Shown here piece after piece: positions 1 to 64,000 of a DNA stretch of 64,000 nucleotides. The stretch's first letter is position 1. Every line of letters starts with the position of its first letter. A model generated the notes under the pieces. That model saw only the letters and a list, made by a program, of their open reading frames with translations. It had not been told where the DNA came from and made no database searches. A program made the position numbers and the translations under genes. Source of the stretch: Variovorax sp. ZS18.2.2 (GTDB lineage: Bacteria > Pseudomonadota > Gammaproteobacteria > Burkholderiales > Burkholderiaceae_C). The stretch covers positions 186,001 through 250,000 of the forward strand of contig NZ_JANLNM010000007.1 in NCBI RefSeq assembly GCF_024701975.1, written 5' to 3'.

Positions 1-351
1 GAGCCTTCGCAACTGCAGCAGGTTGGTGGCGGGCGTGAACCCCAGGTCGAGGTCCACGCAGTGCGACAGGTCGGGCACGGCCTCGTCGTTGAGCTTCCAG
101 TGGCCATGCGCATCGCGCGCGATCGACAGCTCGATGGCCGAGTCGCCGAGCCAGCCGCGCACCATGCCCCACTGCGTGTGCCAGTGCAGATCGCAGCGCA
201 CGCGGTAGTGCAGCTGGGCAATGCGGCCGCTCTCGTGGCGGAACACTGCGGCGCCATCGAGCTGCCAGGCCGAGGCATTGCGCTCGAGCCGGCAGGCGTC
301 GTGGCCCGGGGCATCGAGCCTGCGCCAGAGGATGGAGGCGACGGTTTGCAT
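1..351 (-). CDS. Putative glycolipid-binding domain protein (partial)
   Basis: The 117 codons read here run off the left edge of the window, so the C-terminal part is missing. The visible N-terminal part starts MQTVASILWRRLD and ends with a stretch around VDLDLGFTPATN, which is characteristic of the family annotated as putative glycolipid-binding (DUF1089, PF06475). Members are small soluble proteins of about 190 residues with a beta-barrel-like fold; their physiological ligand is not well established. The ATG at 351 was chosen because it begins the conserved part and lies 61 bases from the divergently transcribed peptidase gene. The family call rests on the conserved motif only. Confidence 0.75.
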   Translation of the reverse strand, partial: MQTVASILWRRLDAPGHDACRLERNASAWQLDGAAVFRHESGRIAQLHYRVRCDLHWHTQWGMVRGWLGDSAIELSIARDAHGHWKLNDEAVPDLSHCVDLDLGFTPATNLLQLRRL

Positions 352-412
352 GGCGCGGATGATGGCACCGGCATGCTGCACTGCGCAAGCGCCATCGCGC
401 AAAATGCCCCGC

Positions 413-1030
413 ATGATGAAGGCCCTTTTCACCGCGCTGCTCGCCCCTCTCCTCTCTCTGCTGGCAGGCAGTGCCGCGCACGCGGTGGCGTTGAAGGACG
501 GCGACATCATCTTCCACACCTCCCGCTCGGCCCAGAGCGTGGCCGTGCAGCGCGCCACGGGCTCGCGCTACAGCCACATGGGCATCGTGCTGCTGCGGGA
601 CGGCAAGCCCTACGTGTTCGAGGCGGTCGCTACCGTGCGCTACACGCCGCTCGCGCAATGGACGGCGCGCGGCAACGGCGGCCACTACGTGGTCAAGCGC
701 CTGCGCGATGCGGACAAGCTGCTGACACCCGGCGCCGTGGCCCGCCTGCATGCCCGCACCGCCGATTTCGCGGGCCGCCCCTACGACCTGACCTTCGAAT
801 GGTCGGACGGCCGCATCTACTGCTCCGAGCTCGTGTGGAAGCTCTACCAGCGCGCGCTGGGCGTGCGCATCGGCGAGCTGCAGAAGATCCGCGAGTTCAA
901 CCTCGGCGACCCTGCCGTGCGCGCCAAGATGCGCGAGCGCTACGGCGACAAGGTGCCGATGGACGAGCCGGTGATCTCGCCCGTGGCGATGTTCGATTCG
1001 CCATTGCTCGTGACCGTCGAAACACGCTGA
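413..1030 (+). CDS. YiiX/YebB-like permuted papain-fold cysteine peptidase, exported
   Basis: This 205-residue protein has a signal peptide (MMKALFTALLAPLLSLLAGSA, cleavage after AHA) and then a permuted NlpC/P60-type fold of the YiiX/YaeF group (PF05708, MEROPS C92). The expected His is in SRYSHMGIVL (about residue 55), and the expected Cys is in YCSELVWKLY (about residue 137); in this permuted family the His precedes the Cys. Relatives are thought to act as amidases or peptidases in the periplasm, possibly on cell-wall peptides or lipids, but the substrate is not known. An in-frame ATG at 404 is an alternative start; 413 puts the initiator directly before the basic signal-peptide residues. 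The stop is 52 bases before the chosen polymerase IV start. Confidence 0.8.
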   Translation: MMKALFTALLAPLLSLLAGSAAHAVALKDGDIIFHTSRSAQSVAVQRATGSRYSHMGIVLLRDGKPYVFEAVATVRYTPLAQWTARGNGGHYVVKRLRDADKLLTPGAVARLHARTADFAGRPYDLTFEWSDGRIYCSELVWKLYQRALGVRIGELQKIREFNLGDPAVRAKMRERYGDKVPMDEPVISPVAMFDSPLLVTVETR

Positions 1031-1082
1031 ACCGGTGCCCCTCGGCGGGCGGAACCCGTCCGGCCGCGAGACAATCGTTTCC

Positions 1083-2324
1083 GTGAGTTCCCCGCCCTCC
1101 TCGACAGGCCCCATACGCCGCATCGCCCACCTCGACATGGACGCCTTCTACGCGTCGGTCGAGCTGTTGCGCTATCCGCAGCTCAAGGGCCTTCCCGTGG
1201 TGATCGGCGGCGGGCGCCGCAGCGTCGACGAGGCCATCCGCAACCTGCCCGAGGGCGGCGCGCTGGCCGACATTCCCATCGAGGCCTTTCCGCGCCTGAA
1301 GGACTACGCGGGCCGCGGCGTGATCACCACCGCCACCTACCCCGCGCGCCAGTTCGGCATCGGCTCGGCGATGGGGCTCATGAAGGCCGCCAAGCTGTGC
1401 CCGCAGGCGCTGATCCTGCCGGTCGATTTCGACGAGTACCGGCGCTTCTCGCGCGCCTTCAAGCAGGTGATCCTGGAGATCGCGCCGCTCATGGAAGACC
1501 GCGGCGTGGACGAGGTGTACATCGACTTCACCGACGTGCCCGGCGGCCAGCGCGACGGCGGGCGCTCGCTGGCGCGGCTGATCCAGAAATCGATCCTCGA
1601 CGCCACCGGCCTGACCTGCTCCATCGGCGTGGCGCCCAACAAGCTCATCGCCAAGATGGCGAGCGAGTTCAACAAGCCCAACGGCATCTCGGTGGTCCAC
1701 GAAGGCGACCTGGAGAGCCACATCTGGCCCCTGCCCTGCCGCAAGGTGAACGGCATCGGCCCCAAGGCTGACGAGAAGTTGAAGCGCTTCGGCATCGAGA
1801 CCGTCGGCCAGCTCGCAGCGCGCGATCGCGACTGGCTGATCCAGAACTTCGGCAAGGCCACCGGCGCATGGATGCATGAGGTGTCCTGGGGCCGCGACGA
1901 CCGGCCGGTGGTGACCGAGAGCGAGCCGGTCTCGATGAGCCGCGAGACCACCTTCGACCGCGACCTGCACGCGGTGCGCGACCGCGCCGAGCTGGGCGCG
2001 ATCTTCACGCACCTGTGCGAGAAGCTGGCCGAAGACCTGCAGCGCAAGGGCTATGTAGGCAAGACCATCGGCATCAAGCTGCGCTACGACGATTTCAAGA
2101 TCGCCACGCGCGACCAGACCATCGACCACTTCACCGCCGATGGCAAGACCATCCGGCAGGTCGGCGGGCAGTGCCTGAAGCGCGTGCCGCTGGAGCGGCC
2201 GCTGCGCCTGCTGGGCGTGCGCGTGGGGGCGCTGGCAAAGGCCGGCAGCCCGGAGGCGCTGGCACCCCCAGGCGCAGTGCGCTCGACGACAGAGCCGGCT
2301 GCGACCACCGCGTCGCTCTTCTGA
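1083..2324 (+). CDS. dinB: DNA polymerase IV (Y-family, DinB)
   Basis: The product is a translesion polymerase of the Y family. The metal-binding motif LDMDAFYASVE is at residues 17-27, and the second catalytic acidic pair lies in DRGVDEVYID. The SIGVAPNKLIAKMASEFNKP segment of the palm, the helix-hairpin-helix GIGPKADEKL and the little-finger domain follow in order. At 413 residues it is longer than the 351-residue E. coli enzyme, partly because of about 35 extra residues between VVIGG and RGVITTATYPAR. The last residues, TTASLF, resemble a beta-clamp-binding peptide. The start is a GTG at 1083; an upstream in-frame GTG at 1035 would add a poorly conserved leader. No LexA-type operator was recognised upstream. 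Confidence 0.93.
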   Translation: MSSPPSSTGPIRRIAHLDMDAFYASVELLRYPQLKGLPVVIGGGRRSVDEAIRNLPEGGALADIPIEAFPRLKDYAGRGVITTATYPARQFGIGSAMGLMKAAKLCPQALILPVDFDEYRRFSRAFKQVILEIAPLMEDRGVDEVYIDFTDVPGGQRDGGRSLARLIQKSILDATGLTCSIGVAPNKLIAKMASEFNKPNGISVVHEGDLESHIWPLPCRKVNGIGPKADEKLKRFGIETVGQLAARDRDWLIQNFGKATGAWMHEVSWGRDDRPVVTESEPVSMSRETTFDRDLHAVRDRAELGAIFTHLCEKLAEDLQRKGYVGKTIGIKLRYDDFKIATRDQTIDHFTADGKTIRQVGGQCLKRVPLERPLRLLGVRVGALAKAGSPEALAPPGAVRSTTEPAATTASLF

Positions 2325-2334
2325 AGAAGCCGTG

Positions 2335-3018
2335 ATGATCAAACGCTGGCTCCGGCGCATCGCCTTCACGCTGCTGGGGTTCGTGCTCGCGGTGGGTCTG
2401 TATGTAGCGGTGGCCTGTGCGCTCGTGCTGTGGCCGGCCAATGCGAAGCCGCCCGCGGAAGCCCCCGCTTTGGAAGCCTGGGTGCTGAGCAACGGCGTGC
2501 ACACCGACCTCGTGTTCCCGATCCGCTCCGCGACCATCGACTGGCAGCAGCTCTTTCCGCTCGCCGACTTCAAGGCCGTGCCGCCCGACGCCGACTTCAT
2601 CGCCATCGGCTGGGGCGACCGCGAGTTCTACCTGCACACGCCCACCTGGGCCGATCTGACCGTCGCGCGCGCCTTCGGTGCGCTCGCGGGCGGCAACCGG
2701 GCGCTGATGCATGTGACGTACCTGCAGCGTGCGCAGATGCGGCGCGGCGCCTACAAGCTGCCGCTTTCGCAGGCGCAGTACGCGCAGCTCGTGGACTACG
2801 TGCGCGCCTCGCTGCCCTCAGGCCGCGCAACGCCGATTGCGGGCGCGCACTACGACAACCAGGACGCCTTCTACGAAGCCGAAGGCGGCTACAACCTCTT
2901 CGAGACCTGCAACACCTGGACCGGACGCGGCCTCAGAAGCGCGGGCGTCAAGACCGGCCGCTGGACGCCCTTCGATTTCACGGTGACGTGGCACCTGCAG
3001 CCCGGTGCAATGCCGTAG
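2335..3018 (+). CDS. DUF2459 / TIGR02117 family membrane-anchored protein
   Basis: This is a 227-residue protein with one N-terminal membrane helix (about residues 10-32) and a soluble domain outside the membrane. The segments WVLSNGVHTDLVFP, FIAIGWGDREFYLHTPTW, and NLFETCNTWTGRGLR are typical of the DUF2459/TIGR02117 family, whose conserved His and Cys suggest an NlpC/P60-like peptidase-type fold. Its function is not established. The ATG at 2335 follows an in-frame GTG at 2332 and lies 10 bases after the dinB stop, so the two genes are probably co-transcribed. Confidence 0.75.
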   Translation: MIKRWLRRIAFTLLGFVLAVGLYVAVACALVLWPANAKPPAEAPALEAWVLSNGVHTDLVFPIRSATIDWQQLFPLADFKAVPPDADFIAIGWGDREFYLHTPTWADLTVARAFGALAGGNRALMHVTYLQRAQMRRGAYKLPLSQAQYAQLVDYVRASLPSGRATPIAGAHYDNQDAFYEAEGGYNLFETCNTWTGRGLRSAGVKTGRWTPFDFTVTWHLQPGAMP

Positions 3019-3031
3019 CGCTCGGTCGTGC

Positions 3032-3589
3032 TCAATAAAGCGAAGGCTCTTCAATCAGTTCGCGCAGCGGCGGCGTGCTCGCGAAGAAGTCGAGCGACTG
3101 CGTGCCGTCGACGCACAGCAGGTTGGTCACCTGCCGCTCCCAGGCCCAGTAGTCCCAGCCGTTGGCGCGCCGGTACGTGATCACACGCATCCATTGGCCC
3201 GGGCGCAGTACGCCCAACGCATGTGGCTGCCCACTGTGGCGCGTGGCAGCGCCGTGCCAGTGGTCGATGCCGATGCCGATGCCGATGGTGCTGGGGGCGG
3301 TCTGCGGCTGCAGCGAGTAGCCGTACTGGCGAAGCTGCTGTGCGTTGCACGGGCGCCAGATGGCGAGCTGGCCTTCGTAGGGCTGGCCTCCGGGGTCCAG
3401 CATGATCTCCTGCCACAACACGCGGGACGCCGTCATAGGCTGCGCCAGGGAGGCCTCCAGGCCAGTGAGCGGCTGACGCAGGGGCGCCTCGTTGCGCTGA
3501 CGGGCTTGCACAAGCTGCCGCTCCGGCTTCCGCCAGCGGCAGCGGATGTTCTGCACGGCCAGCCACAGTGGTCGTTCGCGGGTTATCAC
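3032..3589 (-). CDS. Hypothetical protein, start uncertain
   Basis: I do not recognise this frame. It is the only open frame between the convergent DUF2459 gene and the nucleoside permease-like gene, and it lies just downstream of the latter on the same strand. The translation from the GTG at 3589 is about 185 residues, rich in Gln, Arg and Trp, with no signal peptide or membrane helix. It contains an alternating IGIGIGID stretch encoded by tandem 6-base units, and an aromatic segment ANGWDYWAWERQ. No good ribosome-binding site precedes the GTG, so the true start could be further in. It may be a real lineage-specific gene or a decayed one. Confidence 0.45.
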   Translation of the reverse strand: MITRERPLWLAVQNIRCRWRKPERQLVQARQRNEAPLRQPLTGLEASLAQPMTASRVLWQEIMLDPGGQPYEGQLAIWRPCNAQQLRQYGYSLQPQTAPSTIGIGIGIDHWHGAATRHSGQPHALGVLRPGQWMRVITYRRANGWDYWAWERQVTNLLCVDGTQSLDFFASTPPLRELIEEPSLY

Positions 3590-3623
3590 GGCGCGGGTGC
3601 TGCGAAGGAAACAACCAGCCCGC

Positions 3624-4661
3624 TCAAGGCTTGGGCACGCCCGCCGACCATGTCGACCACTGCGCGACGATATGGTCCGCCACGCGCGTGCCGACCAGCG
3701 CGATGTTCTCCACCGTCTCCGCAAAGCCACCCGCCGTCTCGCCCGGCGCCGGGTCCAGGTGCTGCAGCGTGCTTTCCTTCGGGTTGCCCTGGTCGAAGTT
3801 GACCGCGCCGCGCAGGCTCATCACGCGGTCGGTGCCGTGGGTGCGCTTGATCACGAGGGTGATGGCGGCGGCTTCCATTTCGGTGATGACGTAGTCGTCG
3901 GCGCCGTAGAGCTTCGCGATGTACTGCGCCTGCTTCGACATGCCCGGGCCGTGGAAGAAGGTGTCGCCCGTCATGTGCGTGCCGGTGCCGACGAAGGGCG
4001 CGCGGCGCGCCGCGGCATCGGGGTAGCGCAGGCGGTACTTGCGGGCGGACTCCGAATCCTTCAGCGGCGTGTCGGCCGAGAGCTTCATGGCCCAGCCGAC
4101 GAGGTCGGGATTGAGCTTGAAGCGGCGGTAGTCCTCGTAGCCCTTGCGCGGCATGAAGGTCGGCTCGCCCGCCTTGTTCTCCTCGGGCGCCCAGCGGTGG
4201 CCGAGGTCGTAGTCCACGAGCCAGGTGGCCCAGCTCACTTCGCCGATGGTGCCGCGCGAAGGCGGCGTGCCGGCCACGCCGGAAATCACGTAGTAGGCCT
4301 CGGAGAAATCGAACTGCGGGTTCAGCAGGATGGCCTGCATCGACGACGACGAATTCACCTTGCCCATGCCGAGCACCGCGCCGCACACGCCGTCGGCGTT
4401 GCAGTACACGGGCTGCAGCGCGCCGGGCACGGCCATCGGCTTGGCGCCCTTCCAATAGCGCTCGTACCAGTACTGGAACTCGCCGGCACGGTCGCCGGTG
4501 TTCTGGCCGATCTCGAACATGGCGGCGACGAACACCTTCACCTTGACGGGCGCGGCCGTTGCAGTCGGTGCAGGCGAAGTCGAGGCACAGGCCGTGGCGA
4601 GCAGTGCCGCGGCGCACAGCGCCGACCAGCGGGCGCAGAGAGAGGTCCAGCGAGGAAGCAT
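3624..4661 (-). CDS. Purine nucleoside permease (NUP)-family lipoprotein
   Basis: The 345-residue product has an N-terminal export signal ending in LLATAC, which could be a lipobox, followed by a nucleoside-phosphorylase-like fold. Segments such as VFVAAMFEIGQNTGDRAGEF, the GMGKVNSSSSMQAI segment, YYVISGVAGTPP, and YVITEMEAAAI match the purine nucleoside permease family (PF06516), first described in Candida as a nucleoside transporter but structurally related to nucleoside phosphorylases. In bacteria it is probably a periplasmic nucleoside-binding or nucleoside-cleaving protein; the exact activity is uncertain. The ATG at 4661 gives the complete export signal; the frame stays open further upstream, but that part only shadows the divergent topoisomerase gene. 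Confidence 0.82.
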   Translation of the reverse strand: MLPRWTSLCARWSALCAAALLATACASTSPAPTATAAPVKVKVFVAAMFEIGQNTGDRAGEFQYWYERYWKGAKPMAVPGALQPVYCNADGVCGAVLGMGKVNSSSSMQAILLNPQFDFSEAYYVISGVAGTPPSRGTIGEVSWATWLVDYDLGHRWAPEENKAGEPTFMPRKGYEDYRRFKLNPDLVGWAMKLSADTPLKDSESARKYRLRYPDAAARRAPFVGTGTHMTGDTFFHGPGMSKQAQYIAKLYGADDYVITEMEAAAITLVIKRTHGTDRVMSLRGAVNFDQGNPKESTLQHLDPAPGETAGGFAETVENIALVGTRVADHIVAQWSTWSAGVPKP

Positions 4662-4771
4662 GATTTTTCGGGCGGAGATAAGTGGAAGGGAGGCACCAAC
4701 AGCTTGCGGCGTCCTACACCGGGCGATTGTCGGTGCTGGCACAAGCGGATGCATCTCCAGACGCAAACCCC

Positions 4772-5983
4772 ATGCCGGCCTCCACCTCGCCCGTTCCCAG
4801 GCCGCCCGCCAAGGCGCCTTCCAAGCCCACGCCCATTGCCAACGGGCTGGTTTATGTGAACCCCGACATGCCCGGCATCCGCCGCCTGAAGCAGGGCGAG
4901 CGCTTCCGCTACCGCGATGCCAGAGGCCGCTGGCTGCGCGATGTGGACGAGCTGTCCCGCATCCGCATGCTGGCCATTCCGCCGGCCTACACACAGGTGT
5001 GGATCTGCCCCCTGCCCAACGGCCACCTGCAGGCCACCGGCCTCGATGCGCGCGGACGCAAGCAATACCGCTACCACGCCGACTGGCGCGTGATGAAGGA
5101 CGAGACCAAGTTCGACCGGCTGGAGGCCTTCGCACTCGCGCTGCCGCGCATCCGCGCCCGGGTGACGCGCGATCTGCAGCCTGAAAAAGATCGGAAGGTG
5201 CCCGGCCGCAGCCAGGTACTAGCCGCGCTGGTGCGCCTGCTCGACACCACGCTGCTGCGCGTGGGCAACGAGGAATACGCGAACAGCAACGGCTCCTTCG
5301 GCCTCACCACGCTGCGCAACCGCCATGCGGCCGTGCAGGGCACGGCGCTCAGGCTGCGCTTCAAGGGCAAGAGCGGCGTGATGCACGAGGCGAAGCTGGA
5401 AGACCCGCGCGTGGCGAAAGTGGTGCGCCAGTGCCAGCAACTGCCGGGGCAGGCGCTCTTCCAGTACGCGGACGAGGAGGGTGAGCTGCGCGGCGTTTCG
5501 TCCACCGACGTCAACGACTACATCGCTGAAGCCTCTGAGGGGGAGCGCTTCACCGCCAAGGACTTCCGCACCTGGCACGGCACGGTGCAGGCGCTGGAAC
5601 TCACGCGCCTGGCCTGCGAGCCGGGCCGCGTTGCCGCCAACGGCAGCCGCTACAGCGCCAAGGACATCCTCGCCGCGGTCGCCAAGCAGCTAGGCAACAC
5701 ACCGGCCGTCTGCAAGAAAGCCTATGTGCACCCGGCCGTGCTGGCGCTGGGCAGTGCGCTCGCGAACGACGACGAGGATGCGGCCACCGCGCTGTTCGAG
5801 AAAATCGCGGGCCGCGCCACCAGGCCTTCGCGCGGCCTGTATGCGGCGGAGCGGCGGCTGCTGGCGTTCCTGCGGACGAACCGGCAGGCGCAAGCACACG
5901 AACGGCGCACCGGCGGGCGGCGCAAGCTTCAGCCGGTCGCGAGCGCGAAGCGCACGCTGTCGCCTTCCAGCGCAATGGCGTAG
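4772..5983 (+). CDS. DNA topoisomerase IB (poxvirus/bacterial type)
   Basis: This is a 403-residue type IB topoisomerase, which relaxes supercoils by nicking one strand through a 3'-phosphotyrosyl intermediate. The N-terminal DNA-binding part contains NPDMPGIRRLKQGERFRYRD and IPPAYTQVWICP. The catalytic domain contains LLRVGNEEYA, FKGKSG, KDFRTWHGTV, and KKAYVHPAVL, where the Tyr at about residue 318 is the expected nucleophile. The ATG at 4772 was preferred over 4682, which would add a poorly conserved leader. The gene overlaps the convergent histidine-kinase-like gene by 55 bases at its 3' end. Confidence 0.92.
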   Translation: MPASTSPVPRPPAKAPSKPTPIANGLVYVNPDMPGIRRLKQGERFRYRDARGRWLRDVDELSRIRMLAIPPAYTQVWICPLPNGHLQATGLDARGRKQYRYHADWRVMKDETKFDRLEAFALALPRIRARVTRDLQPEKDRKVPGRSQVLAALVRLLDTTLLRVGNEEYANSNGSFGLTTLRNRHAAVQGTALRLRFKGKSGVMHEAKLEDPRVAKVVRQCQQLPGQALFQYADEEGELRGVSSTDVNDYIAEASEGERFTAKDFRTWHGTVQALELTRLACEPGRVAANGSRYSAKDILAAVAKQLGNTPAVCKKAYVHPAVLALGSALANDDEDAATALFEKIAGRATRPSRGLYAAERRLLAFLRTNRQAQAHERRTGGRRKLQPVASAKRTLSPSSAMA

Positions 5984-6609
5984 CCCATGTCCTCGGCGAG
6001 GTTCTGCAGCGCGACGGCATCGATGGCCAGCGCGCGCGGCGCGCGGTGCGCGTCGAGCACCGGGTTCACGCTGCCGGCTTCGCGCGGCATCGCGACCAGG
6101 CGCAGCGCATCGGTGCCGACCGGCTCGATGCGGATCGCACCGGCTTCGGCCGCGCCGTCGTGCAGGTAGCCCAGCGCGCCCAGGAACAGGTAGCGCAGCG
6201 CGGCCGCCGCGGGCCAGCGGGGTTCGTCTTCCTGGGGTTCGTCGAGCGCGGCGTCGACGTCGAGCGTCACGCCATGCAAGTCGAAGGCCGAGCGCATCAG
6301 GTTCACGCACTGCGCCACCAGCGCACTGCGGGTGATGCCGTCGTCGGTGGTGGCCAGTTCCCAGTCGCGCAACGACCGGATGGCTTCCACCAGCTCCGAC
6401 ACCTGGTTGTCGATGAGGGCCACGCGCTCTTCGCAGGCGGCGGGATCGATGGGGGTGGCGGCCACCTGGCGCTTGAGCATCAGGAGCGCCATGCGCACCA
6501 CCGAGACAGGCGCCGCCATGTCGTGGCGCAGCGCGGGCAAGGCACGCGTGAGCAGTTCGTGGCGCACGCCGGCAGCGATCCAGCTGCGCGCTCCGGGCGA
6601 CGACTTCAT
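5929..6609 (-). CDS. Histidine-kinase-like protein lacking an ATPase domain
   Basis: The 226-residue protein has a segment RHDMAAPVSVVRMALLMLKR (His at about residue 29) that resembles the phospho-acceptor H-box of a dimerisation/histidine phosphotransfer domain. The C-terminal half lacks the recognisable N, G1 and G2 boxes of a HATPase domain. Arrangements like this occur in ChpT-type histidine phosphotransferases, where the ATPase-like domain is degenerate, and in decayed sensor kinases. There is no signal peptide, no transmembrane helix and no neighbouring response regulator. The 3' end overlaps the topoisomerase gene antiparallel. Phosphotransfer activity is inference from one motif. Confidence 0.6.
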   Translation of the reverse strand: MKSSPGARSWIAAGVRHELLTRALPALRHDMAAPVSVVRMALLMLKRQVAATPIDPAACEERVALIDNQVSELVEAIRSLRDWELATTDDGITRSALVAQCVNLMRSAFDLHGVTLDVDAALDEPQEDEPRWPAAAALRYLFLGALGYLHDGAAEAGAIRIEPVGTDALRLVAMPREAGSVNPVLDAHRAPRALAIDAVALQNLAEDMGYAIALEGDSVRFALATG

Positions 6610-6782
6610 TGCGCTGCAGCCCTGGTCGGGGCGCAGCCCACACGGCGGAGGGCGGCTGGAGACACGGTCACGGGGAAACTTCCTGAAGCGGGGGAGAAGG
6701 CAACAAGTATCGTGCCCGCCTCCCCGGCCAGGTGTAGGAGCGTGCCTACGCCTTCAGCACCCATATCCGAGGATGCAGGGTT

Positions 6783-6962
6783 TCAGGGTTTCCCGAGGTA
6801 GGTGCGGATGTCCTTCACCTCGACACCGGCGGCAGCGACGGCCGAGCGCAGTTGCGCCTCGGTCACGCCCAGCGTCTGCGTCCAGTAGCGGACCTCGTGG
6901 GATTCATTGACGTTGATGCGGGCTGCATCCTGCGGTCCGCGCTTGCTCAGGTCATCGGCCAT
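6783..6962 (-). CDS. DUF3606 domain small protein
   Basis: This is a 59-residue soluble peptide: a polar N-terminus (MADDLSKRGPQDAARINVNE), then EVRYWTQTLGVTEAQLRSAV, and a Gly-Val-x-Val-x-Asp-Ile-Arg-x-Tyr-Leu end. The pattern matches DUF3606, common in Burkholderiales and rhizobia, which looks like a small helical fold. No function is known. The ATG at 6962 was chosen because it starts the conserved part. The gene stands alone: 173 bases separate it from the kinase-like gene and 192 bases from the divergent NTF2-like gene. Confidence 0.8.
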   Translation of the reverse strand: MADDLSKRGPQDAARINVNESHEVRYWTQTLGVTEAQLRSAVAAAGVEVKDIRTYLGKP

Positions 6963-7154
6963 GGTGTGGATTCCTTGTTGAAGGCCACCACGATGCAGCG
7001 TCCGCGAGCGCCCGGCTGGCGGACGGCAGCGCACCTCCTTGCAGGATAAATCCGAGGGTGCGCTGCAGAGGTTGGAGATGTCCGGAAGCAGCGTGCCCGT
7101 GCGGGGCACCGCACCTATCGTCGGCCGCTCCTTTACTCCCCACCGAAAAGCAGC

Positions 7155-7622
7155 ATGACACCCGAACAGAACAAGCGCGCCGTGTCCGAGGCATGGAAGG
7201 CCTTTGCGAGCCGCGACCCCGGGCGCATCCGCGCCGCCTTCACCGACGACGCCGAATGGCTCGCACCGAAGGACAACGCCACCGGCGTGGCCCTCGGCTT
7301 CACGGACCACATGATCGGACCCGACACGATCGTGCGTTTTCTCGTGGAGGAATTTCCGAAGCTCTTCGTGGCCGACGTCTCGGTGGACTTCACCCTCCTG
7401 CTCTGCGACGGCGACACCGTGGTGCTCGAGATGCGCCTGCGGGCCACGCTCGCCAACGGCCGGCATTACGACAACGACTACTGCTTCATCCTCGAATTGC
7501 GCGAGGGCCGCATCGCCCGCATGCGCGAGTACATGGACACGCAGAAGGGCCGCAGCATCGTCATCGGCGACCTTCCTGCAGATCTGAGGTCTGCCGGGCC
7601 CGTGCTTGCAGTTCCCGCTTGA
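7155..7622 (+). CDS. NTF2-like / SnoaL-like domain protein
   Basis: This 155-residue protein has the cone-shaped alpha+beta fold of the NTF2/SnoaL superfamily. The N-terminal helices (EQNKRAVSEAWKAFASRDPG) are followed by FTDDAEWLAP and strands ending in YCFILELREGRIARMREYMD. The family contains polyketide cyclases, ketosteroid isomerases and many non-enzymatic ligand binders. Nothing here indicates which, and the neighbours do not help. The last 62 bases overlap the 3' end of the convergent acyl-CoA ligase gene. Confidence 0.8.
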   Translation: MTPEQNKRAVSEAWKAFASRDPGRIRAAFTDDAEWLAPKDNATGVALGFTDHMIGPDTIVRFLVEEFPKLFVADVSVDFTLLLCDGDTVVLEMRLRATLANGRHYDNDYCFILELREGRIARMREYMDTQKGRSIVIGDLPADLRSAGPVLAVPA

Positions 7623-9084
7623 GCAGCTTGCCGTTGGCGGTGGTGGGCATGGCGTCGATCACCTCGATGCGGGCCGGCCGCTTGTAGGGCGAGAGGTGCT
7701 CGGCCAGGTGCGCGCGCAGTGCCGTCTCGTCGAGCAATGCGCCAGGCTTCATCTCGGCGAAGGCAACGATCTGCTCGTTGCCATCGGCCTCCGGCACGCC
7801 GACCACCGCGCACAGGTGGACGCCCTCGAAGCGGCCGATCACCGCCTCGATCTCCGCCGGGTACACGTTGAAGCCCGAGCGGATGATCATTTCCTTCAGC
7901 CGCCCGACCACGAACAGCGCGCCATCGTCGCCGAAGCGCCCGAGGTCGCCGGTGGCATACCAGCCGCCCGGGCGCATCACCTGCGCGGTGGCGGCTGCAT
8001 CGCGGAAGTAGCCGAGCATCAGGCCGGGGCCGCGCAACCAGATTTCTCCGGTCTCGCCGTTCGGCACGTCCTGGCCGTCGATGCCCACGATGCGCGCCTC
8101 GCCGCCCTCGACCGCGTGGCCGGCCGCCGTGTCCGCGCGCGGCGCCTCGGTGCGCGTGAGGAACACCGAGCCCGCGTACTCCGAGAGGCCATAGCCGTAG
8201 TGCAGCGGCTGGCCGAATAACCGCTCCACGCGCTGCTTGAGCCCGGGGTCGAGCGGCGCGGAGCCGGTGTACACGTAGCGCAGCCGCGGAAAACGCGGCA
8301 CTGCACGCTCGGCCTCGATGTGCGCCAGCAGCCGCGCATACATCGTCGGCGGCCCGAGCAGGTTCGACACCTGTTCATTGGCGAGCGCGTCCAGCACATC
8401 GGCCGGCGAGAAGCTGCCGCGCAGCACCAGCGATGCACCGCCCGTGAGCGCGGCCATCAGCACCGTGCCGATGCCGAAGATGTGCGTCATCGGGAGGAAC
8501 GCATAGACGCGGTCGTGCCCGTCGAGCGAACGCACGCCGGCCGACACGCGTCCGAAGTGCAGCAGGCCGCGGTGCGACACCATCACGCCCTTGGGCGTGC
8601 CTGAAGTACCCGAAGTGAAGATGATCGCGGCCGTGTCGGCCAGCGCCGCATCGGGCTCCGGCCGCGCCTCGGCGCGAACGGCCGAGTACATGACGCCCGG
8701 CAACCCGCCCGGCGTTGCGGCTGCACGCTCCGCATGCAGTCGCGCGGCTGCCGAGGCGCCGGCCGTGAAGCAGCACAGGCGCGCATCCGCACGCTCGACG
8801 ATGGCCGCGATCTCGCCCTGCGCCATGCGGGCATTCACGCCGCACGACCACGCACCGACGCGGCTGCATGCCATGAGCAGCGCGATGTGGGCGGCGCAGT
8901 TCTCGGCGACCAGCACCACGCGGTCGGTCGGGCGCACGCCGGCGTCCAGCAGGTCTTGCGCGGCGGTGTCGGCCATCGCCTGCAGCGCCGCGTAGCTGGT
9001 GGTGCCGCCGGGTTCGAAGAGGAAGACGGCTTCCGGCGTGCGAGCCGCGCGTTCTTCGAGCAGGCTGTGAATGCGGTGGTGCAT
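7561..9084 (-). CDS. Acyl-CoA ligase (AMP-forming), class I adenylate-forming enzyme
   Basis: The 507-residue enzyme activates a carboxylic acid as an acyl-AMP and transfers it to CoA. The phosphate-binding loop AIIFTSGTSGTPKG is at about residues 153-166, followed by the YGLSE motif, the YATGDLGRF motif and the C-terminal NGKLLKREL lysine motif. The acid substrate cannot be read from the sequence; the length suits benzoate-, short- or medium-chain-type ligases. The gene starts 3 bases after the Bug receptor stop and lies downstream of a double acyl-CoA dehydrogenase, so the three genes form one operon for uptake, activation and oxidation of an unidentified acid. Confidence 0.88.
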   Translation of the reverse strand: MHHRIHSLLEERAARTPEAVFLFEPGGTTSYAALQAMADTAAQDLLDAGVRPTDRVVLVAENCAAHIALLMACSRVGAWSCGVNARMAQGEIAAIVERADARLCCFTAGASAAARLHAERAAATPGGLPGVMYSAVRAEARPEPDAALADTAAIIFTSGTSGTPKGVMVSHRGLLHFGRVSAGVRSLDGHDRVYAFLPMTHIFGIGTVLMAALTGGASLVLRGSFSPADVLDALANEQVSNLLGPPTMYARLLAHIEAERAVPRFPRLRYVYTGSAPLDPGLKQRVERLFGQPLHYGYGLSEYAGSVFLTRTEAPRADTAAGHAVEGGEARIVGIDGQDVPNGETGEIWLRGPGLMLGYFRDAAATAQVMRPGGWYATGDLGRFGDDGALFVVGRLKEMIIRSGFNVYPAEIEAVIGRFEGVHLCAVVGVPEADGNEQIVAFAEMKPGALLDETALRAHLAEHLSPYKRPARIEVIDAMPTTANGKLLKRELQARARQTSDLQEGRR

Positions 9085-9087
9085 CGG

Positions 9088-10083
9088 TTATTCCGCCTCG
9101 ATGCCCTTGGACGCGGTCGCCCAGAGCTTGCGATCGGACTGCCCCTTGGTCGCCAGCAGTTCCGCCCCGCCCGACCACACGTCGTAGCCCTGCTCGCGCA
9201 GGCGACTCGCGATGTCTTCGCGCGCCAGCATCTTGTGCGCCGCCGCGTTGATGCGCGCGACCAGCGCCGGGTCCATGCGCGCCGGGCCGTAGAGGCCGAA
9301 CCAGCCGCCCACGTCGTAGTCGGCCACGCCCGATTCGATCATCGTCGGCACGTCGGGCAGCATGCGGTTGCGCTGACGCGAGGTGACCGCCAGCGCACGC
9401 AGCCGCCCCGACTGGATGAAAGGCCGCGAGGTCGCGATGATGTCGAACATCATCGGCACCGTGCCCGCCATCACGTCGGCGAGCGCGGGCGCGCTGCCCT
9501 TGTAGGGCACGTGCGTGAGCTGCACGCCGGTCATCTTCTCCAGCAGCGCGCCGCTCAGGTGGTTGGAGGCGCCGACACCGGCCGAGCCGTAGAAGAGCTT
9601 GCCGGGCTTGGCCTTCGCATAGGCCAGCAGCTCGGCCACGTTGCGCACCGGCAGGTCCTTGTTGACCACGAGCACGTTGGTGTAGTCCACCAATGGCGCG
9701 ATGGGTGTCAGGTCCTTCATCGGATCGAACGGCATGCTGCGCTGCACGTTCGGGTTGATCGTGATGGTCGGGCTCGCGCCGAAGAACAGCATGGCGCCAT
9801 CGGGCGACGCCTTGGCAACCGCGTTGCCGCCGAGCGAGCCGGCGGCGCCGGGGCGGTTGTCGACGATCACCTGCGTGCCGAGTTCCTGCGACAGCGCGGG
9901 CGCGAGCAGGCGCGCCGCGCCGTCGACCGGTCCGCCGGCGGAATAACCGACCACGAGCTTGATGAGCGATGGCAGCGGTGGTTGTTGCTGTTGCGCGAAC
10001 ACGCGCGAGGGCAGCACGGAAAGCAATGCGCTGCCCGCCAGCGCGGCCACGGCATGGCGCCGGGTGGGATCGAGGGATGGCAT
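9088..10083 (-). CDS. Bug-family solute receptor (tripartite tricarboxylate transporter type)
   Basis: This is a 331-residue periplasmic binding protein with an N-terminal export signal containing RR and ending in VFAQ. It has the Bug family signatures IKLVVGYSAGGPVDGAARLLA, QVIVDNRPGAAG, and THVPYKGSAPALADVMAGTV. Bug receptors bind carboxylates or amino acids and deliver them to TctA/TctB permeases, but they are often encoded far from any permease, as here. It is co-directional with the acyl-CoA ligase (3 bases) and the acyl-CoA dehydrogenase (44 bases), so its ligand is probably the acid those enzymes process. Confidence 0.9.
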   Translation of the reverse strand: MPSLDPTRRHAVAALAGSALLSVLPSRVFAQQQQPPLPSLIKLVVGYSAGGPVDGAARLLAPALSQELGTQVIVDNRPGAAGSLGGNAVAKASPDGAMLFFGASPTITINPNVQRSMPFDPMKDLTPIAPLVDYTNVLVVNKDLPVRNVAELLAYAKAKPGKLFYGSAGVGASNHLSGALLEKMTGVQLTHVPYKGSAPALADVMAGTVPMMFDIIATSRPFIQSGRLRALAVTSRQRNRMLPDVPTMIESGVADYDVGGWFGLYGPARMDPALVARINAAAHKMLAREDIASRLREQGYDVWSGGAELLATKGQSDRKLWATASKGIEAE

Positions 10084-10127
10084 GGGCGTTGTCTCCTTTT
10101 GTGTATTTCTTCGGCGCCTCGCATCGC

Positions 10128-12458
10128 TCAGGCCGGAAGGTCCAGCACTTGCCGCGCGAGGATGTTGCGCTGTATCTCGTTGGTGCCGCCGTAGATCATT
10201 GCGGCCGTCGAGCCGATGAGCGGCGAGAGCACGTTGAAGGTCTGCCCGTCGAGCACCTGGTCACCCGCGACCGCGCCCTGCTCTTCGCCAGCCTCGACCA
10301 GCAAGGCACCGATGCGGTGGTAGGTCTCGCTCGCCCAGATCTTCAGCAGCGATACGGACGCGGGCAGCGGCTTGCCCGCGCGCACGATGTTGGCGAAGCT
10401 GGTGTAGGCGGCGGTCAGGTCGGCCACGTCGAGCCGCAGCGCCGCGAAGCGCTGCGCGAACACCGGGTCCGCAAACAGGCGCCGTGCCTGCGCGAGCCGC
10501 GCAAGCTGCCCCAGCGCGTACTGCGACTGTTTGGGGCTGCCGAGGAAGATGCGCTCGAAACCCAGCAGCGCCTTCGCGATCATCCAGCCGCCGTGCAGCT
10601 TGCCGACGAGGTTTTCGGCCGGCACACGCACGTTGTCGAAGAACACCTCGCAGAACTCGGGCTCGCCCGCCAGCGTGTGGATCGGCCGCACCGTGATGCC
10701 CGGCGTGCGCAGGTCGCACAGGAGGAAGCTGATGCCCTCCTGCTTGCGCGCCGCCTTGTCGGTGCGCACGAGCATGAAGATGTGGTTGGCGTCCTGCGCG
10801 AGCGTGGTCCAGATCTTCTGGCCGCTGACGATGAAGTGATCGCTCTCGCCATCACCCTCAGCATCGCGCCCCGCGATGGCCTCGGTGCGCAGGCCCGCGA
10901 GGTCGGAGCCGGCATTGGGCTCCGAATAGCCCTGGCACCAGACGTGCTCGCCACTCAGGATGCGCGGCAGAAAGCGCTGTTGCTGTTCGGGCGTGCCGTG
11001 CTGGATGAGCAGCGGCCCGATCATCACGATGCCCTGGTCGGGCGCGCGCGCCACGCCGTATTGCTCCAGTTCCTCGATCCACGCGATGAGCTTGTCGGCC
11101 GGCAAGCCCATGCCGCCGTGCGCCTGCGGCCAGGCCGGGGCGATCCAGCCCTGCGCGGACAGCGTGAGATACCACTCGCGCACCTCGCTCCATCGCGCGC
11201 GGTGCGACAGATAACGCAGTGCCTGCGGATAGCGCTGCTGCAGGAAGCCGCGCACCATGCGGCGGAATTCCGCCTCGGGCATGGCGGACCAGTCGGCGGT
11301 GCGGGGGAAGTCGCCGTTCCATGCGGTGGTGCTCGCCGCGGCTTCGCTTTCGCTCGTGAGCGCAGCGTGTCGATGCTGATGCGCGGTGACATTGCCCAGC
11401 CACGCCGAGAGGCACAGCACGCGCTTGTAGAACAGGCTCAGGTCGCATTCCTGCGTGTAGCCGATGGCGCCGTGCAACTGCACCGACGTGCGCGAGGCCT
11501 GCAGCGCGGCGGCGGTGCAGCGCGCATTGGCGCGGCTCGCCTCGGCTTCGAGCCGGTCCACCGGCAGCCCCGCACCAGCCAGCGCAAGCACTTCGCTCAA
11601 CGTGGCCTGCGCGACTTCGAGATGGATGAACATGTCGACGCAGCGGTGCTGCAAGGCCTGGAAGCTGCCGATGGGCTTGCCGAATTGCGAGCGCGTGCGC
11701 AGGTAGGCCAGCGTCTGGGCCAGCATCGCCTGCCCCGCGCCAAGCAGCTCGGCCGCCTGCAGAATCTGGCCGGCCGCGAGCGCATGGCGCAGCGCCTCTT
11801 GCGCGGCCGGCCCTTCGGCCAGCACCGCATCGGGCGGCAGCGCGACCTGCTCGAAGCGCAGGCTCGATGCCTGCCCACCATCGACCAGCGGCACCACGGT
11901 TTCGCTCACGCCTTCGGTGCCGCGCGGCACCCAGAGGATCACCGCATCGTCATCGCCGCGCGCCGACACCAGCCAGCCGCTGGCGGCCGCGCCGGGCAGC
12001 ACCATGAGCTTTTCGCCTTGCAGCAGCACGCCGCCGGCTCGTTCTTCGCAACCGCAGGCGAGCGGCACCGCGCTCAGGTCGCCCGCACTCTCCTGCCACG
12101 CCAGTGCGGGCAGGCTGCGGCCTGCAATCAGGTCGGCGAGCAATGCACGGGCGGCGGGCGTGTCCAGCCGCGCCAGCAGCAGCGCGCTGAGACCGGCCAC
12201 GGCCAGCAGCGGTTCCGGTGCCGCGTGCTCGCCGGCCGCACGCAGGATTTCCGCCGCGCCATCCAGTTCCAGCCCCAGGCCGCCCACGGATTCGGGTGCG
12301 AGCATGCCCGCCCAGCCCAACTCCGCGAGCGCGCTCCAGCCCTGCGCTTCGCCGGCATCGGGCCGCTCCATCAACGCGCGCCGTCTTTGCGTGGCACGGC
12401 TGCGCACGAAGTAGTCGAGCGCCGCTTCGCGCATTGCCGAGAGTGATTCGATATCCAT
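10128..12458 (-). CDS. Double acyl-CoA dehydrogenase (two fused ACAD units)
   Basis: The 776-residue product contains two acyl-CoA dehydrogenase units in one chain. Residues 1 to about 360 form the first: LGWAGMLAPESVGGLGL, LRTRSQFGKPIGSFQALQH, and SVQLHGAIGYTQECDLSLFY. Residues about 400-776 form the second: PQAHGGMGLPADKLIAWIEE, QGYSEPNAGSDLAGL, and PLIGSTAAMIYGGTNEIQRN. Such fusions replace the usual pair of adjacent ACAD genes; typically one unit keeps the catalytic base and FAD site and the other is partly degenerate. The ATG at 12458 was preferred to the longer 12527 frame, which extends into the divergent promoter. The product is likely co-transcribed with the Bug receptor and the ligase. 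Confidence 0.88.
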   Translation of the reverse strand: MDIESLSAMREAALDYFVRSRATQRRRALMERPDAGEAQGWSALAELGWAGMLAPESVGGLGLELDGAAEILRAAGEHAAPEPLLAVAGLSALLLARLDTPAARALLADLIAGRSLPALAWQESAGDLSAVPLACGCEERAGGVLLQGEKLMVLPGAAASGWLVSARGDDDAVILWVPRGTEGVSETVVPLVDGGQASSLRFEQVALPPDAVLAEGPAAQEALRHALAAGQILQAAELLGAGQAMLAQTLAYLRTRSQFGKPIGSFQALQHRCVDMFIHLEVAQATLSEVLALAGAGLPVDRLEAEASRANARCTAAALQASRTSVQLHGAIGYTQECDLSLFYKRVLCLSAWLGNVTAHQHRHAALTSESEAAASTTAWNGDFPRTADWSAMPEAEFRRMVRGFLQQRYPQALRYLSHRARWSEVREWYLTLSAQGWIAPAWPQAHGGMGLPADKLIAWIEELEQYGVARAPDQGIVMIGPLLIQHGTPEQQQRFLPRILSGEHVWCQGYSEPNAGSDLAGLRTEAIAGRDAEGDGESDHFIVSGQKIWTTLAQDANHIFMLVRTDKAARKQEGISFLLCDLRTPGITVRPIHTLAGEPEFCEVFFDNVRVPAENLVGKLHGGWMIAKALLGFERIFLGSPKQSQYALGQLARLAQARRLFADPVFAQRFAALRLDVADLTAAYTSFANIVRAGKPLPASVSLLKIWASETYHRIGALLVEAGEEQGAVAGDQVLDGQTFNVLSPLIGSTAAMIYGGTNEIQRNILARQVLDLPA

Positions 12459-12488
12459 GGCCGCAGCGTGGCAGAAGACCCCGGCGGG

Positions 12489-12506
12489 CGGCATTTGCAT
12501 TTGCCG
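12489..12506. promoter_or_regulatory. Possible operator palindrome between divergent operons
   Basis: The 106-base gap between the double dehydrogenase (minus) and the citryl-CoA-lyase-like gene (plus) contains CGGCA-(8)-TGCCG, with an inner repeat of ATTTGC. A symmetric site in a divergent promoter could be a regulator-binding site controlling both operons. No regulator is adjacent, and a single short inverted repeat is weak evidence. Confidence 0.25.
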
Positions 12507-12564
12507 AAGGGAGGGTTTCGCAATCACGGAGCCGCCTCGCGCGGGACGGGACTAGATTCGGCGC

Positions 12565-13350
12565 ATGACCACCAAGATCAAGAAATCCCTGCACACCGAG
12601 CTGGGCCACAGCACCCCCGACAGGATCACCGTGCGCGGGCGCGACCTGCCCTCGGAAATCCTCGGCCACCTGAACCTGGGCGACATGGCCTTCCTGGAGC
12701 TCACGGGGCGCATCCCGACGCCGCAGGAATCGGTGACCTTCAACGCCATCGTCGTCACGCTGGTCGAGCATGGCGTGACGCCGAGCGCGTTGGCCGCGCG
12801 GCTGACTTATGCAGGCGCCCCCGAAGCGCTGCAGGCCGCGGTCGCCGCAGGCCTGTGCGGCCTCGGCACCGTGTTCGTCGGCAGCACCGAAGGCGCGGCC
12901 AAGATGCTGTACGAGGCGATCCCCTTCGGCGAGAAGCCGACCCGCCCGCTGGCCGACATGGCGAAAGACATCGTCGCCGATCACCGCGCCCGCAAGCAGA
13001 TCGTGCCGGGCCTGGGCCATCCGCTGCACAAGCCCATCGACCCGCGCACGCCGCGCCTGTTCCAGATCGCGGCGGAGAACGGCCTGTCCACCCACTACGT
13101 CGCGCTGATGCAGGCGGTGCAGGAGGAGGCCGAGCGCGTCTCGGGCAAGTCGCTGCCGATCAACGCCACGGGCGCCATCGGCGCGATTGCCGCGGAGTTC
13201 GGCTTTCCCTGGAAGATCATTCGCGGCATCGGCGTGATGGCACGCGCCATCGGCCTGGTGGGCCACATCCTGGAGGAGATCGACGACCCGATGGCCATCG
13301 AGATCTGGCAGCGCGTGGAAAAGGAAGCCGGCGGCCCTCGCCAGGATTGA
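12565..13350 (+). CDS. Citryl-CoA lyase-like protein (citrate synthase superfamily)
   Basis: At 261 residues this is a short citrate-synthase-fold protein of the citryl-CoA lyase type. It has the active-site region VPGLGHPLHKPIDPRTPRLF, the segment GAIGAIAAEFGFPWKIIRGI, and the early GDMAFLELTGRIPT. Relatives cleave or form a CoA thioester of a citrate-like tricarboxylate; in catabolic clusters they may act as Claisen-type lyases on other substrates. The ATG at 12565 starts the conserved part. It is the first gene of a plus-strand operon with an acyl-CoA dehydrogenase (22-base gap) and a MmgE/PrpD protein (13-base gap). Confidence 0.83.
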   Translation: MTTKIKKSLHTELGHSTPDRITVRGRDLPSEILGHLNLGDMAFLELTGRIPTPQESVTFNAIVVTLVEHGVTPSALAARLTYAGAPEALQAAVAAGLCGLGTVFVGSTEGAAKMLYEAIPFGEKPTRPLADMAKDIVADHRARKQIVPGLGHPLHKPIDPRTPRLFQIAAENGLSTHYVALMQAVQEEAERVSGKSLPINATGAIGAIAAEFGFPWKIIRGIGVMARAIGLVGHILEEIDDPMAIEIWQRVEKEAGGPRQD

Positions 13351-13372
13351 AGAAGAAAAGAAGCAACGACCG

Positions 13373-14536
13373 ATGAACAACGCCAACGACAAGAGCTTCC
13401 CCGACATCCGCGACGCCGTGCGCGACCTGTGCGCGCAGTTCCCCAACGAATACTTCCGCAAGATCGACGAGGCCCGCGGCTACCCCGCCGAATTCGTCGA
13501 TGCGCTCACCAAGGCCGGCTGGATGGCCGCGCTGATCCCGCAAGAGTACGGCGGCTCCGGCCTCGGCCTCACCGAGGCCTCGGTCATCATGGAAGAGATC
13601 AACCGCTGCGGCGGCAACTCCGGCGCCTGCCACGGCCAGATGTACAACATGGGCACACTGCTGCGCCACGGCAGCGAGGCGCAGAAGCGCGAATACCTGC
13701 CGCGCATCGCGACCGGCGAGCTGCGCCTGCAGTCGATGGGCGTGACAGAGCCCAGCACCGGCACCGACACCACCAAGATCAAGACCACCGCCGTGAAGAA
13801 AGGCGACCGCTATGTGATCAACGGGCAGAAGGTGTGGATCTCGCGCATCCAGCATTCGGACCTGATGATCCTGCTCGCACGCACCACGCCGCTCGCGGAC
13901 GTGAAGAAGAAATCCGAGGGCATGTCGATCTTCATCGTCGATCTGCGCGAAGCCATCGGCAAGGGGATGACGGTGCGGCCGATCCTCAACATGGTCAACC
14001 ACGAAACCAACGAGCTGTTCTTCGAGAACCTGGAGATCCCGGCCGAGAACCTGATCGGCGTGGAAGGCCAGGGCTTCAAGTACATCCTGGACGGGCTCAA
14101 CGCCGAGCGCACGCTGATCGCGGCTGAATGCATTGGCGATGGCTACTGGTTCATCGACAAGGTGACGGCGTACACGAAGGAGCGCGTCGTCTTCGGCCGC
14201 CCCATCGGCCAGAACCAGGGCGTGCAGTTTCCGATTGCCGAGGCGTTCATCGAGATCGAAGCGGCGAACCTCATGCGTTACGAAGCCTGCCGCCTGTTCG
14301 ATGCGCACGAGCCCTGCGGCGCGCAGGCCAACATGGCGAAGTACCTCGCGGCCAAGGCGAGCTGGGAGGCGGCCAATGCGTGCCTTCAATTCCATGGCGG
14401 CTTCGGCTTCGCTTGCGAATACGACATCGAACGCAAGTTCCGCGAGACGCGGCTGTATCAGGTGGCGCCGATCTCGACCAACCTCATCCTGAGCTACGTC
14501 GCCGAACACATGCTCGGCCTGCCCCGCTCGTTCTGA
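13373..14536 (+). CDS. Acyl-CoA dehydrogenase
   Basis: This is a 387-residue FAD-dependent acyl-CoA dehydrogenase of normal single-unit length. Typical blocks are IPQEYGGSGLGLTEASVIME, MGVTEPSTGTDTTKIKTTA, INGQKVWISRIQHSDLMILL, ERVVFGRPIGQNQGVQFPIA, and FHGGFGFACEYDIERKFRET. It introduces an alpha,beta double bond into an acyl-CoA and passes electrons to electron-transfer flavoprotein; the acyl group is not known. The lineage is close to enzymes encoded next to CoA transferases in organic-acid pathways. It sits in the same operon as a citryl-CoA-lyase-like protein and a MmgE/PrpD protein. Confidence 0.9.
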   Translation: MNNANDKSFPDIRDAVRDLCAQFPNEYFRKIDEARGYPAEFVDALTKAGWMAALIPQEYGGSGLGLTEASVIMEEINRCGGNSGACHGQMYNMGTLLRHGSEAQKREYLPRIATGELRLQSMGVTEPSTGTDTTKIKTTAVKKGDRYVINGQKVWISRIQHSDLMILLARTTPLADVKKKSEGMSIFIVDLREAIGKGMTVRPILNMVNHETNELFFENLEIPAENLIGVEGQGFKYILDGLNAERTLIAAECIGDGYWFIDKVTAYTKERVVFGRPIGQNQGVQFPIAEAFIEIEAANLMRYEACRLFDAHEPCGAQANMAKYLAAKASWEAANACLQFHGGFGFACEYDIERKFRETRLYQVAPISTNLILSYVAEHMLGLPRSF

Positions 14537-14549
14537 AGGGACCGCACCC

Positions 14550-15911
14550 ATGACCGATTCGAACCATCCGAGCAAGGTGCTCGCCACCTTCGCCGCCGAC
14601 CTGAAGTTCGCGGACATTCCCGCCCCCGTGCTCCGCCGCACCGAAGACCTGATGCTCGACTGGCTCGGTTCGGTGCTCGCGGCCCGCACTGCGCGGCCGA
14701 TACGCAGCATCGAGCGCTTCGCGCAAATGATGGGCCCCGCCGATGGACCGAGCGAAATACTGACTTCACGCCGCACCAGTTCGCCGGTGTTCGCCGCGCT
14801 CGTCAACGCCGCAGCCTCGCACTTCGTGGAGCAGGACGACGTGCACAACGGCTCGGTGTTTCACCCCGCAGCCGTGGTCATCGCGCCCGCACTCGCGGTG
14901 GCGCAGAGCATCGGTGCAAGCGGCGCGCAACTGCTGACCGCCGTGGTCGCCGGCTACGAAGTCGGCATCCGCGTCGGCGAGTTCCTGGGGCGCTCGCACT
15001 ACAAGACCTTTCACACCACGGCGACGGCCGGAACGATCGCCGCCGCGGCGGCCGTGGGTCGCCTGCTCGACCTCACGCCGCAGCAGATGCTGCACGCCTT
15101 CGGTTCGGCCGGTACGCAATCGGCCGGCGTGTGGGAGTTCCTGCGCGATGCGGCGGACTCCAAGCAACTGCACTGCGCACATGCAGCGGCCAGCGGCTTG
15201 ATGTCGGCGTACCTCGCGCAGGATGGTTTCACCGGCGCAGCGAAGATCCTCGAAGGCGCGCAAGGCCTGGGCGTCGGCATGTCGAGCGACGCCGATCCCG
15301 CGAAGCTCACAGATGGTCTCGGCACCCGCTGGGCACTCGCCGAGACCTCGTTCAAGTACCACGCCTCCTGCCGTCACACCCACCCCGCCGCCGATGCGCT
15401 GCTGCAGGTCATGACACAGAACAAGCTGAAGCACAGCGACGTGGCCCGCGTCACCACGCACGTGCACCAGGGCGCCATCGACGTGCTGGGCCGCGTGACC
15501 GTGCCCGCGACGGTGCACCAGGGCAAGTTCTCGATGGGCACAGTGCTCGGCCTGATCGCGGTGCATGGCCGCGCAGGCCTGGGCGAATTCGACCGCGACT
15601 TTCTCGCGCCCGAGGTCGCAGGCTTCCGCGACAAGGTGGCGATGCAGCTCGACACCGAAGTCGACACCGCCTACCCCGCCCGCTGGATCGGCAAGGTCAG
15701 CGTGGAGACCGCCGACGGCCGCACGCTGCAAGGTCGCGTGGACGAGCCCAAGGGCGACCCGGGCAACAGCCTGAGCCGTGCGGAGATCGAGGACAAGATG
15801 CAGCGCCTCGCGCACTACGGCGAAGGCGCCACGGCCGACGAAGCGAAGGCGATGTGCCAGCGCATCTGGCAGCTGGCCGATGCGCCGAAGGTCGGTCGTC
15901 TGCTCGGCTGA
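14550..15911 (+). CDS. MmgE/PrpD family protein (dehydratase/isomerase type)
   Basis: The 453-residue protein has the family landmarks LDWLGSVLAARTARPIRSIE, HFVEQDDVHNGSVFHPAAVV, and GRSHYKTFHTTATAGTIAAA, plus the later FKYHASCRHTHPAADALL. Members include 2-methylcitrate dehydratase (PrpD) and cis-aconitate decarboxylase, so the chemistry is usually proton abstraction next to a carboxylate. The 13-base gap from the dehydrogenase gene points to co-expression. The stop is 6 bases from the stop of the convergent arylmalonate-decarboxylase-like gene. Its presence suggests the pathway passes through a branched di- or tricarboxylate. Confidence 0.88.
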   Translation: MTDSNHPSKVLATFAADLKFADIPAPVLRRTEDLMLDWLGSVLAARTARPIRSIERFAQMMGPADGPSEILTSRRTSSPVFAALVNAAASHFVEQDDVHNGSVFHPAAVVIAPALAVAQSIGASGAQLLTAVVAGYEVGIRVGEFLGRSHYKTFHTTATAGTIAAAAAVGRLLDLTPQQMLHAFGSAGTQSAGVWEFLRDAADSKQLHCAHAAASGLMSAYLAQDGFTGAAKILEGAQGLGVGMSSDADPAKLTDGLGTRWALAETSFKYHASCRHTHPAADALLQVMTQNKLKHSDVARVTTHVHQGAIDVLGRVTVPATVHQGKFSMGTVLGLIAVHGRAGLGEFDRDFLAPEVAGFRDKVAMQLDTEVDTAYPARWIGKVSVETADGRTLQGRVDEPKGDPGNSLSRAEIEDKMQRLAHYGEGATADEAKAMCQRIWQLADAPKVGRLLG

Positions 15912-15917
15912 ACGGGT

Positions 15918-16619
15918 TCAGGCGAACAGGCGCCCGTGGCCGGGCGAGCGCGCATCGAGCCCGGCCCTGCGCACGAGGTCCCAGAAACCTGCGGGCGAAC
16001 TGGAGACCACCGGCACCTTCAGCAGGGCCTCGACCTCGCGCACCGCGTCGAGCGTGACCAGCCCGCCACACGAAATCAGGATGCCGTCCGCCCCCGGCTG
16101 CGCCTCGAACACCTTCCGGCTCAGATCCACCAGCACCTGCGTCGACACCGTGCCGACTTCCTGCACATCGGAGATCGAAAGGCCTTCGAGGGCCAGCGGT
16201 TCGAAGTCGTTCTGTTCGAGATAGCGCCGCAACTGAACATTGACCTCGTCGATGTACGCCGTGGCCACCGCCACGCGCCGCACGTTCAGGCTGCGAAGCC
16301 CTGCGACGATGGCGTTGCTCATGGTGGTGCAGGGCAGCCCGGTGGCGCGCGCCATCTCCACTTCCAGTTGCCGGTTGAACGCAGCGCCGCGAAAGAAGCT
16401 CAGCGACGTGCCCATGAGCGACACGGCGCTCACGCCATCGGCCTTGAGTTCCAGCGCCTTGCCGATCACCGAGTCGATGACCTCGGTGTAGCCGCGCGTG
16501 GAGATCTCGCCGAGGCCCAGGCCCCGCGCGCTGAAGCGGATGCGGTCGCCGTACAGCAGCGGGCCGTCTACCGGTACTGCGCCGGCTGCGGGTGGCACGA
16601 TCAAGCCGAGATGTTCCAC
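15918..16619 (-). CDS. Arylmalonate decarboxylase-like enzyme
   Basis: The 233-residue protein closely resembles the arylmalonate decarboxylase of Bordetella bronchiseptica, a cofactor-free member of the Asp/Glu racemase superfamily that decarboxylates disubstituted malonates. Equivalent positions are shifted by four: GTS at 70-72 (G74, T75, S76 in the known enzyme), Tyr122 in TAYIDEVN (Y126), and the catalytic Cys184 in GILISCGG (C188). A Gly at 70, where racemases carry the second Cys, favours a decarboxylase over a racemase. The start is a GTG with a perfect AGGAGG six to eleven bases upstream; it begins one base after the stop of the Bug receptor gene, so translation is probably coupled. 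The natural substrate is unknown. Confidence 0.85.
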   Translation of the reverse strand: MEHLGLIVPPAAGAVPVDGPLLYGDRIRFSARGLGLGEISTRGYTEVIDSVIGKALELKADGVSAVSLMGTSLSFFRGAAFNRQLEVEMARATGLPCTTMSNAIVAGLRSLNVRRVAVATAYIDEVNVQLRRYLEQNDFEPLALEGLSISDVQEVGTVSTQVLVDLSRKVFEAQPGADGILISCGGLVTLDAVREVEALLKVPVVSSSPAGFWDLVRRAGLDARSPGHGRLFA

Positions 16620-16620
16620 A

Positions 16621-17625
16621 TCAGCCTCCTTCCGCAACGATCCGCTGCTCCGTGATGATCCGTTTCCACCGCACCGTTTCATCGGCCATGTCCTTGCCCA
16701 ACTGGGCAGGCGTGGCATAGGCACGCAGCGTGCCCTGCGCAGCCGCCGCAGCGCCGGCTTCCGGCGTATCGAGCACCGCCTTCACCGCTGCAGACAACTT
16801 CTCGACGATCTCGTTCGGCGTCCCAGCCGGTGCGAGCACGAAGATGCGCGGCGCCACGTCGAAACCCGGCAACGCATCGGCCAGCGGCGCAACACTCTCC
16901 GCGCCTTCGAGCTTCGCGTTGTTCATCAACGCTACCGCGCGCAGCTTGCCCGCCTTGGCCTGCGCCATCGCAGCCGTCGCGCTGACCACCCCGATGGGCA
17001 CCTGCCCACCGATCACGTCGGGCACGATCTGCGCCGCGCCCCGGTACGGCACGTGCACCACGAAACTCCCCGTGGACTGTTTGAGCATCTCGAAGCCCAG
17101 GTGCTGCACCGTGCCCACACCCGATGTGGCGAAGGAGAAACGCCCCGGGTTCGCCTTGAGCTGCGCGACCAGTTCGGCCGGCGTCTTCGCGGGAAAGTCG
17201 TTGCCGGTGACGATCATCAGCGGCGAGATGAAGGCGCCCGCCACCGGCTTGAAGCTGGTCAGCGGATCGATCGCGATCTTCGGCTGCAGCAGCTTGGCGA
17301 TCAACAGCGCGCTGTCGCCCATCATCAGCGTGTAGCCGTCGGGTGCAGCCTTGGCGACGAGGTCGGCGGCGATGAGTCCGGTGGCGCCGGAGCGGTTCTC
17401 CACGATCACCTGCTGGCCCAGCACCGTGGACAGGCGTGAACTCAGGAGCCGCGCCACGGCATCGACGCCGCCGCCGGCCGAGTAGCCCACGATGAGGCGA
17501 ATGGGCTTGTCGGGGTACTTCTGCGCCCAGGCCGCGGGCACGGCGAGCGCGCCCGCAAGGCCCAGGGCCATCGCTGCGCGCAACGCACGCCGGCGGGCGG
17601 GGCGAATCGCTTGTCTGGTGTTCAT
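16621..17625 (-). CDS. Bug-family solute receptor
   Basis: This 334-residue periplasmic receptor has a long basic signal peptide ending in PAAWAQ. The mature part shows the Bug signatures PIRLIVGYSAGGGVDAVARL, QVIVENRSGATG, and VVHVPYRGAAQIVPDVIGGQ. No TctA or TctB permease gene is present in the window. It lies between an enolase-superfamily gene (38-base gap) and the arylmalonate decarboxylase-like gene (1-base gap), so the ligand is likely a carboxylic acid handled by those enzymes. The ATG at 17625 was chosen over the longer open frame because it gives a complete signal peptide. Confidence 0.9.
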   Translation of the reverse strand: MNTRQAIRPARRRALRAAMALGLAGALAVPAAWAQKYPDKPIRLIVGYSAGGGVDAVARLLSSRLSTVLGQQVIVENRSGATGLIAADLVAKAAPDGYTLMMGDSALLIAKLLQPKIAIDPLTSFKPVAGAFISPLMIVTGNDFPAKTPAELVAQLKANPGRFSFATSGVGTVQHLGFEMLKQSTGSFVVHVPYRGAAQIVPDVIGGQVPIGVVSATAAMAQAKAGKLRAVALMNNAKLEGAESVAPLADALPGFDVAPRIFVLAPAGTPNEIVEKLSAAVKAVLDTPEAGAAAAAQGTLRAYATPAQLGKDMADETVRWKRIITEQRIVAEGG

Positions 17626-17663
17626 CGTGTCTCCGTTTTCTTTTTTCTGGAACCGCCGGCGAC

Positions 17664-18818
17664 TCAGGCCTTGCCCTTGCCGCGCGAGGTCGGCAGCTTC
17701 GCGAGCTCGCGCACGCGCTCCGCATTGGGCGCGAAACCGAGCCCCGGCGTCTCGGGCAGCGTGAGCCAGCCCTGGTCGGGCACCGGCAGACCGTCGAAGA
17801 TCTGCTCGAGCATCTTCACCGCGACGTAGTGGTATTCGACCAGTCCGCCGTTCGACACGCCCGCATGCAGGTGCATGTTGTGGAAGGGCCAGGCGCCGCC
17901 GTTGTCGATGGGCACGTTGAAGGCCTGCGCCATGCCCGCGATCTTCAGGCACTGCGAGTAGCCGCCCGAGATGGTCACGTTGGGCTGCAGCACATCGGCC
18001 GCCTGGTTCACCAGCAGGTCGCGAAAGCGGAAGGCCAGGCCTTCGTTCTGGCCGCAGGCGAGCGGGATGCTGGTGCGTGCGCGCAGCTGCGCCATCTGGC
18101 GCACGTCGTTCTGCGTGAGCGGTTCCTCGAAGAAGCTGATGCCGTAGGGCTCGATGCGGCGCGCGAGCTCGGTCGCGTGGAACAGGTCGAGGCCGCAGTT
18201 GGCGTCGACGTACAGCTTCACCTCGGGGCCGACGGCTTCGCGCACGGCCGCCACGCGGCGCACGTCTTCGGCGATGACTTCATCGATGGGCCGCGGCTCG
18301 TCGCGGCGCGCGAGCGCGTGGCCGCCCACGGTCATCTTCAGGCGCTGGAAGCCCTGCGACACCCAGAGCTTGGCGGCGGCGGCGAGCTGGTCGCGCTCGA
18401 AGAAGCCGAAGCCGAAGGTCGCGTACACCGGCACCTTCGAGCGTGCGCCGCCGAGCAGGCGCCACAGCGGCTGGCCGAGCGCCTTGGCCTTGAGGTCCCA
18501 CAGCGCGATGTCGAGCGCGGCGATGGCGTGGGTCGCGTAGCCGGTCTGGCCGCGCGGCGAGAGCAGCCAGTAGAGCTTGTCCCAGAGGCGCTCGGTGGCC
18601 ATCGGGTCTTCGCCGATCAATGCGGGGCCGGCCACCTCGCGCACGGCGGCGGCGATGATTTCTTCCTCGGTGATGGCGGTCATGCCATGGCCGACGAGGC
18701 CGGTGTCGGTCTCGATCTCCGTGAGGCACAGCGAGAGCGAGGTCTGCTTGTTCAGGCCCAGCACGTCGATGGTGACGGGAATGTTCAGCGGCGTGGCGCT
18801 GACGCGAACGATCTTCAA
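17664..18818 (-). CDS. Mandelate racemase / muconate lactonizing enzyme family protein
   Basis: The product (384 residues) is an enolase-superfamily enzyme with an N-terminal capping domain and a C-terminal barrel. The barrel carries the catalytic lysine region QRLKMTVGG, the metal ligand in YVDANCGLDL, the acidic EEPLTQNDV, and a late DNGGAWPFHNMHLH. Members abstract the proton next to a carboxylate (dehydration, racemisation or cycloisomerisation of acid sugars or hydroxy acids). The start is a TTG at 18818 with a GGAG seven to ten bases upstream; no suitable ATG exists close by. It is the first gene of an operon with a Bug receptor and the arylmalonate decarboxylase-like enzyme. Confidence 0.87.
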   Translation of the reverse strand: MKIVRVSATPLNIPVTIDVLGLNKQTSLSLCLTEIETDTGLVGHGMTAITEEEIIAAAVREVAGPALIGEDPMATERLWDKLYWLLSPRGQTGYATHAIAALDIALWDLKAKALGQPLWRLLGGARSKVPVYATFGFGFFERDQLAAAAKLWVSQGFQRLKMTVGGHALARRDEPRPIDEVIAEDVRRVAAVREAVGPEVKLYVDANCGLDLFHATELARRIEPYGISFFEEPLTQNDVRQMAQLRARTSIPLACGQNEGLAFRFRDLLVNQAADVLQPNVTISGGYSQCLKIAGMAQAFNVPIDNGGAWPFHNMHLHAGVSNGGLVEYHYVAVKMLEQIFDGLPVPDQGWLTLPETPGLGFAPNAERVRELAKLPTSRGKGKA

Positions 18819-18889
18819 GGCTGTCTCCTTTGGTATGCACGCATCTTTGCGCGCGGTCCACCGGAGAACAATTCGTTTTTGGCGGGTTC

Positions 18890-18914
18890 GAGCCTTCGCG
18901 CGGCGCGAAGGCTC
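18890..18914 (-). terminator. Strong hairpin after the LysR gene
   Basis: Just after the stop of the LysR gene (stop at 18920) lies a perfect 11-base-pair inverted repeat, GAGCCTTCGCG-(CGG)-CGCGAAGGCTC. It separates the regulator genes from the enolase operon start at 18818. On the minus strand no T-run follows it, so it is not a standard intrinsic terminator; it could terminate with Rho, or end readthrough partly. Confidence 0.45.
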
Positions 18915-18919
18915 GCGGC

Positions 18920-19807
18920 TCAATCCGGCTGGCCGAGATGGGCCAGCACCGAGCGCGCAGCCACGGTCAGCTCCTGCTGCCTGCGCACGCACAGCAGGTG
19001 GCGGCGCATGGCCCACGGTGCATCGAGCTTCAGGCAGCGCAGCTTCAATATCTGCAGCTGCGGCAGGATGGCCGCATAGGGCAGCACGCCGATGCCGACG
19101 CCCTGCTCCACCATGCGGCAGACCATGTCGAAGCTGCCCACCTGCATGCGCACCTTGAGCGGCACCTGCGCCTCGAGCGCGGCGCTCAGCAGCACGCGAT
19201 GCAGCGCCGTGCCTTCGCGCACCACGATATGGTCGTGGCGCAGCACCTCTTCCACGCCGATGCGTTTTCGGCGCCCGAGCGGATGGTCGCGCGCCACCAC
19301 CACGGCCAGTTCGTCGGTGCGGTACGGCAGGCATTCGAGGGTCTCGGCGGGCGTGTTGCCCTCGATCACGCCGATGTCGGCCAGGCCGGCCTGCACCGCC
19401 TTCACCACCTCGGTGCTGGCGCGCTCCTGCAGGTCGATCTTGAGCACCGGGTGCAGCCGCAGGAACGAGCCGATCTGCGCCGGAAGAAACTGCGCGATGG
19501 TCGACGCATTGGCCGTGATGCTGACCACGCCCGCCACGCCGTTCTGGAAGTCGTCGAGTTCGGCGCCGAGCCGGTCCATGGCCGAGAGCACGGCGCGCGC
19601 ATGCAGCAGCAGCCCGTGGCCCGCCGAGGTGAGCGTGACGCCGCGCGCATGGCGCACCAGGAGCGGCAGCCGCGCGCGGGCTTCGAGGTCGGAGATGCGT
19701 TTGCTCGCGGCGGCGAGCGCGATGTGGCAGCGCTTTGCACCTTCGCTGATGCTGCCGTGGTCGGCCACGGCCACGAAGAGGCGCAGCGATTTCAGGTCGG
19801 CCGACAT
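18920..19807 (-). CDS. LysR-family transcriptional regulator (proximal)
   Basis: This 295-residue regulator has an N-terminal winged helix-turn-helix (LRLFVAVADHGSISEGAKRC and the recognition helix AAASKRISDLEAR) and a C-terminal inducer-binding domain (from about residue 90, with VSITANASTIAQFLPAQIG). It sits 101 bases upstream of the enolase/Bug/arylmalonate decarboxylase operon on the same strand and is the likeliest regulator of it. It starts 9 bases after a second, similar LysR gene. Which acid it senses is unknown. Confidence 0.9.
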   Translation of the reverse strand: MSADLKSLRLFVAVADHGSISEGAKRCHIALAAASKRISDLEARARLPLLVRHARGVTLTSAGHGLLLHARAVLSAMDRLGAELDDFQNGVAGVVSITANASTIAQFLPAQIGSFLRLHPVLKIDLQERASTEVVKAVQAGLADIGVIEGNTPAETLECLPYRTDELAVVVARDHPLGRRKRIGVEEVLRHDHIVVREGTALHRVLLSAALEAQVPLKVRMQVGSFDMVCRMVEQGVGIGVLPYAAILPQLQILKLRCLKLDAPWAMRRHLLCVRRQQELTVAARSVLAHLGQPD

Positions 19808-19816
19808 GCGGAGGGT

Positions 19817-20707
19817 TCAGGAAGCGACGAGATGGTCGAACAGTTCGCGCGCCGAGGCCGGCAGCTGCTCGCGATTGCGCGCAATGAGCTTGAGCTCCCG
19901 CTCCGCCCATGCATCGCTCAGCGCGACAGTCGCGATCCGCATCGCCATCGACAGCCGCTGCGCCGACGAGGCCGGCAGCACGCCGACGCCCACGCCCGCT
20001 TCGATCATCAGACAGATCGCCTCGAAGCTGCTGACCTGGATGCGCGGGTTGAAACCGCGCCCCGCCAGCTCCGCGCGCCTCTGCAGGAAGCGATGGATCG
20101 CGCTGCCGTGGTGCAGGCCCACGTGCTGCTCGTCGAGCGTGTCGGCAAAGGCCACGGAGGGCGCGCCGGCCAGGTGATGCGTCTTCGGCACCACCAGCAC
20201 AAGCTGGTTGCTGCCGAAGGCGCGTGCGTCGAAATCGCCGGTGTGCACGTCGCCCGCGAGGATGCCGATGTCGGCCTCGCCATCGGCCACCGCGCGCACG
20301 ATCTCTTCGCTCAGGTATTCGCGCAGGTCCACCTGCACGGCCGGATGCTGCGTGAGAAAGCCCGCGAGCTTCTGCGGCAGGTACTCGGTGATCGAGGTGG
20401 TGTTGGCGAACACGCGCACATGGCCCTTGATGCCCTTGCCGAAGTCCTGCATGTCGCAGCGCAGGTGCTCCATCTGCTGCATCACCCGCTTGGCGTGGTA
20501 GAGCACCGCCTGCCCCGCGGCCGTGAGGCTCACGCCCTGCGCGCTGCGGTGCAGCAGCTTGCCGCCCACGGCCTCCTCCATCTGCTTGATGCGGGTAGAG
20601 GCGGCGGCCAGCGAGATGCAGGCCTTCTCGGCGCCGCGCGTGAGGCTGCGCGCATCCGCCACGTAGACGAACAGTTTCAGGTCGAACAGGTCGAAATGCA
20701 GATTCAC
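19817..20707 (-). CDS. LysR-family transcriptional regulator (distal)
   Basis: This 296-residue LysR protein starts MNLHFDLFDLKLFVYVADA and has the helix-turn-helix segment LAAASTRIKQMEE. The inducer domain (RVFANTTSITEYLPQKLAGF) parallels that of the downstream LysR protein over most of its length, which suggests the two are ancient tandem duplicates. Both proteins share the unusual LAAAS recognition helix. The 9-base gap means they are probably made from one transcript. Confidence 0.9.
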   Translation of the reverse strand: MNLHFDLFDLKLFVYVADARSLTRGAEKACISLAAASTRIKQMEEAVGGKLLHRSAQGVSLTAAGQAVLYHAKRVMQQMEHLRCDMQDFGKGIKGHVRVFANTTSITEYLPQKLAGFLTQHPAVQVDLREYLSEEIVRAVADGEADIGILAGDVHTGDFDARAFGSNQLVLVVPKTHHLAGAPSVAFADTLDEQHVGLHHGSAIHRFLQRRAELAGRGFNPRIQVSSFEAICLMIEAGVGVGVLPASSAQRLSMAMRIATVALSDAWAERELKLIARNREQLPASARELFDHLVAS

Positions 20708-20794
20708 CGGGCGGGCACGAAGGAAGCAGGAGGAACGCGCATTGTCCGGCGAACGGCGCCACCCGCACCCGCTTGCGGGTTTGTCCTCATGTCC

Positions 20795-21700
20795 TCAAAC
20801 AGGGTCCCAGCTGAACACGTCCGCCGAGCGGTCCAGCGGATAGAAGCTCGCGCGCATCGCGGGCATGGCGTGCTCGGCGATGCTCTGCGGTGTCCAGCCC
20901 TCCGAGCGATGCACCGAGCGCACCGGCCGCGGCTGGCTGATGAGCGAAATCTCGTTGTTGCGCACCGAGAAGATCTGCCCGTTGACCGCGCCCGCCGCAT
21001 CGCTCGCGAGGTACACCGCGAGCGGCGCGACCTTGGCCGGCGTCATCTGCTTGATCTTGTCGACGCGGGCGCGCTGCTCGTCGGTGTCGGTGGGAATCGC
21101 GCCGATCATGCGGCTCCAGGCGAAGGGCGCGATGCAGTTGGAGCGCACGTTGAATTTCAGCATGTCGAGCGCAATGGATTTCGAGAGCGCGACGATGCCG
21201 AGCTTGGCGGCGGCGTAGTTGGCCTGCCCGAAGTTGCCGATGAGGCCCGAGGTCGAGGTCATGTGCACCATCGCGCCCGCGTTCTGTTCCTTGAAATGCG
21301 TCGCGGCCGCGCGGCTCACGTAGTAGGCGCCGTAGAGGTGCACCTTGAGCACCGCGTCCCATTCGTCGACCGACATCTTGTGGAAGAAGCGGTCGCGCAG
21401 GATGCCGGCGTTGTTGACCACCGCATCGATGCGGCCGAAGCTCTCGACGGCGCATTCGACGATGCGTGCGGCGCTGGCGGCATCGGCCACGCTGTCGGTG
21501 TTGGGCACGGCCTCGCCGCCTGCGGCGCGAATCTCGTCGACCACCTGCTGCGCCGGGCCGGCACTTCCGCCTGCACCGTCGAGCGCCGCGCCGATGTCGT
21601 TCACCACCACCTTCGCGCCGTTCTTCGCCATGGCGAGCGCGATGTCGCGCCCGATGCCGCCGCCCGCGCCGGTGACGACGACCACTTTTCCTTCAACCAT
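20795..21700 (-). CDS. Short-chain dehydrogenase/reductase
   Basis: The 301-residue enzyme has the nucleotide-binding motif VTGAGGGIGRDIA near the N-terminus, the NNAG motif, and the catalytic Ser-Tyr-Lys set in MTSTSGLIG and NYAAAKLGIVAL. The form is like the (3R)-hydroxyacyl-CoA dehydrogenase part of peroxisomal multifunctional enzymes and of bacterial CoA-pathway SDRs; a long C-terminal tail (after about residue 245) follows the core. NAD(P)-dependent oxidation of a 3-hydroxyacyl-CoA is plausible. It is the first gene of the minus-strand group with the LysR pair; its stop is 87 bases before the distal LysR start. Confidence 0.85.
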   Translation of the reverse strand: MVEGKVVVVTGAGGGIGRDIALAMAKNGAKVVVNDIGAALDGAGGSAGPAQQVVDEIRAAGGEAVPNTDSVADAASAARIVECAVESFGRIDAVVNNAGILRDRFFHKMSVDEWDAVLKVHLYGAYYVSRAAATHFKEQNAGAMVHMTSTSGLIGNFGQANYAAAKLGIVALSKSIALDMLKFNVRSNCIAPFAWSRMIGAIPTDTDEQRARVDKIKQMTPAKVAPLAVYLASDAAGAVNGQIFSVRNNEISLISQPRPVRSVHRSEGWTPQSIAEHAMPAMRASFYPLDRSADVFSWDPV

Positions 21701-21837
21701 TTTTGTCTCTGCTCCGGATGTTCGTTCGACCGCGGGTTCGCGGGGTCGATCCAGAATGCCACAGCGAGTGGGGAGCGAGTTTCTGATTTCCGAAGAGGGG
21801 CTTCGCGAAGCGCGAGCGTCAAGGCATCGGTGCGCTG

Positions 21838-23238
21838 TCAGTGCTGCGTGGCGGGCATGGCGCCGCCGACCAGCCCCGAATGCCGCGCCGCCGCCGCATC
21901 GACGTCGCCGGGCGCGTCCAGCAACGGCCCCTGCAGGAACGCCGCCAGCACATCGTTGCTCGCGGCCTGGCTGCGGGCCGGGCCGCGCGATCCGCCGATC
22001 AGTACGGTGATGGCAAAACGCGCCGGTGCCGACAGGTATAGCGGCACGTCGGTGAAGCTGTAGTGATTGGCCCCGGCGATCTGGTAGCGGTATCCGCCGG
22101 CGCGCAAGTGGTGCACGAGCGCGAGGTTGCCTTGCAGGTAGTTCTGCGAATGCCGGGTCTCGCGGTGGTCGCTTTCCAGCAGCAGGAACGGCACCGGCAT
22201 CGGGTCGGTGGCCGCGCGGCCGTACAGGGTGCCGTCGAGGTTGGCGACGGCGCGGATGCGCGCATCGCCCATGGCCGCCTCGACCGCGCTGGCGCCGCCG
22301 AAGGAATGGCCGATCGCGGCGATGCGCTGCGGATCGAGCCGCGGCGACAGGCGCGCACCGAACGCATCCGGCCGGCCAACCCGATCGGCGACGTAGCGCA
22401 GGTCCGCCGCCCGCACGGCCTGCTGTGCGCTCATGTAGTGCGTGCGGTCAGGGTCGTCGGGCAGGAAGCGCTCGATGGGTGTCGCCAGGCGGCCATCGGC
22501 CAGTTCCACGACCGGGGCTTCGCGGGGATGGTCCAGCGCGAGCACGACGAAACCACGGCTCGCCAGATCAGCCAGCAGCCCCGAATAGAACGCCCGCGAC
22601 GCGCCATAGCCCGGCGAGAACAGCACCACCGGCCAGCGCGCGCGTTGCGTGGCCACCGGCGCGTCGATGCGGGCATGCGTGTCGATGCGGTCGTAGCGCT
22701 GCATCACCAGCCCGGGGATCAGCGAGACCCAGGACGGCAGGCGCCCAAGGCCGTCGATGTAGCGCACCCGCGCGCCTTCACCGGGCTCTGCCGGATACCA
22801 GGCCTGCACCACGACGTTGCGGTGGTCGTGCGGGTCGTCGGTCGCGGGCTCGTCGCGGTCGGGGTCGATCCACCGGAACACCTGGCTGCCGACCGCGTAG
22901 GGGCCGCTCGGCGCGGGCAGTTCCGGCACCGGCAAGAAACTCCACGCGAGCAACGCCCCCATGGCGAGCCCCGCCACGCCGAAGCGCCCCAGCCCTGCGA
23001 GCACGCCTTGCGGCGGCGGCCGGCTCCGCCGCCAGGCCAGCACCATCAGCCCCGCGAGCAATGCGTAGATGGCCGCGTACTGCCAATGGAAACCCTCGCG
23101 CCAGACCTGCACGAAGCAGGCGACCAGCAGCATCGCCCCCACGGCGGCGATGGCGCGCGGGCCGACCCGCCTCGTCGCCGCCGCGACGAGGGCCAGGGCG
23201 ACCGCGATCAGGACGATCGCGCCATCCAGCATCGACAT
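21838..23238 (-). CDS. Membrane-anchored alpha/beta hydrolase (PAF acetylhydrolase-like)
   Basis: The 466-residue protein has three or four N-terminal membrane helices (roughly residues 5-100) and a hydrolase domain. The nucleophile elbow GHSFGG is at about residues 310-315, in the context RIAAIGHSFGGASAVEAAMG. The preceding VVLFSPGYGASRAFYSGLLA supplies the oxyanion strand. A late ANHYSFTD provides a candidate catalytic His. This resembles platelet-activating factor acetylhydrolase-like esterases (PF03403). It starts 7 bases after the prolyl-hydroxylase-like oxygenase gene, and is the last gene of the peptide locus. Possible roles are removal of an acyl or ester group from the product, or self-protection; none is proven. 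Confidence 0.78.
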   Translation of the reverse strand: MSMLDGAIVLIAVALALVAAATRRVGPRAIAAVGAMLLVACFVQVWREGFHWQYAAIYALLAGLMVLAWRRSRPPPQGVLAGLGRFGVAGLAMGALLAWSFLPVPELPAPSGPYAVGSQVFRWIDPDRDEPATDDPHDHRNVVVQAWYPAEPGEGARVRYIDGLGRLPSWVSLIPGLVMQRYDRIDTHARIDAPVATQRARWPVVLFSPGYGASRAFYSGLLADLASRGFVVLALDHPREAPVVELADGRLATPIERFLPDDPDRTHYMSAQQAVRAADLRYVADRVGRPDAFGARLSPRLDPQRIAAIGHSFGGASAVEAAMGDARIRAVANLDGTLYGRAATDPMPVPFLLLESDHRETRHSQNYLQGNLALVHHLRAGGYRYQIAGANHYSFTDVPLYLSAPARFAITVLIGGSRGPARSQAASNDVLAAFLQGPLLDAPGDVDAAAARHSGLVGGAMPATQH

Positions 23239-23245
23239 CGCCCGC

Positions 23246-24421
23246 TCAGCCGCCGTACCGGGCCAGCAGGCCCAGCTTCTCGTTCAGCGCGGCCTGGAAC
23301 TGGTCGCGCTGCGAGGGCACCCACATCGGCGGATCGAACGTGGCGACGATGCGCTGGCTCTCGATGCGGATCGTGCCGGCCAGCGGTTCGCGCACGGCGA
23401 AGCTGTCGCCCTGCACGTCCACCTGAAAACCCAGCGCCTCGCCTTCCTTCAGCTGCGCCTTGAGGGTTTCCCGCAACCTGTCCGGGCGCCCGGCGTGCGC
23501 AATGGCAAGCTCGATCGGCCGCAGGTCCGGCAGCGGCAGCAGCACCGCGGCGATGACCTTCGACGGCCCGCCCGCATCCGGAAAGCGCAGCCTTGCAGCG
23601 GCATCGAGCACCAGCGCGCGGGCCGCGGCGACCTCGTCGTCGGCCGCGTGGCCGCTCCGGGCGGTGACGAAGTTGTCGGTCAGCACATCGACCGACGCCA
23701 CGCTGCCGTCCGCGGCCACCGCGAGGCGGAAGCTCATCACGCCCTGCACCTCCTTGAAGGGGCGCACCGGTTCGGCAAGGGCGTGATGCAACGCCAGCAC
23801 GACCTTGCGTGCGGCCGCCGCGTCGAGCGCGCCCGTCACCACCGGCGAGGTGGCGCGCAGATGGCCGACCAGCGCGATGCGTGCCTCCAGCGGGTCCATG
23901 CTGCCCTCGATGGTCTGCGTGCCGTGGACGATGCGGTCGTCGAACAGCAGCAGCTGGTTGAACTCGGCCGGCACCAGTTCGTACAGCACCTCACCCTGCA
24001 CGTGGTGCTTCTTGTAGCTCGGCACGCCGTCGCGCATCAGCAGGGTTTCGCCGCCGGAGAACTTGCGCGTCTGCCAGCGCGTGAGCGAATAGACGAAGCC
24101 CCAGGTGCCGTTCTGGAAGTCGCTGTGCAGGCCCAGGGTGCAGCCGTTGACCATGAGATGGAAGTTCGGCGCGCCGGTCGGAAGCATCCCGAGGTGGTCA
24201 ATGCACCACTGCTTCAGGTGCCGGGTGAAGCGCCCCCACAGCGCCTCGGGAAAGAGCTGCTGCGGCACCGTGCGCAGGTACGTGTACATCTGCGGCTCGC
24301 AGAAGTACTGCCACTGCACGGTCTGCTGGTAGGCACTCCTGACCTTGCCGTCGTAGGCCGTGCGCAGGGCTTCGGCCTCGGGGAAGAAGTCGCTCGCGAT
24401 GTGCTGGCGCTTGATGCTCAT
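23246..24421 (-). CDS. Prolyl-hydroxylase-like Fe(II)/2-oxoglutarate oxygenase with TonB/AgmX-like C-terminus
   Basis: The 391-residue protein has a jelly-roll oxygenase in its N-terminal half: iron ligands His99 and Asp101 in LGLHSDFQNGTWGFVYSLTR, His166 in DDRIVHGTQT, and Arg181 as the likely 2-oxoglutarate contact. Residues about 215-290 (MSFRLAVAADGSVASVDVLT and AAARLRFPDAGGPSKVIAAV) look like the small TonB/AgmX C-terminal fold. The combination is unusual. The ATG at 24421 begins the conserved part. It lies downstream of two SyrP-type oxygenases, separated by a repeat-rich gap of 313 bases, and is followed closely by the membrane hydrolase. Hydroxylation of a residue of the peptide, possibly proline, is inference. 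Confidence 0.75.
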   Translation of the reverse strand: MSIKRQHIASDFFPEAEALRTAYDGKVRSAYQQTVQWQYFCEPQMYTYLRTVPQQLFPEALWGRFTRHLKQWCIDHLGMLPTGAPNFHLMVNGCTLGLHSDFQNGTWGFVYSLTRWQTRKFSGGETLLMRDGVPSYKKHHVQGEVLYELVPAEFNQLLLFDDRIVHGTQTIEGSMDPLEARIALVGHLRATSPVVTGALDAAAARKVVLALHHALAEPVRPFKEVQGVMSFRLAVAADGSVASVDVLTDNFVTARSGHAADDEVAAARALVLDAAARLRFPDAGGPSKVIAAVLLPLPDLRPIELAIAHAGRPDRLRETLKAQLKEGEALGFQVDVQGDSFAVREPLAGTIRIESQRIVATFDPPMWVPSQRDQFQAALNEKLGLLARYGG

Positions 24422-24450
24422 TGGGCAGGTTCCGTCTTCGGATGGCCGGG

Positions 24451-24568
24451 TCTTGCTCCTTCCCCTTCCGGGGGAAGGTTGGGATGGGGGCACGCGGCCT
24501 CGAACACCGCGCGGCGATGAAGGCCGCTTGCCCCCACCCCGGCCCTCCCCCGGAAGGGGAGGGAGAAA
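24451..24568. repeat. Palindromic intergenic repeat, copy 1
   Basis: A ~118-base element with long imperfect inverted arms: the left arm contains CTTCCCCTTCCGGGGGAAGG, and the right arm contains CCTCCCCCGGAAGGGGAGGG as its near-complement. The unpaired centre carries unique sequence. The same arms recur in copy 2, 151 bases further on, in the same orientation. Elements like this behave as mobile palindromes (MITE- or REP-like) and fold into strong RNA hairpins. The whole 24422-24734 gap holds nothing else recognisable. Confidence 0.85.
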
Positions 24569-24601
24569 TACAAAGACTCCGAACACGACGCGCGGTCCTT
24601 G

Positions 24602-24725
24602 TCTTGCTCCTTCCCCTTCCGGGGGAAGGCTGGGATGGGGGCTCGCGGCGCTTGCAATGCGGCAGCGCCTGATCGACGGGCGCTTGCCCCCACCCCGGCC
24701 CTCCCCCGGAAGGGGAGGGAGAAAG
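24602..24725. repeat. Palindromic intergenic repeat, copy 2
   Basis: Second copy, with near-identical ends and a different centre. It finishes 9 bases before the end of the SyrP-like oxygenase gene (stop at 24735). As it lies inside the transcript between two oxygenase genes, its hairpin could reduce readthrough or protect the upstream mRNA from 3' decay. Confidence 0.85.
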
Positions 24726-24734
24726 AGAGGAGGC

Positions 24735-25670
24735 TCATGCCGGCTCTCCAGTGGCGACCGCGGCGTGCTCGCGCATATCCCCCAGCGCAACGCGCACCTG
24801 CCGGTTGCCGCTGTACGGCAGGCGCCCGTGGGCCATCAGCAGGTTGTTCACCAGCAGCACGTCGTGGGCCTGGGTGGGAATGTGGATCGCGCACTCGGTC
24901 AGCACGCGGTCGATGGTGCGCACCCATGCGGCCGGAATCGGGCTGCCGTCGCCGAAGAACACCGTGCGCGGGTACTGGTCGCGCCGGAAGTGCTTGCTCA
25001 GCATGGCATCGACCTGCGTCGGCAGCGCGTCGGGATGGTGCAGCAGGATCTGGTTGAACCAGGCCTCGGAGCCGCGCTCGGGAATCCGCAGCAGCGCGTG
25101 GGTGCGGTAGGACACGGTGAGGTCGTTCTCCGAAGCCGCATCGATCTCGTGCCCGGTCGGCGCGATCTTCTCGCGCAGTTCCTGCAGGCTCGCGACCTGG
25201 AAGAACTGCTCCCACGAAGCATCCAGGCCGCGGATGAAGCGGCGCCGGTAGACCAGGCCCAGCTCGCGGAAGCGTTCGAGCATCTCCGCGGGCAGGCGTT
25301 CGACTACCTGGCGTCCGTCCGACAGGGTCCACTCGCCGCCTTCCGAGGCCGGCTCCAGGCAGAAGAACAACTGGCGAGAGGGCCAGGTCTGGGTGTGCGA
25401 GGCCTCGTTGTGAAAGCGGATCTCCAGGTGCTTGGGATACGGCGTCGCGAAGTACACGTTGTCGCTCGCGCTGGCCAGCGGCAGGTCGCCGTAGTGCCGG
25501 TAGAGCGCGTCGCAGGCCGAGGCGGCCGAGGCCTCGAAGCCGTCGAGGCCGCCGACGTCGAAATCGCGGAACAGGACATGGCCGTCGGTCCACAGCGCTT
25601 CGTCGATGCGGTCGCGGTGCTGGCGGATCCAGGGCGCGAGCGGTTCGCGCGAGGGGGAGGTGATGTGCAT
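24735..25670 (-). CDS. TauD/SyrP-like Fe(II)/2-oxoglutarate oxygenase (second)
   Basis: This 311-residue enzyme is a TauD-fold oxygenase of the clavaminate-synthase/SyrP group. Iron ligands are His87 and Glu89 (FHNEAS, an HxE variant of HxD) and His281 in LMAHGRLPY, with Arg290 or Arg293 as the 2-oxoglutarate contact. SyrP-type enzymes hydroxylate amino acids bound to peptide-synthetase carrier domains. It follows the other SyrP-like gene by 44 bases. The two share the same plan, but differ in the insert after the HxE motif, so they probably act on different residues or positions. Confidence 0.85.
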   Translation of the reverse strand: MHITSPSREPLAPWIRQHRDRIDEALWTDGHVLFRDFDVGGLDGFEASAASACDALYRHYGDLPLASASDNVYFATPYPKHLEIRFHNEASHTQTWPSRQLFFCLEPASEGGEWTLSDGRQVVERLPAEMLERFRELGLVYRRRFIRGLDASWEQFFQVASLQELREKIAPTGHEIDAASENDLTVSYRTHALLRIPERGSEAWFNQILLHHPDALPTQVDAMLSKHFRRDQYPRTVFFGDGSPIPAAWVRTIDRVLTECAIHIPTQAHDVLLVNNLLMAHGRLPYSGNRQVRVALGDMREHAAVATGEPA

Positions 25671-25714
25671 GGGCTCGGCTCGCTGTGAAGATGAAAAAAC
25701 TGAGAAGAGGCCGC

Positions 25715-26673
25715 TCAGGACATGGCCACGAGAATCCGCCGCGGCCCGTCGAAAGGCAGCCGCCCGTGCGCCGCAAGAACGTTGTCGACCACCAGCAGAT
25801 CGCCCTGCCGCCAACGGAAGGCGCGCCGCTGCGCACGCAGCACCTCGCGCACGCTGGCCAGCGTGGCGTTGTCGATGCGGCCGCCGTCGCCGTAGTACGC
25901 CGCCATCGGCAGGCCGGCCTCGATGCGCGCATCGACGTTGCTCGCCATCGGCGTGTTGGAGGCGTGGAACAGGTGCACCTGGTTGAACCAGACCCGCTCG
26001 CCGGTCAGCGGATGCACGCGCGTGGGCGGCCGCCGCTCGTGGATGCGCAGGCCGCCGCCGGGCTGCCATTCGCAGCCGATGTCCATCTCGCGGCAATGGG
26101 CCTCGACCTGCGCGCGGTCGTCGGTCTCGAAGGCCTTGCTCCAGGCGTTGTAGCGCGCGTTCGCGGGCGCGAGGTTGCGCACGTACAGGAGCTGGCGGCG
26201 CTCGAATGCCTCGACGATGGCGGCCGGCATGGCCTGCAGGATGCGGCGCGAATCGGCCAGCGGCGTCTCGCCGCCCACCTCGGGTTCGGTCGCGCAGAAG
26301 AAATACAGCCGCCCGGGCCAGCGCACGCTGTACGACATCTCGTTGTGCAGCGGAATCTCCAGTTGCTTCGGGTACTCGGTCGAGGTGTAGATGCCCTCGG
26401 CCACCTGGCTGCGCGGCGACGTGCCACCGGCATAGCCGCGCAGCTGCGGCGTCATCGCTGCGACCACGCGGCGGAAGTCTTCGGCCTCGCGCAGCGGAAA
26501 GCCGCGCAGCAGCAGCGCACCGGCGCGCAGCAGCGCGGGCTCCAGACGCGGCATCGCCTGTTCGACCCAGCGCCCGGCATCCGTCACGCCGGGGTCGGCG
26601 TGGACGCAATGCGGCAAGCCGCCGGCGATGCCGTCGCCGGCTTCGCGGGGGTCCATGGCGGTTGCGGTCTCGC

Positions 26674-26677
<4 letters not shown>
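25715..26677 (-). CDS. TauD/SyrP-like Fe(II)/2-oxoglutarate oxygenase (first)
   Basis: The 320-residue enzyme has the SyrP-type signature IPLHNEMSYSVRWPG with iron ligands His111 and Glu113, and the distal His304 in VLAAHGRLPFDGPRR. Nearby Arg313/314 should bind 2-oxoglutarate. The HNEMSY form is typical of oxygenases that hydroxylate synthetase-bound amino acids in peptide siderophores and lipopeptides. The start ATG at 26677 overlaps the synthetase stop as ATGA; an ATG six bases further upstream is possible. Direct coupling to the last synthetase gene supports a role in tailoring the peptide. Confidence 0.87.
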
Positions 26678-38530
<11,853 letters not shown>

Positions 38531-38534
<4 letters not shown>

Positions 38535-41500
38535 AGAACGATCTCCTCCAGTTGCACGGTGGCGGCGGCAAGGTCGGCCAGGGTCTGCGCGTTGAACACC
38601 ATCTGCACGTCGACCTGGAGTTGCTGCGCACCCATGGCGTGGATCAGCTGGATCGCCAGCGCCGAATGCCCGCCAAGTTCGAAGAAGTTGTCGTGGCGGC
38701 CGACCCGCTCGACACCGAGCAGCTCGCTCCACACCGCCGCGAGGCGGATTTCGATGTCGGTTGCCGGCGCGGCGTAAGCCTGCCGTGCAAGGCCGTCGTC
38801 GCCCGGCAGCGGCAGCGCCTTGCGGTCTAGCTTGCCGTTCGCATTGAGCGGCCAGGCGGCCAGCACGATGTAGGCGCCGGGCAGCATGTAGTCCGGCAGT
38901 TGCGCACCGAGTTGCGCGCGCAGCGCCGAGGGCTCCACGGCAGCGCCCGGCTGTGCGAGCAGGTAGGCGATGAGGCGCGGCTCGCCGGGCGGCTCGGCGC
39001 TCGCGACCACGACGGCTTCGCGCACACCGTCCAGGCGCGCGAGCCTCGCCTCGATCTCGCCGAGCTCGATGCGGTAGCCGCGGACCTTGACCTGGAAGTC
39101 GTTGCGCCCCAGGTACGCGATGCTGCCGTCGGCGCGCCAGCGGCCGAGGTCGCCGGTGCGGTACATGCGCGCGCCGCCGTCGCCGTCGCCCTCGCTTTTG
39201 AACGGATCGGGCAGAAAGCGCTCGGCGGTGAGGTCCGGCCGCCCCAGGTAGCCGCGCGCGACCCCGGCACCGCCGATGTGGATTTCGCCGGCCACGCCGA
39301 TCGGCACGGGCTCGCCGTGCGCATCGAGCAGGTAGATGCGCGCACCCGGCATCGGGCGGCCGATGTGCGGCACCGCGCCCGCGACCGGGCCGCAGGTCGC
39401 ATCGACGCTGCATTCGGTCGGGCCGTACATGTTGTGGAACTGCACGATGTCGGCTTCGGCAAGGCGCTGCCATGTCGCGGCATCGAGCGCTTCGCCGCCG
39501 AGCAGCAGCTTGCGCAGCGAAGCGGCGCGCCGCTGCCCGAAGCCGGCCGCATGCAGCATGCGCAGGTGCGAGGGCGTGCACTCCATCGCCTCGATGGCAT
39601 GGCGCTCGAGAAAGTCGAGCAGAGCCTCCGCATCGAGGCGAGCGCGCTCGGGCAGCAGGTACACGCTGCGGCCGAACGCGAGCTGGCCCCAGGCCTTGAC
39701 CGCCATGTCGAAACCGAACGAGGAGTTCCACGCGACACGGCGGCAGTCCGGCGCCGGGCCGTGAATGCGCCGTTCCATGCCGCGCAGGAAATTGAGCACG
39801 TGGCGGTGCTCGACCATCACGCCCTTGGGCACGCCGGTCGAGCCCGAGGTGTAGATCACATAGGCCAGATGGGCCGGCACCAGGCCGACCGCTTCGGGGT
39901 CGGGATCGTGCGTGGGCGCATCGGCCCAGCGCGGGGGCGAGGCGTCGTCGTCCAGCACCAGCACCGCGCATCCGTCGGGCACCCGCAGCCGCGCGCGCAG
40001 GCGGGCGTGGGTCAGCACCGCCACCGGTGCGCTGTCGGCCAGCATGTGGGCGAGGCGGTCGTCGGGATGCACCGGGTCCAGCGGCACGCAGGCGCCGCCG
40101 GCCTTGAGCGTGGCCATCAGCGCGACGCCCAGGTCCACGCTGCGTTCCAGGCACAGCGCGACGCGATCGTCGGGACGCAAGCCCAGGCGGCGCAGATGAT
40201 GGGCGATGCGGTTGGCGCGGCGGTTGAGTTCGCCGTAGTCGAGCGCGTCGTCTTCGTACGCGAGCGCCAGCGTGCGCGGCTGCGCCGCGGCCTGCGCCTC
40301 GAACAGGCGATGCAGCAGGCCATCGCCGTCGGTGTTTCCGCCGGCATTGAACGCATGCAGCACCTGCGCACGTTCGTCCCCGGCCATCAGGCCGATCCGG
40401 TCCACCGGCGCCGCGGCATCGGCCACCATGCCGCGCAGCATCGCCACCAGCGCATGCCAGTGACGCCGCACCGTGGCCTCGTCGTACAGGGCCGTGGCGT
40501 AGTTGAACTGGCCGGTGATTCGTTCGCCGGCCGGTTCCAGGTCGAGCGACAGATCGAACTGCGCGCTGCCGGCGTGGCTCGCGAGGTTGTCGAATTCGAG
40601 GCCGTCGAGTTGCAGCCGCGCGGGCGGCGTGTTCTGCCACGCGAGCCGAACCTGGTAGACCGGGTTGAAGGCGCTCGAGCGCGTCGGGTTGAGCGCCTCG
40701 ACCACCTGCTCGAACGGCACGTCGCGGTGTTGCTGGGCCTGCAGCGCGACCTGCCGGGCCTGGGCCAGCAGGCTGCCGACATCGATGCCGTCGTCGATGT
40801 CCAGGCGCAGCGCCTGCGCATTGACGAAGAACCCGATCAACGGTTCGAGCTCGGCCCGGTCGCGTCCCGCGATGCTGCTGCCGAGCACCACCCGCGACTG
40901 GCCGCTCAACCGCGCCAGCACCGCCGCCCACGCCGCCAGCACGGTCATGTACACGGTGACGCCGTGGCGCTGTGCCAGCGCGCCCAGTTCGCGGGTCAGC
41001 GTCCCGTCGAGGCCGACGTCGATGCTGGCGCCGCGGTAGTCCTGCTGCGGCGGCCGCGGCCGGTCGGTGGCCAGGCCGATGAGCGGCGGTGCATCGCGCA
41101 AGCGCTCGACCCAGTACCGCAACTGCGGCTGCAGCGCCTCGCCCTGCAGACGGCGCCGCTGCCAGGCGGCGTAGTCGCCGTACTGGACCGGCAACGCCGG
41201 CAGCGGATCGGGTTCGCCGCGGCGGAACGCGCCATACAGCGCCGAGAACTCATGCGCCAGCACGCTGAGCGACCAGCCATCGGAGACGATGTGGTGCATG
41301 GTGACCAGCAGCACGTGGTCGTCTTCGGCCAGGCGCAGCAACTGCACGCGCAGCGGCGGGTCGCGCGCGAGGTCGAACGGCGCCGCGGCCTCGGCCTGGC
41401 ACAACGCGCGCAAGGACAACGCGCGCAAGGCGCTGTCGCCAGGTCCGTCGAGTTCGCGGTAGCCCAGGGCGACGCCGTGGGCCGGTTCGATGCGCTGGCG

Positions 41501-44500
41501 CGGCTCGCCGTCGATGACGACGAAGCGCCCGCGCAGCGACTCGTGGCGCGCAGCGATCCGGTCCAGCGCGTTCTGCAGCGCGATGCGATCCAGGGTTCCG
41601 CGCAAGCGCAGCGCGGCAGGCAGGTGATAGGCCGCGCCGGCCTGTGCGTCGATCCGGGTCACGTACCACAGGCGCTGTTGCGCGTGCGACAGCAGAAGCG
41701 GTGCGCTGCGATCCGCCGGCACGATCGGATCGATAGGATCGATCGCGCAGGGCATGAGTATGGGTATGGCCCGCGCCATCTCGGCGGCCAGTTCCGCGAG
41801 CCGCGGCTGTGCGAACACCGTCGTCAGCGCCAGCTCCACGCCAAAGCGCTGGCGCAGTTGCGAGAGCATCCGCACCGCCAGCAGCGAATGCCCGCCCAGC
41901 TCGAAGAAGCCGTCGTCGCGGCCGATGCGCGCGATGCCGAGCAGCGACGACCAGATCTGCGCCAGCGCCTGCTCGTGCGCACCCCGTGGCGCCTGGTAGC
42001 TGCGTTGCGCGCGGGCCCCGTCGTCCGGTGCGGGCAGCGCGGCGCGGTCGAGCTTGCCGTTGGCGTTGAGCGGCAGCGCGTCCAGCCGCACGAAGGCGGC
42101 CGGCAGCATGTGCCCGGGCAGGTGTTCGGCCAGGCGCGCGCGCCACTGCGCCACGTCGGGTGGCGAGCGATCCGGGTCCGTGACCACATAGGCCAGCAGG
42201 CGCTTGTCCCCGTCTGGCCCCTGCGCGGCAATCACCACGGCTTCGCGGATGCCGTCCAGGCGCATCAGCGCTGCCTCGACCTCGCCCGGTTCGATGCGGA
42301 AACCGCGGATCTTGACCTGCTGGTCGTCGCGGCCGAGGAACTCGATCGAGCCATCGCCGCGCCAGCGGCCGAGGTCGCCGCTGCGGTACATGCACGGTGT
42401 CGGCGCGTGCGCCGGCGGCGCTGCGAACGGATCGGCCACGAAGCGCTGCGCGGTCAACCCGGGCCGATGCAGATAGCCGCGCGCCACGCCGGCGCCGCCG
42501 ATCCATATCTCGCCGACGACACCGACCGGCACCGGTTCGCCATGCGCATCGAGCAGATGGACGCGCGCGTTGGGCACCGGATGGCCGATGCTCAGCGGCG
42601 AGTCCCCGGCGCGGCAACGTGCGACGGTGGCGTTGATCGTGGTCTCGGTCGGGCCGTAGGCATTGGCCAGCGCGGGGCGATGGCCCCTGCGCTGCCACCA
42701 TGCATCGAGCGCGGCGGCGCCGACCGCATCGCCGCCGATCACGATCTGGCGCAGCGACGGTGGAAACACCGCATCGGGCGCATGGGCCAGTCGCTGCCAG
42801 AACAGCGTCGGCAGGTTGGCGACGGTGAGCCGGTGCGCGGCGCACAGTTCGCACCAGCGCCGGGGTTCCGCGAGCCATTCGTCGGTGCGCAGCACCAGGG
42901 TCGCGCCATGGCTGAGCGCGCCGAAGATCTCCTCGCCTGCGACGTCGAAGCTCAGGCCGGAGAACTGCAGCACGCGGTCTTCGGCACCGAAGCCGTAGAG
43001 CGATTGCAGTGCCGCGATCTGATGGGAAAGCTGCCGGTGCTCGACCATCACGCCCTTGGGCGTGCCGGTGGAACCGGAGGTGTAGATCACATAGGCCAGG
43101 TGCGAACCGTCGTCGGCCAGGTCCTTTCGATCGGGCGCATGCGTGGGCGCGTCCGCCCATGGCGCGGGTTCGTCGAGCGCGATCGTCGTGCAGCACGAGG
43201 GCGGGTGCAGGCGCGAGTGCAGACCGGTTTGAGTGAGCAACACCGCCGGTGCGCAGTCCTCCAGCTGCCAGGCCAGCCGACGGTCCGGATGGGACGGATC
43301 GAGCGGCACATACGCGGCGCCGGCCTTGAGCGTGGCCAGCACCGCGACGATCAGGTCGAACCCGCGCGGCAGGCACAGCGCGACGCGCCCCTCGGCGCCG
43401 ACGCCGAGGCCGCGCAGGTGGTGGGCGAGCCGGTTGGCGCGCCGGTCGAGTTCGAGGTAGCTGAGCCGTTCGCCATCGTGTTCCAGCGCGATGGCCTGCG
43501 GCCGCAGCGCGGCCTGGTGTTCGAAAGCGGCGTGCGCGAAAGCGTGTGCGGGAAGTGCCGACTTGCCTTCGGCGAATGCATGCAGCAGCCGGTCACGCGC
43601 GTCGGCGTCGAGCAACGCGATGCGATCGACCGGCCGGCGCTCGTCGGCGGCCATGCCGCGCAGCATCGCGACCAGGCTGCGCCAGTGGCGGCGCACCGTG
43701 GCCTCGTCGAACAGGGCGGTGGCGTAGTTGAGCTTGCCGGCGATGCGGTCGCCCTCTTCCTGCAGGTCCAGCGCCAGGTCGAACTGCGCGCCGGCCGGCA
43801 GGCTCTCGACCCGTTCGACGGCAAGGCCGGCCAGTTCCAGCGCCACCGCGGGCGTGTTGTGCCAGGCCAGCATCAGCTGGAACACCGGATGGTGGGCCAT
43901 CGAACGCGGCGGGTTCAGCGCCTCGACCAGGCGTTCGAAGGGCACGTCCTCGCGCGCCTGCGCCTGCAACGCGGTGCGGCGCACCTGGGCCAGCAGGTCG
44001 GCCACTGTCGGGGTGCCGTCCAGCGTGATCTTCAGCGCCTGGGTGTTGATGAAGCAGCCGATCAACGGCTCGATCTCGACCCGGCCACGGCCGGCGTGCG
44101 AACTGCCGATCACCACCTGCGACTGGCCGCTGTAGCGCGCCACCACGGCGGCCCAGGCGGCCAGCACGACCATGTAGAGGGTTGCGCCGTGGCGCTGGCC
44201 GAGTGCGCGCAGGGCCTGCGTGGTGCCGGCGTCGAGGTCGACCGCGAAGCTCGCGCCGCGGTAGTCCTGCAACGCTGGCCGCGGCCGGTCGCAAGGCAGC
44301 TCGGTCAATGCCGGCGCGCCCTGCAATTGCGCGACCCACGCCTGCAGCCGGGCCTGTGCAGGCTCGCCTTGCAGGTGCTCGTGCAGCCACGCCGCATGGT
44401 CGGCGTACTGAATCGGCAGCGAAGGCAGAGAGGGCGCTCGCCCATCGCGCCGTGCGCTGTAGGCGATGGCGAACTCGCGCATCAGCACGCTCAGCGACCA

Positions 44501-47500
44501 GCCGTCGGAGACGATGTGGTGCATCACCACCAGCAGCACGTGATCTTCGTCGGCCACGCGCAGCAGCAGGCCGCGGATCGGTGGACCCGCCGCGAGATCG
44601 AAGGGCTCGGCCGCAGCCTCGCGGCACAGCGCTTCGATCCGCGCCGCATCCGAACCGATCGCATCCTGCTCGCGCAGATCGAAACCGTGCGGGGCATCGA
44701 TGTGCTGCCAGGGCTGGCCGTCGATCGCAACGAAGCGCGTGCGCAAGCTTTCGTGCCGGGCCACGACCTGGTCCAGCGCGGCGCGCAAGGCCACGCGGTC
44801 GAGCGCGCCGCGCAGGCGCAAGGCGCCAGGGATGTGGTACGCAACGCTGGCCTGCGCATCGACACCCGCGATGAACCACAGGCGCTGCTGTGCCGGCGAC
44901 AACGGCAGCGGACGGCTGCGATCGGCGGGTGCGATCGCCGCCATTTCGCTGCGGCCGGCGGCGGCCACGCTTGGGGCCAGTGCGGCCAGGCGCGGGTGCG
45001 CGAACAGGGTGGCCAGCGCGAGTTCGGCGTCGAAGTGTTCGCGGATACGGGAGATCAATCGGATGGCCAGCAAGGAGTGGCCGCCGAGTTGGAAGAAGTC
45101 GTCGTTGCGGCCGACCTGCTGGACGCCCAGCAGTTGAGACCAGATTTCGGCGAGGGCTTGCTCGATCTCGCCTTGCGGTGCTGCGTAGGCACGCTGACCG
45201 AACGCATTACCCTCGGGCGCTGGCAGCGCCTTGCGGTCGAGCTTGCCGTTCGGTGTCAGCGGCAACGCATCCAGCACCACGTAGGCCACCGGGACCATGT
45301 AGTCCGGCAAGTGCTGGCTCAGCTGTGCGCGCAGTTGTGCGGCATCGGCATTCCCTGTCAGGTACGCGACCAAGCGCTTGTCGCCGGGCTGGTCTTCGCG
45401 TGCGAGCACTGCGGCCTCGCGCACGCCGTCCAGGCGAGCCAGCTGCGCTTCGATCTCCCCCAGCTCGATGCGGTAGCCGCGGATCTTCACTTGATGGTCG
45501 TTGCGGCCCAGGTACTCGATGCTGCCGTCTGCGCACCAGCGGCCCAGGTCGCCGCTTCGGTACATGCGTGCACCGTCGAACGGGTTGGTGAGGAAACGCG
45601 CTTCGGTGAGGTCGGGCTGCGCCAGATACCCACGCGCAACCTGGACTCCACCCAGGTACAGCTCGCCAACGACGCCCACCGGCACCGGAGTGCGCTGCGC
45701 GTCCAGCACGTAAATGCGGCTGTTGCCTATGGGTTGGCCGATTGGAGGCAGGTCTTCCCACCCTTCGGGCGCACCACTCAGAGTGTGCGCGCTGACCACA
45801 TGGGTTTCGGTCGGCCCGTAGTGGTTGTGCAGCCGCGCCTGCGGGTGCCTCTCGAACATGCGACGGATCGCCGGCGTGATCCTGAGTTGCTCTCCTGCCG
45901 TGATGACATCCCGCAGCATCGCCAACGGTTCACTGCGCTGTGACCAGAGTTCGCTCAGGTTGTTCAGCGCGATGTAAGGCAGGAACATGCGCTCGATCGA
46001 CTCTTCGGCCAGCCATTCGGCCAGAGCCGGCAGGTCTTGACGCAGCGCTTCGTGCAGCAGCACCAAGGTGCCACCGCCAGCGAGCGTGCTGAAGATCTCC
46101 TGGAAGGCGACGTCGAAACCCAATGCAGCGAACTGCAGCGTGCGCGCGGGCTCGGGCAACTGCTCGCGCTGCCAGGCCAGCAGGTTGACCAGGCCACGGT
46201 GCGGCATCGCCACGCCCTTGGGCACACCGGTCGAGCCGGAGGTGTAGATCACATAGGCCAAGTGCTCGGGGCGCAGGCCCAGCTCGTTCGCGTGCAGATT
46301 GGCCGTGGATGCGTTGGCCCATGCCGGCTCGGCTTCGTCCAGCAGGACCGAGGCTGCATTGCCCAGCGCCAGGCACTCGATCAGTCGGTGTTGACTCAGC
46401 ACCACCACCGGCTCGCTGTCACGCAGCATCTGCGCCAGACGCTCATCGGGGTACGTCGGATCGAGTGGCACGCAGGCACCGCCGGCCTTGAGCGTGGCCA
46501 GGATCGCCACCACCATCGCCAGGCTGCGTTCGACGCAGATCGCCACGCGGTCGTCCGGCCCGACCCCCAGCCGGCACAGGTGCCGCGCCAATCGGTTCGC
46601 CTGCTCATTGAGGTCGCGGTAGCTCAGCTGTGCGCCATCGAGTTCCAGCGCAATGCGATCCGGATGCGCCGCCGCCTGCTGCTCGAAGGCTTCATGCACC
46701 AAGGCCGGTGCGGTGTATTCGCAGCTCGTGTCGTTGAAGCCGTGGAGCACGCGCTCGCGTTCCTCGGCAGGCAGCACATCGAGCGCCAGCAGCGGCGTAT
46801 CGGGTGCTTCTTCCAAAGCCTGCGCAAAGGCTTGCAACGCCTGCTGCACGAACCCCGCGACTCGCCCGGCCGACACCGCGGCATCCACCTGCACCGTCAA
46901 CTCGAAATCGCTCCCGTCGTCGTCGACGTACAGGCCGAAGGGATAGTTGGTGCGGTCGCGCACCTCGAGCAATCGCACGCCATCCAGCACCTGCGCATGC
47001 GCGACCCGGCTGTGCCGGTAGTTGAGCAATGCAGAGAACAACGGCACCTGCGCCGGCATCGCGCTGCAACGCTGGGCCAGCACCAGCGGCGCATGTTCGT
47101 GGCGCAGCAGTCCGCTCCATGCCGCATGGGTCTCGCGCAGGCCCTGCACCGCCCCGCGCCCGGCCAGCGCAATCCGCATCGGCAGCGTATTGATGAACAT
47201 GCCGACCGCGCGATCGGAGCCAGTGCCGCCGTGCATGCGGCCGAACAGCACCGTGCCGAAGACGACATCGTCGCGCCCGCTGCACAGGGCCAGCACCCGG
47301 GCCCAGGCCAGATGGAACAGGCTGGCCGCGCCCACGCCGTGGCGCATGGCCAGCGCGCGCAGCCGCGCCGAAAGCGCCTGCGGCAGCGTGACGCGCGCCT
47401 GCTCGATCTGCGAGCCGTCGCCCTGCACGTCGAGCAGACCGAAGGGCGCGGTCGGCTCATCGACATCGCCGAGCATCGCGCCGAAGAACGCCTCGTGCTC

Positions 47501-50500
47501 CGCCGCGCTCACGCCATGGCGCGCCTCTGCGACGAAGTTGCGGAACGGCACCGGCGGCGGCAACCCGGCGGCGGAGCCGCGCTCGATCGCATCGATCTCC
47601 TCCACCAGCCGCTCCAGGGTGGTGTGGTCCATCACGAGGTGGTGATAGGACAGCAGCAGCAGCCAGCGCCCGCTGGCCTCGTCGCGCGCGGCAACGCCAT
47701 GCAGCATCGGCGCGCGCCGTACGTCGATGCGCAGGCCGCGCACTTGCGGATGCGCGCGCAGGCGCCCGGCCGCGGTGCCCGTACCCGGCGCCAACGTCAG
47801 CGTGTCCACAGCGAAGCCGGCACGCCGCCACACGACCTGCACGGGCTCGCTCAGGTTCTCCCAATGGACCGCGGTGCGCAGGATGTCGTGGCGTTCGATC
47901 ACCTGCGACAGGGCCGCGATGAAACGGTCCATGCGCGGCCTGCTGTCGAACTCGAGCAGCGTCGGCAGCACATAGGTGTCGGTGTCGCGCTCCAGCAGGT
48001 GGTGGAACAGGATGCCCTGCTGCAACGGCGCGAGCGGATAGATGTCCTGGATGTTGGCCGCGCCGCCGGGCGTGGCCTGGACGATCCGCGCGATCGCGGC
48101 TGCGTCGAGATCGACCAGCGTCAGCATCGCGGGTTCGATCGCAGTGCAGCCGGGGGGAATCAGAGGGGGCGGCACGGCCACCGCATCGTCGTGCCGGATC
48201 GTCGCGGCCAGGGCCGCCAGCTTCGGATGCGTGAACAGCGAGCGGATGTCGGCCGACCAACCGCGTCGGCCCAGTTGGTCGAGCAGCCGGATGGCCAACA
48301 AGGAGTGGCCGCCGAGTTGGAAGAAGTCGTCGTTGCGGCCGACCCGCTCAACGCCCAGCAGTTGAGACCAGATTTCGGCGAGGGCCTGCTCGATTTCGCC
48401 TTGCGGTGCTGCGTAGGCACCCTGACCGAACGCATCTCCCTCGGGCGCGGGCAGCGCCTTGCGGTCGAGCTTGCCGTTCGGTGTCAGCGGCAATGCATCC
48501 AGCACCACGTAGGCCACCGGGACCATGTAGTCCGGCAAGTGCTGGCCCAGCTGTGCGCGCAGTTGCGCGGCATCGGCTTGACCGACGAGATACGCGACCA
48601 AGCGCTTGTCGCCGGGCTGGTCTTCGCGTGCGAGCACTGCGGCCTCGCGCACGCCGTCCACACGCACCAACTGCGCTTCGATCTCACCCAGCTCGATGCG
48701 GTAGCCGCGGATCTTCACTTGATGGTCGTTGCGTCCAACGTATTCGATGCTGCCGTCGGCACGCCAGCGGCCCAGGTCACCGCTTCGGTACATGCGTGCA
48801 CCGTCGAACGGATTGGTGAGGAAACGCGCTTCGGTGAGGTCGGGCTGCGCCAGATAACCCCGCGCAACCTGGACTCCACCCAGGTACAACTCGCCGACAA
48901 CGCCAACCGGCACCGGCTGGTGCTGCGCGTCCAGCACGTAAATGCGGCTGTTGCCGATCGGCCGGCCAATCGACGGCAGGTCTTCCCATTGCTCCGGCTG
49001 CCCGCTCAAGGTGTGCGCGCTGACCACGTGCGTTTCGGTCGGCCCGTAGTGGTTGTGCAGCCGCGCCTGAGGGTGCCTCTCGAACATGCGACGGATCGCC
49101 GGCGTGATCCTGAGTTGCTCTCCTGCCGTGATGACATCCCGCAGCATCAGCAGCGGCGCGCTGCGCTGCGACCAGAGTTCGCTCAGGTTGTTCAGCGCGA
49201 TGTACGGCAGGAACATGCGCTCGATCGACTCTTCGGCCAGCCATTCGGCCAGAGCCGGCAGGTCTTGACGCAGCGCTTCGTGCAGCAGCACCAAGGTGCC
49301 ACCGCCAGCGAGCGTGCTGAAGATCTCCTGGAAGGCGACGTCGAAACCCAATGCAGCGAACTGCAGCGTGCGCGCGGGCTCGGGCAACTGCTCGCGCTGC
49401 CAGGCCAGCAGGTTGACCAGGCCACGGTGCGGCATCGCCACGCCCTTGGGCACACCGGTCGAGCCGGAGGTGTAGATCACGTAGGCCAGGTGCTCGGGGC
49501 GCAGGCCCAGTTCGTTCGCGTGCAGATTGGCCATGGATGCGTTGGCCCACGCGGGCTCGGCATCGTCCAGCAGGACTGAAGTCGCATCGAGTCGCGCTGC
49601 CAATCCGCGCTGGCTCAGCACCACCACCGGCTCGCTGTCGCGCAGCATCTGCGCCAGACGCTCATCGGGGTACGTCGGATCGAGCGGCACACAGGCACCA
49701 CCGGCCTTGAGCGTGGCCAGGATCGCCACCCCCATCGCAAGACTGCGCTCGGCGCAGATCGCCACGCGGTCGTCCGGGCCCACCCCCAGCCGGCACAGGT
49801 GCCGCGCCAATCGGTTCGCCTGCTCGTTGAGGTCGCGGTAGCTCAGCTGTGCGCCATCGAGTTCCAACGCGATGCGATCCGGATGCGCCGCCGCCTGCTG
49901 CTCGAAGGCTTCGTGCACCAAGGCCGGTGCGGTGTATTCGCAGCTCGTGTCGTTGAAGCCGTGGAGCACGCGCTCGCGTTCCTCGGCAGGCAGCACATCG
50001 AGCGCCAGCAGCGGCGTATCGGGCGCTTCTTCCAAAGCCTGCGCAAAGGCTTGCAACGCCTGCTGCATGAACCCCGCGACGCGCCCGGCCGACACCGAAG
50101 CATGGATCTCGGCAGTCAGCACGAAATCCCCACCCAGATCGTCGACGTACAGGCTGAACGGGTAATTGGTGAGATCGCGGCCGCCAAGGTAGTGCATGCC
50201 CGCGGCGATCTCGGTGTCGCCGAAACCCTCGCTGCGGCTGTGGCGGTAGTTGAGCAGCGCCGAGAACATCGGTGTGTTCGGCGCCAGGCTGCTGCAACGC
50301 TGGGCCAGCGTCAGCGAGGCATGCTCATGGCGCAGCAGCCCGCTCAGCGCCACGTGCGTCTCGCGCAGTCCCTCTGCCACCCCGCGCCCGCCCAGCGCGA
50401 TGCGCACCGGCAGCGTGTTGATGAACATGCCCATCGCGCGGTCGATGCCCGCGCCGCCCTGCATGCGGCCGAACAGCACCGTGCCGAAGACGACATCGTC

Positions 50501-53500
50501 GCGCCCGCTGCACAGGGCCAGCACCCGGGCCCAGGCCAGATGGAACAGGCTGGCCGCGCCCACGCCATGGCGCATGGCCAGCGCGCGCAGCCGCGCCGAC
50601 AACGCCGGCGGCAAGGTCAGGCGTGCCTGCTCGACCTGCGAGCCGTCGCCCTGCACGTCGAGCAAACCGAAGGGCGCGGTCGGCTCATCGACATCGCCGA
50701 GCATCGCGCCAAAGAACGCCTCGTGCTCCGCCGCGCTCACGCCCTGGCGCGAGCGCGCAACGAATTCGCGGAACGGCACCGGTGGCGGCAGGGCCTCGCC
50801 GCGCCCCTGCAGCAGCGCCACCACCTCGTGCAGGATCAGCTCGGTGGTGGTGTGGTCCAGCGTCAGGTGATGGTGCAGCAGCTGCAGCAGCCAGCGCCCC
50901 GACACCGGGTCGAACGCCGCATGGGCCTGCAGCATCGGTGCGCGGCGCAGGTCCAGGCGCACCTGCCGCGCATCGGCACGGGCCTGCAACTGCGCCTGCA
51001 CGTCGCCACCGGCCGGGTCGACGTGCAGTTCCTGCAGCATCAGCGCAGCGTGGCGCCAGACCACCTGCACCGGCGCGTCCAGCCCTTCCCACTGCACGGC
51101 CGTGCGCAGGATGTCGTGGCGCGCGATCACCTGCTGCAACGCGGCCATGAAGCGGTCGAGGCGTTGGCGGTCGTCGAAGCGCAGCAGCGCCGGCAACACG
51201 TAGGCATCGCCCTCGCCCTGCAACAGGTGGTGGAACAGGATGCCTTCCTGCAGCGGCGCGAGCGGATAGATGTCCTGCACGTTGCGCGCGCCGCCGGAAA
51301 CGCCATCGACGATCCGATCGATCTGCGCCTGGCTCAGTGGCACGAGCGGCAGCATCTGCGGCGTGATGCGCTCGCACCGTGCGGGGATCGCATTGGCCGG
51401 CACCGGCGCCGCGCCCTGCCCGGCCTGCCCGGCCTGTCCGGCCTGTGTCACGCGCGCCGCGAGCGCGCTCAGCGTCGGCTCGGCGAACAGGTGGCGGATC
51501 TCCAGCTCCAGGCCTTCGCGCTGCATGCGCTCGACCAGTTGCACGGCGAGGATCGAATGGCCGCCGAGCTCGAAGAAGTTGTCGTGGCGGCCGACCCGTT
51601 CGACGCCGAGCACGTCGGCCCACAGCCGGGCCAGCGCCGCTTCGGTCGCGCCTTGTGCCGGCGCGTGGTCGCGGTGCTGCCACGCGCGAGGGTCGGGCGC
51701 CGGCAGTGCCCGGCGATCGAGCTTGCCGTTCGGCGTGAGCGGCAGCGCATCCAGCACGACGAAGGCGGCCGGGACCATGTGGTCCGGCAGGTGCTCGCGC
51801 AAGGCGGCGCGCGCAGCGGATGGATCGAACGCGGCCCCGGCAACGAGGTAGGCGACCAGGCGCGTGTCGCCGGGCATGTCCTCGCGCGCGATGGCGACCG
51901 CGTCGGCGACACCATCGCGCCGCATCAACTGCGCCTCGATCTCGCCCAGTTCGATGCGGAAGCCGCGGACCTTGACCTGCTGGTCGTTGCGGCCGATGTA
52001 TGCCAGGCTGCCATCGGCGAGGTAACGGCCCAGGTCGCCGGTGCGGTACATGCGCGCGCCCGGCACGCCGCCGAACGGATCGGGCACGAAGCGCTGCGCA
52101 TCCAGTTCGGGCCGCCGCAGATAACCGCGCGCGACGCCGGCGCCGCCGACGTACATCTCGCCCGTGCAGCCGACCGGCAGCGGCCGGCCCTCCGGGTCGA
52201 GCACGTACACGCTCAGGTCGGGAATGCGCACGCCGATCGGGCTCGCCCCGGTGCGCCCTGCGTCGGCCGGTTCCAGCACGCGGCAAGTGACGTGCACCGT
52301 GGTCTCGGTGATGCCGTACATGTTGACGAGGCGCGTGGCCGCGTTGCGCTCCTCCGCATACCAGGGCCCGAGCGCTGCCATGTCCAGCGCCTCGCCGCCG
52401 AGGACGACATGGCGCAGCGCATGCCGCGGCAGCTCCGGCGAGCCGGCCTGGCAGGCGGCAGCGGCGAACTGGCGGAACGCGCCCGGCGTCTGGTTGAGCA
52501 CGGTCACGCCCTGCTCGCACACCAGGCGATGGAACTCCGCCGGCGCGCGGCTGACCGCGTGCGGCACCACGACCAGGCGCCCGCCGTGGATCAGCGCGCC
52601 CCACAGTTCCCACACCGAGAAATCGAAAGCGAAGGAATGGAACAGGGTCCACACGTCGCCCCGGCCGAAATCGAACCATGCCCGGGTCGCATCGAACAGG
52701 CGGCTGACCTGCGCGTGTTCGACCATCACGCCCTTGGGCAGCCCGGTCGAGCCGGAGGTGTAGATCACGTAGGCCAGGTGCGATGGCGCGAGCCCTTCGA
52801 CATGCGGGTTGCCGGCGGGCGCATCGGCCCACGGTGCCTGCTGGTCGAGGTTCACCCGCCTGCATGACGCTGGCGTCTGCAGGCGATCGAGCAAGGCAAT
52901 GTCGCCGAGCAACACCACCGGCGCGCTGTCGCGCAGCGTGTGCGCCAGGCGCTCGTCCGGATACACCGGGTCCAGCGGCACGTAGGCGCCGCCGGCCTTG
53001 AGCGTGGCCAGGATCGCGACCACCATGCCGAGCCCGCGCGCAAGGCCGATCGCGACCAGATCGTCCGGACCGACGCCGAGCGCTCGCAGGTGATGGGCCA
53101 GCTGGTTGGCGCGCCGGTTGAGTTCGCCATAGCTCAGCCGTTGGCCGTCGAACTGCACCGCGACCGCATCGGGTTGTTGCCTGGCCTGCCGCTCGAACAA
53201 CGCGTGAATCAACGACGGCGCACCGGTGTCGAGCCGCGGCCGGTTGAAGCCGTGCACGACGAGTTCGCGCTCGGCCGCGTCCATCAGCGGCAGGTCGCGC
53301 ACGCGCGTGTCCGGCGCATCGAACGCGGCGCGGCACAGGCCCTGCAGCCGCCGCAGATGCGCGGCCATCTCCTCTGCGGAGAACAGCGCCGGGTCGTGGT
53401 TGAACTCGATGTGCACCGGGCGCCCGTGCTCGTAGTCGCGCACGTACACCGCCAGCGGCTGGCGCTCATGGCCGTTGTGCAGCGGAAGCACCGAGGTGCG

Positions 53501-54613
53501 GATGCCTTCGAACCCCAGGTCGCCCTGGAAGGACTCGACCGACAGCGACAGGTCGAACAGCCCGCGGCGCTCGCCCACCCCGGCCAGCAGTTCGCGGTGC
53601 AGGTCGGCCAGCGGATAGCGCTGGTGGCGGTAGCACTGCTTGAGCTCGCCAGCGACGCGGCGCAGCGTCTGCGCAAAAGTCTCCTCGGGATCGACCGCGA
53701 TGCCGACGGGAATCGCGCCGGAGAACATGCCGGGCATGCGCCTTTGCGCCGCGCCGGTGCGGTTGTGCACCGGCATGCCGATCACCACTTCGTCGTCTTC
53801 GCGTCCACTCCAGCGCGCGAAGTACACCGCCAGCAACGCCGCGAGGAAATGCGTGCTCGATGCGCCCTCGGCCGCGGCCACTTCGCCAAGGCGGTCGTGG
53901 TCGGCGCGGTCCAGCAGCCAGACGGCCTGCGCGACCTTGCGGCCGATGCGGCCGCGCTGCGCGGCCTCGAACAGCGGTGCGGCCAGGCGCGAATGGCGAT
54001 GCAGCCAGAAGGCGCGATCGGCGGCGTAGCGCGGCGAGGCCAGGTACTCGGCGTCCTTGCGGATGAAGTCGGCGTAGTCGGCGTAATCGGCGTCCTCATG
54101 AACATCGCCGCCGACCGCCGGCTCGCCGCGCCCGAGCCGGTTGTAGGCGTCGGCCACGGCATTGCCGATCAGCGACACCGACCAGCCGTCCGCGACCAGG
54201 TGATGGAAGCACCCGAGCCAGTAGCCGCGCCCGGGCGCGACCTGCAGCCATTGCATGCGCCACAGCCGCTGGCCGTACAGCGCGAACGGGGCGAGGAAGG
54301 CGGCGCGCATGTGCGCCCAGGCGCTCGCCTCCGGATCGGCCTGGCTGCTGAAATCGAAGCGCTGCAGCGGTGCGTCCACCGTCTCGGCGAAGCGTTGCAT
54401 CACCCCGCTGGCGCCACGCTCGAGCACGGTGCGCAGCGCCTGGTGGCGCCCGGCGACCGCACGGATCGCGGCCTCCAGCCGGTCGGGGTCGGTCGGCCCC
54501 TCCAGGCGGGTTGCGACGCCGATGTTGTAGCAGGGCAGGTCCGGCGCGAGCGACTGGTCGAGCCAGACCGCCTGCTGGGGCGAGCTCAGGGGATGGAGGA
54601 GTTCGCTGCTCAT
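38531..54613 (-). CDS. Nonribosomal peptide synthetase, modules 1-5
   Basis: This 5360-residue protein (about 570 kDa) contains five modules: C1-A1-T, C2-A2-T, C3-A3-T, C4-A4-T, C5-A5-T. C1 sits at the very N-terminus (HHLVADGWS at 137-145), the position of a starter domain that attaches a fatty acid to residue 1. C2 is dual E/C type with an exact HH[I/L]xxxxGD motif (HHLLQGEGD); C3 is similar but reads HHLLERDTD. C4 and C5 are LCL type (HHIVSDGWS). Core adenylation motifs lie near residues 618, 1714, 2789, 3844, 4921; carriers near 1019, 2103, 3178, 4242, 5318. Pocket codes: A1 DFWNVGMVHK (Thr type), A2 and A3 DVQFIAHVVK (Pro type), A4 DVENVGAINK (unassigned), A5 DMKELGMVDK (Glx-like). The start ATG at 54613 overlaps the exporter stop as ATGA; a longer frame to 55696 overlaps the exporter and was rejected. 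Confidence 0.96.
45060..47480 (-). repeat. Duplicated C-A-T segment, copy in module 3
   Basis: The carrier, adenylation and 3' part of the condensation domain of module 3 repeat those of module 2 at an offset of 3228 bases (3219 after one 9-base gap). Stretches of more than 200 bases around 45973-46250 are identical or nearly so to 49201-49480, while the flanking condensation-domain parts are less similar. Pockets A2 and A3 are the same. This points to recent duplication or ongoing gene conversion. Confidence 0.9.
48288..50700 (-). repeat. Duplicated C-A-T segment, copy in module 2
   Basis: This is the matching segment of module 2. Similarity to module 3 is highest in the adenylation domain and falls in the upstream condensation domain (C2 versus C3), where the epimerisation motif also differs. 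Such long near-identical tandem tracts are prone to recombination and to assembly error, so the module count should be confirmed. Confidence 0.9.
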
Positions 54614-55992
54614 GGCCCGCTGCCGTCCGGCACCAGCGTTTCGAGCCGGCGCAGGCGCCGGTGGCCGAGCGCGAGAACGGTCAGCACCAGGCCGATCGCG
54701 CCGCTCACGAAGAACAGGAAGCCGATGCCCCGGCCCGGCCCGGTGCCGAACCATGCGCCGACCGTGGCGGCCAGGGCGCCGCCCGGGCGCAGCGCCGGCT
54801 CCAGCACCGCGTCGGCGAGCCAGCCGCCGGCCAGCAGCACCACGCACATCACCCCCATGTTGGACGCGGTGATCAGCGCGAACACGCTTCCCTGCCGGCC
54901 CATCGGCGCCTTGCGCATCCACAGCGCATGCGAGCACGCCACCGAGGTGCTGCCGCAGAAGAGGCACACGAACGCCGCCGCGCACCACCAGGCCGGCGTG
55001 GTCGCGCAGCCGGCGGCCAGCACCGCCGCGCACTGCACCGCGTCGCAGGCCAGCACCCATCGCATCAGCCCGTGGCGAATGAAGGCGGTGGCGACCAGGA
55101 CCGAACCGAGCAGGCCACCGGCGATGCCGACCGACATCACCAGGCCCAGCACGTCGCTCGAATGCGTGGACAGCACCAGCGGCGTGACCAGCGTCGTTGC
55201 CAGCACCAGCAGGCACTGCACCAGCGCGCCGTAGCCCAGCAAGGCGGCCATCAGCGGCTGCTCGCGCAGGTACGCCAGCGCGCCGGCAAGGCTGGCCCAC
55301 GGCGATGTGCGGACGGGCGGGTCGCCGGCGCGCGGCCCGCCGCGCACGTCGCTGCCGGCCCGGGTCAGGGCCGCGAACACCAGCGCGGCGCCGGCCAGCA
55401 GCAGGCACAGCTGCGTCGCCATGACGCCCTGCAGGCCCGTCCGCGCCATCAGGAAGCCGGCCGCGGCGGGCGCGCCGACCTGCACCAGCGCGCGCGAAAT
55501 GCCGGTCAGCCCGCCGACCTGCGCGAAGCGGTCCCTGGGCACGAAGCGGCTGACCGCCACCCGGATCGCCGGCCGCCGCAGCGCGCCGACCGCCGCCGCG
55601 ACCGCGGCGTAGGCATACAGCGCGCCGATGCCGAGCCGGCCGGACATCAAGGCCAGCACGATCGCGAACGTGCCGACGATGGCGGCGACATCGCACGACA
55701 GCACCACCCAGCGCCGGTCATGCCGATCGGCCAGCGCGCCGGCGAACGGCGTGACCAGCATCGCCGCCAGCGCGGCGGCCAGCACCGAGAACGAATAGTC
55801 CTGCGCGGAGCCGGTGCGGGAGAAGATCCACACGCCCACCGCGAAGCTGACCAGCGTGGTGCCGAGATCGAAGGCCGTCTCGCTCAGCCACAGCAGCGCG
55901 AACGTCGATCGCGCACGCAACAGAGGTTGCAGCGGGGTGACCGGTTCGTCGCGGGTCGAAGTCGCTGCGGCTTCCACGGTCGCTTCCTGCAT
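54610..55992 (-). CDS. MFS exporter (EntS-like), probable peptide efflux
   Basis: The 460-residue protein has about twelve membrane helices and lacks any other domain. The loop GALADRHDRRWVVLSCDVAA after helix 2 is the MFS signature region, and the closest general type I recognise is the EntS-like group that exports siderophores and other small peptides. The ATG at 55992 gives a short cytoplasmic leader; an in-frame TTG at 56022 and GTG at 56016 are alternatives. The stop overlaps the ATG of the five-module synthetase as ATGA. It is the first gene of the peptide operon, so it probably exports the product and may confer self-resistance. Confidence 0.88.
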   Translation of the reverse strand: MQEATVEAAATSTRDEPVTPLQPLLRARSTFALLWLSETAFDLGTTLVSFAVGVWIFSRTGSAQDYSFSVLAAALAAMLVTPFAGALADRHDRRWVVLSCDVAAIVGTFAIVLALMSGRLGIGALYAYAAVAAAVGALRRPAIRVAVSRFVPRDRFAQVGGLTGISRALVQVGAPAAAGFLMARTGLQGVMATQLCLLLAGAALVFAALTRAGSDVRGGPRAGDPPVRTSPWASLAGALAYLREQPLMAALLGYGALVQCLLVLATTLVTPLVLSTHSSDVLGLVMSVGIAGGLLGSVLVATAFIRHGLMRWVLACDAVQCAAVLAAGCATTPAWWCAAAFVCLFCGSTSVACSHALWMRKAPMGRQGSVFALITASNMGVMCVVLLAGGWLADAVLEPALRPGGALAATVGAWFGTGPGRGIGFLFFVSGAIGLVLTVLALGHRRLRRLETLVPDGSGP

Positions 55993-56049
55993 GGCGTGCG
56001 CTCTCTGGATTCCCACGCTCAATGAAGCGCGGGGACGATTAATACAAAT

Positions 56050-56140
56050 GGCGCAATATTTGAATTATTGGAGTTGGACATGATGGGAAGCCTTGAAACA
56101 ATGTTGACCCATCGATTAAGAAAATTCGTTCCATTTCGAT
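56050..56140. repeat. Diverged direct repeat, unit 1
   Basis: The unit runs from a TTTGAATTATTGGAG segment to a 26-base tail starting ATTAAGAAAATTCGTTCC at 56115. The tail is repeated at 56500 with one difference. The spacing between the TTGG and the ATTA elements is 47 bases. Confidence 0.6.
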
Positions 56141-56183
56141 TCACTGTGGCAACGCCAGCCTCGCAAGCGCGGCAAATAACATG

Positions 56184-56285
56184 AATAACGCAGTGTTTAT
56201 GTTTAAATTTGTTGGCGCGTACACAATGAGAACTTCGGAATAGAGTCACCAAATGAATTACAAGGACTCTTTCTGTTTCAATTCG
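56184..56285. repeat. Diverged direct repeat, unit 2
   Basis: This copy has TTTAAATTTGTTGGCG at 56202 and a divergent tail starting GAATTACAAGGACTCTTTC at 56256. The spacing between the two elements is 45 bases. It is the most diverged of the three. Confidence 0.5.
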
Positions 56286-56432
56286 CGCCGCAGCATGAAT
56301 GCACGGCGTCGACAGAGGGAACTCAGTCTAATTCGAAACGCAATCCCGGATTCCTGCTGCGTGTTCAGATGGCCACGAGACACCGGTATCCGGGTGCGGC
56401 GGAGCCCGGCGATATTCGCCGAGGTCGTTCGC

Positions 56433-56531
56433 AATAAACGACGTATTGTTTTAATTTGTTGGAGCAAATTCGCGAAAACGCCGGAATGGCATCGTGCGAA
56501 TTAAGAAGATTCGTTCCATTTCGATGGAACG
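56433..56531. repeat. Diverged direct repeat, unit 3
   Basis: This copy has TTTTAATTTGTTGGAG at 56449 and ATTAAGAAGATTCGTTCC at 56500, 41 bases from TTGG to ATTA. Its tail extends into a perfect hairpin at 56512-56531 (eight-base arms CGTTCCAT and ATGGAACG, loop TTCG), which the other copies lack. Confidence 0.6.
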
Positions 56532-56705
56532 CGACGACACGACCAGGTCACAATTTCAACAAGACGTATTGGGCCTTTTGACTGAAGGCCAAATCCCTCG
56601 AAATACCGGGTCTTTTCGCGCATCCGGGCGCGCAAGCACAAGCCGCCGGCCGTTGCAGCCGGCAGCAGACGCCATGAGGCGGGTGGCTCAGGTTCGCTGG
56701 GGGTT

Positions 56706-56724
56706 CAACCGCTGCGCGCGGTTG
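56706..56724 (-). terminator. Possible terminator of the yaaA-queF operon
   Basis: A perfect seven-base-pair stem (CAACCGC and GCGGTTG) with a five-base loop lies six bases after the queF stop. On the minus strand it is not followed by a T-run, so termination is uncertain. Confidence 0.35.
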
Positions 56725-56730
56725 CCGAGG

Positions 56731-57606
56731 CTATTGCCGCGCCGTGCGGATGTTCGCCGGCAGCGCCTGCGGCCAGCTCGTGCGGAACGGGTTGATGTCC
56801 AGCCCGCCGCGCCGCGTGTAGCGCGCGTACACCGCGAGCTTGGTCGGTTTGCAGCGGCTCCAGATGTCCGTGAACATCCGCTCGGCGCACGGCTCGTGGA
56901 ACTCGTTGTGGTTGCGAAAGCTCACGATGTACGCGAGCAGCCCGGCCTGATCGATCGGCGGGCCGCTGTAGCGGATCTGCACGCTGCCCCAGTCGGGCTG
57001 GCCGGTCACGAGGCAGTTGCTCTTGAGCAGGCGGCTGGTGAGGGTTTCGTTCACATGCACCTGCGTGGTGTCGCTCGTGAGCAGCTCGGGCGCGGGCTGG
57101 TAGTGCGTGCATTCGATGTCGAGCCGGTCGAGATCGAGGCCGTCGATCTCGTGCACCGGTTCGCGGTCGAACAGGTCGGGCGTGAGCAGCTTCACGCCGA
57201 TGCCGGCCGATTGGTCGCTGCCGCGCCAGGCGGCTTCGGCCAGGTCGGTGCGCAGGTGCTCGCGCACCGCATCGATGCTCGCGAAGGTGCTGTTGTTGAA
57301 GCTGTTGAGGTACAGCTTGAACGACTTGCTCTCGATGATGTTGGGCGTCTCGCAGGGGATGGTGAAGTGTGCGATGGCCAGTTGCGGCTTGCCGCGCGGA
57401 TTGAGCCAGCTCACCTCGAAGGCGGTCCAGAGGTCGGCGCCGAAGAAGGGCAGCGCATCGCTCTTGATGCCCATGGCCTCGCGCTGCGTGGCGCGGGCGA
57501 TGGGGAAGAGCAGCGACGGGTCGTATCTGTCGGCGTAGGCCGAGGCGCGGCCGAGCTGCGATTGCTCGGGGGTGTTGGGGTTGTCCGGGTGGTTGTCGAG
57601 GCTCAT
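56731..57606 (-). CDS. queF: NADPH-dependent 7-cyano-7-deazaguanine reductase (preQ0 reductase)
   Basis: The enzyme reduces the nitrile of preQ0 to preQ1 in queuosine biosynthesis. This 291-residue protein is of the long, two-lobed (YqcD) type. The QueF substrate motif, [15 protein letters not shown], is at residues 91-105. The catalytic Cys is at about 198 in [16 protein letters not shown], and the acidic/His region [14 protein letters not shown] follows. The start ATG overlaps the stop of the alpha/beta hydrolase gene as ATGA. No other queuosine genes are in the window, and no preQ1 riboswitch-like element was seen. Confidence 0.95.
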
Positions 57607-58526
57607 GGCGTCTTGTCCTTGGCGAGGACCGCGTTCGTGGCGGCATCGGCAGCATGGGCGAACGGGGCGATGTGGTTGGCGAGGATGGTGCAGACCTCGG
57701 GCGGCAGGTCGTGGCCCATGCCGGGCACGGAGATGAATGTCGAACCCGGGATGCGCGCAGCCGAATCCTTGCCGCAGGCGATGGGCACGAGCGCATCGGC
57801 TTCGCCGTGCAGCACCAGCGTCGGGCGCTGGATGCGCGCGAGCACATTGGGTCGGTCGTCGTCGGCGCCGATGGCAAGCATCTGCCGCATCAGCCCGGCC
57901 GGGTGGTAGGCGCGGCGCATGCTGAAGGTGAGGCGCTCGGCCAGTTCTTCGTCGGTCTGCGGATAGGCCGGGCTCTGGATCAGCCGCAGCAGCTTGATGC
58001 TGTGCGCCACGAGCTCGGCTTCGCCCTTGCCCAGGGGCCTGCGCATGAGCATGGTGCCCACTTCACGGCGCGGGCCGGGCAGGCCGCGCGCGCCGCTCGA
58101 ACTCATGATGCTCACGAGGCTGGCGGTGCGCTCCGGCGCCGTGGCGGCCAGGCGCTGCGCGATCATGCCGCCCATCGAGGCGCCGACGATGTGCGCCCTG
58201 GCGATGCCCAATGCATCGAGCACGCCGATCGAATCGTGCGTCATGTCCTGCAGCGTGTACGCCGAGCGCACCTTCAGGCCGAGCCGGTGGCGGATGGTTT
58301 CCCACACGATGTTGCCGACGCCTGCATGGTCGAAGCCCTGGCTCAGGCCAATGTCGCGGTTGTCGTGGCGCACCACGCGAAAGCCCGCGTCGACCAGTTG
58401 CTGCACGAAGGCGGTGGGCCATGCCACCAGCTGCATGCCCAGGCCCATGATGAGCAGGATGACGGGGCGCCCTTCGCCTCCGGTGTCGTCGACTTCGATC
58501 TGCAGCCCGTTGGCGGTGACTTTCAT
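57603..58526 (-). CDS. Alpha/beta hydrolase
   Basis: This is a 307-residue soluble alpha/beta hydrolase. Visible features are the oxyanion segment [15 protein letters not shown], the nucleophile elbow [11 protein letters not shown] (Ser at 117), the acid region [16 protein letters not shown], and the catalytic His in [10 protein letters not shown]. Sequences of this type are often annotated as hydrolases of the RsbQ/epoxide hydrolase-like group; no substrate can be inferred. The ATG at 58526 was chosen as the start of the conserved part. The stop overlaps the queF start. Confidence 0.85.
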
Positions 58527-58543
58527 CAGGTCCTTGTTGTTCT

Positions 58544-59386
58544 TTATTTGAATTCGCGCTCTCGCAGCCACTTGGTGGCAACCCACTTCTCGCCGGCCAG
58601 CACCGGCGCGCCGCCGTGCAGCGTGCGGGTGACCGGATCGGGCCGGTCGTAGCTGAAGAAGACGCCGGTGCCGCGCACGGGCGCCACTTCGAGCCCCACG
58701 TCGGGGAAGGTGGTGGCGCCGCCCTGCTCGGGCTCCTGCAGGTACATCACGAGCGTGGCCACGCGCTGGCCGCCGCGTTTCAGGATGGTGGGCGTGCCAG
58801 GCTCGTTCGGGTCGAAGTAGTCGTAGTGCGGGCGGTACTGGGCACCGGGTGCATAGCGCAGGATCTGCAAGCCTTCGCCGTATTCGAGCGGCCAGCGCAG
58901 CAGCATGGCCAGGCGCTGCTCCAGCCGCGCGACGATCTCGTTCTCGCCGCGCTCGAAGAACATGCCGTCGCTGGTGCGGTCGATGTTGAGCACCTCGCCG
59001 CCGGTGCGTGTTTCCACGGTGAGCGAACGCGCGAGCCGCACGCGCGCCGCGGCGATCAGCCCCTCGCACTCCTCGACCGACAGCAGGTTGCCGAAGACGA
59101 TGACGCGCGGATGCCGCATCGTTTGCAGCACCTGAATACGGCGGTCGCCGGCATCGAGATAAAGCGGCGCGCCATCGAGATCGGGACCCGGCATCTCGGT
59201 GCGCACCGGCGCCAGCGCCACCTCGACATTGGGAAAGCCGGCCTCCAGCTGGGCCAGCGCCACGTCGGCGGCCGCATCGTGCCAGCCGGCCGCGCGCATC
59301 GACGCACGCAGTGCAGGCACCGAATGACCGGCCGCCAGCTGGGCAACCAGCCATTCGCGCAGCTCCGGACTGATCGGTTGGGACAT
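58544..59386 (-). CDS. Prolyl 4-hydroxylase-like Fe(II)/2-oxoglutarate oxygenase
   Basis: The 280-residue protein has an N-terminal helical segment of about 55 residues (a UBA-like pattern with two parallel helices) and a P4H-type jelly-roll. The iron ligands His187 and Asp189 are in YRPHYDYFDP, with His257 in RTLHGGAPV and Lys267 as the 2-oxoglutarate contact. The form resembles bacterial prolyl 4-hydroxylases and collagen-type P4Hs. Its substrate is unknown, and it is not linked to the peptide locus by position. The start overlaps the yaaA stop by one base (TGATG). Confidence 0.87.
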   Translation of the reverse strand: MSQPISPELREWLVAQLAAGHSVPALRASMRAAGWHDAAADVALAQLEAGFPNVEVALAPVRTEMPGPDLDGAPLYLDAGDRRIQVLQTMRHPRVIVFGNLLSVEECEGLIAAARVRLARSLTVETRTGGEVLNIDRTSDGMFFERGENEIVARLEQRLAMLLRWPLEYGEGLQILRYAPGAQYRPHYDYFDPNEPGTPTILKRGGQRVATLVMYLQEPEQGGATTFPDVGLEVAPVRGTGVFFSYDRPDPVTRTLHGGAPVLAGEKWVATKWLREREFK

Positions 59387-60168
59387 CAGACTTTTCTCCT
59401 GAACACCAGCCTTTCGGCTGTCGACACGGTTGCGTCGAAACCATAACCCTCGAGATCGAACTTTTCCAGCGCCTTGGGCGTGGCCGCCTTGTGCTGCACG
59501 GCCCAGCGCGCGAGCAGGCCGCGCGCGCGCTTGGCGAAGAAGCTCACGATCTTGTACTTGTCGCCCTTCCACTCCTGGAACACGCATTCGACCACGCGGG
59601 CCTTGAGCACTGACTGGTCGACCGACTTGAAGTACTCCTGCGAGGCCACGTTGACGACCACCGGCGTGCGGTCGGCCGCGAGGCGCTCGTTCAGGTGCTC
59701 GGCGATGCGCGAGCCCCAGAAGGCGTACAGGTCCTTGCCGTGGCGGTTGGCCAGCTGGGTGCCCATTTCGAGCCGGTAGGGCTGCAGGCGGTCGAGCGGG
59801 CGCAAGAGGCCATAGAGGCCGCTCAGGATGCAGACGTGGTCTTGCGCCCACGCCAGTTGCGCGGGCGTGAAGCTGCGGGCATCGAGGCCGCCGTAGACGT
59901 CGCCGTCGAACGCGAAGGCGGCCTGGCGGGCGTTCTTCGCGGTGCCCTTGGAGGACCAGGCCTCGTAGCGCGCCGCGTTGAGCGCGGAGAGCTTGTCCGA
60001 CAGGTGCATGAGCTCGGAGATCTCGAGCGGCGATTTCTCGCGCAGGATCTTGATCAATTCGACCGAGGGGCCTCGGGAGCTTTCGAAATGGGGTTGGGTG
60101 GCGGGGACTTCAGGGGGAACCGGAGTGTCGTAGTCCAGCGACTTTGCAGGGGAAAGCAGGAAGAGCAT
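59386..60168 (-). CDS. yaaA: Peroxide stress protein YaaA (DUF328)
   Basis: This 260-residue protein starts [13 protein letters not shown], the standard YaaA/DUF328 opening. It keeps the further blocks [52 protein letters not shown], and [16 protein letters not shown]. In E. coli YaaA limits iron-driven damage under hydrogen peroxide stress and binds DNA; the biochemistry is not fully settled. The ATG at 60168 lies 107 bases from the divergent valS gene. It is the first gene of a four-gene operon ending with queF. Confidence 0.93.
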
Positions 60169-60210
60169 CCCGGAATTATGAGTGGCGCCTGTGTCACCAA
60201 GTCGCCCCGG

Positions 60211-60216
60211 TAAAAT
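60211..60216 (+). promoter_or_regulatory. Possible valS -10 box
   Basis: TAAAAT at 60211-60216 matches a sigma-70 -10 box and lies 59 bases upstream of the valS start. No convincing -35 box was seen at the usual spacing. Confidence 0.35.
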
Positions 60217-60275
60217 CGCCGGCTGTCCCACCTGTCCCCACGCGGCGCCCCCGAAGGCGCCGCTCTGCATCCCCC

Positions 60276-63155
60276 ATGAGCGAATCCACCACCCCTGCCG
60301 CCCAACCTGGACTGGAGAGCCTGTCCAAATCATTCGAACCCACCGCCATCGAGGCGCACTGGGGCCCCGAATGGGAGAAGCGCGGCTACGCCAAGGCGGG
60401 CTTCCGCGGTACGCAGCAGCCCAAGGAAGGCGCCGACTCGTTCGCGATCCAGCTGCCGCCCCCGAACGTGACGGGCACGCTGCACATGGGCCATGCGTTC
60501 AACCAGACGGTCATGGACAGCCTCACGCGCTACCACCGCATGAAGGGCGACAACACGCTGTGGCTGCCGGGCACCGACCACGCCGGCATCGCCACGCAGA
60601 TCGTGGTGGAACGCCAGCTGCAGGAGCAGAAGATCAGCCGCCACGACCTGGGCCGCAAGAACTTCGTGGCACGTGTGTGGGAATGGAAAGAAAAGTCGGG
60701 CAACACCATCACCGAGCAGATGCGCCGCATGGGCGACACGGTGGACTGGAGCCGCGAGTACTTCACGATGGACGACGACCTCTCGGCGGTCGTGACACAG
60801 ACCTTCGTGAAGCTCTACGAAGAAGGCCTCATCTACCGTGGCAAGCGCCTGGGCAACTGGGACCCGGTGCTCAAGACCTCGGTGAGCGACCTCGAAGTCG
60901 AGAGCGAAGAAGAAGACGGCTCGCTCTGGCACATCGCCTACCCCCTTGAAGACGGCAGCGGCACGCTGACGGTGGCCACCACCCGGCCCGAAACCATGCT
61001 CGGCGACACGGCCGTGATGGTCCACCCCGAAGACGACCGCTACAGGCACCTGATCGGCCAGCGCGTGAAGCTGCCGCTGGTGGACCGGCTGATTCCGATC
61101 ATTGCGGACGACTACGTCGACAAGGCATTCGGCACCGGCGTCGTGAAGGTCACGCCCGCGCACGACTACAACGACTACGCGGTCGGCCAGCGCCACAAGC
61201 TCGAGATGATCGGCATCCTCACGCTGGACGCGACCATCAACGACAACGCGCCCGAGAAGTACCGCGGCATGGACCGCTTCGTGGCGCGCAAGGCCATCGT
61301 GGCCGACCTCGACGCGCTGGGCCTGCTCGTCGAGGTGAAGAAGCACAAGCTCATGGTGCCGCGCTGCGCGCGCTCGGGCGCCATCGTCGAGCCGATGCTC
61401 ACCGACCAGTGGTACGTGGCGATGACGCGCCCCGGCGCCGATGGCCAGTCGATCGCGCAGAAGGCCATCGACGCGGTGAAGTCGGGCGAGGTGCGCTTCG
61501 TGCCCGAGAACTGGGTCAACACCTACAACCACTGGATGGAAAACATCCAGGACTGGACCATCTCGCGCCAGCTCTGGTGGGGCCACCAGATTCCGGCCTG
61601 GTACGACGAGGAAGGCAATGTGTACGTGGCCGAGAGCGAAGCCGATGCACAGGCCAAGGCGCCGGGCAAGAAGCTCACCCGCGACGAGGACGTGCTCGAC
61701 ACCTGGTACTCGGCATCGCTGTTTCCTTTTTCCACGCTGGGCTGGCCCGCGAAGACACAGGACCTGGACCTCTACCTGCCCTCGCAGGTGCTCGTGACGG
61801 GCTACGACATCATCTTCTTCTGGGTCGCCCGGATGATCATGATGACCAAGCACTTCACCGGCAAGGTGCCGTTCAAGGACGTGTACATGCACGGGCTGGT
61901 GCGCGATGCGCAGGGCAAGAAGATGAGCAAGTCCGAAGGCAACGTGCTCGACCCGGTGGACCTGATCGATGGCATCGAGCTGCCCGCGCTGCTCGACAAG
62001 CGCACGCAGGGCCTTCGCAAGCCCGAGACGGCGCCCACGGTGCGCAAGAACACGCAGAAGGAATTTCCGGAGGGCATTCCGGCCTTCGGCGCCGATGCGC
62101 TGCGCTTCACGTTCGCATCGCTCGCATCGCTCGGCCGCAACATCAACTTCGACTCGAAGCGCTGCGAGGGCTATCGCAACTTCTGCAACAAGCTGTGGAA
62201 CGCCACGCGCTTCGTGCTGATGAACTGCGAAGGCCAGGACTGCGGCCTCTTGGAGCACACGAAGGAAGACTGCAAGGTCGGCGGCCCGGCCCACGGCTAC
62301 CTGAAGTTCAGCCGCGCGGACTACTGGATCGTCTCGCAGCTGCAGCGCATGGAGGCCGAAGTGGCCAAGGGCTTCGAGGAATACCGCCTCGACAACGTGG
62401 CCAACGCGATCTACCAGTTCGCCTGGGACGAGTTCTGCGACTGGTACCTGGAAATCGCGAAGGTGCAGATCCAGACCGGCGACGAATCGCAGAAGCGCGC
62501 GACGCGCCGCACGCTGATCCGCACGCTGGAGACGCTGCTGCGCCTGGCGCATCCGGTGATTCCGTTCATCACTGAAGAGCTGTGGCAGAAGGTCTCGAAG
62601 GTGGCGGGCCGCGAAGGCGAGTCGATCATGATCGCGGCCTATCCGAAGAGCCAGCCCGAGAAGATCGACGAGGCGGCCGAGGCGCATGTGGCGCGCCTGA
62701 AGGCGCTGGTCGATGCATGTCGCACGCTGCGCGGCGAGATGAAGCTGTCACCTGCCGTGCGCATGCCGCTCTATGCCGTGGCCGACGACGCGGAAAGCGC
62801 AGCGTTTCTGCGCGATGCAGCGCCTGTACTGCAAGCCCTCGGCAAACTCAAAGAGGTGAAGGTGTTCGACGACGAAGCCTCCTGGGTTGCAGCTGCAGAA
62901 GCATCGCCTACGGCCGTCGTCGGGCCCCTGCGACTTTGCCTCTTCATGCCCATCGACAAGGAAGCCGAGCGTGCACGGCTCAAGAAAGAGATCGAACGCG
63001 TCGAAGGCGACGTCGTCAAGATCGAGGCCAAATTGGGCAATGAAGCTTATGTAACCAAGGCTCCGCCGGCAGTAATCGAGCAGGATCGCAAGCGTTTGTC
63101 AGAACTTAGGGCTACGTTGGAGCGACTTCGCGACCAACTTGTACGCCTAGGCTGA
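60276..63155 (+). CDS. valS: Valyl-tRNA synthetase
   Basis: This 959-residue class I synthetase charges tRNA-Val. The HIGH-type motif is in [16 protein letters not shown] (HMGH at 70-73), and KMSKS is at about residue 548 in [10 protein letters not shown]. The editing domain segment [20 protein letters not shown] is present, as is the anticodon-binding part. The C-terminus forms the expected coiled coil ([20 protein letters not shown]). The ATG at 60276 gives a normal N-terminus; the open frame extends upstream but only over the yaaA promoter. galU follows 100 bases downstream. Confidence 0.97.
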
Positions 63156-63255
63156 CAGACGCAGGGCATCGAAGGCGTTTAGGATTCCAGACGCGGCTTC
63201 TTGCCGTCCCGCATCCGGAATTTCCCTCCCCTTTCAGAAAGACGCTGAACTGCCC

Positions 63256-64000
63256 ATGTCCACTTCCTCGACACGCATCCGCAAGGCCGTATTTCCTGTT
63301 GCAGGCTTCGGCACTCGCTTCTTGCCGGCCACCAAGGCACAGCCCAAGGAAATGCTGCCGGTGGTCGACAAGCCGCTGATCCAGTACGCCGTTGAAGAAG
63401 CCTATGCCGCGGGCATCCGCGACATGATTTTTGTGACCGGCCGCAACAAGCGTGCGATCGAAGATCACTACGACACCGCCTACGAACTCGAAAGCCAGCT
63501 CGAAGCCAGCGGCAAGGATGCGCTGCTGAAGATCGCGCGTTCGGTGATGCCCGACGACATGACCTGCTCGTATGTGCGCCAGCCGCGCATGCTGGGCCTG
63601 GGCCATGCCGTGCTGTGCGCCGAGCACCTGGTCGGCAACGAGCCCTTCGCCGTGCTGCTCGCCGACGACTTGATGGTCGGCCCCGAGGGCGGCCAGCCGG
63701 TGCTCGCGCAGATGACGGCTGCGTTCGCGCGTCTGGGCGCCTCGCTGCTGGCCGTGCAGGAAGTGCCGCTCGCGCACGTCAAGCGCTACGGCATCGTGGC
63801 CGGCGAGCAGGTCGAAGAGGGCCTCGTGAAGGTCAATCGCATGGTCGAGAAGCCCAAGCCCGAAGACGCGCCCTCGCGCCTGGGCGTGGCGGGCCGCTAC
63901 ATCCTCACGCCGGGCGTGTTCGACGAGATCCGCAACCAGCCCAAGGGCGCGGGCGGCGAGATCCAGTTGACCGACGGCATCGCGGCGCTGATGAAGAAGG
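63256..64000 (+). CDS. galU: UTP-glucose-1-phosphate uridylyltransferase (partial)
   Basis: The reading frame continues past the right edge. The 248 visible codons show the nucleotidyltransferase motif [20 protein letters not shown] near the N-terminus, [14 protein letters not shown], a Gly-rich [19 protein letters not shown], and LLADDLM with the catalytic Asp pair. The enzyme makes UDP-glucose for envelope polysaccharides. The ATG at 63256 was chosen as the start of the family; no promoter was recognised in the 100 bases after valS. Confidence 0.94.

What the first reader, a model, noticed from the sequence alone, without database searches (positions are those of the whole stretch)
21838..55992. 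A 34-kb nonribosomal peptide locus whose predicted product is not one I recognise
One strand carries an exporter, eight synthetase modules in three proteins, tandem thioesterases, three oxygenases of two types and a membrane hydrolase. The combination of starter condensation domain, dual E/C domains and tandem thioesterases is the plan of cyclic lipopeptides, while the SyrP-type oxygenases are more often found in peptide siderophores. Proline-type pockets occur at three of eight positions. I know of no characterised compound with the order Thr-Pro-Pro-X-Glx-Ser-Pro-Glx.
Basis: partly seen in the sequence, partly recalled or inferred. Interest (0 to 1): 0.75.

Follow-up and report, generated by a model that had tools for sequence, protein, structure and literature searches.

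The report
Tripropeptin antibiotic gene cluster in Variovorax
This stretch of DNA is a Variovorax copy of the known gene set for tripropeptin, a cyclic lipopeptide antibiotic, so the predicted peptide is not new; the one loose end is a conserved third hydroxylase-like gene that the papers we read do not mention.

Summary
In detail: one minus-strand gene run (55992-21838) carries an MFS exporter, eight NRPS modules in three proteins (5+1+2), tandem thioesterases, two TauD oxygenases, a third oxygenase-like protein (Ox3) and a PAF-AH-like hydrolase. The claim that the product is unrecognised does not hold. All eight genes are collinear with a locus in a genome whose main contig has exactly the N50 published for Lysobacter sp. 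BMK333-48F3, the tripropeptin producer (63-85% identity; pocket codes equal in 5 of 8 modules, one I/V swap in 3). Ho et al. 2021 already proposed Variovorax strains, V. guangxiensis included, as makers of tripropeptin-like compounds.

What remains is Ox3 (24421-23246). It follows the second TauD gene in 15 of 15 clusters seen and turned up nowhere else in the genome sets searched with it, yet it matches no Pfam family or PDB sequence and is not in the published empA-E model. I propose that the two TauD enzymes hydroxylate Asp5 and Asp8 and that Ox3 makes 3-hydroxyproline-7. This is testable and not shown.

The parts
54610..55992 (-). MFS-family exporter, first gene of the run
   Evidence: Pfam MFS_1 E 6.7e-20; an orthologue lies upstream of NRPS1 in 9 of 9 related clusters whose upstream end was fetched, and was not covered in 2 more
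38531..54613 (-). NRPS1, modules 1-5: starter C + Thr; C(E/C class) Pro; C(E/C class) Pro; C Arg; C Asp. A-domain core motifs near 52762, 49474, 46246, 43084, 39853
   Evidence: C domains; codes DFWNVGMVHK, DVQFIAHVVK, DVQFIAHVVK, DVENVGAINK, DMKELGMVDK; C classes; 76% identical to G1278
34989..38534 (-). NRPS2, module 6: C(E/C class) Ser (A core motif near 36428)
   Evidence: C, A, T domains; code DVWHISLVDK; 74% identical to G1278
26674..34992 (-). NRPS3, modules 7-8 and tandem thioesterases: C(E/C class) Pro; C Asp; TE-TE (A core motifs near 32832 and 29625)
   Evidence: codes DVQFVAHVVK and DMKELGMVDK; 81% identical to G1278
25715..26683 (-). TauD1, Fe(II)/2-oxoglutarate oxygenase; proposed beta-hydroxylase of one Asp (tentatively Asp5, EmpB equivalent)
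   Evidence: Pfam TauD E 5.1e-38 for the enclosing ORF; 77% identical to G1278
24735..25670 (-). TauD2, Fe(II)/2-oxoglutarate oxygenase; proposed beta-hydroxylase of the other Asp (tentatively Asp8, EmpA equivalent)
   Evidence: Pfam TauD E 8.9e-30 for the enclosing ORF; 32% identical to TauD1; 85% identical to G1278
24450..24726 (.). four alternating copies of a palindromic repeat between TauD2 and Ox3; absent from this gap in 13 of 14 related clusters, present in a shorter form in L025
23246..24421 (-). Ox3, oxygenase-like protein without a known family; present in every related cluster seen; proposed 3-hydroxylase of Pro7
   Evidence: H99, D101, H166, R181 invariant in 15 of 15 homologues; co-occurrence with TauD2
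21838..23238 (-). PAF-acetylhydrolase-like serine hydrolase with hydrophobic N-terminus; accessory, possible depsipeptide esterase
   Evidence: PF03403 E 2.1e-22; 53-64% identity in Lysobacter and Massilia-type clusters; no match beside the three Collimonas clusters

Best explanation
The locus is a tripropeptin biosynthetic gene cluster in a Variovorax species. Shown by sequence: eight modules, three classes of C domain, tandem TE, two TauD oxygenases, Ox3, MFS and hydrolase, collinear with the cluster of the likely tripropeptin producer. Inferred: the starter C domain loads a 3-hydroxy fatty acid on Thr; the line builds Thr-Pro-Pro-Arg-Asp-Ser-Pro-Asp, with D residues at positions 1, 2, 5 and 6 made by dual E/C domains in modules 2, 3, 6 and 7; TauD1 and TauD2 hydroxylate the two Asp residues and a third enzyme, most likely Ox3, hydroxylates Pro7; the TE domains close a lactone between Asp8 and the fatty-acid 3-OH, as described for plusbacin; the MFS protein exports the product. 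The compound would bind undecaprenyl pyrophosphate and stop cell-wall synthesis in Gram-positive bacteria, as reported for tripropeptin C.
For: [quoted passage not shown] Window codes read Thr-Pro-Pro-?-?-Ser-Pro-?; the two unread codes recur at the Arg4, Asp5 and Asp8 places of three Massilia-type clusters of empedopeptin order, for which Ho et al. predict Arg4-Asp5...Asp8 and give MS/MS ions and a matching formula in strain YMA4. Genome G1278 has a contig of 5,224,492 bp, equal to the N50 published for Lysobacter sp. BMK333-48F3; its cluster is collinear over 8 of 8 genes: MFS 81, NRPS1 76, NRPS2 74, NRPS3 81, TauD1 77, TauD2 85, Ox3 83, hydrolase 63%. Codes: 5 of 8 equal, 3 of 8 with one I/V swap. 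Each of the eight window C domains groups with the same-numbered domains of G1278 and G1269. Collimonas G501 has the same order at 63-77% identity; Song et al. report that a trpA mutant of C. fungivorans Ter331 lost inhibition of S. aureus. V. guangxiensis, named by Ho et al., holds the same 8 genes at 76-87% identity (G417).
Against: No product was measured from this strain. The fatty acid cannot be read from sequence. A 313-bp gap with four repeat copies separates TauD2 from Ox3 here, which could change hydroxylation.
Confidence: 0.94

Rival explanations
1. The locus makes a new octapeptide with Glu/Gln at positions 5 and 8 and an unknown residue at 4, as the first reader read the pockets.
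For: DMKELGMVDK is not one of the Asp codes I recall and looks Glu-like.
Against: The same code stands at the two Asp places in clusters of empedopeptin order, where Ho et al. report Asp, and at both Asp places in G1278.
Confidence: 0.03
2. A peptide siderophore, since TauD/SyrP-type hydroxylases make beta-hydroxy-Asp used for iron binding.
For: Such hydroxylases are recalled to be common in lipopeptide siderophores; this genome's other NRPS locus (C22) has a TauD match inside a 3019-aa frame.
Against: The layout matches the tripropeptin/empedopeptin/plusbacin antibiotics gene for gene; no siderophore receptor stands among the eight genes of the run.
Confidence: 0.02
3. A plusbacin- or empedopeptin-type product.
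For: Same gene layout and, at positions 3-8, codes equal or with conservative swaps.
Against: Positions 1-2 are Thr-Pro here, Pro-Ser in the three Massilia-type clusters and Thr-Ser in Lysobacter G1269.
Confidence: 0.02
4. About the third oxygenase only (not an alternative to the cluster's identity): Ox3 is not the Pro7 hydroxylase; the two TauD enzymes do all three hydroxylations and Ox3 has another role.
For: Ho et al. speculated that the two dioxygenases act together; Ox3 has no significant family match; plusbacin is recalled to carry more than one hydroxyproline although G1269 has the same three genes.
Against: Ox3 sits beside TauD2 in 15 of 15 clusters; both published mutants lost Pro7 hydroxylation although products of each could keep one OH-Asp; the mutants were plasmid insertions, which may be polar on a downstream Ox3.
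Confidence: 0.4

Closest known systems
   Same: 8 of 8 genes, their order, module order; codes equal or with one I/V swap
   Different: 63-85% protein identity; no repeat between TauD2 and Ox3; distant host genus
trpABC of Collimonas fungivorans (G501; its identity with Ter331 is recalled from the 5,186,898-bp contig length)
   Same: MFS, NRPS1-3, TauD1, TauD2, Ox3 and the same residue order
   Different: No adjacent hydrolase gene found; 63-77% identity
Empedopeptin emp cluster type (Massilia sp. YMA4, PMC8069584; here genus-g323 genomes G1173, G1243, G1235)
   Same: 5+1+2 modules, two TauD, tandem TE, C/E calls at modules 2, 3, 6, 7; Ox3 and hydrolase present in the three genomes
   Different: Residues 1-2 are Pro-Ser instead of Thr-Pro. 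None of the three genomes was shown to be YMA4
Plusbacin-type cluster (Lysobacter G1269; candidate cluster of L. firmicutimachus in PMC11451712)
   Same: Same 8 genes
   Different: Residue-2 code reads Ser instead of Pro. That G1269 is L. firmicutimachus is inferred from order and size

Membership tests
Tripropeptin biosynthetic cluster | Eight modules in residue order Thr-Pro-Pro-Arg-Asp-Ser-Pro-Asp | tested here: met
   Codes compared with G1278, G501, G417 and others
Tripropeptin biosynthetic cluster | Starter C domain and dual E/C domains at modules 2, 3, 6, 7 | tested here: met
   C-domain tree, three classes with equal-numbered grouping. No external reference C domains were in the tree; the class names are recalled and follow PMC8069584. 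The dual-type motif was found in 3 of 4
Tripropeptin biosynthetic cluster | Tandem TE at the end of the last NRPS | tested here: met
   Two PF00975 stretches
Tripropeptin biosynthetic cluster | Two TauD oxygenases directly downstream of the NRPS genes | tested here: met
Tripropeptin biosynthetic cluster | Whole-cluster orthology to a characterised producer | tested here: met
Tripropeptin biosynthetic cluster | The compound itself in culture | not testable with these tools
   Expected masses
2-oxoglutarate/Fe(II) oxygenases (for Ox3) | HxD...H metal triad and a downstream Arg | tested here: met
   Invariant in 15 of 15
2-oxoglutarate/Fe(II) oxygenases (for Ox3) | Significant profile or fold match to a known oxygenase | tested here: inconclusive
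   No Pfam/NCBIfam/PDB sequence match. hhalign to prolyl-4-hydroxylase-like proteins E 0.33-0.57; the best one lines up H, D, H and R, but the unrelated hydrolase alignment scored E 0.06-0.09 and TauD 0.03, so it does not discriminate. Models of low confidence (pLDDT 53.6 and 40.7); Foldseek no hit at E <= 0.001
Empedopeptin cluster | Pro-Ser at positions 1-2 | tested here: not met
   Thr-Pro in the window

The most novel reading that the evidence does not exclude
The tripropeptin/empedopeptin/plusbacin clusters carry a third, unnamed oxygenase family (Ox3), without significant match in Pfam or PDB, that is the prolyl 3-hydroxylase of this antibiotic family. The published two-dioxygenase model would then be incomplete, and the loss of Pro7 hydroxylation in both the empA and the empB insertion mutants would be a polar effect on Ox3.
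Probability: 0.5. Interest if true: 0.45.

Novelty: new member of a known kind. Interest (0 to 1): 0.25.

Why it matters
It removes a false lead (a supposedly unknown peptide) and adds a Variovorax copy to a family of lipopeptides reported active against MRSA and VRE. If the Ox3 proposal holds, it names the missing prolyl hydroxylase of the family, an enzyme family without a model in Pfam, testable with one deletion, and it explains an odd published mutant result.

Tried and rejected
A TauD2 search of 399 genomes of the window's family gave, besides the window's own genome (matched twice, the second at 36%), nine others at 32-36% only; judged more distant TauD enzymes and not followed. Ox3 was not searched in that set. 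An order-wide draw of 399 genomes gave only G501 beyond the window's own genome. Of the ten loci, six (L020-L025) were cluster relatives; the other four (L026-L029, 27-42% identity) were left aside.

Structure prediction of Ox3 gave no usable model, whole (pLDDT 53.6) or N-terminal domain alone (40.7); the Foldseek list is not used. It holds TonB C-terminal-domain hits with E about 0.1-0.3. hhalign of Ox3 to prolyl-4-hydroxylase-like proteins was not significant and did not beat unrelated alignments (13 of the 30 proteins extracted were used, the other 17 fell outside the length limits). A profile search with Ox3 in 160 genomes of the phylum found only the window's own copy; the plasmid collection held none.

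Papers. PMC8069584: parts 1, 2, 3 and 5 of 5 plus passages; part 4 was not opened. Figures and supplementary tables were not seen. A search of its held text for 'oxygenase' anywhere gave 8 occurrences, none about a third enzyme. PMC8656377: part 1 of 2. Passages only: PMC4690342, PMC11451712, PMC4154637, PMC12283262, PMC6269750, PMC9581180, PMC13194151, PMC9098870. All others: search listings. That Ox3 is not described in print rests on searches in an open-access library and on those passages; subscription papers were not covered.
Full report
The window lies in a 7.23-Mb genome. Its closest cluster relative is G406, whose contig of 359,139 bp equals the V. boronicumulans CC172 contig of L023; the two share flanking genes at 90-99% identity, and the genome search places both in one genus, so the host is a Variovorax.

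Anatomy. On the minus strand, in order of transcription: MFS exporter 55992-54610; NRPS1 54613-38531 (5360 aa, five modules); NRPS2 38534-34989 (1181 aa, one module); NRPS3 34992-26674 (2772 aa, two modules and two thioesterase stretches); TauD1 26683-25715; TauD2 25670-24735; Ox3 24421-23246; hydrolase 23238-21838. The first five genes overlap by 4-10 nt; TauD1-TauD2 are 44 nt apart, TauD2-Ox3 313 nt, Ox3-hydrolase 7 nt. GC by codon position is consistent with the minus-strand frames. Eight condensation domains and eight adenylation domains are present.

Residues. The pocket codes read Thr (DFWNVGMVHK), Pro, Pro (DVQFIAHVVK), DVENVGAINK, DMKELGMVDK, Ser (DVWHISLVDK), Pro (DVQFVAHVVK), DMKELGMVDK (the tenth letter K is assumed, and single positions that fell into a gap in one alignment were taken from the other). 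The meaning of known codes is recalled. That is the empedopeptin order of Massilia sp. YMA4, for which Ho et al. report Arg4, Asp5 and Asp8 with MS/MS support (PMC8069584). So the window reads Thr-Pro-Pro-Arg-Asp-Ser-Pro-Asp.

That order is tripropeptin (PMC4154637 Table 2; PMC9581180). Genome G1278 has a contig of 5,224,492 bp, the exact N50 given for Lysobacter sp. BMK333-48F3, the tripropeptin producer (PMC8656377). Its cluster holds 8 of 8 genes in the same order at 63-85% identity, with 5 of 8 codes equal and 3 of 8 differing by one I/V swap. A maximum-likelihood tree of 32 C domains from four clusters shows three classes, and each window C domain groups with its same-numbered counterparts in G1278 and G1269. 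G1269 reads Thr-Ser-Pro-Arg-Asp-Ser-Pro-Asp, which fits the plusbacin candidate of PMC11451712, where a Ser-predicting module stands for Ala. Collimonas G501 and G1013 and Variovorax G406, G415, G417 and G451 have the tripropeptin order. Ho et al. had already proposed Collimonas and Variovorax strains, V. guangxiensis GCA_003952165.1 among them, as tripropeptin-like producers. The cluster is therefore a new copy of a known kind.

The third oxygenase. Ox3 has an HxD...H...R pattern invariant in 15 of 15 homologues but no match in Pfam, NCBIfam or PDB, and no usable structure model was obtained. It lies next downstream of TauD2 in 15 of 15 clusters seen: six Variovorax (window included), three Collimonas, three of genus g323, three Lysobacter. 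Thirteen of these were found with TauD queries, so the presence of Ox3 in them is a test; two (G1269, G1278) were found with Ox3 itself, and there the test is the presence of TauD2, which holds. In the window's genus 6 of 101 genomes have TauD2 (E <= 1e-80) and the same 6 have Ox3. In the draw of 392 genomes of the family of G501, 6 have TauD2 at 75% or more and the same 6 have Ox3; three further genomes had TauD matches of 36-39% only and no Ox3. In the genus of G1262, 3 of 20 genomes have Ox3. A profile search of 160 genomes of the phylum added none. These coincidences are not independent events, since such clusters move as blocks. In four Variovorax relatives the Ox3 start overlaps the TauD2 stop by 4 nt, which argues for one transcript and one pathway.

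What would Ox3 do? The product has three hydroxylated residues, OH-Asp5, OH-Pro7 and OH-Asp8, and the locus has three oxygenases. Ho et al. found cyclic products with OH-Asp5 and unmodified Pro7 and Asp8 in the empA strain, and products with OH-Asp8 or no hydroxylated residue in the empB strain; m/z 1094.56, seen in both, fits loss of two oxygens (calculated 1094.573), and 1078.57, seen only in the empB strain, loss of three (1078.578). So each mutant lost its own Asp hydroxyl and also that of Pro7. The mutants were made by plasmid insertion, and an insertion upstream of Ox3 could silence it. That is my reading; the authors speculated that the two dioxygenases act together, and their text, as far as read, names no third enzyme. 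Against a pure polar effect: some empB-strain products kept OH-Asp8, so if empA lies downstream of empB the polarity was incomplete, and Pro7 hydroxylation could instead depend on prior Asp hydroxylation. Which TauD is EmpA and which EmpB is inferred from gene lettering only, and the YMA4 sequence itself was not identified among my genomes.

The hydrolase is present in 9 of 11 related clusters and in L021 and L025; it was not found beside G501 or G1013, nor in the 12 kb taken from G1087. If G501 is strain Ter331, the cluster is active without it, so it is likely accessory, for example a depsipeptide esterase for self-protection or turnover; this is a guess.

Strain peculiarity. Between TauD2 and Ox3 the window has four alternating copies of a palindromic repeat. 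None of the 11 related clusters has its core there, nor do L021 and G1087, but L025, a Variovorax MAG, does in a 145-nt gap, so the insertion is shared by two of the six Variovorax clusters. The core matches 47 places in the genome, these four included (27 + 20, against 0 + 0 in the reversed-pattern control). It breaks the overlap seen in four relatives and might lower Ox3 expression, so incompletely hydroxylated tripropeptins are a testable expectation here.

Noticed in passing
24450-24726; L025:2716-2860: Alternating copies of a palindromic repeat (REP/BIME-like) inserted in the biosynthetic operon; its core matches 47 places in the genome, and a shorter form sits at the same place in L025.
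   Followed up: partly
G000:C22:113224-141299 (L001-L005, L019): A second NRPS locus with eight condensation domains and a TauD-type match inside a 3019-aa reading frame, possibly for a beta-hydroxy-Asp siderophore; two more condensation domains lie on C24.
   Followed up: no
58562-58870 (-): A 2OG-FeII_Oxy_3 (prolyl 4-hydroxylase-like) stretch near the cluster; the family is found in 23 of 26 genomes searched, so it is probably not part of it.
   Followed up: no
L056-L057 (G1235): Empedopeptin-type cluster whose NRPS2 lacks about 280 aa in the middle of the module-6 adenylation domain (residues 606-886 of the window protein have no counterpart); deletion or assembly fault not decided.
   Followed up: partly
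L021: The Lysobacter antibioticus HS124 record carries the downstream part of the same cluster: Ser-Pro-Asp codes, TauD1, TauD2, Ox3 and hydrolase.
   Followed up: partly
L026:10004-10912: Streptomyces xylophagus locus with a TauD protein 42% identical to TauD1 between NRPS stretches.
   Followed up: no
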